DNA of 40,798 nucleotides from a virus. Below are positions 1 through 40,798 of the stretch, in pieces. Below the pieces are notes generated by a model. The model saw only the letters and a program-made list of their open reading frames with translations. It made no database searches and had not been told where the DNA came from. Within the stretch, counting starts at the first letter, position 1. Every line of letters begins with the position of its first letter. Location of the stretch: positions 1 through 40,798 of the IMG/VR virus record IMGVR_UViG_3300035145_000747; one strand, 5' to 3'. A program made the position numbers and the translations under genes.

Positions 1-14
1 TTAATCACTACGAC

Positions 15-356
15 ATGAGAACAGATTTAAAGAAAATCAAGCAGTTTTATTTACTCTACGGAGAACAAAAGAATGGCAAGCGAGACGAGTCAATTCACTA
101 TTGCTTTAAGCCTACCGAAATAGGTCGATATGCACGTCTAGAAATGGCTCTAGATGGTGACCTATACGAAAGCATTGGTTACATCCCTTTACTATCCATC
201 CCAAAGGATGCATGGACGAAAGAATGGATGAAGCAAATAGTAGCTTGTATATGGAACGAGCAAGGCATACTAGGCATCGTCCAATCGCTTGACTATGTCA
301 AGAAACACACAAGAGAACAATTACTAGAAATCATCAAAGAAGAAATTAACCTTTAA
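15..356 (+). CDS. Hypothetical early protein, 113 aa
   Basis: A complete reading frame begins 14 nt into the window, just after the A/T-rich leader TTAATCACT, and ends 28 nt before the AAA+ ATPase gene. I do not recognise the product. It is a soluble, mixed alpha/beta-looking protein with a Tyr-rich N-terminal part and a charged C-terminal helix (residues 93-113). There is no signal peptide, membrane segment or metal-binding motif. The position suggests that it belongs to the early plus-strand operon. The promoter and any upstream gene lie outside the window. Confidence 0.75.
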   Translation: MRTDLKKIKQFYLLYGEQKNGKRDESIHYCFKPTEIGRYARLEMALDGDLYESIGYIPLLSIPKDAWTKEWMKQIVACIWNEQGILGIVQSLDYVKKHTREQLLEIIKEEINL

Positions 357-384
357 TCTATTTAATCACTTAATTATTTACACT

Positions 385-1548
385 ATGAAAGCAATTATTA
401 TTTACACCGAAATCAATGGTTCAAGAGTTCAACATGACTCAATCAAAAGTGCCTTAGAGGCACATGGTTTATTTACTACTCGCATCTCTATGAAAGAGGG
501 AGTAAAGAAGCTACTACGTAATGGCATTAGTGTCTATGACCATGATGGTAATTCATTAGGGCAGATAGATACCAATCCCCAAGTCAAAGCGAGCAAGCCT
601 AAAGCACTAAAGCCTACGGCTACACCTACGTTTGATGTGTCATCCCTACGGGATATCATCCAAGCAGAGATACGCTCGGCAATGGATAACGTTCAGCTAT
701 CAGCAGACAAGCCAAGACGAGGCTCTAGTGTAATTGATGCGAGCAACATCCAAGAGGCTATTCAGAAGTACGCTAAGCCAAGCGTAGAGCATGACGGCTA
801 CTACGTATCAGACGAGGTATGGAAGCAGATTTTATTTGCCTTTAAGACCAACAAGCCAATCCTTTTAACGGGAGCGAGTGGAACGGGTAAAACAGACCTA
901 GTACGAGTCATTGGCTCAAGGTTAGGTCTAGGAGTTTATTCGGTTGACTGCTCGGCAATGGAAGATGCGAGCGAGGGATTCATTGGTAAACGTGAACTGA
1001 AAGACGGCAATACTTCATTTGAGCCATCTAAGTTTAGCGAGGCTATAGCACAAGAGCAGATAGTTCTACTAGACGAAGTGTCTCGTTCACCAGTAGGAGC
1101 AAATAACATCTTGTTCCCTTTATTAGACCATAGACGAGTCCTTATCAATCCCCATGGTGAAGACGTACCATGCGAGGCGTTCCTAATTGCTACGGCAAAT
1201 GAGGGAGCGAACTTTACGGGTACTCAAGTGATGGATGAGGCATTTAGGAATCGTTTCTATGTGATTAACATCGACTATGCACCACAAGACGTAGAAGTTG
1301 ACATCCTAACGAGACGTGATGGTATCAGCAAGGCAGATGCTACTCGCATTACGGGTATCGCTAAGACGATACGTCAACAAGCCTCTAGTGGAGACTTGAC
1401 TCGTTCAGTGTCACTTCGGGAACTATTCATAGCGAGCGAGCAGATAGCGTTCGGGTTCTCGCTCGAGGATGCATTAGAAAATGCATTTATCGGAGGGTTC
1501 CAAATCGATGAGCAGATGTCTATTCGTGACTTAATCAGAACTCAATAA
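385..1548 (+). CDS. MoxR/CobS-like AAA+ ATPase
   Basis: A 387-residue AAA+ ATPase. Residues 1-110 form a variable N-terminal part with a low-complexity linker (Lys/Pro/Thr, about 66-84). The ATPase core runs from about 140 to 370. Walker A is GASGTGKT (163-170), Walker B is IVLLDE (about 226-231), sensor 1 is in LIATAN (267-272), and a candidate arginine finger lies in FRNR (about 287-290). CobS and MoxR ATPases work as hexamers that remodel a partner carrying a VWA domain, and exactly such a partner is encoded 21 nt downstream. The natural client in phages of this kind is not known to me. The start at 385 follows an A/T-rich leader with no Shine-Dalgarno, as usual in Bacteroidota. Family assignment is firm; the biological role is inferred. 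Confidence 0.9.
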   Translation: MKAIIIYTEINGSRVQHDSIKSALEAHGLFTTRISMKEGVKKLLRNGISVYDHDGNSLGQIDTNPQVKASKPKALKPTATPTFDVSSLRDIIQAEIRSAMDNVQLSADKPRRGSSVIDASNIQEAIQKYAKPSVEHDGYYVSDEVWKQILFAFKTNKPILLTGASGTGKTDLVRVIGSRLGLGVYSVDCSAMEDASEGFIGKRELKDGNTSFEPSKFSEAIAQEQIVLLDEVSRSPVGANNILFPLLDHRRVLINPHGEDVPCEAFLIATANEGANFTGTQVMDEAFRNRFYVINIDYAPQDVEVDILTRRDGISKADATRITGIAKTIRQQASSGDLTRSVSLRELFIASEQIAFGFSLEDALENAFIGGFQIDEQMSIRDLIRTQ

Positions 1549-1569
1549 TTAACCTAAATATTTTACGAG

Positions 1570-3531
1570 ATGAAAGACGTAATCAACAACAGAAGTAGAG
1601 ACTTCATAACTAGAAACAAGAAGTCTATCAAGTGGTCAAAAGGAACCACAGAATTTGTACTAAGAGGCAAGTCTATCGGAGGGGTAGATGAGGCATTGAA
1701 ACTCATTTATTCACAGATGCGACACAGAGCCGTTTCTCTAGGCTATCCAAGAGTGCCTATTAACTTCGATGCGAACGGCTCGTATACGGACTTAAAAAGC
1801 ATTTGGGTAGGTCTTGACTACATCCACGATAATAACTTTACGCTCGAGCAGAAAGTAGACATCGCTAAAGGCTTAGCAAGCCATGAACTAGCACACATCA
1901 TGTACACTTGCCAACAAGCCAAGAAACGATGGGAGAAGAGCCTTACACGTGATGAGGTGAATCTTACCAATACTCAAGTCTTCTTAGACATCGCAAACAT
2001 CCTAGAAGACGAGCGTATCGAGACTAATCTAATCAAGAAGTTCGGAGGGGTTGCAGATGATTTAGCTTTAGTAAAGAGACGTTACTTCTCTAAGGTGGTT
2101 GACTTCAATCCCCAAGGTGAAATTCAGAACGCTCTAGTACTACTGCTATACATCGTTCGCTATCCATCGTCAATACCGCAAGAACTTATCGATGCTCAGC
2201 AAGACTTCTACGAGTTCGTATGCGAGCGAATCGATACGCTCTACAACAAGACGAGACTAACTGCTAAGAAAGACTACGAGCACATCCTACAAGCAAGCCT
2301 AGATATCATCAAGGTTTTACCAATGGGAGATGGCAAGTCAGCAGAGCAAGTTTCACAAGAGGCTAAAGAGAAAGCTAAGGAAGCAGAGAAGAAGATGTCA
2401 GATGCGAGCGACAAGAGATGGAAAGTTCGTGATGATAGAGATACGGAGATGAGCGAGGCAGACTCGTATGCGGAGCAGAACGAAATCCATGAGAACGCTC
2501 AAAAAGAAATCGAAGAGTTAGAGAAAACCATCATAGAATCGAGAGAGCAAATGGAGGAAGCGAAAGAGACTCAATTCAATCCATTCGGTAGAGGTAATAG
2601 CCTTAACGAGACTCTAGACGCTCGAAGCGATGACGATGCGAGAAACTTCGCAGAGTTATCTAAGAATCACAATTTCGATGAAATCACAGAGCGTGGTTCA
2701 TTCGTGAAGTGCGAAGGTCATATTTGCAAGCCAATCGTTGACGATGGGTATAGCAGATACTTACCAAGCGAGAAATTCGAGGAACACCATAACGCTATAA
2801 AGCCTTTGATGGGTACGCTTAAGCAAGCGATGGCATTGCAGTTCGAGACTCGCAATCGTATCGTTCGAAATCAGCGAAGTGGTCGTATCAAAAACGTAGT
2901 CGGGGCACACATCGGAAGACAAGACGTATTCGCTCGCAAGCCTCGCATGACTCAAGAGAAACTCAATCTTGTAATCCTCATTGACCAATCGGGTTCAATG
3001 GGTGACGAGAAGATAGAGATAGCGAGAGACTTCGCTATGTTATTCTATCAGACGTTTCGTAACTCGCCAAACGTTGACCTTTGGATGTATGGTCTTAGAA
3101 GTTTAGGTTCAGACCATCGCACCGAGGAGTTCTACTCGCCAAAACTGAAAGGCGAGTTTAGAAAGCGTTTTGGAGGTATGGTCGCAGGTGGAGCCAATGA
3201 CGATGGACACCAAATCGTTAGTCTAGTTGACCATGTTCGCTCGCATACTCAAGAGCCATGCATTCTCGTTTGCATCTCGGATGGTGAGCCAAGCGATAGA
3301 GACTATTTGAAATATTCAGTTCGCTACGCTAAATCGAAGAACTTCTTTCCGATTCAAATCGGAGTGGGTACCGACTACGGAAGTCGAGGCAATCAGTTCT
3401 TTGACGAGTGGGCAGAGGCATCGTTCGATGACATCTACCGAAACAATCTAGATTCAGCAGTGCTAAGAAAACAGGTAGTCAAGAAGTTTTCACAGGTAGT
3501 GCGAACTAAAGTAGCGAGTGTACTCGCATAA
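1570..3531 (+). CDS. CobT-like VWA-domain protein with HELAH zincin-like motif
   Basis: A 653-residue partner of the upstream AAA+ ATPase. An N-terminal half carries HELAH at 105-109 followed by ILEDERIE (about 144-151). That looks like a zinc-peptidase helix plus a downstream acidic ligand, the pattern seen in VWA-like/CobT-related putative metallopeptidases. Residues about 255-340 are highly charged (Lys/Glu/Asp) and probably coiled coil. The C-terminal third is a von Willebrand A domain with an intact MIDAS motif DQSGS (about 472-476) and a later acidic loop SDGEPSD. CobT uses its MIDAS face to dock the CobS-type ATPase. The last codons lie inside a palindrome (3513-3531). Whether the zincin motif is catalytic is unknown. 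Confidence 0.85.
   Translation: MKDVINNRSRDFITRNKKSIKWSKGTTEFVLRGKSIGGVDEALKLIYSQMRHRAVSLGYPRVPINFDANGSYTDLKSIWVGLDYIHDNNFTLEQKVDIAKGLASHELAHIMYTCQQAKKRWEKSLTRDEVNLTNTQVFLDIANILEDERIETNLIKKFGGVADDLALVKRRYFSKVVDFNPQGEIQNALVLLLYIVRYPSSIPQELIDAQQDFYEFVCERIDTLYNKTRLTAKKDYEHILQASLDIIKVLPMGDGKSAEQVSQEAKEKAKEAEKKMSDASDKRWKVRDDRDTEMSEADSYAEQNEIHENAQKEIEELEKTIIESREQMEEAKETQFNPFGRGNSLNETLDARSDDDARNFAELSKNHNFDEITERGSFVKCEGHICKPIVDDGYSRYLPSEKFEEHHNAIKPLMGTLKQAMALQFETRNRIVRNQRSGRIKNVVGAHIGRQDVFARKPRMTQEKLNLVILIDQSGSMGDEKIEIARDFAMLFYQTFRNSPNVDLWMYGLRSLGSDHRTEEFYSPKLKGEFRKRFGGMVAGGANDDGHQIVSLVDHVRSHTQEPCILVCISDGEPSDRDYLKYSVRYAKSKNFFPIQIGVGTDYGSRGNQFFDEWAEASFDDIYRNNLDSAVLRKQVVKKFSQVVRTKVASVLA
3513..3531. repeat. 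Palindrome AGCGAGTGTACTCGCATAA, near-copy at 6021
   Basis: GCGAGT-GT-ACTCGC forms a perfect 6-bp inverted repeat across the last codons and stop of the VWA gene. An almost identical element, lacking one central T and with the same flanks, lies at 6021-6038 upstream of the recombinase gene. Seen directly in the sequence; function unknown. Confidence 0.6.
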
Positions 3532-3540
3532 GTATAATCA

Positions 3541-3563
3541 GCTCCGCTGTTTTTATGCGGGGC
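3541..3563 (+). promoter_or_regulatory. RNA hairpin between VWA gene and next gene
   Basis: GCTCCGC (3541-3547) can pair with GCGGGGC (3557-3563), giving 7 bp with one U-G wobble, around a U-rich 9-nt loop. It sits in the leader 15 nt before the start of the next gene. There is no U-tract after the stem, so it is not a classical terminator. It could protect or separate transcripts or affect translation. Only the pairing is observed. Confidence 0.35.
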
Positions 3564-3577
3564 ACAAATTCAATCAC

Positions 3578-3757
3578 ATGAAAGTAAAAGACTTAAAAAG
3601 AATCATAGCTACTATGGATGACGAAACGGACGTTGAGTTCTTTCGTTACGAATACGATGAATACAGAATTGAGTACTACGATGAAGAACTAGTATTTGAT
3701 AGCGTATCTCATGGTCTAGAAAAAACAAGACTAATCTTTATATCCGAGTTCCTATGA
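3578..3757 (+). CDS. Small acidic protein, 59 aa
   Basis: The frame is open from 3518, but the leader hairpin and the A/T-rich stretch before the ATG at 3578 favour the start MKVKDLKRI. That N-terminus (a short helix followed by 'DDETDVEF') is the layout of many small phage proteins whose role is unknown. It is rich in Tyr, Asp and Glu, with no membrane segment. Its stop TGA overlaps the ATG of the next gene (ATGA), which suggests coupled translation. I cannot assign a function. Confidence 0.7.
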   Translation: MKVKDLKRIIATMDDETDVEFFRYEYDEYRIEYYDEELVFDSVSHGLEKTRLIFISEFL

Positions 3758-3936
3758 TGATATTATTTAACTACCATGAGACAGATGATGCGAGTGTATC
3801 AATCTACGGGATGGACTTCGGTGATGTACGAAAACTCATCAAAGAACATAACGAATACTTTGACACCGACTATCAGACGATAGCCGAGTTCAATGAATCA
3901 GAATCAGTACGTGAAATAGAAATCGAAATACTATGA
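3754..3936 (+). CDS. Small acidic protein, 60 aa
   Basis: A 60-residue acidic protein that starts with two adjacent ATG codons. The first overlaps the stop of the preceding gene, and its own TGA overlaps the ATG of the following tiny membrane protein. Pattern: beta-like N-terminus, central helix (about 22-34), acidic tail. No recognised domain. The chain of ATGA overlaps from 3754 to 4061 argues that these genes are translated as one coupled unit. Confidence 0.65.
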   Translation: MMILFNYHETDDASVSIYGMDFGDVRKLIKEHNEYFDTDYQTIAEFNESESVREIEIEIL

Positions 3937-4061
3937 GACAATACAGAAGCAATCAAGGGAGAAACCCTAGACGAAATGAACATAGCTATCAAGTTGTGTT
4001 TGCTATCGGAATGATAGCGTTAACCCTATTTATTATTAATCTTTTAAATCAATTATTATGA
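3933..4061 (+). CDS. Tiny single-pass membrane protein, 42 aa
   Basis: Found by reading the gap between its neighbours. The frame opens with ATGA overlapping the stop of the upstream gene and closes with TGA overlapping the ATG at 4058, so it fits exactly between them. The product has a basic, Arg/Asn-rich N-terminus (MRQYRSNQGRNPRRN) and one hydrophobic segment (about 21-39, starting VVFAIGMIAL). This predicts a membrane peptide with a cytoplasmic positive N-terminus. Function unknown; host-membrane takeover or superinfection roles are possible but unproven. The double overlap is the main support for its being real. Confidence 0.65.
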   Translation: MRQYRSNQGRNPRRNEHSYQVVFAIGMIALTLFIINLLNQLL

Positions 4062-4390
4062 ACAAGTCAGAAAGAATCCGACTAGATAGCATGACTATCG
4101 CAAACCAATTCAGTTACGCAAACAGAAACAAAGAAGTGTTTGCAAACGCATTCCCACAAGCAGTGGGTCATGACAAACCATTCTACCTACCGAAGTTCAA
4201 TCTTCATTCACAAGGCAGACGAATCATGGAGTGTACTTTCACTATCGTTAATGACCCCGATGATGGGTTGTTAATTTATGCGTGGAAGTTGACAAATGGA
4301 ATGCATTATGAGCGAGTTAAAAACGTAGAGGATGCTCTAAAGTTTTTCAATTTCGAACCGAACTATGAGCCAATAGGATATTGGGATTAA
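4058..4390 (+). CDS. Hypothetical protein, 110 aa
   Basis: A 110-residue soluble protein whose start overlaps the stop of the preceding tiny membrane gene. The N-terminal third is Asn/Arg/Phe-rich and the C-terminal two thirds look like a small beta-sheet protein, with the run FTIVNDPDDGLLIYAWKLTN central. No catalytic or metal-binding motif is visible. It lies in the early operon among other small accessory genes. I do not recognise it. Confidence 0.7.
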   Translation: MNKSERIRLDSMTIANQFSYANRNKEVFANAFPQAVGHDKPFYLPKFNLHSQGRRIMECTFTIVNDPDDGLLIYAWKLTNGMHYERVKNVEDALKFFNFEPNYEPIGYWD

Positions 4391-4414
4391 TCACTAATTA
4401 AAAAGTAAATTATT

Positions 4415-4684
4415 ATGAATGAAAGACTACTACAAATCTTGCGAGTTCTCAAGGAGGACTTCGAGATGTTACAAGATGGCAGATGGGAAATCCATCTAGC
4501 ATCAGATGGTGCAGAGATACAAGCATCAATAGACAACATTGATGAGGCTATTGAGATAGCTAACGAATCAGAGAAACTAACTCAAGTATTAGAGTGGTTC
4601 AATAGCTTTGTCGACTTTGTCGAAAACGTAGATAGAAATTTATATAACCAAGCGTGCGAGTACGCAGATAAAACAGAAGAATAG
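4415..4684 (+). CDS. Hypothetical helical protein, 89 aa
   Basis: An acidic 89-residue protein that is probably all helical, with heptad-like Leu/Ile spacing at about 40-75. The leader (TTAATCACT then A/T-rich sequence) resembles those before positions 15 and 385. It ends with TAG, 2 nt before the next start. No family recognised. Confidence 0.65.
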   Translation: MNERLLQILRVLKEDFEMLQDGRWEIHLASDGAEIQASIDNIDEAIEIANESEKLTQVLEWFNSFVDFVENVDRNLYNQACEYADKTEE

Positions 4685-4686
4685 TT

Positions 4687-5205
4687 ATGAGACAATTATT
4701 GCCACAAGAAATGGAGTTTATTGCAGACCTAGCGGATGCACAAATCAATGGAACACTAATCGTAGAACCTAATGGTGATACTAGATATGACGATGCGAGT
4801 CAGCAAGACTTCAACGAGGTCTATGACAAAGTCGAACACTACTATCGTGAGGTAACTACTATGCTTGAATACAAGTTGAAGTTGAATGCCGATAAGTTGG
4901 AAGAGATGACTAAGGAGTTCGAGCAGTTGAAACAAGACTTCGAGCAGTATCAAGCGTGGGTTAAAGACGAAAACGAAGGCACACACTTGAAAGCATTGCA
5001 TGGAGTGTTTGGCGAGTACACTTGCTCGCATTGCCATAGACTAACTCATGAAGCCCTAGAAGTTGAGCATGGTTCAGAACTTGTTTGTGAAGAGTGCTAC
5101 AACGATGACTACGTGAGGTGCGAGCGATGCGATACCAAGACGATAGACTATCATGTTATCTACGGAGATATGAACGTATGCGATGTATGTAAAGACGATA
5201 TGTAA
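4687..5205 (+). CDS. Coiled-coil protein with C-terminal zinc ribbons, 172 aa
   Basis: Residues about 42-95 are a charged helix with a leucine/heptad pattern, likely coiled coil. Residues 113-168 contain four CxxC pairs: C113/C116, C134/C137, C145/C148 and C165/C168. This is enough for two zinc sites of the treble-clef or ribbon kind. Such short phage zinc proteins often bind DNA, RNA or host proteins, but no specific family is clear. It is followed by a tiny membrane gene starting at its own stop codon (TAATG). Confidence 0.75.
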   Translation: MRQLLPQEMEFIADLADAQINGTLIVEPNGDTRYDDASQQDFNEVYDKVEHYYREVTTMLEYKLKLNADKLEEMTKEFEQLKQDFEQYQAWVKDENEGTHLKALHGVFGEYTCSHCHRLTHEALEVEHGSELVCEECYNDDYVRCERCDTKTIDYHVIYGDMNVCDVCKDDM

Positions 5206-5315
5206 TGAAGAAGTTTTTACTCTATCTAGCTACGGCAGTCGTTTATGCGGTTGCCGTTCTAGGTCTCGCTTACATAGGCTTAGTTCTTTATTATGTATAT
5301 TGGTTGTTTGTTTAA
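5205..5315 (+). CDS. Tiny hydrophobic membrane peptide, 36 aa
   Basis: The ATG shares one base with the stop of the zinc-ribbon gene (TAATG), a standard coupling arrangement. The product starts MKKFLLYLATAV and is hydrophobic through to its end, with two lysines at the N-terminus and many Tyr. This is one membrane span, possibly an uncleaved signal anchor. No lysis-type motif is present. Function unknown. Read by hand in the gap between neighbouring genes. Confidence 0.55.
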   Translation: MKKFLLYLATAVVYAVAVLGLAYIGLVLYYVYWLFV

Positions 5316-5332
5316 TCTCAATCCCCTAAGCT

Positions 5333-5500
5333 ATGCACGAACTACTTGTTAAAGGTTGTCTATTAAAATTGATTTGGTCAGATGGAGCAGTGGAAGAAGT
5401 GACTATTCCAACACATCTACGTAAACAGATAGACGAGTACCTTGACGAGGTTGAAGTCACAAGAAACTTAAATGAATTTACTTATGTCAAAAACAATTAA
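5333..5500 (+). CDS. Hypothetical protein, 55 aa
   Basis: A short frame that fills the gap after the tiny membrane gene and overlaps the start of the next gene by 17 nt. The product begins MHELLVKGCLLKLIWSDG and ends in a charged helix. The fold could be a small beta-hairpin plus helix, but no family is recognised. Support comes from gap-filling and codon use like its neighbours. One CAATCCCC element lies just upstream at 5319-5326. Confidence 0.55.
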   Translation: MHELLVKGCLLKLIWSDGAVEEVTIPTHLRKQIDEYLDEVEVTRNLNEFTYVKNN

Positions 5501-5687
5501 AGACTTCAAGAATCAAGGCGATTACTTGAAGTACAAATCAGAGGTTTGCTATTGGCGAATCAAAATGCTTAAGCAGGAATTACTCGAGAATCAAAGCAGT
5601 TCTTTTAGAAAGAGTATCCTATCATTAATAACCAAGTATGAGAATCAGAAAATGGAAATCGACTCGTACTTACAAAACATTAAGTAA
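5484..5687 (+). CDS. Hypothetical basic helical protein, 67 aa
   Basis: The frame is open from an ATG at 5472, but the second ATG at 5484 (MSKTIKDFKNQ) gives a more usual N-terminus and a shorter overlap with the upstream gene, so I chose it. The product is a lysine-rich, helix-forming protein with a probable helical hairpin and no cysteine pairs or membrane segments. It may bind nucleic acid, but there is no direct evidence. Confidence 0.55.
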   Translation: MSKTIKDFKNQGDYLKYKSEVCYWRIKMLKQELLENQSSSFRKSILSLITKYENQKMEIDSYLQNIK

Positions 5688-5688
5688 C

Positions 5689-5904
5689 ATGAAAGCAAAA
5701 CTAGACAAGTACACAAAGGCTATCAGAGTCATAGCGAGTTGTGAAAACGTAATCCAATTAGAGTACGCAAAGAACTATATCGAGAACTTCTTGACGAGTC
5801 AGAGTACAAAGAAAGGACAGACCTACACCACAGACGAGGTAACTTGGGATAGGTACTACAATCTACAGAACTACTACGCAAAGCAAAGGCGAAAGCTATT
5901 CTAA
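5689..5904 (+). CDS. Hypothetical basic protein, 71 aa
   Basis: The frame extends back to 5638, but the ATG at 5689 lies 1 nt after the upstream stop and gives the natural start MKAKLDKYTKA. It is a small basic helical protein with a Tyr-rich C-terminus ending in RRKLF. It is the last gene before the strong terminator at 5925, closing the first operon. No family recognised. Confidence 0.55.
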   Translation: MKAKLDKYTKAIRVIASCENVIQLEYAKNYIENFLTSQSTKKGQTYTTDEVTWDRYYNLQNYYAKQRRKLF

Positions 5905-5924
5905 GCGAGTAGAAACTACAGAAG

Positions 5925-5961
5925 AAAGGGACGTTGATTAATTTCAGCGTCCCTTTTTTTT
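5925..5961 (+). terminator. Rho-independent terminator closing first operon
   Basis: AAAGGGACG (5925-5933) pairs perfectly with CGTCCCTTT (5948-5956) around a 14-nt loop and runs into an unbroken T-tract to 5961. It lies 21 nt after the stop of the last small gene. Strong, correctly oriented intrinsic terminator. Confidence 0.9.
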
Positions 5962-6020
5962 ATGCAAAGATTTTTGGATGGGACGAACCAGCAGCTGCAG
6001 CAAAATTTTTTTTCATTCAT

Positions 6021-6083
6021 AGCGAGTGACTCGCATAAATCTATCAGGTATCCTGAAAAGTTCCAGACGAAAAGCTATTTCGT
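6021..6083. repeat. Three short palindromes upstream of the recombinase gene
   Basis: Within the roughly 230-nt gap before the recombinase gene are GCGAGT-G-ACTCGC (6022-6034), TCAGG-TAT-CCTGA (6044-6056) and ACGAAA-AGCTA-TTTCGT (6067-6083). Such clustered dyads are typical of operator regions or of recombinase core/arm sites. I cannot tell which. No known attachment core is recognisable without the host sequence. Confidence 0.45.
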
Positions 6084-6118
6084 TTAGAAAACTTACTCAC
6101 ACAAGTTGATAAAAGTTG

Positions 6119-6160
6119 CAAGAAGTTCTTGACACATTGCAAAACATTTGAATATATTTG
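6119..6160 (+). promoter_or_regulatory. Bacteroidota-type promoter with overlapping operator
   Basis: TATATTTG at 6153-6160 matches the -7 consensus TAnnTTTG of Bacteroidota, and TTG at 6129-6131 is a -33 element 21 nt upstream. A perfect palindrome CAAGAA-G-TTCTTG (6119-6131) covers the -33 element, so a dimeric regulator bound there would block the promoter. It drives the recombinase gene (start 6196) and probably the replication operon behind it. No regulator gene for it is obvious in the window, apart from the small HTH proteins at 9036 and 11996. Confidence 0.6.
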
Positions 6161-6195
6161 AGGGTATTAATTATTAACCCTAAATAAAAGACGGA

Positions 6196-7218
6196 ATGAA
6201 AAAATTACTTTCCACTTGTATCAACGAGTTCGCAGAGTCAGAATACTCTACGACTCGTGGCAAAATCAGAAGCGAGATGACTAACAAGACGTACAGAAGC
6301 ATCTCGAAAAACTTGATTGAGATACTCTCAAGTAAAGACATCAACATCTACGATTACGATTTGTCTGGATTAGATGCGATGAAAGACAGACAGAAGTATC
6401 AAGAGCGTAACTCTAAATGGGAACGGCTCGCAATCAGAATCAAGAAAGAGTCAAGACACCTTAGCGAGAACGCTCTCAAGCACAGACTTGACTTCATGAA
6501 ACACGTACTCGTTCGCATTGAAGACGAGTTCGGAGTAAAGACAGGTAAAAAGTTCTTTAGGTACAAAGCGAGCAGAGGAATACCCACCGTGATTAACACG
6601 GAGCTGTTCAAGAAAACAGTGAAACACGCAAAGGATGTTTGTTCGAGCGATGAGTACACAAAACAACAACAACTCGGAGCTCTTACATTTCTTCTTTGTG
6701 CCTACACTTCTGCGAGGCTACGTGATTTGATGGAGCTCAGATACTCAAAGAATATTTCTTTCGGGAACTACTCGCATCCTAGTTATCTAACCTATCAAAA
6801 CAGAAAGACCAAGTCTGCCCCCGTTACTATTAAGCTACCGAACGACATAGTAAACATCTTGTTGTCTATGGAAACAGATAGCGACTTAATACTACGTGGT
6901 TATACAGATGGTACTATGCGTAATAACTTTAAGGACTTCCTTATGACTATGGAGGACTATCACATGAACGTTACCAAGACAACCCCCATGGCTAACGGAT
7001 ATGTAAAAGCTAAGAAGGTTAAACTCTACGAGATGATTACACCACACAAGGTGCGAGCAACCTTCATTACGCAGATGATTGAGAATGGTATCGACTTAGA
7101 AACTGTGATGAGTTTCAGTGGACACAACAACATCCTTACTTTATCCAACAGATATGCAAAGGTGAGTGACATCCACAAGGAATCGCAGTACGATATCTAC
7201 GCTTCCATCTTTGAATAA
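6196..7218 (+). CDS. Tyrosine recombinase / integrase
   Basis: A 340-residue site-specific recombinase of the lambda-integrase fold. Residues 1-125 form the SAM-like DNA-binding part and about 135-340 the catalytic domain. The full catalytic set is visible: R174 in TSARLRDL, K206 in the beta-hairpin, H284 and R287 in HKVR, H310 in SGHNN, and Y320 in SNRYAKV. Length and motifs are those of Bacteroidota phage/transposon integrases. The enzyme therefore looks active. It is the first gene after its own promoter/operator. It may integrate the phage, resolve multimers or process genome ends. No lysogeny repressor and no attP can be proven here. Confidence 0.9.
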   Translation: MKKLLSTCINEFAESEYSTTRGKIRSEMTNKTYRSISKNLIEILSSKDINIYDYDLSGLDAMKDRQKYQERNSKWERLAIRIKKESRHLSENALKHRLDFMKHVLVRIEDEFGVKTGKKFFRYKASRGIPTVINTELFKKTVKHAKDVCSSDEYTKQQQLGALTFLLCAYTSARLRDLMELRYSKNISFGNYSHPSYLTYQNRKTKSAPVTIKLPNDIVNILLSMETDSDLILRGYTDGTMRNNFKDFLMTMEDYHMNVTKTTPMANGYVKAKKVKLYEMITPHKVRATFITQMIENGIDLETVMSFSGHNNILTLSNRYAKVSDIHKESQYDIYASIFE

Positions 7219-7299
7219 ATTGCGAGTAGTTTTAACTTATTAACAAAACCTTCTAGATGTTGCTAAATGTTTTAACTTGCTATAAGCATCCTAAAACCA
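7219..7299. repeat. Intergenic gap with 10-bp direct repeat
   Basis: The 81-nt gap after the recombinase gene carries GTTTTAACTT twice (7229-7238 and 7269-7278), exactly 40 bp apart. This could be a pair of protein-binding sites. No promoter matching TAnnTTTG and no terminator stem is apparent. Confidence 0.4.
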
Positions 7300-7572
7300 A
7301 TGGCAAACCATACAATACGAATAGCAAAATGGAATCTGAATCTAGACCTAGGAGTTCTTACCGACAAGAACGTCTTGGTTAGTTTCGAACAACTGAAAGA
7401 GCATATCTTCAAAGAAAGAAATGACCTAATTCAGAAGTATAAAATCCGCTCCAAACTTTTACCCGATGGGTATACAATCAAGGTATTCGTAGCATGGGAT
7501 AGTGTGCTAGAAGAAATCATTGAATCAAAATATCTAGAAGAAGTTATTTATGGCAAAACTAAAAACAGTTAA
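7300..7572 (+). CDS. Hypothetical protein, 90 aa
   Basis: A 90-residue protein that begins the recombination gene group and overlaps the next start by 23 nt. The sequence looks alpha/beta, with a central charged helix (about 30-48) and a hydrophobic strand KVFVAWDSV. No motif is recognised. Its place immediately before the annealase/exonuclease pair suggests an accessory role in recombination or replication; this is only inference from context. Confidence 0.65.
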   Translation: MANHTIRIAKWNLNLDLGVLTDKNVLVSFEQLKEHIFKERNDLIQKYKIRSKLLPDGYTIKVFVAWDSVLEEIIESKYLEEVIYGKTKNS

Positions 7573-7963
7573 CATAAAGGGGAAACCTTATGTTATGGTG
7601 CAAGAGAAGATTAAACACTTCCGCACCGCAGAAGAGTACAAGAATTGGACACTACGTTCAGAGATTAAAACCTTGAACGAAGAAGTTGTGGTAGTACACG
7701 CTTGGGTGGAGGACACCGATGGAGTAGTGAGAGCAGACGCTCATGCTCAAGAGTTTCGTAATGCGAGTATGATTAATAAGACATCATACATTGAGAACTG
7801 CGAGACCTCAGCATGGGGAAGAGTTCTTTCTAATCTGGGGATTGGAGTTGACACATCTGTTGCGAGTGCAGAGGAAGTATTGAATGCTATGTCTCAGCAA
7901 CAACAACAGAAACCATCTAGCGTTAAGTTCAATCCACAACAAGCAGTCACGAGAAAGCAATGA
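7550..7963 (+). CDS. Probable phage ssDNA-annealing/recombination protein
   Basis: A 137-residue protein with a conserved-looking central block: an ADAHAQEF strand, then a stretch ending in SYIENCETSAWGRVLSNLGIG, then a SVASAEEV helix. This resembles the core of Erf/Rad52-like single-strand annealing proteins ('ENCETSA-GRAL--LGIG'). The C-terminus is Gln-rich and disordered. The gene overlaps the YqaJ-type exonuclease gene by 4 nt, and such exonucleases are normally paired with an annealase (RecT, Erf, Sak or Rad52 type). The pairing is strong context; the precise family is uncertain because the protein is short. Confidence 0.6.
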   Translation: MAKLKTVNIKGKPYVMVQEKIKHFRTAEEYKNWTLRSEIKTLNEEVVVVHAWVEDTDGVVRADAHAQEFRNASMINKTSYIENCETSAWGRVLSNLGIGVDTSVASAEEVLNAMSQQQQQKPSSVKFNPQQAVTRKQ

Positions 7964-9039
7964 AGAAAATAAAGATAGGTAGCTATACTCTTGTACCATA
8001 CAGAGACCTTAGCTACGATGAATGGCTAGAAATCAGAAACAGTTTTGGGTTAGCACTAGGTGGTTCTGATATGTCTGTAATCATGGGAGTAAACGAGTAC
8101 GCATCACTACCCATGTTGTTCGACCAAAAGTTAGGCTTAATAGATAAAGCCAATCTTACTCATAACAAGGCGGTCTTTTGGGGAAACAGAATGGAGAACA
8201 TCGTAAGAGAGTCATCTCAATACTACGATGTAGATAATGCAAATAGTTACCTATCTAATTTTGCTGATGGCAAAAAGGTTAGAAACCACATTGCTTTTGA
8301 CTACACAATTCAGAACGAGAACATCCCTTTCATGTTTGCTAACGTGGATGGTATTAGTATTGATGCGAGCGAGGAAGAAGTTGTTGATTTAGTTGAGGTC
8401 CAGGGGAAGATTCCAATCCCCGAGTCTATCATCGAGATTAAGACAATGAACAAGCACGTATACGACAAGTGGGGTAATGAGGCTGATGGAACTAAGGGGT
8501 TACCTATCGGTTACATTTATCAAGTACTCGCATACATGGTTCAGTATATGGAAATGAATCCAGACATCGATGCTTATATCTTTTCTCTCGTTGCGGGAAT
8601 GGACTTGCACGCATATCACATCGAATACAACGAGGACATCGTTAACGAGATGTTGACTAGAGCATACGAGTTCAACCTGCTACTGCAGGAGGGAGATGAT
8701 ATTATCCGTAATTCTTCAAGCGAGTCACAAATGAAGCGAGGTCTTGATGAGATAAGACCCGAAGCCGATGACTCTGATAACTATCAGCAGTACATCAATA
8801 AAAATTATTTGGACAAACTAGATGTTACCTCTCGTGCTTTAGGCACGGAGGAAATGTTAGAAGTAGCACGTAAGTATAGCGAGATAAACAAGCAGATGGG
8901 TACTCTTAAGCGAGAGAAAACTAAGTATGGTAACAAAGCGAGAGAGTTCCTAAACAAACTTGAGGTATCTCAAATAGATTTGCCAGATGATGGTGGAGTT
9001 ATTAAGTATAACAATAGATTAATTATAAAAGTGAAATGA
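7960..9039 (+). CDS. YqaJ-type viral recombination exonuclease
   Basis: A 359-residue PD-(D/E)XK exonuclease. Motifs in order: GGSDMSVIMG (34-43), the helix FWGNRMENIVRE (73-84) with a conserved Glu, the catalytic Asp in ANVDG (D130), E159-x-K161 in IIEIKTMN, and QVLAY (188-192) as the helix after the active site. This is the lambda-Exo-like YqaJ pattern. Such enzymes resect double-stranded ends to give 3' tails for the annealase encoded just upstream. The C-terminal 100 residues are a charged helical extension. Start overlaps the previous stop (ATGA). Confidence 0.88.
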   Translation: MKKIKIGSYTLVPYRDLSYDEWLEIRNSFGLALGGSDMSVIMGVNEYASLPMLFDQKLGLIDKANLTHNKAVFWGNRMENIVRESSQYYDVDNANSYLSNFADGKKVRNHIAFDYTIQNENIPFMFANVDGISIDASEEEVVDLVEVQGKIPIPESIIEIKTMNKHVYDKWGNEADGTKGLPIGYIYQVLAYMVQYMEMNPDIDAYIFSLVAGMDLHAYHIEYNEDIVNEMLTRAYEFNLLLQEGDDIIRNSSSESQMKRGLDEIRPEADDSDNYQQYINKNYLDKLDVTSRALGTEEMLEVARKYSEINKQMGTLKREKTKYGNKAREFLNKLEVSQIDLPDDGGVIKYNNRLIIKVK

Positions 9040-9242
9040 GCGAAAGAGCTGTAGAGAAGTTGATTTACACACACGATGAGTTGTGCGAGTCACTAGGATG
9101 GTCTAAGTATCAGTTGAAGATATATAGAGACCAAGGAGTTTTAAAACCATTACCTAATCGTAAGCCACTTATGTTTACAAAGGAATCGGTGCAAGCGTTT
9201 TTAGAGACAATACAGAATGACGATGGTATTGGGAAGAAGTAA
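9036..9242 (+). CDS. MerR/excisionase-like HTH protein, 68 aa
   Basis: A short DNA-binding protein with the winged-HTH pattern of HTH_17/excisionase proteins: a helix in YTHDELCESLGWSKYQLK, then the Tyr-Arg turn IYRDQGVLKPLPNR, then a C-terminal helix. It could be the directionality factor of the tyrosine recombinase at 6196 or a regulator of the nearby operators. It starts inside the exonuclease stop (ATGA). The fold is likely; the role is inferred. Confidence 0.65.
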   Translation: MSERAVEKLIYTHDELCESLGWSKYQLKIYRDQGVLKPLPNRKPLMFTKESVQAFLETIQNDDGIGKK

Positions 9243-9570
9243 CAGAGAAGACTTTGATAAAAGAGAGGTACATACATTTGAGTTGATACTCTCATCGGTT
9301 AAGAAGAACTTTGTTCTTGACCCAACCCCCGAAGATTCTTTTGTTGCATCCAAATCCATCGAAGGAGTAAAGACTATGCCTCACTTGGTCATCTTCTTTT
9401 TGTGTTACAATTTCAATGTACCTATCGAACTAATGATATTGCATTTTGATTTGACCGATAAGAAGTTCAAGGAGTTTAGTAACAGACTCTGTATTGGTAT
9501 CCATAAAAACGATGTTAAGCTTTTAAGAAAGATTGAAATATGCAAGAGCTACATAGACCGAAAACTATAA
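9217..9570 (+). CDS. Hypothetical protein, possible HTH, 117 aa
   Basis: A 117-residue protein overlapping the upstream HTH gene by 26 nt. Residues about 50-95 look like a helical bundle with a possible HTH (FNVPIELMILHFDLTDKKF), loosely like the four-helix DnaA C-terminal or transposase-type fold. The match is weak. It lies between a DNA-binding protein and the single-strand DNA proteins, so a replication or regulation role is plausible but unproven. The start could also be 6 nt later at 9223. Confidence 0.6.
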   Translation: MTMVLGRSNREDFDKREVHTFELILSSVKKNFVLDPTPEDSFVASKSIEGVKTMPHLVIFFLCYNFNVPIELMILHFDLTDKKFKEFSNRLCIGIHKNDVKLLRKIEICKSYIDRKL

Positions 9571-9896
9571 TCAAGGCTATCGAAAGAGTAGGACAAGTCC
9601 ACTCTATAAGTGATGTAATTAAAACAGAACACTACAAGTGTCTGAAAATAGTAGTAGATATTTACGAAGGCTCGCTTGAAGCGAAGCCATACAAGCTAGA
9701 GTTCTATTGCTACGACAAAGAAGTCATATCAGATGCGAGTAAATTAAACGAAGGAGACTACGTAAGTGTACGATACAGAACCAGAAGCAAAATCAATAAG
9801 CGAACGGGAATGTTCTACACTAACAACGTCTGCTATAAAATAAATATTATAACCGAAAATCAATTATTAATTTTTAATTCTAAATCAGATGAGTAA
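9540..9896 (+). CDS. OB-fold-like protein resembling DUF3127
   Basis: A 118-residue beta-rich protein. The pattern is an N-terminal strand (IIKAIERVGQVHSIS), then YKCLKIVVDIY, a central KLEFYCYDKE strand, the turn NEGDYVSVRYRTRS, and a final strand around FYTNNVCYKINI. This matches the small OB-fold proteins annotated DUF3127 in Bacteroidota and their phages. It sits directly before a protein with an SSB-like tail, so binding single-stranded DNA is a reasonable inference. Confidence 0.6.
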   Translation: MQELHRPKTIIKAIERVGQVHSISDVIKTEHYKCLKIVVDIYEGSLEAKPYKLEFYCYDKEVISDASKLNEGDYVSVRYRTRSKINKRTGMFYTNNVCYKINIITENQLLIFNSKSDE

Positions 9897-10218
9897 TTAT
9901 TCAAACAACAACAAGACCTACACAAAGAACTACATTGCTAGTGGTAAGAAGAACGATAAGTATGATATCGTTTACACACGTCTTTACGTAGACAAGTTTC
10001 AGAACTTACTAAAGACAGACCATAAGTCTGGTAGACAATACCTTGACATCAATGTTGGTACTCGCAGAGAAGTAGACCAATACGGTTACACTCACAACGT
10101 ATGGGTTAACACGGAGGATGGTGCACCAAAACCTCAACCACAAGCACAACAAACAAACTATCAGCAGAGAAGTGACGAACAGATATCTTCTTTTGATATT
10201 AGTGACGCTCCGTTCTAA
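9889..10218 (+). CDS. Probable single-stranded-DNA-binding protein with SSB-like tip
   Basis: A 109-residue protein. Residues 20-75 are beta-rich. This is followed by a Pro/Gln-rich flexible linker (about 82-95) and an acidic end DISDAPF. Bacterial SSBs end in an acidic tip closing with Pro-Phe that recruits replication proteins, and the same tip here is distinctive. The core does not look like canonical SSB, so this may be a phage analogue. It precedes the candidate origin and the primase-helicase. Confidence 0.55.
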   Translation: MSNYSNNNKTYTKNYIASGKKNDKYDIVYTRLYVDKFQNLLKTDHKSGRQYLDINVGTRREVDQYGYTHNVWVNTEDGAPKPQPQAQQTNYQQRSDEQISSFDISDAPF

Positions 10219-10225
10219 ATTAGTT

Positions 10226-10298
10226 TACGTCTATACGTTATATACCCTCAGTATATAACGTATAGTACGTATTACTATACGTATTTAGTATACGTATT
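10226..10298. other. Candidate replication origin: 15-bp hairpin plus three iterons
   Basis: CTATACGTTATATAC (10231-10245) and GTATATAACGTATAG (10251-10265) are perfect inverted copies around the 5-nt loop CCTCA. The stem can be extended by TACGT/ACGTA with a one-nt bulge. Immediately after it TACGTATT occurs three times (10266-10273, 10278-10285, 10291-10298) at 12-13 nt spacing. The DNA is very A/T-rich. It lies between the SSB-like gene and the primase-helicase gene. This is the build of an iteron origin or a strong operator. No terminator T-tract follows the hairpin. Confidence 0.55.
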
Positions 10299-10349
10299 AA
10301 GTATAAAAAACTAAATAAATTATTACCAACCAAATGTTTTTTTCAGAAA

Positions 10350-11999
10350 ATGAATTGGCAAACTATTTCGCAGAACATACCTGCACATAAAACCACAGGG
10401 CAAATAAAAATGAAGTGCCCTAATTGTAATCACAAAAGAACAGATAAGAACGATAAGAGTCTATCAGTAAACGTAAACGATAAGAGTTGGTTCTGCCACT
10501 ATTGTAATACCAAGGGCAGAGAACAAGAAGATACTATTGAACCTATCGTTAAAACTATATCTAAACCGCTCCAAACAACTATTACAGAACAAGCTAATGA
10601 CCTTTCAGTAGAGGCAGTTAAGTTTCTACAATCCCGAGGCATAAGCGAATCTACTGCTCGCACGTTAGGCTTGAAAGAATTTCGTAAGGAAATTCATTTC
10701 AACTACTACTTAGATGGGCAGTTAGTAAACATCAAGTACAGAAAGATAACCGAGAAAAAGTTTCGCCTTAAGAAAGGCGGTACTCTCGTAGCTTACAACA
10801 TCGATTCAGTAGAGGCAGATAAAGTTTGCGTTGTAGTAGAAGGTGAGATGGATTGTTTATCCGTAGTCGAAGCAGGTATAGAAAACGTTATAAGCGTTCC
10901 TAACGGAGCTAATGGACTTGAGTGGGTAGACAACTCATATTCTAAATTAAAGGACGTTAAACGCTTTATAATCGCTATGGATTCTGATTCAAAAGGTTCA
11001 GAATATAGTGACGAATTATCCAGACGTTTAGGTCGACATCGCTGTAAGCGAGTCGAATACCCAACAGACACTAAGGACTTCAATGAAGTACTCATGAAGT
11101 ACGGCAAAGAAAGAGTCGTTGAGATTATAGAGAAGGCAATCTCCTATCCTGTAGAGGGAGTACTAACTATTGATGATTGGAAGCATGACCTTTGGAGAAC
11201 GTTTCAAGAAGGTCAGAAAGGTGGAGACACCGTAGGTTTAGGTGACTTAGATAAGTTACTCTCCTTTCTTCCAGGGCAATTCACTGTAGTCACGGGAGTT
11301 CCTAGTTCTGGTAAGAGCGAGTTCCTTGACCAAGTACTCGTCAACCTCGCATTCAAACGAGGCAAGGTAACACGTGATTGGAAGTTCGGAGTTATCTCTT
11401 TCGAGAATCAACCTTGTTATATCCACATCATCAAGCTAATGAAGAAAGTTCTTGGTAAAGACTTTCGTCAATCAAGCATATCTAAAAACGAATTGAAGTC
11501 CGCTGCTCTAGATATTGATGAGCGGTTTAAGTTCTTTAATGTATTAGAAAATGAACTAACGATTGATGGAATACTAGCCAAGGCAAAAGAACTAGTAGGT
11601 ATGTATGGTATCAATGGATTAGTTATTGACCCATATAACTACATAGAAGCGAGTATGGAGCACGGAATGTCAGAGACTAACTACATCTCCGAAGTACTCT
11701 CTAAGGTGGTTTATTTCGCAAGAGAGTATCAAGTGCACGTTTTCTTTGTAGCACACCCTACTAAGATTCAGACCGACCCTAGAACGGGGAACTTTATAGT
11801 TCCAAACCTCTACTCAATATCGGGTAGTGCGAATTGGTACAACAAGGCAGACAACGGAATGGTAGTCTGGAGAAACTTTCAGACAGACGAGATAGAAGTG
11901 CACATCAAGAAAGTTAGATTCGCATGGGTAGGTAAAGTTGGTCATGCGAGCTACGTTTACAACAAAACAACAGGACAATATATACCCGTACAACTATGA
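10350..11999 (+). CDS. Primase-helicase, T7 gp4/Twinkle-like
   Basis: A 549-residue bifunctional replication protein. An N-terminal zinc ribbon has C23/C26 and C49/C52 (CPNC, CHYC). The TOPRIM primase domain has VVEGEMD at about 160-166 and the AMDSDSKG acidic motif at about 209-216. The DnaB-like helicase has Walker A GVPSSGKS (about 317-324), Walker B LVIDP (about 426) and a downstream VAHPTK motif. This order matches phage T7 gp4 and its relatives, which prime and unwind at the fork. It starts 51 nt after the iterons. A phage DNA polymerase is not in this window. Confidence 0.9.
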   Translation: MNWQTISQNIPAHKTTGQIKMKCPNCNHKRTDKNDKSLSVNVNDKSWFCHYCNTKGREQEDTIEPIVKTISKPLQTTITEQANDLSVEAVKFLQSRGISESTARTLGLKEFRKEIHFNYYLDGQLVNIKYRKITEKKFRLKKGGTLVAYNIDSVEADKVCVVVEGEMDCLSVVEAGIENVISVPNGANGLEWVDNSYSKLKDVKRFIIAMDSDSKGSEYSDELSRRLGRHRCKRVEYPTDTKDFNEVLMKYGKERVVEIIEKAISYPVEGVLTIDDWKHDLWRTFQEGQKGGDTVGLGDLDKLLSFLPGQFTVVTGVPSSGKSEFLDQVLVNLAFKRGKVTRDWKFGVISFENQPCYIHIIKLMKKVLGKDFRQSSISKNELKSAALDIDERFKFFNVLENELTIDGILAKAKELVGMYGINGLVIDPYNYIEASMEHGMSETNYISEVLSKVVYFAREYQVHVFFVAHPTKIQTDPRTGNFIVPNLYSISGSANWYNKADNGMVVWRNFQTDEIEVHIKKVRFAWVGKVGHASYVYNKTTGQYIPVQL

Positions 12000-12277
12000 G
12001 TTACAGAGAACACCTTATCAACCACTACACCCATTGGATTAAGACTACCAAGAATGAAAGACACAGAGCATACGCACAGACAATGCTTGAGTCTGTTTAC
12101 AATGGAGACTACAAACAACAGTTCAAAGAACTAGGTAGTCATCGCAGTAGGTTTAAACATACTGAGAGTGGAAGAATATACACCTCTCTACAAGAAGCAG
12201 CAGATGCTTTTGGAGTGAGAGTAGACACTATCTCTATCAATTATAAGAGATACGGATTAGAAAAAATTGCACTATAA
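11996..12277 (+). CDS. Small protein with NUMOD1-like HTH end, 93 aa
   Basis: The start overlaps the primase-helicase stop (ATGA). Residues 1-45 are a basic helical part. Residues about 55-88 (SGRIYTSLQEAADAFGV, then DTISINYKRYG) look like the NUMOD1/HTH unit that is often attached to homing endonucleases or stands alone in phages, where it binds DNA. No nuclease domain is fused. Likely a DNA-binding accessory protein; specificity unknown. Confidence 0.6.
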   Translation: MSYREHLINHYTHWIKTTKNERHRAYAQTMLESVYNGDYKQQFKELGSHRSRFKHTESGRIYTSLQEAADAFGVRVDTISINYKRYGLEKIAL

Positions 12278-12296
12278 CTTTTTAACAATATATACA

Positions 12297-12611
12297 ATGT
12301 CAAAAATTACCAACGCACAAAAGATTACTTTAGTAGGAAAGGAGATAGTAGATATGCTTCTTCGGAAGAACAAGAGTTATGGGGATTCAGCTTTGAAGCC
12401 CCTTAATATCTTCTCCAGAGGAACTGCTGAAGATAACTTGCGAGCTCGAATGGACGACAAGCTCGCACGTATTAAGAACAAGGGGATTGATGCTGCAACC
12501 GAAGACTCATTACTAGACCTAGCAGGATACATTATACTACTTATGATTGCTCGCAGGGATAGAAACGATACCTTCTCCAAAGAGGAACTTTGGAATGACG
12601 AACACGATTGA
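12297..12611 (+). CDS. Nucleotide-modification-associated (DUF1599-like) protein
   Basis: The frame is open from 12267, but the natural start is the ATG at 12297 (MSKITNAQK), 19 nt after the previous stop. The 104-residue product has the helical pattern of the DUF1599/nucleotide-modification-associated family: MLLRKNKSYGDSALKP, LRARMDDKLARI, and a final DLAGYIILLMIA helix. Members resemble MazG-type all-alpha pyrophosphohydrolases in having acidic residues on paired helices, and occur in phages with altered nucleotides. Catalysis is not proven. Confidence 0.65.
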   Translation: MSKITNAQKITLVGKEIVDMLLRKNKSYGDSALKPLNIFSRGTAEDNLRARMDDKLARIKNKGIDAATEDSLLDLAGYIILLMIARRDRNDTFSKEELWNDEHD

Positions 12612-12960
12612 AATAACTTGGGAAGGTCACATCTCTCTGAATGAATGGTACTCTAGTAAACATTGGTCGTACCGTAAGAAACAGAAAGATGAATGGTTCA
12701 AAACATTTAAATCTTTACTAGATGTTTTCCCAAAGAAAACCTTCGAGAAGTATTCAATCCTTTTAGAGTATAACTCTAGATTAGACCCATCCAATACGAT
12801 TACCATGATTAAGTTGCTGGAAGATACTATGAAGAAAGAGTGTTGGATTGTTGATGACTCTCCTAAATACTGCGAGTCCTTAACTATAAGGTTCAGCCAA
12901 GAGCTGTCTAAGAAAACCTACAGAGCAACCATAACCAATGAAACTACACCAATCAGCTGA
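12595..12960 (+). CDS. RusA-like Holliday junction resolvase
   Basis: The ATG at 12595 (MTNTIEITW) is preferred over the in-frame 12547 because it gives the family's strand-first N-terminus and is preceded by AGAGGAA. The 121-residue product shows RusA-like features: the Tyr/Asn-rich first part (NEWYSSKHWSYRKK), then LDPSN, then KLLEDTM, then VDDSP, which supply the acidic residues that bind metal in RusA. These enzymes resolve branched DNA before packaging. The end overlaps the next gene by 23 nt. Confidence 0.75.
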   Translation: MTNTIEITWEGHISLNEWYSSKHWSYRKKQKDEWFKTFKSLLDVFPKKTFEKYSILLEYNSRLDPSNTITMIKLLEDTMKKECWIVDDSPKYCESLTIRFSQELSKKTYRATITNETTPIS

Positions 12961-13339
12961 GTCAGAACTTCTCGCTATGTCACGTATCAGTAGCGAGGGG
13001 TTCATTGTCTTCACACCCACAACCCACGCAACCAACGCAGACTTCATTGTCTACGACAGACAAACAACGAACGCTTACACTGTTCAAGTAAAGTCCACTG
13101 AAACGTTTAACTCCAGAAGAAAGCATTGTTACATCTTCGATATACGAAAGCCTAATGGCAAGTACGAAGCAGAAGCATTTGATATTTATGCCTTTGTTGT
13201 AACAAGTACTAGAGAGGTACGTTTTGAATGGAAGAGCAACATGCCTTCTAAATCTCAGATTACTTTTAATACAGGTGAGCAAGCTAAGTATCCTTGGTCT
13301 CCGAACACACTAAGGTCTATACTCGATGGAGCACAATAA
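12938..13339 (+). CDS. PD-(D/E)XK-like nuclease, 133 aa
   Basis: A small protein with the pattern of the group I intron endonuclease/PDDEXK family. It has an N-terminal helix with E9, a strand with GFIVFTP, D35 in NADFIVYD, then Q50-V-K52 in TVQVKST, and a C-terminal part rich in Trp and Pro. The active-site acid before the Lys is replaced by Gln, as is seen in some resolvase-like branches. Context with RusA and two other nucleases suggests recombination or host-DNA breakdown. The exact substrate is unknown. Confidence 0.6.
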   Translation: MKLHQSAESELLAMSRISSEGFIVFTPTTHATNADFIVYDRQTTNAYTVQVKSTETFNSRRKHCYIFDIRKPNGKYEAEAFDIYAFVVTSTREVRFEWKSNMPSKSQITFNTGEQAKYPWSPNTLRSILDGAQ

Positions 13340-13712
13340 CGATTTCAAGTATGACCTGAAGCTGGGGCAGGAAGGAGAAAACATTATCGCTCGCTTACTC
13401 GCAGGTACAACTATCGAAGTAAAGACCGACTGGATAGCAGCGAGAACGGGAAATGTTTATATTGAATACCAGAGCAGAGGTAAAGCGAGTGGACTAGCTA
13501 CAACTCAAGCTAAGTTCTGGGCATACATCATACTCAAAGAGAATACACCTAGAGATTCTTTTACTGTAGATGCTATACAAGATATCTTATTCTTTAAAGT
13601 AGATAAGATTAAAGATGTATGTAGGAATTGGTTGAAGACCAATCCCCCAAAGAAAGGCGGAGACTCCAACACTAGTCTCGGATGTTTAATACCTATAAAA
13701 GATTTGTTTTGA
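13326..13712 (+). CDS. PD-(D/E)XK-like phage nuclease, 128 aa
   Basis: Begins 14 nt inside the previous gene. The N-terminal helix is LGQEGENIIARLL. The core has IEVKTDWIAARTGNVYIEY (E31, K33, E47) and then RGKASGLATTQAKFWAYII, a pattern I recognise from small phage PD-(D/E)XK proteins with a trailing SG-ATT-A--WAY block. Function is likely a structure-specific or degradative nuclease. Its immediate neighbours are also nucleases. The last 31 nt overlap the HNH gene. Confidence 0.6.
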   Translation: MEHNNDFKYDLKLGQEGENIIARLLAGTTIEVKTDWIAARTGNVYIEYQSRGKASGLATTQAKFWAYIILKENTPRDSFTVDAIQDILFFKVDKIKDVCRNWLKTNPPKKGGDSNTSLGCLIPIKDLF

Positions 13713-13975
13713 AGAATCACACTAGAGTTTATATGCGTCACTTCGGAGGAGACTGTGGCGAGTTTGTTCCATGCGAGATATGCGAGAATCCTGCAGTAGA
13801 TGTACATCATATTGACGCTAGAGGTATGGGTGGTTCAGATGAGAAAGACCACATCGATAACTTGATGGGTCTGTGTCGTGAGTGTCACTTGCATTTTGGA
13901 GATAAGAAAAAATTTAAGCGAGTGCTTAGAATCATACACCAGTTCCGTCTACTGGAGACTAAACCGTTTTCATAA
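13682..13975 (+). CDS. HNH endonuclease, 97 aa
   Basis: A compact HNH nuclease. The CxxC knuckles are C31/C34 and C65/C68, the catalytic strand is VDVHHID (H42/H43), N60 lies in HIDNLMGL, and the final His pair is H69/H71. All key positions are present, so it looks active. The start at 13682 is preferred over M18 because it preserves the basic N-terminal helix. It overlaps the convergent minus-strand gene by 17 nt. Phage HNH proteins may nick host DNA, help terminase or act as homing enzymes; with no terminase next to it, the role is open. Confidence 0.75.
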   Translation: MFNTYKRFVLKNHTRVYMRHFGGDCGEFVPCEICENPAVDVHHIDARGMGGSDEKDHIDNLMGLCRECHLHFGDKKKFKRVLRIIHQFRLLETKPFS

Positions 13976-14243
13976 AGATAGGTCCACCTTCTCCTAAGTC
14001 TTCCTCTTCCCACACTTCCATCCAATCAAGGGCATCATCAAACTCTATCTCGTCATCATGTACGAGTACTTCTATACATTTCCAATAGTCATAGATTGCT
14101 CTTTGAAACAATCCCCTATCCTTACATACACCCAAGAAAGCTTTCTCGAATCCATCTAGTAATACTATTGGTTCTTGCGGATAGTTATTACTCCGACTCT
14201 CCGCTATCTTAATAAGTAAATCCTTCTTACTCAAGTTCTTCAT
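13959..14243 (-). CDS. Conserved phage protein of unknown function, 94 aa
   Basis: Last gene of the leftward late operon. The pattern GFEKAFLGVC, then RAIYDYWKCIEVL, then FDDALDWMEVW and an acidic end is that of a small, widely distributed phage protein family without a known role. The 3' end overlaps the convergent HNH gene by 17 nt. Its ATG lies within the end of the tiny membrane gene 14227-14379, giving a 17-nt overlap. Confidence 0.7.
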   Translation of the reverse strand: MKNLSKKDLLIKIAESRSNNYPQEPIVLLDGFEKAFLGVCKDRGLFQRAIYDYWKCIEVLVHDDEIEFDDALDWMEVWEEEDLGEGGPIFMKTV

Positions 14244-14379
14244 CCGATTCGAACACTTCTAAACACAGTTCTACTAAAGGTAAGTATAAAACATGCATTG
14301 AGGATATGCTAGTGTAGTAAGTTCTCAACCCTAAAAGTATTCCTGGGTATAGTCCGATTGATAATGTCCAGCTTTTCAT
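14227..14379 (-). CDS. Small hydrophobic protein, 50 aa
   Basis: Found by reading the 240-nt gap between the neighbouring minus-strand genes. The product begins MKSWTLSIGLYPGILLGLRTYY, has a hydrophobic middle, and ends in an acidic tail with a VLYLPLVELCLEVF segment. Leftward translation fits the operon, and its end overlaps the next gene by 17 nt. The amphipathic, membrane-seeking character is clear; function is unknown. Confidence 0.65.
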   Translation of the reverse strand: MKSWTLSIGLYPGILLGLRTYYTSISSMHVLYLPLVELCLEVFESDEELE

Positions 14380-14452
14380 TTGGTTGTTTGGAAATTTATG
14401 TGTATGTTTGTCTCATATTGTTTTCATAAACGGTAATAGTTAGGTTAACACT

Positions 14453-14487
14453 AAACCGATAGAGCCCTAAACTCTGTCGGTTTTTTT
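14453..14487 (+). terminator. Rightward terminator at the convergence of the two arms
   Basis: AAACCGATAGAG (14453-14464) pairs with CTCTGTCGGTTT (14472-14483), 12 bp with one G-U-type mismatch, around CCCTAAA, and runs into T7 (14481-14487). It is oriented to stop transcription coming from the left arm. Read leftward, the same stem lies 3 nt beyond the stop of the holin-like gene, with only a weak T-stretch after it, so it may work in both directions. Confidence 0.8.
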
Positions 14488-14926
14488 ATTTGTTATCCTT
14501 CATAGAAGTACCGAAGTAGTAACCGAAGATACTAAGCACTACACCTTCTACGATACCGACCATGTGGTAAAAAAGCTCCTTGTTAGATTCTGGAATCTCT
14601 AGTGTAAGGATAGCCCATACTACTACACCGAACGCAGTAAGTCCTACAATACCCGTCAAGTTAAATAAGAAGTCAAACTTACCTGTTTTAGCAAGCTCTA
14701 CTTCTCTTCCACGTGCTGAGTCTCTATCAGCCACCTCTGCTTTATAAGCCTCTATAAGGTCGTTGTGTAGCTTTTCTTTCTCTTCTGGGGTGATAGTGCT
14801 ATCAGAGTCGATAATCGTTTTAAGAGCCTCTAATGGACCTCCTGTAAGGGCAGCACCTGCAAGCTCTGGTAATTTCCTCATAAAGAACTTACCTACTGCA
14901 GTGTCTTTAAACTTCTTCTTAGCCAT
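14486..14926 (-). CDS. Holin-like membrane protein, 146 aa
   Basis: A Lys-rich N-terminus is followed by an Ala/Gly/Pro helix, an acidic cytoplasmic region (about 40-80) and two hydrophobic segments (about 86-108 and 119-139). The tail is short and charged. Size and topology fit the '3TM holin' type found in many phages. It is the last of a cluster of membrane, coiled-coil and lipoprotein genes after an M15 endolysin. Holin function is inferred from topology and place, not shown by a specific motif. Confidence 0.65.
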   Translation of the reverse strand: MAKKKFKDTAVGKFFMRKLPELAGAALTGGPLEALKTIIDSDSTITPEEKEKLHNDLIEAYKAEVADRDSARGREVELAKTGKFDFLFNLTGIVGLTAFGVVVWAILTLEIPESNKELFYHMVGIVEGVVLSIFGYYFGTSMKDNK

Positions 14927-15179
14927 TTGGTTCAGTTGTTTTGGAGATTAGTTTCTTTCCACCTCTTAACCTTATGGTAACATAATCAGTCGTTAGTTTT
15001 TTTTTGATGACTATTTCAATATCGTTGTTAGAGTATTGCTTCTGAATTACATTGATGATTGGATTATCATCTGTTGATTCAAGCCACTCCGTTCTGTCCG
15101 TGATATCTTCAGTCTTAACTACGTGACTGCTCGCACATGATGCGAGTGCTACGAAGATTAGAAGGGTTAGTTTTTTCAT
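14919..15179 (-). CDS. Small lipoprotein, possible outer-membrane spanin partner
   Basis: An 86-residue protein with a lipoprotein signal: MKK, a hydrophobic stretch, then the lipobox LASC with Cys15. The mature part is charged and beta-like. It overlaps the upstream TM/coiled-coil gene by 4 nt. A lipoprotein paired with an inner-membrane coiled-coil protein is the arrangement of two-component spanins, which fuse the membranes at lysis. The mature length and the lack of Pro-richness are not typical of Rz1, so this is tentative. An A9 run (14997-15005 on the complementary strand) lies in the gene. Confidence 0.55.
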   Translation of the reverse strand: MKKLTLLIFVALASCASSHVVKTEDITDRTEWLESTDDNPIINVIQKQYSNNDIEIVIKKKLTTDYVTIRLRGGKKLISKTTEPNG

Positions 15180-15457
15180 TTTTCTTTTATTAACTCTTTA
15201 AGTCGAGCTATATCCTTACGGACTCGCTCTCTTTCTAGTTTAAATTCTAGCACCTCGTTTTCTAAGGTTCTTATATCTGGGAAGACATAGTTGTTCTGAT
15301 TAAAACGTAAGCTACTTATTTCGTCTTCTGCCTCCTTAACTCTGTTCTCAAGTCCGAGATAGATGTAAACAGCAGACCCGACCAATATAATGATTTGTAT
15401 AAGCCATTTAATATTAATCGAAAGCGAGCTATCATCGTTTATCTTTGGTGCTGTCAT
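15176..15457 (-). CDS. TM plus coiled-coil protein, possible inner-membrane spanin
   Basis: 93 residues: a short N-terminal cytoplasmic part, one transmembrane segment (about 17-36, containing WLIQIIILVG), then a charged coiled coil to the end (about 38-93, rich in Glu, Arg and Leu). This is the topology of an i-spanin. The neighbouring downstream gene is a lipoprotein. The next upstream gene has the same TM/coiled-coil build, so one of the two may have another role. Start overlaps the upstream stop by 4 nt. Confidence 0.55.
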   Translation of the reverse strand: MTAPKINDDSSLSINIKWLIQIIILVGSAVYIYLGLENRVKEAEDEISSLRFNQNNYVFPDIRTLENEVLEFKLERERVRKDIARLKELIKEK

Positions 15458-15768
15458 TTATTTTTAAGTCGTTCATTCTCCTTCTCAAGAAAATCAACCT
15501 TGACTCTCAACGCATGTACTTCTGCTGTTAGTTGTAATACTTGCTCTCGTAATTCATCCTTCTCTTCACCGTTCTGTGAGAGTAATGCTTCGAGATTTCG
15601 TACTCTATGTTTTAAATCGTCTCTGTATTGCACGCTGTCTGAGTTCTTAAGTTCGTCTTTCCTATCTTGTGATTTGGTTTTAATACGTGTCTCCATGTAC
15701 TTCCATATAGCACCAGAACCTAAAACACCTATGATAGTTAATATGATTTGTACTACACTACCATCCAT
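15454..15768 (-). CDS. TM plus coiled-coil protein, 104 aa
   Basis: The frame is open from 15816, but the ATG at 15768 (MDGSVVQIIL) puts the transmembrane segment (about 4-22) at the N-terminus and reduces the overlap with the upstream membrane gene to 11 nt. The rest is a Lys/Glu/Arg/Leu-rich coiled coil (about 35-104). It is like the next gene in architecture. Candidate spanin, or a scaffolding/tethering protein of the lysis cassette. Confidence 0.6.
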   Translation of the reverse strand: MDGSVVQIILTIIGVLGSGAIWKYMETRIKTKSQDRKDELKNSDSVQYRDDLKHRVRNLEALLSQNGEEKDELREQVLQLTAEVHALRVKVDFLEKENERLKNK

Positions 15769-16141
15769 CTTTTTGTAATTTTTCGTTAAACACTCTTGTT
15801 GCATTCCAAAAAGCAAACAACATAATGATTACCCATCCCGTTCTTGAACCTACCATTAACCCTTCAACGCTTAGATTGATAACCGTCATCACCGCAATTA
15901 GTGCAGCAATCTGTACTGCGAGTAATCTCATCTTGAGAGTTCCGTTCCAGAGAACAGACCATAACTGAAAGCTTCCTGCTCCGATAGCACCAAGTATAAA
16001 TAACACAGATGGCGTGTCGAACTCAGAGATTAGTGCTGCAGGTAAGCATAGTATGTGGCAGAATGCGATTAGAACTTCATTAGGTTCACTATCTGAGAAC
16101 CAGAAAATTTCTTTAAATCTTTTAATTCCTTTACTTCTCAT
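15758..16141 (-). CDS. Polytopic membrane protein, 127 aa
   Basis: Four hydrophobic segments can be seen (about 24-42, 45-65, 71-89 and 100-118), joined by short loops, with basic ends. The first part (MRSKGIKRFKEIFWFS) is amphipathic. It begins at the stop of a tiny upstream gene (ATGA). Possible second holin, antiholin or membrane accessory; no diagnostic motif. Confidence 0.65.
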   Translation of the reverse strand: MRSKGIKRFKEIFWFSDSEPNEVLIAFCHILCLPAALISEFDTPSVLFILGAIGAGSFQLWSVLWNGTLKMRLLAVQIAALIAVMTVINLSVEGLMVGSRTGWVIIMLFAFWNATRVFNEKLQKDGW

Positions 16142-16248
16142 AGCATTGAGATTGTTTCAATGAATGCAACCTTGATGCGAATCCACAAACGTTTGCACCA
16201 AGGAAGTTCCTTGAACTCTACTGTATCAAATATTGGATGCTTCTCCAT
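16138..16248 (-). CDS. Tiny protein, 36 aa, coupled to membrane gene
   Basis: Read by hand in the gap. It starts MEKHPIFDTVEFKELPWCKR and ends with the amphipathic helix LWIRIKVAFIETISML. Its TGA overlaps the ATG of the four-span membrane gene. The helical tail could lie on the membrane. Function unknown; the coupled overlap is the main support. Confidence 0.5.
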   Translation of the reverse strand: MEKHPIFDTVEFKELPWCKRLWIRIKVAFIETISML

Positions 16249-16276
16249 ACGTCAAAGATATGGATATGCGAGTAAC

Positions 16277-16537
16277 TTACTCTTGACCAGAGTACTTCTC
16301 CCAATAGTAAATATAAAGCTGAGTCACCTTGTCGTGTAGTCTACCGTCTTGAGGGTACGCTTCGGGAGAGATGTTATTGGTCTGTCCGTTGTGTATTACA
16401 ATATGGCAAGGTGGATATGGACCAGACTGTGTAGGCTGTAGTGTTATCTTGATTTCATTAGCGAAGCACCAAGATATAGCCTCGTGGTATTTAGGATGAA
16501 AGTAAGTGGAAGGCTGTCTGGATTGTTTCTTAGGCAT
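16277..16537 (-). CDS. Hypothetical protein, 86 aa
   Basis: A soluble protein with a basic N-terminus (MPKKQSRQP), a His/Cys-containing middle (AISWCFANEI, PPCHIVIHNG) and an aromatic C-terminal helix (LYIYYWEKY). No conserved active site or zinc-binding pattern is certain. The start overlaps the end of the tiny gene 16530-16628 by 8 nt. Unknown function. Confidence 0.65.
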   Translation of the reverse strand: MPKKQSRQPSTYFHPKYHEAISWCFANEIKITLQPTQSGPYPPCHIVIHNGQTNNISPEAYPQDGRLHDKVTQLYIYYWEKYSGQE

Positions 16538-16628
16538 TCTTGGTAAAGTCGAACTCTAATGTAACAAAAAGTAGTTCGAGTACCAAGGTATTTGACATAA
16601 AAATATAGCTGATTCCTAGGGCAACCAT
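16530..16628 (-). CDS. Tiny hydrophobic peptide, 32 aa
   Basis: Found in a 110-nt gap. It starts MVALGISYIFMSNTL and is hydrophobic to about residue 23, with an acidic tail ending FTKNA. The stop overlaps the start of the next gene by 8 nt. It fits a membrane peptide. The small size makes this less sure than its neighbours. Confidence 0.45.
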   Translation of the reverse strand: MVALGISYIFMSNTLVLELLFVTLEFDFTKNA

Positions 16629-16647
16629 CCCCTTGTTTAAAAAGCTT

Positions 16648-16908
16648 CTAACCTTCATAAGATGTATAGTTCATTTCGTGGTCGTTCTTACACATCGAAT
16701 ATACAATAGAAATATTATCTAGTGCCTGCTCCATCTTAGAAGCCATGTAAGAGCTTATCTCTTTCTTGTTAGCAATGTATGGCTCAAGCATTGTAATCTT
16801 CTTAGCGAGCTGATTAAAATCATCTTGGAAAGCCTTCGCATCTGGCTTGGCTTCCTTCATCATTTCACTGAAGGCATCTTGTGCCATCTTTAATTTCTTT
16901 GCATTCAT
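16648..16908 (-). CDS. Hypothetical helical protein, 86 aa
   Basis: An all-helical, lysine- and methionine-rich protein with heptad-like spacing through its length and an acidic, Tyr-ending C-terminus. It starts 1 nt after the stop of the basic protein gene. The 19 nt between its stop and the upstream ATG of the next tiny gene leave no room for a promoter. No family recognised; possible virion or lysis accessory. Confidence 0.6.
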   Translation of the reverse strand: MNAKKLKMAQDAFSEMMKEAKPDAKAFQDDFNQLAKKITMLEPYIANKKEISSYMASKMEQALDNISIVYSMCKNDHEMNYTSYEG

Positions 16909-16909
16909 A

Positions 16910-17344
16910 CTACATCTTCTTTTTTTGGTTCTGATATCTTCTAGACAATCTCTTAGCTTTACGTAGCTTACCTGCTTTCAAAGCATCCATACCTTTCTTT
17001 CTAATGTTAGCTCCTTTTTGAGCAGCTTTCTTTTGTTTAGCGGTTTTAGTAGTAGCTCGCTTAGTAATTTTACCAGCTACAGGAGCAGCGATAGGACTAA
17101 CAGCAACATCTTTCTTGATTGCATTAAGACGTTTAGCCCTAGGTCTTGTTTCTATTTTCTTCGAATCAGAAGCAACAGTAACAGGGCTAAGAGTTTCTAC
17201 TCTTGGCTTTTGTTTTGCTTTCTCTCTAGCAATGATTGCATCGTTATACTTCTTCCAATCAGCAGCAGTCTTTAGATTTTTCTCTGGGGTAAATCTAGAG
17301 CCGTACTTTTTATTTAGCTTGATAGTGTTGTTTCTATCTGACAT
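16910..17344 (-). CDS. Highly basic, Lys/Arg/Ala-rich protein, 144 aa
   Basis: About one third of residues are Lys or Arg, with Ala/Thr/Pro-rich low complexity in the middle (about 45-110) and a KAKRLSRRYQNQKKKM end. There is no fold motif. Such sequences are histone H1-like and bind DNA non-specifically, for example as DNA-condensing or virion-packaged proteins. The 40 nt upstream hold no clear promoter. Role inferred from composition. Confidence 0.6.
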   Translation of the reverse strand: MSDRNNTIKLNKKYGSRFTPEKNLKTAADWKKYNDAIIAREKAKQKPRVETLSPVTVASDSKKIETRPRAKRLNAIKKDVAVSPIAAPVAGKITKRATTKTAKQKKAAQKGANIRKKGMDALKAGKLRKAKRLSRRYQNQKKKM

Positions 17345-17384
17345 ACCGTTTATTTTTTATAAAGATATGTAGTTGTAGTCGTAT

Positions 17385-17849
17385 TTATTCGAACGGCAGG
17401 TACGAGGTCTTACCATCTACTCGCACTGCTCGCAACACCTTGTTTTTGTTATTTCCCTTCTGGTAACTTACATGCACCCAGTCAGGATTAGTGTCGTCTC
17501 CGAACTCCCATATTAGCTGGTTAAACTCTAGATATTTCTTAATCATATTGAATATCATAGCGTTAGTAATGGGTGAGTTTCGGTTGTCTTGGTCGAGGTC
17601 TAAAGCGAATCCAAAACAATGCTCGCTTGTCTCGCTTCCACCGATTGCACGGTTCAAACCAGGAGACCTGTATCCTGATGAGATATAGATTGGACACTCA
17701 AAGTATTCTCGTATAGGTTGGAAGATACACTCTGCTGTTTGCTTTAGGTTAGCTATTATCTTTTCGTTAGGGGTATTGTCAATCCCCAAGCGAGTAGCAG
17801 TATTAGATTTAACCACTTCTGATAACGATAGATTCTTTGATAGTTTCAT
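17385..17849 (-). CDS. M15-family peptidase endolysin
   Basis: A 154-residue Peptidase_M15_3-type protein. Zinc ligands and catalytic residues are visible: SEHCFGFALD with H77 and D84, WEFGDD with E115, and the final His in WVHVSY (H126). The Arg of SGYRSP (R61) is also conserved. These enzymes cut peptidoglycan cross-links (D-Ala/L-Ala carboxypeptidase-like or endopeptidase). No signal peptide, so release needs the downstream holin-like proteins. It begins 1 nt after the stop of the giant protein. Confidence 0.88.
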   Translation of the reverse strand: MKLSKNLSLSEVVKSNTATRLGIDNTPNEKIIANLKQTAECIFQPIREYFECPIYISSGYRSPGLNRAIGGSETSEHCFGFALDLDQDNRNSPITNAMIFNMIKKYLEFNQLIWEFGDDTNPDWVHVSYQKGNNKNKVLRAVRVDGKTSYLPFE

Positions 17850-17850
17850 C

Positions 17851-20800
17851 TTAGTCTATTACGCTTTTAAACTTAGGCTTCTTTCTTTTCTTAGGTTTCT
17901 TTTCTTCTTCGTTCATACGTTGAAGTGTATATAAGCCAGACATGATGTCTCCAGAGAAAGGAATACCTTGATAGATGACTGCTGTCTTTAAGATTTCTAA
18001 GAATAGTTCTTGTGCATCTTCTTTTTCTAATTCACCTTGAGCTGCATCTAATGCAGTTTCAACAGATTTCTTAGCAAGCATTACGGGTTCTCCAATAATA
18101 GGAACTGTCTGTCTAAGTAGGAAGTTAGAACCAGATAATCTCTGTGCGAATTTATTCAATCCTTCTAGCACAGTTAAGTCTTCTTGGTCCATATATCTAA
18201 TAGTTCCTCTCACCGCACCAGACACTAAACCATATCCGATAGCAGGTGCTCTACCTATACTTGATAATAAAACAAATTCAGCAACCGCTTGCTTAGCTGC
18301 AGTCGTCCACTCTCTTTCCTCTTCCTCATCTGCGAGTCCAACACCTAAGAATAATTGCTGCCATAGCAGGCTCATTAGGTGACTAGTTCCAACTGCATAG
18401 ATAATACTCGCTGCACTCGCACCCGCTAATCTTCTAGCAGCTTCTTCTTTAGTCATCGTTCCACCTTCAATACCGAAACGACCATCAAGCAAACTTCTTA
18501 CTGCATTACGGTTTGATTCGTAGTAGAACGTTCTGAAGGTTCTGAACATATTCTGTAAGTACTTCATAGTACCTTTATTTCTAAGAGCTTTTTGATTCAT
18601 ATCAAAAGCTCCACCTGCAAAACTTTCTTTAAGGAATACATCAGCGTAGTTACCCGCTTCTTTCATTGCGAGTCTATTCTGAATAAACAAGTCTGCGTCT
18701 GTAAGCATTGCTGAGCTATACTCAATTCCAGTTATCTCCTGGAATCTTTCCTTGAAGATTGCGTTCCATGCTACCGCTCCAATCTTGGTATCGGACATTC
18801 TAACAATCTTATCTCCAAAGTTCTTGATGCCTGTTTGTATTTCACCAAGTCTATTCATAGCATTCTTAAATGCTACGTATGCCTCTCTGAACTCACCGTC
18901 TTTCTTCCTAACCTTATCCCATATACTAGGAGTTTGTTTTGCTCCAGTGATTCTTTCAGCCCCAATCCCCTCCGCAGAGTAGAAAGCTTTACCTGTCTTA
19001 TTGAAACGCTCTCTGTGAGCAGAGCCTATCTTATCCATGATAGTTCTTGTCTCATTCATTGTAGCATTACCTATGTTCTCTTTAGAATTAAGAACCATAG
19101 CTCTAGCTACTGTAGGACTAGCTATCGAAACTAAAGCAGCGTTTGAGAATAATTCTATAAACCTTCTCGCTGATGCGAGGTATGTAGTATACGTACCTGC
19201 TAACATCTTCTGGATAAACCTCTCTGCCATATTGGTTGGTCTATCCATCTTGTACTCAAAGCTATTAATGATACGTTGTCTGATATCATTCTTAAGTGCC
19301 ACTGCGAGTACTTGAGTCTCGGCATCTCCAAGCTTAGCGAGTATGTTTAGTTGAGCTTGTATGTTTCTAAACTCTTCCCCTAAGTGATATGCTGATAGTA
19401 CTTCGTTAGTTGCGTAGTTAGCAGCAAACATTAAATCAAACACAGGCTCTCTACCACCCTGTAGTTTTCTTAAAGTACCATCTGTATTTCGGTATGACTG
19501 ACGACTAATACTTGTCTTGGCAAAACCTAGAGTGTTAGCACTATCTGTATTGAGTAACGACTCAATCATATCTGCTTTCACTTCTCCTGTATTAGCATTC
19601 TCTTTCGTAGCTACATATATATAGTTATCAAATACTTCTACTTGTGTTTTGTTTTGGAACTCTTGTAGGTGTCTAACTCTGTCTCTACTGTCTCGCATTC
19701 TTTTAGATACAAAGTCTATAATCCCCATCCCAGATTCTTTAGTAGCACCCGTCATTGCTCCCATGAATTTTAAGAAGCGTTCTACTTTCTGGATATCAAG
19801 TGTATTGTTTTCTAGCTTAAAGTCTTCAAATAATTCTAAGTATCTATTATTCTCTACGTTGTTCTTGTTCTTGATTGAAGCAATTAAAGACTCATATAGT
19901 TTAGGGACTTTATTAGAACCTGGGTTAGATAAGTACTGCTTCTCAATAAGGTACATGTGCCCAAGCATGTTCACGTCTGAATTAGTATACTGTGTACCTT
20001 CGAATCTTGCAATAGGTTTTACCTTCGCAAACTTCTCATTGTACTTAGCAATATCTATCTCTCTCTGAGACTCGATAACTGAGAATGATTTTGATATCTG
20101 ATTGTATAGAATAGGAATAACCTTATCTACTTGACGCTTGAAGAAAGGCATAGCACCAGTAGTGGTTCTCTTTTGAAGAGCATCCATCTCAGACTTAGTT
20201 AGTTCTTCTGATGGAGTAGTAAGCTCTCTCGCTTCACGAACAGCTACTCGCTCTTTGATAAGTCTCCCATTCGCATCTACCATGATGCTCATGTTTCCAA
20301 CCTTATCTGCTAACTCAACAGCATTTACTGCAGCCTCAAACTTTCTAATGATGCCGTAAGCCATTGGCGGTAGGTATCCGTGCTGTAATGATTGTATTGT
20401 TTGGAAAAGTCTACGCACCTCGCTGTACTCCATGTAATCCTCCAGGACTTTTATCTCAGTCTCAGAGAACTTAGGCTTGATGATAGCTAGTATCTTGTCT
20501 AGAACTTTCTCACTCGCATAAATATCTCCCTGAATATATTTTCTTGGGATACCTCTCTGGAAGTATCTCTTAGATGATTCTACTAAACCAGAAACAACAT
20601 TCTTGTTTCGTAGGTCGTTTCGAGCCATGTTAGTTATAGACTTTCTGTTTGATTTAAGAATCTTTACAAAGTCCTCACCTCCGTCTAGCTTCTCAGCGAT
20701 AGCCTCCATGTGAGTATCTGTAAGGTCTAGTTGTTCTACACTAATCTTCTTATATCCTGCAGCAGCGAGCTCATCTCTTTGTTGTAGTAATATCTCTGTA

Positions 20801-23800
20801 GCAGAACGCACAATATCATTCTTAACTAGAGCTTCTCTTCCTTCGTATTTAGTTCCTGTCATTCGGTCTGAGAACTTAGTGTTCTTCAGTCCGCTCAAGT
20901 ATACTTCTGAAGCGTATCCTCTAATCTCAGATATGTTTTCTTTAACAAACTCTAAATCAGTTTCAGTAAACTCTTGTACGTCAAACTCAATAAACGCATC
21001 ACGTATTGCATCGATTGCTTCTTGGTCAGATGTGTATCCAGCTGGGTCTTCATCTATAGATGCGAGTAATATGCGAGCGTATTCTACTACCTTGTCGTGA
21101 GTAGTAAAATCTAGAGCTTCTCTGATTTTCTCTGCTAATTGAAGTGCAGGCTCTAGTTGCTTAGGCAACGGCATTACTTGTCTAACTAGCTCTGGCACTA
21201 CCTTGTTATATTCCTTAACTAAGTCTAAGCCTATAGTAGCACCTGTGTTGGGGTTTATCAATCCCCCAAGCTCATTAATATCTACAGTAGTTAGTATTCC
21301 TAACTTACCATAATACATAGAACCAACTCTTCTTGGAGTTAGTCGTTTCTTAAATTCTTGTTGAATTGATTCAGCAGGACGTATGATGTTCTGCCTTGTA
21401 GCTTTCGTGTGCTTAATTTGAGCAAGAGATTGTCCGAAAGGACGAATAGGGGATTGACCTAATACTTCGGTGATTGCGTCACGAAGGTCTTTCCTTCCAG
21501 CTCCTTGGTTTTGTTCTTTGCTCCGATACTCTCTAAGAATTGTTTCATAGTCTCCTTCTGAGATGAAGTCGACATCGGCTTCGTAGAACTCTGTAGATTG
21601 GATTTTTGATTTGTAGGTTTCATAAAATGATTTTACTCTTTGTACGTCTCCGTCTTGAGCGAAGATAGTAATTATTCTTCTATCAGTATCATAAGACAAT
21701 CCAATAACACCTTCAGCTCTTAAATCAGTAACAGCTTTAACAGCGTCTTTCTCGTTCTTAAATACTATATCTATTGATGTAGATTCTCCGCCTTCTTTGA
21801 CTCTAGATACTATAGTAGCTTCTTGTGGTTCAGCTACCAATCCCATATAAGCAGCGAAGGCTCGAATATCTCCAGCATTACCTTTTACATCTAGGTTGTT
21901 AGAGTATTCAAGAGCACCTTCCCATATACCAATATTGGTTGTAAGATTAGATACGGTAAGATTAAACATCTTAGCTGCATCAATAAATTTCTTTCTGTAG
22001 GTTTTAAATATTTTTCCGTTCTTAATATCAATGATATCTTTTACGGTAGGGTTATTGCCTTTGTATTTTTCAGCGAAGAACTCTGGGAATACACGTATAG
22101 GTGCAGCAGTTACTCTTGATTGAGTAACATCATCTTCAACGAAAGGTCTAGCTTCGACTCCTTCCAAAGTAACTTCTTCTACTACATCAGCTCCTCTACG
22201 CTCCGCATAGTAGTACACGTTAGTTGCGTCTAAAGGAATACTAGGAAGTATATCTCTTGCGTTTACAAACGCTTCAACAACACCATCAGCCTTACCGCTA
22301 ATAGCAAAAGGATAAGCTTTATGCTCTGCAGCCTTAGGCATTTTTCTTACCTCTACTCCTATCTCTTCAAGCTGAGAAATAGTTTGACGACTTACTTTAC
22401 CAAACTCTGCTTCATTTACAAACAGCACTTTGCCTGGAGTAACTACAGTTACTAAGTCTCCTTCCTTAGCCTCGGTAGTTATGTCTTCCGATGCGAGCGA
22501 TACGAGTTGTCCTCGAGTAGGCATACCATAAGTGTTCTGCATAACACTCTTACGTGGAGTACCTGTAACATCTGGGAATACTAGTAAGAAGAATTGTCTG
22601 TACGTTGCAAAGTCCATACCAGAAACATAATCAGTAAGCTCCTGAAGAGAAGTCATTGCTTTTACATCTGATTGGAACTTAGCGTATATTGGGTTTTTTC
22701 CTGTGTATAACAATGCATCTGATAAATCAGACATAAACTGATTGACATCAAAAGATTTTAATATATCTTCTACTATGCCCTCTTCTCCGAATATCATATC
22801 TCGAATCTCTCTGTTTGCATACAGAGAAGATTCTTTAGATGACAAGAACAATCCAAGCTTTTGAATGTTGTTTGAGTTTATCTTCTTAAGTACACCTACT
22901 GCCTTACCTAAACCAGCAAACGCTGCTACGATTCCTGCTTCATTTACAGGTCTCAGGAATGGATGTAGTACCCCTCCCATAAGGTCTTTCTTAACAGTCT
23001 TATTTCTAGTGATAGGGTTAGTATACTCTACATCTCCAGTGCGTAAGTTGTCATAGACTATCGGCTCCATTGTGTTGCCTGCTATACTTGATAGTTCAAT
23101 AATTGGAACATTATCTATAATCTCTGTCCTGTTTCTTACCTTAATCTTATTGATAGGCACACCTTTTATGTCTATCCTAGCTACTACACCTACGTCTCTT
23201 ATTTGTCTTCCTGTAGCGAATGCTTCACTTATATTCTTAATAAAGTCTTCTAAGTTAGATTTATTATCTCCGATTACAATCCCCTTGTCTAATCCTAAAG
23301 CATCAAGGATTCTCATGAAGAAGTCTTTGATTCGCTGAGGTATTGTTCTCTTTTCTTTTAAAGATTTAAGTGCTGCTCTAGCTATAGCATCAACAACAGC
23401 TTCCTCCTGCATTACGTTTTTAACATCCTCTTCACCTAAATATTGACTCACAAACTTTTTAATACCTGGTATTTGCAAGGCTTCTTGCTCAAGTTTGTTT
23501 GCGAGCTCTGTGTTGTTAATTAAAATTCTTTTAGCTATTGGATGAACAAACTCGTGAACCAGAACTCTTTCTGGAGCAGTCTCTTCACTAAGTATTATGG
23601 TATTAGAGTCTATATCATAATAACCACCTGGCACTTCTTCTGTTCTTCCTTCAACTAGGGTTTCTAGTTCTTTTAATTGAGCTGCAGTTTTATAAAACAC
23701 AACTCGCATAGGCGAGTCAATAAAGTCTGTAGTGCCTCTAAAATTTCTTGTAGCTCTAAGTAGTTTTCTAGCAAACTTAAGCTTAGGGGATTGCTTCTCA

Positions 23801-26800
23801 AATTCTAACATATCTGCCTGAGTATCTTCAGCTGTTATGATAGCATCTGGTGCAGTAGGCTCTCCTTCTTCAAAAATCTTATCTAACTCTCTTTGATAAG
23901 TATCTAGCGAAGTAGTTACTTCTTTATTATACTCCTCGTTAGTTATAAACTTAGCTTTGAGTTGATTATCTAAAGCTTGTATTTCATTTACTAAGGTTTG
24001 TTTGATTGGACTGTAAGCTACCTCATCTTCTTCTACCTCTATAGTACCTACTACTTTCTTAGTTGATTCAGCTACAGGTTCAGCTGTTGGTTGAACTGGT
24101 GCTAGTCCTTCTAGCTTAGTAGATAGCCTCTTAGCTCGGTTAGCTGCTTTCTTAGCTTCACGCTTAGCGTTCTTGATGTCTTCTTTATAACCTTGTATTA
24201 GAGAAGCATTATCATCTTTGATGTCTTGCTTCTCAGCTTTTAGTTCTTCGATTGCATCTCGCTTAGCTGCTGCAGTTTTCTTACTCGCTCGCACCTCTTT
24301 GATTCTCGCATCAATATCTGCTATCGCTTCTTTCAGGTTACCCTTCTCTATATCAATCTCCTCTTGAGTATTCTCTACTTCAATCTCGTAGGTTTCGATA
24401 TCTGATTCTATCTGAGCTATCTCGCTTTCTAACTCCTCCATCTCTGGAGTCTTAGTTGGCTTAGCTTTTTCTACGGGCTTATCCTCCGCAGTCATTACTT
24501 CTGGAGCTACCTCTGGAGCAACTTCAGGAGCTGCTTCCTCTGTTGTTTTGTATTGAGACCATTCCTGCTTAGTAAGTGTCCCGTCTTCATTAACCTTGTA
24601 AAGGTCAAAGTTGTCTATATTTCTACTGTCTGGTTTTAGTGTTCCAATCCCCTCGGATTGTTCAAAGCTCTCAACGTTTAAGAATTGTCTGCTAGGTATA
24701 AAGTTTTCATCTCCCTTTGCTGTTATAACAAACTTAACCCCTTCATTAACTTTTCCAGAATACAATCCACCTCTTTGGAAGTTAGGGGATTGTCTATTGA
24801 ATCCTTGCTTATCAGCTTTCTCAGTAAGAGTCTTAGGAACTCTCTCATCAAATGTAGCTATATCTTCATTCTTACCTACTAACTGACCTGAGTTAGCCCA
24901 ATTACGGATAGCCTCCTCACTTCTTGTCTGATGTGTAAAAGTATCTTCAGTTTCTATGATAGCTTCTGGAGCTACCTGAGCTTCTGTTTCTACAGTTACT
25001 TCTGGAGCTGCTGCTTCTAACTCAGCTCGCTTAGCTTCTATCTGAGCGGTAAGTGCTTCATCATTTTTTACTCGCACTTTCTCTAGCTCTTTTAAAGTAG
25101 TGGCTCTCTTTACTCTTTGAGTTGCTTGTTTTCTAGTAATTGCTTCACTGCCGTCAAAGTATGTTTTATCTTCTGATACTGCAGCTAGGGTTATGTCATC
25201 TTCTGGCAACCCCGTAGTATTATTGTCAGTAAGCACATTAAATGTAGTGCCCACTCCACCAAATACACCACCCATAATTCCACCCATCAAGGCTTCTTCC
25301 ATCACAGGTTTCCAATCGAAGTCTAAGCGAGTTCCAGTTGCTCGCTCTACAGTTTCTATTTTAGAGAACTGCATATTAGCACCCTGTAATCCTTCAGTAA
25401 CTCCTTCCCAGAATCCAGACTTAGCAATACCTAAACCAATTTCAGCTGCTTTAGTTTTACCTATCTTCTTGATTCCCTCTTTGATTCCTTGTTTCAGAAT
25501 TTGCTTACCAAGGCTTTTGACTGGAGTTAAAATAACAGAGGTAATACCTGCAAGACCAATAACATCTAACCCTCCTGATATTACACCAGAAGATTGTGAG
25601 AGTGCTGCACCGTCATCACCTCGCTCCACAATATCTAGAACATCTTGAGTTGTGTAATCGTCTCCTTTTTCTTGTCTAGCTATCTCAATGATTTGTTCTA
25701 TGTAAGTATTTCCAGCTTCAAGGATTGTTGTTCCGATAACTGGTGCTACTACAGCAACCGCCATATTAGGAACTTGCTCGGCAATATTTCTCATAATATT
25801 ACCAAAACTCATATCCTCTGTAAGACCTTTAGTCTGACTGATTCTATTTACAAACTCATTAAGTTCTAGTGCTGATTCTAGCTTTGGAGATATTTCTTTA
25901 AGTTTAACATCAGACATATCTCTAACAACACTCGCTGCTTCTGATGCAGTCATTAATGTTCCAAAGTTAGATTCTTGAGGTATGTCAATCCCCTCCTTCT
26001 GAGTAACTTTCATATAGTTACCTTTCTCAGAAAGATATACAGGTTGATTAGCATCCATATCTTCTAACTCTTTTAGTGAGTTAGAAAGCTTATTGTAACG
26101 TTGAGAATCATCTGCTAAGTCGTAAGCTTGAAATGCTTGAGGTATCTTATATACTATAGCATCTCCAAATGCAGATATTATACCTTCTCCTTTTGCTGTT
26201 GAAGATAGTATCCCCATAAATGGATGAATGGTAGATGACATCGATTTTAAGGAGGCTTCTTTTTGAACATCCGCTATATCTCTGCCTTCATCTCTCAGTC
26301 TAGCTTGATACTCACTAGTGATTACATCCTTGAGTTCAGCATCATACTTATCTAGTAAGGCTTTGTATTCTTCGTTTTCGTTGAATGCGTTTTTACGCAT
26401 CTCCTTAAACTGTTGCTCAATTTCTTTATTAGCTTGAGCAATAGCTTCGGGATTGTTTCTATCAAACGAAGGATTGTATAGGTAAGAATCTACTAGTCTA
26501 TTGTATCTTCTTTTTAAACTAGCATTTATATTGTCTGCAATAGCAGAGAACGTTGGGTCTTTCTTTATTACTTCAGAGTACTTGTCAATCGTTTTCTTTC
26601 TGTAGTCTTTGAAAGCATCTGCAGAGGACTTCTCATAGAAGCCCATAAGGTCGTCACCAACCGAAGTATCTTCCTGCGATAACGATTCCCCATCTTCTTT
26701 TTTTTTAAAAGAATCCTCTATCTTAAGGGAGAATGAATCGAAATCACCAAGCTCGAAATCATTAGACGCAAACTCGTATAGAGCCTTTCTCTTTTCAGGG

Positions 26801-26886
26801 TCTTCTAGTTTAGTTTTAAATTCGTCAAATGAACCTAAGTCGTATTTAGCACTTAGGGCTCCGTATAGTGATTCTAGTCTATCCAT
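17851..26886 (-). CDS. Giant internal virion protein with zinc-protease motif, 3011 aa
   Basis: One uninterrupted 3011-residue frame. The N-terminus has two copies of an LGxFDxF-type element (about residues 16-56). A hydrophobic stretch (about 355-560) contains likely membrane-inserting segments. An acidic Pro/Ala-rich linker (VAPEVAPEV) is followed by a long coiled coil (about 815-930). A metallopeptidase motif HEFVH lies at 1111-1115 with downstream EEAVVDA (1161-1167), a gluzincin-like set. The C-terminal 600 residues are helical with a few hydrophobic patches. Position after two smaller internal proteins and before the endolysin matches the T7 gp16-like ejectosome protein and other 'large polyvalent' phage proteins. 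The RNA-polymerase motif DxDGD is not seen. Confidence 0.8.
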   Translation of the reverse strand: MDRLESLYGALSAKYDLGSFDEFKTKLEDPEKRKALYEFASNDFELGDFDSFSLKIEDSFKKKEDGESLSQEDTSVGDDLMGFYEKSSADAFKDYRKKTIDKYSEVIKKDPTFSAIADNINASLKRRYNRLVDSYLYNPSFDRNNPEAIAQANKEIEQQFKEMRKNAFNENEEYKALLDKYDAELKDVITSEYQARLRDEGRDIADVQKEASLKSMSSTIHPFMGILSSTAKGEGIISAFGDAIVYKIPQAFQAYDLADDSQRYNKLSNSLKELEDMDANQPVYLSEKGNYMKVTQKEGIDIPQESNFGTLMTASEAASVVRDMSDVKLKEISPKLESALELNEFVNRISQTKGLTEDMSFGNIMRNIAEQVPNMAVAVVAPVIGTTILEAGNTYIEQIIEIARQEKGDDYTTQDVLDIVERGDDGAALSQSSGVISGGLDVIGLAGITSVILTPVKSLGKQILKQGIKEGIKKIGKTKAAEIGLGIAKSGFWEGVTEGLQGANMQFSKIETVERATGTRLDFDWKPVMEEALMGGIMGGVFGGVGTTFNVLTDNNTTGLPEDDITLAAVSEDKTYFDGSEAITRKQATQRVKRATTLKELEKVRVKNDEALTAQIEAKRAELEAAAPEVTVETEAQVAPEAIIETEDTFTHQTRSEEAIRNWANSGQLVGKNEDIATFDERVPKTLTEKADKQGFNRQSPNFQRGGLYSGKVNEGVKFVITAKGDENFIPSRQFLNVESFEQSEGIGTLKPDSRNIDNFDLYKVNEDGTLTKQEWSQYKTTEEAAPEVAPEVAPEVMTAEDKPVEKAKPTKTPEMEELESEIAQIESDIETYEIEVENTQEEIDIEKGNLKEAIADIDARIKEVRASKKTAAAKRDAIEELKAEKQDIKDDNASLIQGYKEDIKNAKREAKKAANRAKRLSTKLEGLAPVQPTAEPVAESTKKVVGTIEVEEDEVAYSPIKQTLVNEIQALDNQLKAKFITNEEYNKEVTTSLDTYQRELDKIFEEGEPTAPDAIITAEDTQADMLEFEKQSPKLKFARKLLRATRNFRGTTDFIDSPMRVVFYKTAAQLKELETLVEGRTEEVPGGYYDIDSNTIILSEETAPERVLVHEFVHPIAKRILINNTELANKLEQEALQIPGIKKFVSQYLGEEDVKNVMQEEAVVDAIARAALKSLKEKRTIPQRIKDFFMRILDALGLDKGIVIGDNKSNLEDFIKNISEAFATGRQIRDVGVVARIDIKGVPINKIKVRNRTEIIDNVPIIELSSIAGNTMEPIVYDNLRTGDVEYTNPITRNKTVKKDLMGGVLHPFLRPVNEAGIVAAFAGLGKAVGVLKKINSNNIQKLGLFLSSKESSLYANREIRDMIFGEEGIVEDILKSFDVNQFMSDLSDALLYTGKNPIYAKFQSDVKAMTSLQELTDYVSGMDFATYRQFFLLVFPDVTGTPRKSVMQNTYGMPTRGQLVSLASEDITTEAKEGDLVTVVTPGKVLFVNEAEFGKVSRQTISQLEEIGVEVRKMPKAAEHKAYPFAISGKADGVVEAFVNARDILPSIPLDATNVYYYAERRGADVVEEVTLEGVEARPFVEDDVTQSRVTAAPIRVFPEFFAEKYKGNNPTVKDIIDIKNGKIFKTYRKKFIDAAKMFNLTVSNLTTNIGIWEGALEYSNNLDVKGNAGDIRAFAAYMGLVAEPQEATIVSRVKEGGESTSIDIVFKNEKDAVKAVTDLRAEGVIGLSYDTDRRIITIFAQDGDVQRVKSFYETYKSKIQSTEFYEADVDFISEGDYETILREYRSKEQNQGAGRKDLRDAITEVLGQSPIRPFGQSLAQIKHTKATRQNIIRPAESIQQEFKKRLTPRRVGSMYYGKLGILTTVDINELGGLINPNTGATIGLDLVKEYNKVVPELVRQVMPLPKQLEPALQLAEKIREALDFTTHDKVVEYARILLASIDEDPAGYTSDQEAIDAIRDAFIEFDVQEFTETDLEFVKENISEIRGYASEVYLSGLKNTKFSDRMTGTKYEGREALVKNDIVRSATEILLQQRDELAAAGYKKISVEQLDLTDTHMEAIAEKLDGGEDFVKILKSNRKSITNMARNDLRNKNVVSGLVESSKRYFQRGIPRKYIQGDIYASEKVLDKILAIIKPKFSETEIKVLEDYMEYSEVRRLFQTIQSLQHGYLPPMAYGIIRKFEAAVNAVELADKVGNMSIMVDANGRLIKERVAVREARELTTPSEELTKSEMDALQKRTTTGAMPFFKRQVDKVIPILYNQISKSFSVIESQREIDIAKYNEKFAKVKPIARFEGTQYTNSDVNMLGHMYLIEKQYLSNPGSNKVPKLYESLIASIKNKNNVENNRYLELFEDFKLENNTLDIQKVERFLKFMGAMTGATKESGMGIIDFVSKRMRDSRDRVRHLQEFQNKTQVEVFDNYIYVATKENANTGEVKADMIESLLNTDSANTLGFAKTSISRQSYRNTDGTLRKLQGGREPVFDLMFAANYATNEVLSAYHLGEEFRNIQAQLNILAKLGDAETQVLAVALKNDIRQRIINSFEYKMDRPTNMAERFIQKMLAGTYTTYLASARRFIELFSNAALVSIASPTVARAMVLNSKENIGNATMNETRTIMDKIGSAHRERFNKTGKAFYSAEGIGAERITGAKQTPSIWDKVRKKDGEFREAYVAFKNAMNRLGEIQTGIKNFGDKIVRMSDTKIGAVAWNAIFKERFQEITGIEYSSAMLTDADLFIQNRLAMKEAGNYADVFLKESFAGGAFDMNQKALRNKGTMKYLQNMFRTFRTFYYESNRNAVRSLLDGRFGIEGGTMTKEEAARRLAGASAASIIYAVGTSHLMSLLWQQLFLGVGLADEEEEREWTTAAKQAVAEFVLLSSIGRAPAIGYGLVSGAVRGTIRYMDQEDLTVLEGLNKFAQRLSGSNFLLRQTVPIIGEPVMLAKKSVETALDAAQGELEKEDAQELFLEILKTAVIYQGIPFSGDIMSGLYTLQRMNEEEKKPKKRKKPKFKSVID

Positions 26887-26888
26887 AA

Positions 26889-28367
26889 TTAGAAACCAGG
26901 TATAGTTTGTTTTTGACCTTCAGTCGAGAATGTTAGTGGTACATCAAATACCGTTGAGCTAAATGCGGTTAGGTCATCTGAGCTCTCAACAAAAATACGT
27001 TTAGTATCCTTGCCTCGCTTATCCTTAACAAGGATTCCAAAGTCCTTAGTTACATATTGTTGTAGTGGCTGTATAGCTGAGTAAGCATCGTCAATACTAG
27101 CGAAGTCATCTTCGTAATTTGATTTCTTACCTAGTATATCTCTAGCTCCTTCAATAAGCGTTTCAAGTCCTGTAGTTACTTGAGCGGTTTCACCAGACTC
27201 TTCGTATTGAGTAATTAGTTTATTAACTTCTTTGTTATCCATCTCTCTTAATACCTCAAGAATATTCTCTGAGCCTTGCTCGTACTCTTGTTTGATATCA
27301 GGAAGATTAACAAACTCTACGTTCTTCAGAGCTTCTTTACCAGCACTTCTACTGATGCGAGCGTAGTCTTGTGCACTTGGGTACTCTCCCTTGTTTATAA
27401 CGCTTCCTACGCCCTGGAATGCTTGCACGGTGTCTTGATATCTGTTAGCTTCTAATAGTCTCTTAGTATCTGCTTCAGTAGGTTTAGGAAGTTCCATCTT
27501 CTGCTCTACCATTCTAAGCTTGCTTAAAGGACTTAGCATATTTTCTATTTCCTTTCTTACTTCTGGTAAAGTAGTTCTTCCTGCAATCCCCTCCCTTGAG
27601 GCATATACTTGCTGAGCTAATCTGTCAAGTGCTTCATCGTTAGCAGTGAATCCTGTAACCTTTCCAGATTTATCAAACTGTGGAGTGTAGTAATCCACGT
27701 TGTACTGGATAACTTCTGATTTACCATCAGCTGTAGTATAACCTACATCAGTTGTTCTACCTCCTGCTAATTGACCTGCAGTAGCTGTAACGGCACTTCT
27801 AACATCTACGTTATTCTCTACGATTCTATTAAAAAGAATAGAAGGGTTGTCAGCATTGATGCTGTCACCCTTGAAAAGAATCTCTGGATTTTTAAATGCG
27901 TTAGTTAACTGGTCAATAGCTTGAGTCTTATTAATTACTGTTGGGTCAGTAGCTATAATTTTAAGACCTTGGTCGTAAGCACCTCTAAGTTGCTCGCTTC
28001 GTAGAGCAGCATTCTTAATGTTTCTTGCCTGGTTCTTAATCTCTCTTAAAGTCTCTGGGTCAAAATCGAATCCATCAAACTTTACTTTACCCTTCTTTGT
28101 AGTGCGGTATTTGTAAATGCTTTCTTTAGCCTTGTTGTATAACTCGTCTACTTTTCCAGCAATAACTCCTTGATGAGCTAAGTCACCTTCTTCTTTAAGT
28201 GACTCAATATTTTCTAATACGGTGTTAGCAAACTTCTGTTCTTGAAGTCTCTTATCCATATAGGTCTCAACTCCAGCTACAACAAATTGCTGTGCTCTCT
28301 GTAAGTCTTGTTCTATACTTCTACCTACTTGACCGTAGTCTATTTGTGATTGATATCTAACAGCCAT
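26889..28367 (-). CDS. Internal virion protein, T7 gp15-like position, 492 aa
   Basis: A long, mainly helical soluble protein, with charged N-terminal coiled-coil-like segments (about 20-90) and no membrane segments or catalytic motif. The gene lies 1-2 nt from both neighbours, between a Gln/Ala-rich protein and the giant protein. In T7-like phages the internal virion proteins follow the same order (gp14, gp15, gp16). The match is by architecture and order only. Confidence 0.6.
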   Translation of the reverse strand: MAVRYQSQIDYGQVGRSIEQDLQRAQQFVVAGVETYMDKRLQEQKFANTVLENIESLKEEGDLAHQGVIAGKVDELYNKAKESIYKYRTTKKGKVKFDGFDFDPETLREIKNQARNIKNAALRSEQLRGAYDQGLKIIATDPTVINKTQAIDQLTNAFKNPEILFKGDSINADNPSILFNRIVENNVDVRSAVTATAGQLAGGRTTDVGYTTADGKSEVIQYNVDYYTPQFDKSGKVTGFTANDEALDRLAQQVYASREGIAGRTTLPEVRKEIENMLSPLSKLRMVEQKMELPKPTEADTKRLLEANRYQDTVQAFQGVGSVINKGEYPSAQDYARISRSAGKEALKNVEFVNLPDIKQEYEQGSENILEVLREMDNKEVNKLITQYEESGETAQVTTGLETLIEGARDILGKKSNYEDDFASIDDAYSAIQPLQQYVTKDFGILVKDKRGKDTKRIFVESSDDLTAFSSTVFDVPLTFSTEGQKQTIPGF

Positions 28368-28368
28368 C

Positions 28369-29427
28369 TTATCCTCCGAATAAATCTTTTGTGGTTAACT
28401 GGTTTTGACCGAATTGTCCTGCTGCCATCAATCCCCCGCCTATAGCACCTAGACCTGCACCTAGAATACTTGTAGATTGTCTAGCTAGTTGTGCTTGATT
28501 CTGTTGAGATTGGAAATCTAATCCTAGTTGCTGTGCTCCTAATTGGAACTGAGCTAACTGACCAGCTTCTGTAAGACCTAAGTCTGCGAGTCGTAATGCT
28601 CTGTCTCGCTCGCTTTCGTATGAAGCCATTTGGGCTGCTCTCTGAGCTTGAACCTCAGCTTCTGTAAATTGTCCTTCAGCACCAGCCTGAGCACCTAATG
28701 CGGACAATACTTGTTGTCCTCCTAATTGTCCTGCTTGTAATACAGCTTGACCACCTGCTTGTAGTGCACTAAGCTCTCTAGCTCCTGCAGCTTGTTCAGC
28801 CATCATTAATCCTCTCTGTGCTTGCATAGCTCTCTGCTCTCTAACTCCTCCGAACTGTTGAGATAGTTGTCTCTGAGCTGCCATCTCTTGTCCTTGTGCT
28901 TGACTGATTGCAGATAGTAATGCTGAGCTACCACCACCAACCCTACGTTGTTGAGCAATAGCTTCTGCTGTTGCTTGACGAGCAGCATCACGTGCGAGTT
29001 CTTCACCCGCAACTCTACCATCCGCTGCTAATGCAGCTCTGGTTTCTGCTCTGCCCATTTCTCTAGCTGATATATCTTGTGCTGTTCCTGTAAGTCCTGC
29101 ACCGTATTCCTGGGCTGCTGCGAGTAGGGCTGATTGTTGTTCTCTCGCTTCTCCAGCTAATCCACCATACATTCCTCGAGCTGCACCAAACTCTAATTGA
29201 GCTAAGTCTCCTTCTCCAAGTACACGTAAACCTTCTAGGTCTGAACGTACTCCTGATATGCCTTGCTGAAATTGTTCTTGTATTCTTCGTTGCTCAGCCA
29301 TAGCTGAAGCACGTTGAGAAGCTAATGCTCTCTGTTGCTGTTTCAAAGCTTTACGCTTCTTACCTGCTGAGAACATACTTCCTATCGCACCAACTGCTCC
29401 GCCAAGTAAAGCTAAGGGTATTGCCAT
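28369..29427 (-). CDS. Internal virion protein, T7 gp14-like, Gln/Ala-rich, 352 aa
   Basis: The N-terminus MAIPLALLGGAVGAIGSMFS is hydrophobic and glycine-rich. The middle (about 25-300) is Gln/Ala/Arg/Glu helical and repetitive. The C-terminus ends with another Gly/Ala-rich hydrophobic segment (ILGAGLGAIGGGLMAAG). Hydrophobic ends on a helical rod are typical of ejected core proteins that form a pore in the outer membrane. First of three internal protein genes in leftward order. Confidence 0.65.
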   Translation of the reverse strand: MAIPLALLGGAVGAIGSMFSAGKKRKALKQQQRALASQRASAMAEQRRIQEQFQQGISGVRSDLEGLRVLGEGDLAQLEFGAARGMYGGLAGEAREQQSALLAAAQEYGAGLTGTAQDISAREMGRAETRAALAADGRVAGEELARDAARQATAEAIAQQRRVGGGSSALLSAISQAQGQEMAAQRQLSQQFGGVREQRAMQAQRGLMMAEQAAGARELSALQAGGQAVLQAGQLGGQQVLSALGAQAGAEGQFTEAEVQAQRAAQMASYESERDRALRLADLGLTEAGQLAQFQLGAQQLGLDFQSQQNQAQLARQSTSILGAGLGAIGGGLMAAGQFGQNQLTTKDLFGG

Positions 29428-29483
29428 AGTTTTATGATATTACAAGATATTAGTATAAGTTACTAAATATCTATGGTTCCTTA

Positions 29484-29491
29484 CAAATTTA
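29484..29491 (-). promoter_or_regulatory. Weak candidate -7 element before internal protein genes
   Basis: TAAATTTG on the minus strand matches TAnnTTTG and lies about 57 nt before the ATG at 29427, in the only sizeable gap (77 nt) of this part of the operon. No TTG is seen at the -33 distance, so the call is weak. Confidence 0.3.
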
Positions 29492-29504
29492 TACGATTTA
29501 TTTG

Positions 29505-32021
29505 TTAAGAGAGGTGTCCAGAGGATAGGTCAGTTTCAATGATGACGTTGTTCAGTCTAGTTTGTATGTCATTGTTTCTTAGTGTTAGCTTGACATCTGT
29601 TATAGAACCTGTAACGTGGTCTCCTGAAACCAATCCCCCAGTAGAACCTGAGTCTCTTAAAATATGCGAGTAAAGAACTCGCTCCTCTGCAAAGTAGTTT
29701 GCTTCTACCAGCTCAGTGCTTTGTCCGTTCTCGTTATCGATATCCACTCTAATAAGCTCCGACTTAACATCGTTAGCGTTATTATAGTCATAGATATCCA
29801 TGTTCGTATATATCTTGATGTTCTTCAGAACTTCTGGCAGTTGTGTGTTCATCACGTAAGTAATGTCTGCGTCTTTCTCTGTTCCAAAGAACTCTGTGTA
29901 ATCTGATTGTAATGACTCGTAGTATTCTACATTGCTACCCGAAGTCTTAAATAGTAGCATATTCTCTTCTCTGGTTTCTGCTGCTTGAGATGTGATATCG
30001 TAGAATGATATCCATCTGTTACGTCCTTCATGGAAACCTACAGACTTAGTATCTGAGTCAAACTGTATATGGTAAGTGTCGTAGTATGGGTCGTAGAATC
30101 CTAGACAATCCCCTGACTTATCTAAGAAGTATGACTTCATAAAGTAGTCTGATATAGGAGTTAGTCCGTCTGCTCCGTATCGCATTACCTTCTTCTTGTT
30201 GTTATCCCAGAAGTATATGTTACCTGCGTACTGGACTATAGAGCGTCTATGGCTTGAGCCAAATCCGCCTTTTAGATTTCTTACTGTACCAATGACGCTT
30301 TGAATACTAGAAACAAATCCGTCTCCTGTTGTTCCAGAAAGAACTGCTTCACCAATATAAAGCGAGGCTGTTTCTCGCTCGCATATTGCAAGCATTATAT
30401 CCCCGTCCGACTCGACTTTACTTGCTCTCTTAAGCGATGTGATTGCTCCGTTCTCATACGGCACTTCAGCTTCTTGAACAAACGAGAATGACGAAATGGG
30501 GTTAATGTTTGTCCCCTGGATATATTTACCTCCATATTTTATTTTAGATTCGTTTCGGTTTCTTGATTGATTGTCATATTCAACTAATACTTTACCGAGA
30601 TTTCTGTCCCAATTAGAATTTCTAGTTGTTCCGTTTACTTTACGAATCAATACTTTTACATTATGCTCAAGGTTTTGAGCTAATATATGGTCGTCAGAGT
30701 GAGTGCTATTGATACTGTAAGTTCTCATAGCGACATTAATAAACGTCATATCTCCCTCTATAGGATTACTGTTTATGTCAAAAACCACTGGTTGATTTAA
30801 GGAAGGGAAATCTGTATCTATACTTCTAAGCTCACCAGTTTCATAGAAAATTTGAGTGTCTTCAAGCGAGCGAGGAGAATAAATTTCAAAGAACATTCTC
30901 CAAACCTCTACATCATCTCCTGCATTTAATGAGTTTCTGGTGTCATAAGTAACTCCGTAAGCACTAGTTTCAAAGCTTTCTCCAGCGGTCCATTCTACAT
31001 ATATAAAATTGTCTGATTGTCCGACAACCTTCATGTTTCTAATAACCTTACTAGAGCTAGTAGATGATAGATTTAAATTTATTCTATCTCCTGCCTGATA
31101 GGTATACGTGAATCCAGATTGAATCATACCAGATATATCAAGGACTAAATACAGTATATCTCCTCGATACGTATCTCTAATATATCTCATGTCTTCTTCA
31201 GTACCGTTCTTAATTTTCCAGAAGTAATGAGAAGCATATCCTTCGTATGAGAAATCTTTAGTAAGATTCTTAGTCATTACTACTTGATAGTACTTAGCCC
31301 AGCTAGGAGTATCACCCATTCTTTTTAAGGTGACTTTTGGATTTATAGGATAATCAAAATTACCTGTCTCAAAATCCTTATAAACTTCAACACCTCTAGT
31401 TCTTAGGTATTCATCATAAAAAGCAATTCCTATCTTATACTGAGATGCATTTGTAAAAGCTTTAATTCCATACCCACTAACTCTTGCGTAAGAAAGGTCT
31501 GAATAGTTTAGATAAGATTGTGGATTATCAGTTTGAATAGACCCTGTAAGCTGAGTGTCAGAGTCGTCAATCTGGATAAACATATTATGAGGGTCGTTAT
31601 CAAAGTCGTCTTTATTGTTAGCTAAAAAGACTCTGTTGTTAGCAACCTCTATTGTTTTAGTTTCTAGTGGAATAGTATCAAACAACTTCGTTGACTCTTC
31701 TGATGGTAACGCTTCAAACAATTCTCCTGAAAAAGTAAAGAACGTTTGTTTACTAACGTCTAGCGTAGCACATCTTCTAAACACACCTTCATTACCTACT
31801 CTAGCATATATGTCTAGATACTTAGCATAGGTTGGGTGTGAAGAACCTACTGTAATTCTATATTTAGCTGGACTATTAAGGTGAGCGTTATTAACGATAT
31901 ACTCTTTAGCCTCTATAACTTTAGATATAGGACCGATAGCAGATACTTCTCCAGAATCATAAACATATCTGCCTACGAACTGAATACCATTTTCCTTAAA
32001 TATCTCCTTATCTAATGCCAT
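29505..32021 (-). CDS. Tail nozzle/stabilisation-like protein, main part, 838 aa
   Basis: A large beta-rich protein. The start (FVGRYVYDSGEVSAIGPISK) and a later module (about 560-660, containing RSIVQYAGNIYFWDNNKKKVMRY and PISDYFMKSYF) are the pattern I associate with the nozzle or tail-stabilisation proteins of Bacteroidota podoviruses, including crAss-like ones, where they form a beta-propeller-like tail tube end. In those phages a preceding part belongs to the same chain. Here that part is in the next upstream gene. The 2-nt spacing to that gene (TAA-C-ATG) fits coupled translation. Confidence 0.6.
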   Translation of the reverse strand: MALDKEIFKENGIQFVGRYVYDSGEVSAIGPISKVIEAKEYIVNNAHLNSPAKYRITVGSSHPTYAKYLDIYARVGNEGVFRRCATLDVSKQTFFTFSGELFEALPSEESTKLFDTIPLETKTIEVANNRVFLANNKDDFDNDPHNMFIQIDDSDTQLTGSIQTDNPQSYLNYSDLSYARVSGYGIKAFTNASQYKIGIAFYDEYLRTRGVEVYKDFETGNFDYPINPKVTLKRMGDTPSWAKYYQVVMTKNLTKDFSYEGYASHYFWKIKNGTEEDMRYIRDTYRGDILYLVLDISGMIQSGFTYTYQAGDRINLNLSSTSSSKVIRNMKVVGQSDNFIYVEWTAGESFETSAYGVTYDTRNSLNAGDDVEVWRMFFEIYSPRSLEDTQIFYETGELRSIDTDFPSLNQPVVFDINSNPIEGDMTFINVAMRTYSINSTHSDDHILAQNLEHNVKVLIRKVNGTTRNSNWDRNLGKVLVEYDNQSRNRNESKIKYGGKYIQGTNINPISSFSFVQEAEVPYENGAITSLKRASKVESDGDIMLAICERETASLYIGEAVLSGTTGDGFVSSIQSVIGTVRNLKGGFGSSHRRSIVQYAGNIYFWDNNKKKVMRYGADGLTPISDYFMKSYFLDKSGDCLGFYDPYYDTYHIQFDSDTKSVGFHEGRNRWISFYDITSQAAETREENMLLFKTSGSNVEYYESLQSDYTEFFGTEKDADITYVMNTQLPEVLKNIKIYTNMDIYDYNNANDVKSELIRVDIDNENGQSTELVEANYFAEERVLYSHILRDSGSTGGLVSGDHVTGSITDVKLTLRNNDIQTRLNNVIIETDLSSGHLS

Positions 32022-32022
32022 G

Positions 32023-33912
32023 TTATGAGCTTGATTGAGGGTTAACGTTAATGAATGAATCTAATGCTACCGCACTCCATGCAGGTTGAACAACTGTACT
32101 TAACTGGCATTTGATTTTAAACTGAGCACTAATAGTAAAGCTACTGAAAGTAGTACTTCCTGAGCTAACTATAGATGCATTAGTTATTTTAGAACCTACC
32201 GAACCTAGAGTTATACTTATTTCTTCATCGCTCTGACTACTAAACTTAGATAGTGTAAATACAATATAAAGATAGGTAGAACCACTCGCAGCAGTGTTTA
32301 CTGGGAATCTCTTACCGTATACATTTTTATTACTAATATCCCCTGTATAGGTGGCTAGCGACAATCCCGTAGGGTTTGATGTATCAGAAGTATCTAAGTA
32401 CATCTTATTAATAGTCCACGTCCAAGTACCAGGAGCTACAGTGTCTCTAACAACTATTGGACGAGTCGTAAGTATACCTGATATGTTAGCTGTATTAGAA
32501 TCAACAGTACCATCGTTTGCAGTGTAAGTTATTGGATTACTCGCAGAAATACTCGTTACACTCGCATCCTGTGGTGGAGTATAAAGTAATCTATCAACCG
32601 AGTTTTCTATACTAATACTACCCCCATACTCTGAAGGAAGTGTAGCACTATAAGTTAAGTCATCTCCATCTGCATCTGTAACGCTATAAATGAAGTTCAC
32701 TCTGTGATTTACTTCTGTGCCTGTTGGCTCAGCAAAAGACGTTACGTCATTAGCAACTGGAGCTGAGTTCTGAGGTGCTACAGAATTTACTGTAACAGCT
32801 ATTGTATTTGTCGTTGCTGTATTTCCAGCAGCGTTAGTTACAGTGATAGTCAAACTATATGAGCCAGCTGTAAGAGCTGTAGCTGTAACTAGGTTTCCAT
32901 TAGAATCAACTTCGAACTGTGAGTTACTAGATGTAAATACTAATCCTTCTGTGTTAGCAGGGTCAGATGTTCCAGAGGTTGCTGTTATATCAATCCCCGT
33001 ATCAAACCCAACAGCCTCATCATCATCAATAGATAAAGTGTATGCGGAAGCTGATATTGTAGGAGTAGCTCCAGTAAGAGTTAAAGTAAACTCCTCTGAA
33101 TAAGAGAGGTTACTAGAATCTACTACCTTAAATACAGCTGTAAAGCTTCTATCTGCTGTATTATTATAACTAAATGTATCTGCTGACTGAAGCACCGCTG
33201 TAGTGTCTGATGTGCTTGAATCTACTAACGTGAATCTAGAAGAAGCGTCAGTACCATTAGCATCTAATATTGATTCTAATGTAAATGATAGACTAGTCTC
33301 TCCAGCAGTATCTGTAGCTGTAACCGTAGCTATAGTGCCTCCTGATGCGAGTGATTCTGAGAATGATGTTGTATTAAGAGATAAGTCAGTAGGGGCTACA
33401 CCCACGTTTTCAACTTCAAATACAAAGTTGAATGTAGGTGGCTTCTTGATAAGCGTTAAGTCTGCAATATCTGATATAGTAACCACATCTCTTTCTGTAT
33501 ACCATGATAACGGAGTTCCGTTGTCGTGATAGTTCCAAACTAAAACATCCCCAACCTTTTTAAGGTCTGGGGTGAAGTCTGTAGTCACATCGTGCGTGTA
33601 CTTTACTTTTTCTGTAAAAGTAGTATCTCCCTCTGTGTATTCGAATATCTTAGCATAGGTGTCTCCTTTTACTAATATGTACAACACCCCTAGATTATCT
33701 ACTACTGCAGCTTTCACTACGGGATTGGTAAGACCAGAGGCAAAACTCTTTACTGTTTTTATTGCCTCCATTGTTTTTAGAGAACCAGCACCCCCACTAG
33801 CAGACGTATCTAATACGATATTGTTAGCGTCAATGTAATCTCCTTTTGATAAAAGATATTTGTCTACATCTTTATTTAAACCCCCTGTAGCTCTAAGTGT
33901 ATTCTTCGGCAT
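32023..33912 (-). CDS. Tail protein: nozzle N-terminal part plus Ig/cadherin-like domains, 629 aa
   Basis: Residues 1-160 (GGLNKDVDKYLLSKGDYIDANN, later DVLVWNYHDNGTPLSW and KKPPTFNF) read as the first part of a tail nozzle/stabilisation protein. Residues about 170-260 are cadherin-like (VAPTDLSLN, DTAGETSLSF), and about 265-490 contain further Ig-like/bacterial repeats (AGSYSLTITVTNAAGN, DADGDDLTYSATLP). Ig-like modules on phage tails bind cell-surface sugars or decorate the virion. Domain calls are by pattern, not by search. Confidence 0.6.
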   Translation of the reverse strand: MPKNTLRATGGLNKDVDKYLLSKGDYIDANNIVLDTSASGGAGSLKTMEAIKTVKSFASGLTNPVVKAAVVDNLGVLYILVKGDTYAKIFEYTEGDTTFTEKVKYTHDVTTDFTPDLKKVGDVLVWNYHDNGTPLSWYTERDVVTISDIADLTLIKKPPTFNFVFEVENVGVAPTDLSLNTTSFSESLASGGTIATVTATDTAGETSLSFTLESILDANGTDASSRFTLVDSSTSDTTAVLQSADTFSYNNTADRSFTAVFKVVDSSNLSYSEEFTLTLTGATPTISASAYTLSIDDDEAVGFDTGIDITATSGTSDPANTEGLVFTSSNSQFEVDSNGNLVTATALTAGSYSLTITVTNAAGNTATTNTIAVTVNSVAPQNSAPVANDVTSFAEPTGTEVNHRVNFIYSVTDADGDDLTYSATLPSEYGGSISIENSVDRLLYTPPQDASVTSISASNPITYTANDGTVDSNTANISGILTTRPIVVRDTVAPGTWTWTINKMYLDTSDTSNPTGLSLATYTGDISNKNVYGKRFPVNTAASGSTYLYIVFTLSKFSSQSDEEISITLGSVGSKITNASIVSSGSTTFSSFTISAQFKIKCQLSTVVQPAWSAVALDSFINVNPQSSS

Positions 33913-33918
33913 AACATT

Positions 33919-34722
33919 TTAGTTTTTGATTGAACCGTGAATACCTGTTCTTAGTGAGGCTATGATGTCTGCATAAGTAAGCGAGTTCAAGCGAGCTCGC
34001 AATCTCCTCTTAGCATTTACGTAGTCTTGTTTTGCTAAACCAACCTTGTTAAAAGATGCGTTGGTATGATAGTGTTTTTGATATATAATATACTTCTTAA
34101 TTACATCCTGAGCGTATGGGTGTACTACGTTAGCTTCTGTAGTTGATACGCCATCAGTAATATAAGTAAGAGTTACTTTATTAACTTCCATTGCGTTATT
34201 AAATACTAACTCTCCAGAATCACTATCTACATTGTATGATTGTGATTGCTGTCCTGCAATCCCGTAAGCTCTACCTACGTGCTCACCATATTCGTTTACG
34301 TGTCCAAAATGTGATGTAGTAGTATATACTAAGTCTAAGTCGTAAGTAATGTTGTCCTGGTCTGCGTATGCTACTTTATTGCCTTGCCCATCGTATTTCT
34401 GAATGATATTTAAAGAAGGGTCTAAGCGAAGCGGTAAGACATGTTCTCCGTACTTAGCAGACACATCTACAATGTCAACACAATCTCCTGGGAGAATCGC
34501 TCTCATGTAGTCTGTTACGTCTAATTCCACAGACTTTACGTTACTAGCAGTAGCACCTGCATAGTTAGCAGAAACACTACCAGTTTCCCCTAAAGGAAAG
34601 TCGTAGTTTAATTCCTCTAAACATTGAATACCATAGTGCAGAAAACGCACGTAGTAATGCAGTGGAAACTGCATATCCATTAATGTATTTCTAACTATAT
34701 GATTAAGTGTTACGGTCTTCAT
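33919..34722 (-). CDS. Tail ring/connector-like protein, 267 aa
   Basis: A mixed alpha/beta protein with a Tyr-rich N-terminal helix (LHYYVRFLHYG) and a helical C-terminal end (YAQDVIKKYIIYQKHY, then KRRLRARLNSLTYADIIASL). This end-pattern is like ring proteins that stack below the portal in Bacteroidota podoviruses. It is followed closely by two other similar-sized structural genes. Overlaps the upstream gene by 20 nt. Virion role likely, exact position inferred. Confidence 0.6.
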   Translation of the reverse strand: MKTVTLNHIVRNTLMDMQFPLHYYVRFLHYGIQCLEELNYDFPLGETGSVSANYAGATASNVKSVELDVTDYMRAILPGDCVDIVDVSAKYGEHVLPLRLDPSLNIIQKYDGQGNKVAYADQDNITYDLDLVYTTTSHFGHVNEYGEHVGRAYGIAGQQSQSYNVDSDSGELVFNNAMEVNKVTLTYITDGVSTTEANVVHPYAQDVIKKYIIYQKHYHTNASFNKVGLAKQDYVNAKRRLRARLNSLTYADIIASLRTGIHGSIKN

Positions 34723-35395
34723 TTGCTGCTATTTCTGCTTGTGATACCTGTCCTATTCCAATCATTCTAAGAACTTCTTGAATCACATCTGATTCATATT
34801 CTGGGCTTAATGGTAGTATACCATTATCTCCTAATTCAGACAAGTCACTAACTAACAAGTGAACATCTACTAAAGTCGCTACTTGAATTTGAGCACCACC
34901 TTCTCCTATTCCTGTTATATTGTTAGTAAAGTAAATTCTTCTACCCTGCACGTAATACCCTGTCTGTTGTTCTAAGTAAGATGTATTTATACCTCCTGTT
35001 TGTGTTTCTCCTGTATATTCAACCCCCATGACTTGCCAATCTTGAGAAGAGATGGGGATGTAAGGACTCCAAGGCGTAGTTCCTAAATTAACTTGCCATA
35101 CACCCATATCCATTGGAAGTGATATAGGTAGTGTAGGTAAGTCTACGTAAGCTCTATTTTTAGAACTTTCTGATTGTGCATTAAGTTGATATTTAACAAG
35201 ATTACATCTTGGAATATCAATATACCCATCTGTAAATCTTTCAAAAGTCTGAGCTTTCAAAACTTTATTCATCGCTTGTTCGATGAGAATTTTAACTTCT
35301 CTTGTATCAAGCGAACGATTTATGTTCTCCTTATCAGAGTAACGAGCGTATATACGTTGTATGAGTTCTGCTAACTTCTTCTTAGTTGTTGCCAT
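34703..35395 (-). CDS. Virion connector/ring-like protein, 230 aa
   Basis: The N-terminus is a charged helix (LAELIQRIYARYSDKENI) followed by beta-rich sequence with many Tyr, Gly and Pro residues and a helical C-terminus. No catalytic motif. Gene order between two other structural genes points to the head-to-tail connector. Overlaps its neighbours by 20 and 14 nt, so it is tightly co-translated. Confidence 0.6.
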   Translation of the reverse strand: MATTKKKLAELIQRIYARYSDKENINRSLDTREVKILIEQAMNKVLKAQTFERFTDGYIDIPRCNLVKYQLNAQSESSKNRAYVDLPTLPISLPMDMGVWQVNLGTTPWSPYIPISSQDWQVMGVEYTGETQTGGINTSYLEQQTGYYVQGRRIYFTNNITGIGEGGAQIQVATLVDVHLLVSDLSELGDNGILPLSPEYESDVIQEVLRMIGIGQVSQAEIAANEDRNT

Positions 35396-36083
35396 CTCTT
35401 AGTTGATTTGAATCTCTAACCGCCTCTAATTGGATGGCTTGACCATCTTTAATAGGGAAGCCTAGATACATTAAAGCTCTCGTTACAATGTCTGAGAATT
35501 GTCTCTTATCCCATTGTAGGTTTGTTTGTGCACCAAAAGGTGCAGCTGTGATTACCCCATTAGATTCAGTATATACAAATTCTGCATCTTGAGGCTCTCT
35601 AAAATACACAAGTATAAATGTGTATGTTTCATCAGTAGGTCTTGGAGCAAACTCAATCTTCTCTAGACCATCCCAAAATATAGTAGCGATGGGTCTTATA
35701 GTGTCGTCTGTAGATGATGTCTCTACTGTAGGAGGTGCAATAGCAGAACTCTTTCTATCTAGAAATTCATCCCACTTCAACAACTCTCCTTCGTGAAGAT
35801 TATTGCTACTGTCTTTAAAATAGAATCCTACCGCAGATGAGTAGTCTGACGGTAGGACCTTTACACCATTGTTTACAGATGATAGAGTTATAGTTTCTCT
35901 AGATAAGAATAAGTGGTCATACTCGAACTCCTTAGACTTTCTGTAGTTATCTACAAGTTGGTCGAATAAGTCGTACTGTGCTCTGTTTACGGCACGGTCA
36001 ATATCACCAGGAGAAACAAAAGCACCATAGTTCTTTTTAAGCGTTCCCCGTATAAACTCATGTACATCTGTAATTGGAATCAT
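35382..36083 (-). CDS. Virion connector/ring-like protein, 233 aa
   Basis: Begins MIPITDVHEFIRGTLKKNYG, with a helical first third (VNRAQYDLFDQLVDNYR). A beta-sheet middle follows with strands such as ATIFWDGLEKIEFAP and TFILVYFREP, and a helical end. This resembles adaptor proteins that follow portal/capsid genes. Its start shares a base with the stop of the preceding gene. Structural role likely. Confidence 0.6.
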   Translation of the reverse strand: MIPITDVHEFIRGTLKKNYGAFVSPGDIDRAVNRAQYDLFDQLVDNYRKSKEFEYDHLFLSRETITLSSVNNGVKVLPSDYSSAVGFYFKDSSNNLHEGELLKWDEFLDRKSSAIAPPTVETSSTDDTIRPIATIFWDGLEKIEFAPRPTDETYTFILVYFREPQDAEFVYTESNGVITAAPFGAQTNLQWDKRQFSDIVTRALMYLGFPIKDGQAIQLEAVRDSNQLRDGNN

Positions 36084-36469
36084 TAGTCTTCTAGATATTC
36101 GCTAAAAGTAAACATGAATGAAGGTTTTAATTTAAGACCCTCAAACTCGTCTACTTTGATTTTCTCGGAGAGGACTTTGATATCTTCCTCAGTATCAAAA
36201 AGCTCCGTCATTTCTTTCTGGAACTTCTTAACGTTCTTCTCAGGAATGGTAACCTGCCCATCCTTCTCCTCACCATACTTTTTAAATAGAGCGTTACGTT
36301 GCTCTTCTAACGTTTCTAATGGCTTACTAACTTCTGCAGCTAGTCTAGCCATTTTGTAAGCAAGTTTAGCGGATACACCGCCTTGCTCTTCTGCTGTTTG
36401 GTTGAAAGTTCCGATAGCGTTTGCTAGTGTCTGAACCTCAACGAGTTTCATTTTCTTTTCTGTGAACAT
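36083..36469 (-). CDS. Small helical protein, possibly virion assembly, 128 aa
   Basis: A helical, Lys/Glu-rich protein with heptad spacing (about 60-100), as in scaffolds or small assembly factors. A second Met seven residues in (MKLVEVQTLA, 36451) is an alternative start and gives a natural N-terminus. Located between a basic protein and the connector genes. No family recognised with confidence. Confidence 0.55.
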   Translation of the reverse strand: MFTEKKMKLVEVQTLANAIGTFNQTAEEQGGVSAKLAYKMARLAAEVSKPLETLEEQRNALFKKYGEEKDGQVTIPEKNVKKFQKEMTELFDTEEDIKVLSEKIKVDEFEGLKLKPSFMFTFSEYLED

Positions 36470-36506
36470 AATGTGTATTGTTTAGATTTGGTAAATATAC
36501 TATTAT

Positions 36507-36830
36507 TTACATTCCTTTCTTGTGTTTCTGGCTCTTCGGTGGACTCTTCTTCAATCCCCCTTTACCAGCCCAAAAGAATTTATCAGCCCAGTAGGCTGCA
36601 CTAGTCTTACCTTTTTTGATATTAGAAGCGTGTCTTGCTTTGAAAGATTTACGTGCTTCTGGACTATAGTTATGACCCATACCTTGTGCTCCGAATCGGA
36701 TAACTTTTATCTTGTCTCCGTCTCGTACTGCAACAATCCCCTTCTTAGTGGGATGTGATGGAGTTCGCTTTGGTTTGTTAAGACCTTTTAGTCCGTACTT
36801 AGCTAGTTTCTTTTTTTCTGAATCTTTCAT
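36507..36830 (-). CDS. Small basic protein of marine-phage type, 107 aa
   Basis: A Lys-rich protein whose middle reads PKRTPSHPTKKGIVAV, then IKVIRFGAQG, then FKARHASNIKKGKTSAAYW. I recognise this layout from small proteins of marine tailed phages and some large viruses, function unknown. The gene overlaps the next basic protein by 4 nt, and the two often occur together. No catalytic motif. Probably virion- or DNA-associated. Confidence 0.6.
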   Translation of the reverse strand: MKDSEKKKLAKYGLKGLNKPKRTPSHPTKKGIVAVRDGDKIKVIRFGAQGMGHNYSPEARKSFKARHASNIKKGKTSAAYWADKFFWAGKGGLKKSPPKSQKHKKGM

Positions 36831-37225
36831 TTCGCTTTTCTTACTTTTTTAGCAACAGACTTCTGGTAGCTCGCTTTCTGCTTTCCTGCTTTACTCGCAG
36901 CTCGCTTACGTCTATTCGCTTCTTGTTTTTGACTTGATGACATAGATGACCTTACAGACTTAGGCAAGTATCTTCCACGTTGTGCTCTTGGTTTCTGAGC
37001 ATCCTTTGGTGATACGTAGCCCCAATCTTGTTTAGTCCATTTACTTAAAGAGTTACTAGAGCTCTTTGCTCCCTTGTATTTTCCTCCTGCTTTCTTGTAT
37101 CGCTGCACGGCAAGCTGAGCCTTTCTTGCAGACCATTGACCTGCACGTCCTCCCTTGCTTCCAGACTTTACACTGGCTACTATTCTTTTCCAAAGAGCTG
37201 GGTTTGATTTTTTAGATGTTGACAT
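36827..37225 (-). CDS. DUF5872-like basic protein, 132 aa
   Basis: The pattern LWKRIVASVKSGSKGGRAGQWSARK, then AQLAVQRYKKAGGKYKG, then SLSKWTKQDWGYVSP, then RGRYLPKSVRSSMSS is that of DUF5872-type domains found in marine phages and large DNA viruses. It is very basic and ends in KKVRKAK. Likely binds DNA or RNA. Overlaps the following basic gene. Confidence 0.65.
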   Translation of the reverse strand: MSTSKKSNPALWKRIVASVKSGSKGGRAGQWSARKAQLAVQRYKKAGGKYKGAKSSSNSLSKWTKQDWGYVSPKDAQKPRAQRGRYLPKSVRSSMSSSQKQEANRRKRAASKAGKQKASYQKSVAKKVRKAK

Positions 37226-37247
37226 GATTATTTATTTTAAAAGTCTA

Positions 37248-37988
37248 CTATTGACTACCGCCTCCACCTTCTGTTGGCAGACCGCCACCGCCTCCGCCAC
37301 CGCCTGAACCAGCAGCTTGAGTGACAGTAACAGTATGTAAAAGATTATCGCTTGAATAACAGCTACCACTAATATATACGCTAAAGGTCAACGACCTGCT
37401 GCTTGTAGTGCTGTTAGTTTCTACATTTAAGTATCTTATTGTGCTGCCTGAAGAAGCAGTAAAATTAATTGCTGTACTTCCGCTACCTCCAGTTGTATCT
37501 GAACTAGTGCTTAGTCCTGCCCAAGACTGATTAATAGACATATAGATAATAGCCCCTGTACCTTTTGGAGTATAATCAAGGTCAAACTCCCATCTGAAAC
37601 TCTGACCTGCTGCTGAAGCACTAATAGCTGTGCCTGTAAAACAAGCTGTATTAAAGTTAAGCTTCATACAGCCTAATTCCCTGTTACCTACATGACCTCT
37701 AAACTCAGACATCGCATAAGGAGTAGCAGTATATCCACTGCCTTGCTCTAAGTTTGGGTCGTAAGGAGCTACTACATTAAACCCATTGACCTGAAATACA
37801 TTATCCATAGGTGGACAGAAGTTATAATCACTACCATTAGCGTTTCCTCCACGCATTAAGTCATACATAGATATGTTGGTTAGGTTAACGGTAGAACCAC
37901 TAACATAACCATTAACACCTACGTCATTATATCTACGCTCCTTAGCGACACCTCGCATTGATATTTGTCCACTAGTTGGAACCGCCAT
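37248..37988 (-). CDS. Tail-tip/baseplate-like protein with Gly-rich end, 246 aa
   Basis: It starts MAVPTSGQISMRGVAKERRYN, then NLTNISMYDLMRGG, a beginning shared with short fibre or baseplate-associated proteins of marine myo- and podoviruses. The middle is beta-rich, with a tandem of Ser/Thr strands (about 125-220), and the C-terminus is an extreme glycine run (GSGGGGGGGG, GGGGSQ). It follows the fibre gene with 17-nt overlap. Adhesin-like role likely. Confidence 0.6.
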   Translation of the reverse strand: MAVPTSGQISMRGVAKERRYNDVGVNGYVSGSTVNLTNISMYDLMRGGNANGSDYNFCPPMDNVFQVNGFNVVAPYDPNLEQGSGYTATPYAMSEFRGHVGNRELGCMKLNFNTACFTGTAISASAAGQSFRWEFDLDYTPKGTGAIIYMSINQSWAGLSTSSDTTGGSGSTAINFTASSGSTIRYLNVETNSTTSSRSLTFSVYISGSCYSSDNLLHTVTVTQAAGSGGGGGGGGLPTEGGGGSQ

Positions 37989-40798
37989 TTAATCTTGATT
38001 TAAGTTCATCAATCTGTTCTTGTTGTTCTTTAACTGCTTCAATAAGCACACCAACTATTTTCTCGTAATCTACAGTCTTGTATACTTTATCGCTGTCATC
38101 CATTAAAGGCATTTTCTTCTCTCTTACAATCTCAGGAAGCACTTGTTCTACTTCTTGAGCAATAAGACCTAAATCCTTCTGTCCTTCTCTGTGACCTTTA
38201 TTCCAAACATATTCAACTCCTCGTAAAGATTTTATTTTACCGAGTGCATTGTCTATTGTTTTTACTTCATCTTTTAATCTAATATCTGAAATAGTTGAAG
38301 AGTATGCAATAACATCTCCTTCTACATGAAGGTCGCCATCATTCTCTAATCGCATATCCTCAGCACTATCTAAGAAGAATCCTATAGAGGTCGCTCTAAT
38401 TAAAATCCTGTCAGCAGAACCATTTGCTCTTACTAAACTTAAATCTTCATCATAAGAACCAATAGTTCCACCATTTACAATTACTTTTTTATCAAAGTAG
38501 TTACCTCCTCTATCTGTAGTAAAATGACACCAAGAAGTATTTTGAGGACCGATATTTACATTACCTGAATTGGTAGTTATATTGAGAGAATTACCACTAC
38601 CCTTTAAAAGTTTAGTATTAGAATCATCAATCTCTATTCTACCATAAGCTCTTACTCCTCCATCTATAGTTCTAAATCTATCAGCTCCATTTTCAAAAAG
38701 CCTAACATAAGTTCTTGCTTGGTTGCAATGCATGTAAATTAACGCCTGATTAGTGCCTGAAGTGTTTTCACCTTGAAAATATATGTTTCCATTTGCATGG
38801 TGATAGTTTCTGAAGTAAGTGTCTGTACCATTGTGCCACATTCTAAAATCAGAGCCTTCTCCTAAACGGATAGTATCACTATCCCTCATCTTCATATAGT
38901 TGTTACCCCATTCAGTAACTTCTGCTCCTGCAATAACTACTCTAAATTGGTCGGTGGCATGAAATTGTAGATATGTGTTGGTGTCTCCCGTATGAATAAT
39001 TTGGTCTGCTACATAAATATCATTTATTCCTTGAATATTGTTCCCGGAAAAATCAACGTAAGTAGCGGCACGGTCGCCGTGCATAATAAGCGAACCAGTA
39101 GCATTGTTATCATGACCCCACATACCCCATTCGCCATTTCCTATCTGAGATAGTCCTGTCCAAGAGTTACCACCTGCAGTAGTTACTGTTGTAGCTCCAC
39201 CTCTGTACCCAATAGACATACCATAACTGTCCATTGAAGTAGTAGTTGAATTATGTTCAGAAAAGAATAATCTTCCTGAACCTTCACCTGAAGCGTCTGT
39301 GTTACCTTCAAAAGAAAGCCATCTGCCTCCATTGTTAGTTCCATTACCAGGAGTACCTAAGCTTAAACTACCGTTTGAATGTATTCTTAGTTTTTGATAA
39401 CCATTCCAAGGAACTCTAAATCCTAGATAACCAGTTTCATTAGAGCTTCCCATTTGAGAAAATATATCACAGTGCAGTCCTATACTTCCATTGAAAGAAC
39501 GTAGACGCATACCTGCATTCCCTCCGCCTGTATCGTCATTAACTCTAAGTTGAGGAAAAGAGTTGTCTACGATATGCACTTGTGCACCTGCTGATGCAGT
39601 ACCAAACCCTGCTGAACCATCAGTATCAATCTCCCAGTTATAACCAAACATTCTGTTACCCCTAACAAGAACATTATCTCCTGAAGTGTTACCTAAGTAA
39701 AGGTTATTTGCGTATAAGTAAGTATTACTGTTGTTGGTATAGAAGTCTTGATTTATTCTAACCCTTGAGCCTGAATCATTGTAGAAATATCCACCACCTG
39801 TTCCAACATATAAATTATCTCCAGCTCTAATACTAGCATTTACGTCTAACTGGTAAGAAGGTTCTTTACCAATCCCCACCTTATTATCATCAGTAATATT
39901 AAGCACGTTATAAGTACCATCTATATTTCTTAGATAGTAGTGTCCATTAGAACCTATATTGTGTGCCCATGTCCTTACACCTGTACGCACCATTGAAATG
40001 AACCCATCACTACTCGTTCTAATTCTCACTGGAGCAGCATTAGTAACATCAGCAGCTTCTCCAAATAACGCACTACCTACTACATGGAGGTCTTGTGTTG
40101 GAGTTGAGGTGTTAATACCCATACGTCCATTGGTATACGTATATGTAGCACTATCCCCTAACTGTATTTTATCAGGGTCAGTTCCTTCATCTAACAGTAT
40201 TACATTTCTTCCTCCTGCAGCTAATTGTACTTGGTCTCCTTGGAATCTAAGATATGTATTTGTGTCGCCATTATGGTAAATGTATTCACCTACATACATA
40301 TTTGTAGCGGTTAAATCTCCAGAGATTGTACTTGACTGGTCTGTTCTTACAAACGAACTCGCATGTAAACCATCAAGCATGTCTGCATTTAGATTCGAAC
40401 CTACACCATCATTTCCTTCATGGAATACTTTGTTAGCTCCTAAGTAGATGTTGGGGGATTGTCCTGATTGTCCCCACTTAATCTGACCAGGAGTGGCTGT
40501 ATGAATAAATGTAGTTCCTGAATAAACAGTAGCTGTAGGGCTAAAAGTAATTTCCTCATTATTTAGAGGAAATATCTCTATTGCAGCACCAAAGCTAGTT
40601 CCTGCATTCGCACTACCTGTGTATTGTAAGTAGATATCAAAGTCCTCGTTGTTATTACTTATAATCTTAATGTCTAAGCTAGAATAATTACCAGCTTGAG
40701 AATGAACTATAATGTCTGCAGAGTGGTTTACAGATATATCAGAAAGACAGTTTACTACAATATTACCTGTAGTACCATGAACTGTCATTCTTATTGTA
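37972..40798 (-). CDS. Tail fibre/spike with C-terminal S74 chaperone domain, partial
   Basis: The frame runs from the right edge, with at least 938 residues. An ATG at 40788 is possible, but the frame stays open to the edge, so the true N-terminus may be missing. The central part is beta-helix-like, with repeated blocks such as HxGDTNTYLxF (three sites: two clear, one degenerate) and Gly/Asn/Thr-rich strands. The C-terminus is a Peptidase_S74 intramolecular chaperone: SDIRLKDEV (from S834), LGKIKSLRGVEYVW, then GLIAQEVEQVLPEIV. These domains trimerise the fibre and cut themselves off at the Ser. Host recognition is the likely role. Confidence 0.85.
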   Translation of the reverse strand, partial: TIRMTVHGTTGNIVVNCLSDISVNHSADIIVHSQAGNYSSLDIKIISNNNEDFDIYLQYTGSANAGTSFGAAIEIFPLNNEEITFSPTATVYSGTTFIHTATPGQIKWGQSGQSPNIYLGANKVFHEGNDGVGSNLNADMLDGLHASSFVRTDQSSTISGDLTATNMYVGEYIYHNGDTNTYLRFQGDQVQLAAGGRNVILLDEGTDPDKIQLGDSATYTYTNGRMGINTSTPTQDLHVVGSALFGEAADVTNAAPVRIRTSSDGFISMVRTGVRTWAHNIGSNGHYYLRNIDGTYNVLNITDDNKVGIGKEPSYQLDVNASIRAGDNLYVGTGGGYFYNDSGSRVRINQDFYTNNSNTYLYANNLYLGNTSGDNVLVRGNRMFGYNWEIDTDGSAGFGTASAGAQVHIVDNSFPQLRVNDDTGGGNAGMRLRSFNGSIGLHCDIFSQMGSSNETGYLGFRVPWNGYQKLRIHSNGSLSLGTPGNGTNNGGRWLSFEGNTDASGEGSGRLFFSEHNSTTTSMDSYGMSIGYRGGATTVTTAGGNSWTGLSQIGNGEWGMWGHDNNATGSLIMHGDRAATYVDFSGNNIQGINDIYVADQIIHTGDTNTYLQFHATDQFRVVIAGAEVTEWGNNYMKMRDSDTIRLGEGSDFRMWHNGTDTYFRNYHHANGNIYFQGENTSGTNQALIYMHCNQARTYVRLFENGADRFRTIDGGVRAYGRIEIDDSNTKLLKGSGNSLNITTNSGNVNIGPQNTSWCHFTTDRGGNYFDKKVIVNGGTIGSYDEDLSLVRANGSADRILIRATSIGFFLDSAEDMRLENDGDLHVEGDVIAYSSTISDIRLKDEVKTIDNALGKIKSLRGVEYVWNKGHREGQKDLGLIAQEVEQVLPEIVREKKMPLMDDSDKVYKTVDYEKIVGVLIEAVKEQQEQIDELKSRLNGGSN

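Follow-up and report, generated by a model that had tools for sequence, protein, structure and literature searches.

A strand-biased octamer found dozens of times in a small phage family is probably a recombination or DNA-protection signal

Why does a viral DNA carry the same octamer, CAATCCCC, again and again in one preferred orientation? The earlier note on this locus counted 27 exact copies (21 forward and 6 reverse) from position 573 to 40461 of the window, that is, the whole stretch of 40,798 nt analyzed here, and all of them were found again at those places. It also put the G+C content at about 38-40% by eye and the expectation at less than one copy; the measured values are 39.1% and 0.41, and the largest count in 100 dinucleotide shuffles of the window was 3. 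Among all 8-mers, CAATCCCC ranks first with an order-2 z of 44, while the runner-up reaches 21. Is this a matter of codon usage? A synonymous-codon shuffle, which preserves the codon pool of each gene and its protein (gene overlaps apart), gave a mean of only 2.2 copies and at most 5 in 300 shuffles. Thus, codon usage does not explain the count, as the note had argued. The copies occupy all three frames, both sense and antisense, and 26 of the 27 lie within the 44 listed ORFs. The one at 5319-5326 (plus strand) lies outside them, again in line with the first inspection.

The word proved to be broader than a single octamer. The consensus CAAYCCCS, which reads SGGGRTTG on the opposite strand, has 36 copies in the window (28 on the plus strand and 8 on the minus strand), while CAAYCCCW has 2, which is the chance level. 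SGGGRTTG is a G-rich 8-base word with two degenerate positions, where the other bases occur at about chance. Apart from the copy just mentioned and those compared with relatives below, CAATCCCC lies on the plus strand at 573-580, 1146-1153, 2106-2113, 18963-18970, 21259-21266, 23277-23284, 24645-24652, 25986-25993, 27584-27591, 28429-28436, 29631-29638, 32991-32998, 36552-36559, 36734-36741, and 39870-39877, and on the minority strand at 21449-21456, 23786-23793, 24785-24792, and 40454-40461. The variant CAACCCCC is found on the plus strand at 6980-6987, 9323-9330, and 35020-35027, and the variant CAACCCCG at 25207-25214 (plus), while CAATCCCG is found at 32362-32369 (plus) and 26448-26455 (minus). 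A 59 kb contig (G001) is 99.0% identical to the window over positions 363-40796 and also carries the word. It has 36 copies of SGGGATTG in 59.1 kb (0.61/kb) against 0.9, 1.2, 3.8, and 10.4 expected from Markov models of order 2 to 5, while the relative G023 has 21 against 0.6, 0.6, 1.5, and 5.5. The S/W ratios in the phages are 36:1, 21:0, and 19:0. The count therefore stays above background under codon, dinucleotide, and Markov (order 2-5) models, a check that the earlier note had proposed. A second word, GCGAG, is likewise over-represented in the 59 kb contig.

Do related phages keep the word? A second lineage, which is about 66-72% identical where alignable, also carries it with the same polarity, although the two lineages differ in G+C content (0.39 and 0.33). 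The expected enrichment was thus found in diverged relatives, but not in 14 other phages (9 copies in 1.13 Mb), which may have different hosts; 8 of them have a named Bacteroidota host. The sites turn over between relatives. Compared with L011 and L012, the CAATCCCG site at 10629-10636 (plus) is conserved in both, the CAATCCCC site at 13640-13647 (plus) in L011, and that at 14109-14116 (plus) in L012. The minority-strand CAATCCCC site at 7837-7844 is not kept in L012, the one at 12482-12489 is kept in neither, and at the plus-strand CAATCCCC site 8414-8421 L012 has the G variant GGGGGTTG. In G023 and G024, the plus-strand CAATCCCC site at 17780-17787 and the minority-strand CAATCCCG site at 33720-33727 are conserved, while the plus-strand sites at 30106-30113 (CAATCCCC) and 34257-34264 (CAATCCCG) are not kept. 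Between the lineages, 3 of 6 aligned sites are conserved against a background of 8% (p 0.009), and between G023 and G024 it is 18 of 19 against 77% (p 0.044). For L011 and L012, site conservation does not exceed background, and no shared flanks were seen around the copies.

According to the earlier note, it is the genome strand rather than gene direction that sets the orientation of the word, and its arm counts (6 forward and 2 reverse on the left, 15 forward and 4 reverse on the right) are correct. The inference itself needs to be divided between the arms. In the late-arm genes of the 59 kb contig, the bias of the word (21:6) does not differ from that of its own anagrams (465:244, p 0.23). 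Thus, the strand bias is only partly special, and the late-arm polarity is no greater than the compositional background. In the early-arm genes, the word (6:1) and its anagrams (66:111) go in opposite directions (p 0.013), and the result is similar when the early arm is counted by position (7:2 versus 73:128, p 0.014). In the early arms of both lineages, the word holds the genome strand despite the reversed genes and the base skew (combined p 0.003). Orientation by genome therefore holds, but on the strength of the early arms; the favored strand is identical in both arms. The minority strand has 8 of 36 SGGGATTG copies in the 59 kb contig (28:8, or 22%) and 4 of 21 in G023 (17:4, or 19%). The common-strand SGGGATTG copies tend to be spaced more evenly than expected by chance (CV 0.70, p 0.033, and CV 0.58, p 0.013), a weaker sign that depends on the definition. 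When the R variant is added, it becomes stronger in the 59 kb contig (p 0.010) and weaker in G023 (p 0.084) and G024 (p 0.144), and no even spacing was seen for the GGGG-only sites or when the sites of both strands were pooled. Even so, the word is enriched, degenerate, conserved in two lineages, and oriented genome-wide, and because of the relatives, the early-arm strand, and the site conservation, it looks selected as DNA and oriented by the genome, much as had been proposed.

The genome is podovirus-like with two convergent gene arms. The claim that the phage has an exonuclease/annealase pair of its own is supported: a YqaJ/RecE-like exonuclease is encoded at 7960-9039, next to a putative ERF-like single-strand annealing protein at 7550-7963. 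The latter assignment comes from a predicted fold (pLDDT 72), which matches viral folds, some of them named Essential recombination function protein, and had no match with E <= 0.001 in the PDB. A DNA primase/helicase (10350-11999) and a RusA-like Holliday junction resolvase (12547-12960) follow; all four genes are on the plus strand and were found in L012, G023, and G024. A small conserved protein at 13326-13712 is, judged by eye, a possible nuclease; its structure prediction is poor (pLDDT 43). The phage also encodes an integrase, which makes residence in a chromosome conceivable. No RecBCD-inhibitor family was recognized among the ORFs scanned, in the part of the ORF and library combinations covered.

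What might read such a word? For the small phage family that carries it, the word probably serves recombination or the protection of DNA. Quite possibly, SGGGRTTG is a Chi-like signal read by a host helicase-nuclease, and this is the reading that I tentatively prefer; what reads the word, in which direction, and with what gain is inferred. The word would have been selected in the phage clade through a helicase-nuclease of a Bacteroidota host (AddAB or RecBCD type), which would enter at a free end of the phage DNA, whether linear or concatemeric, and, at the word, would switch from destroying the DNA to feeding recombination. Spaced one to three kilobases apart on one strand, the copies would give the genome protection from one end and would supply the RecA of the host as well as the recombination enzymes of the phage. 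Like the Escherichia coli Chi, GCTGGTGG, in P1 and T5, the word has 8 bases, is G-rich, and is dispersed on both strands with one favored. It is over-represented and strand-biased, as Chi is, although its late-arm bias is no more than composition. P1 has 50 Chi copies in 94.8 kb (0.53/kb, strands 31:19), T5 has 7:1, and lambda has 0; the density and strand ratio found here (0.61/kb and 28:8, for the two words covered by S) are comparable with those of P1. The recombination genes of the phage, and the lack of a recognized RecBCD inhibitor among the ORFs scanned, also speak for Chi: the portion of PMC3784561 used here states that Chi is over-represented in phages having recombinases but no known inhibitor, and that its median observed/expected ratio in coliphages is 2.5. 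The enrichment of the present word far exceeds this median, which counts against the Chi reading. Unlike the E. coli Chi, it is also another word with two degenerate positions and a much stronger enrichment, and no chromosome with a clear excess was found among those sampled.

Alternatively, the word might be a polar guide of the phage's own, read by a packaging or ejection motor, by the primase/helicase at start sites, or by a recombination protein. Packaging, ejection, or rolling-circle replication would then proceed in a single direction, and this would account for the uniform orientation. This reading is unlikely. The enrichment is confined to the phage clade among the chromosomes and phages examined, the same strand is favored in both arms, and the two lineages that retain the word both retain the exonuclease, the ERF-like protein, the primase/helicase, and RusA. 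Against such a guide, 22% and 19% of the SGGGATTG copies in the 59 kb contig and in G023 are on the opposite strand. Packaging or priming by means of dozens of dispersed 8-base words is not known to me, and neither is a dispersed phage code that replaces the host Chi.

Less probable still are nick sites, at each of which a phage nickase would cut one strand, as in tf, T5, and the phiKMV-like phages. In the part of PMC3517423 drawn on here, the 9-base word TACTRTGMC is described as occurring 14 times in phage tf, on a single strand, and relatives of tf carry nick sites in similar positions. Like these, the present word is asymmetric, has two degenerate positions, a favored strand, and partly conserved sites, and occurs in a two-arm podovirus-like genome. 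Unlike those described for tf, about 20% of the copies are on the other strand (8 of 36 and 4 of 21), and no nickase was identified, although the small protein at 13326-13712 might be one; G023 and G024 retain the word, but the HNH gene at 13682-13975 was not found in them.

Could the word have been shaped by the host? KOPS, GGGNAGGG, is a G-rich polar octamer. AIMS are strand-biased octamers as well, according to the part of PMC5993296 drawn on here. The phage might have acquired such a translocation guide or a host modification motif, and the integrase suggests a possible chromosomal life. This is improbable. KOPS and AIMS are chromosomal and rise towards the terminus, whereas enrichment of the present word was seen in phages only, with one favored strand throughout; in addition, dozens of modification sites bring no obvious benefit. 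The note's proposal to look for an excess in candidate host chromosomes gave no clear enrichment in the sampled Bacteroidota, among which the true host may be absent. In stretches of nine Bacteroidota genomes, observed/expected ratios were 0.82-1.39 (order 4), so that the word is at or near expectation, its density was far below that in the phages, and its polarity was inconsistent (6:19 in one of the nine, G276), and the S/W ratio was 3.0 at most among 296 genomes; the host is possibly not in either set. Contigs of only 9.3 and 1.3 kb (G092 and G115) were left out of the chromosome count. Two genomes with high S/W ratios that were sampled at length, G220 and G172, were rejected as hosts: they are G+C rich (0.64-0.66), with observed/expected ratios of 0.90 and 1.26. 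Another, G081, has 3 sites in only 42 kb. A phylum-wide replichore polarity was also rejected; it had been suggested by plus-strand runs in many Bacteroidota genomes, the longest comprising 13 of 13 sites. The runs are read as an effect of listing order because the W control gave similar runs and the sequence (4 x 200 kb) had neither polarity nor excess.

It is very unlikely that the word has no function and arose by mutation, from base composition or codon pairs, or as a repeat that spread. Some points favor this: the strand bias is partly compositional, GCGAG is a second over-represented word in the 59 kb contig, sites turn over, and conservation in L011/L012 is no higher than background. 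Against it stand the excess over synonymous shuffles and Markov models up to order 5, the copies in three frames and on both strands, the one copy outside the listed ORFs, the enriched lineage of different G+C content with conservation above background, and the lack of visible shared flanks. Finally, dispersed repressor operators are hardly credible: the stoperators of mycobacteriophage L5 are also about 30 short asymmetric sites in an integrase-bearing temperate phage, but they lie in short intergenic gaps and are oriented with transcription, whereas the present word is mostly intragenic and ignores transcription.

To return to the Chi-like signal, the portion of PMC4027173 used here, from 2014, describes Chi of Bacteroides fragilis as unknown, although the processivity of its AddAB had been measured. 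No Chi word for Bacteroidota was reported in the literature searched, judged by titles and the beginnings of abstracts, and a whole-word search matched, by title, only unrelated subjects. The present word, Chi-like and in strong excess in phages of Bacteroidota, is a concrete candidate for a test with purified enzyme, in which SGGGATTG could be contrasted with TGGGATTG. If the enzyme ignores the word, it would point to an undescribed phage signal. Co-occurrence of AddAB with the word was uninformative. PDDEXK_1 is present in 36 of 40 genomes and in both groups compared, and the grouping, which came from the reversed-word control, turned out to reflect base composition. Neither TerL of the phage (at E <= 1e-40) nor its exonuclease (at E <= 1e-15) had a match in 395 Bacteroidota genomes, which does not prove absence. 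The phage primase gave a single weak match among the genome contigs, in Chryseobacterium.

As the earlier note had proposed, the octamer CAATCCCC was found to be strongly over-represented in the window, where it ranks first among the 8-mers with 27 copies (21 on the plus strand and 6 on the minus strand) against 0.41 expected. Codon usage had been judged insufficient as a cause, and synonymous shuffles bear this out, giving a mean of 2.2 and a maximum of 5 copies (n=300). Position-by-position substitution gave the form SGGGRTTG, in which position 1 is G or C and position 5 is A or, less often, G; the remaining substitutions are near chance.

The 40,798-base virus record is contained, over positions 363-40796, in reverse and at 99.0% identity in the contig G001 (IMGVR_UViG_3300042731_000588, IMG/VR, 59,083 bases), which adds 18.6 kb encoding GroES, terminase, portal, and an SU10-like capsid gene. 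Two gene arms converge near 45 kb of G001. By TerL and primase, the genome lies near podovirus-like phages of Bacteroidota, with about 33% identity to Flavobacterium elemo phages. The intergenic regions contain TATATTTG and TATGTTTG, which match the Bacteroidota promoter element TAnnTTTG. The tail gene at 37972-40788 runs past the window and totals 3736 residues in G001 (10264-21474), and an open frame of 3011 residues occupies 17851-26886. A tyrosine integrase is encoded at 6196-7218 in a podovirus-like genome otherwise akin to Flavobacterium and Cellulophaga phages.

Is the word common in other phages? A second, diverged lineage is represented by G023 (58.8 kb) and G024 (56.0 kb), with a G+C of 0.33 and TerL 78% identical. 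These two share 91-96% identity across long blocks and mostly 66-72% with G001 where alignable (84% in one short block); both have a stretch 34% identical to the integrase, and neither has a match to the pair of genes that opens the early arm (385-3531), which encode a MoxR-type AAA ATPase and an adjoining von Willebrand factor A protein. The expected enrichment in related phages was found, with terminase-forward SGGGATTG counts of 28:8 in G001, 17:4 in G023, and 15:4 in G024. G420 (11:4 by strand) is more than 99.9% identical to G024 across the 23 kb compared; it is the same phage and carries no weight as independent evidence. Two independent lineages, not more, bear the word. Synonymous shuffles gave 3.5 copies for the 36 of whole G001 (largest 8; n=200) and 2.5 for the 21 of G023 (largest 6). 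Markov expectations of order 2 to 5 ran from 0.9 to 10.4 in G001 and from 0.6 to 5.5 in G023, the highest order itself already holding much of the word. SGGGATTG outnumbers WGGGATTG by 36:1 in G001, 21:0 in G023, and 19:0 in G024. The variant SGGGGTTG occurs 8 times in G001, always on the common strand (expected 0.7 at order 2 and 3.6 at order 5), 4 times in G023, and 5 times in G024. The left 18.6 kb of G001 is depleted of SGGGATTG (4 of 36, p 0.004) and has half of the eight SGGGGTTG copies. No enrichment was found in 14 comparison phages (TerL or primase relatives or known Bacteroides phages, eight with a named Bacteroidota host), which have 9 copies in 1.13 Mb; lambda, T7, and SPbeta have 6, 1, and 3. 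Among 19 other primase-bearing virus records, CAATCCCC is absent or present once in 18 and occurs five times in one of 80 kb.

The claim that orientation follows the genome rather than the gene stands on the evidence of the early arms. Composition accounts for part of the total strand bias of SGGGATTG (p 0.001 in G001 and 0.007 in G023). The word's bias in late-arm genes is about that of its anagrams, at 21:6 versus 465:244 in G001 and 13:3 versus 425:128 in G023. Among early-arm genes the tilt of the anagrams is reversed (66:111 in G001, 36:88 in G023), but the word stays on the genome strand: G001 has 6:1 (p 0.013), G023 has 3:0 (p 0.025), and G024 has 4:0 (p 0.022), and G001 and G023 taken together give p 0.003. 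The word's direction thus follows the genome. The closer relative L012 has 4:0 (p 0.13), its anagrams being even. By position, in or out of genes, the early arms give 7:2 in G001 (p 0.014), 4:0 in G023 (p 0.007), and 4:0 in G024 (p 0.018); with the R variant counted, these become 9:2, 4:0, and 4:1.

Common-strand SGGGATTG sites are spaced more evenly than random in G001 (CV 0.70, p 0.033) and G023 (0.58, p 0.013), with 0.65 (p 0.062) in G024; sites of both strands pooled, or GGGGATTG alone, are no more even than random. With the R variant the evenness is stronger in G001 (0.68, p 0.010) and weaker in G023 (p 0.084) and G024 (p 0.144). Since several related tests were run, even spacing is regarded as suggestive. 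Conservation of aligned sites exceeds background for G001 with G023 (3 of 6 versus 8.0%, p 0.009) and for G023 with G024 (18 of 19 versus 77%, p 0.044), but not significantly against the two closer relatives, L012 (2 of 5 versus 23%) and L011 (2 of 3 versus 65%), whose primases are 84% and 94% identical. Turnover of sites was also seen, as expected of a word replaceable at a nearby position.

In the Chi-rich coliphage P1, Chi occurs 50 times in 94.8 kb (31:19 by strand); T5 has 7:1 and lambda none. The phage word resembles P1 Chi in density and in its use of both strands, and a Chi-like role is therefore tentatively favoured. With the terminase gene pointing forward, the word on the common strand is SGGGRTTG. 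Given the reading direction of E. coli Chi, a word read likewise would act on an enzyme coming in from the last-packaged end; lambda is described with Chi acting on an enzyme from that end. The strongest objection to a Chi-like role is the failure to find, among the genomes sampled, a chromosome clearly enriched in the word. Stretches of 42-200 kb from nine Bacteroidota genomes had the word at or near expectation (observed/expected 0.82-1.39, order 4), and its polarity was not consistent among them. One of the nine (G276 C1 1-100000) has SGGGATTG at 6:19 and anagrams at 1217:1392. The S/W ratio across 296 Bacteroidota genomes had a median of 0.99 and a maximum of 3.0, and a search of 395 genomes for relatives of TerL or exonuclease, at the thresholds set, found none. 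According to PMC3784561, true Chi in E. coli has an observed/expected ratio of only 2.3; thus, a host with the word may lie outside the genomes sampled.

A guide belonging to the phage itself is less likely. Nick sites are less likely still, the strongest objection being the one fifth of sites on the opposite strand. As for what might read the word, the early genes common to both lineages encode a YqaJ exonuclease, a primase/helicase, a RusA-like resolvase, a small conserved protein (13326-13712), and a protein with a predicted fold like that of viral proteins, some named Essential recombination function protein; this fold had no PDB match with E <= 0.001. The HNH gene was not found in the second lineage. 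The ORF scans, in which each ORF was compared with some or all of the libraries, recognised no RecBCD inhibitor family; such inhibitors are described in PMC3784561 as small and quick to evolve.

A second word, TGCGAG/GCGAG, is also over-represented in the window, with TGCGAG at 78 places (for example 7221-7226) against 13 expected and GCGAGCGA at 14 against 0.4. The two strands carry it about equally, and copies fall in every frame. No enrichment was found in G023 or G024; G001 and the contig of L012 (27 in 10.5 kb) are enriched as well.
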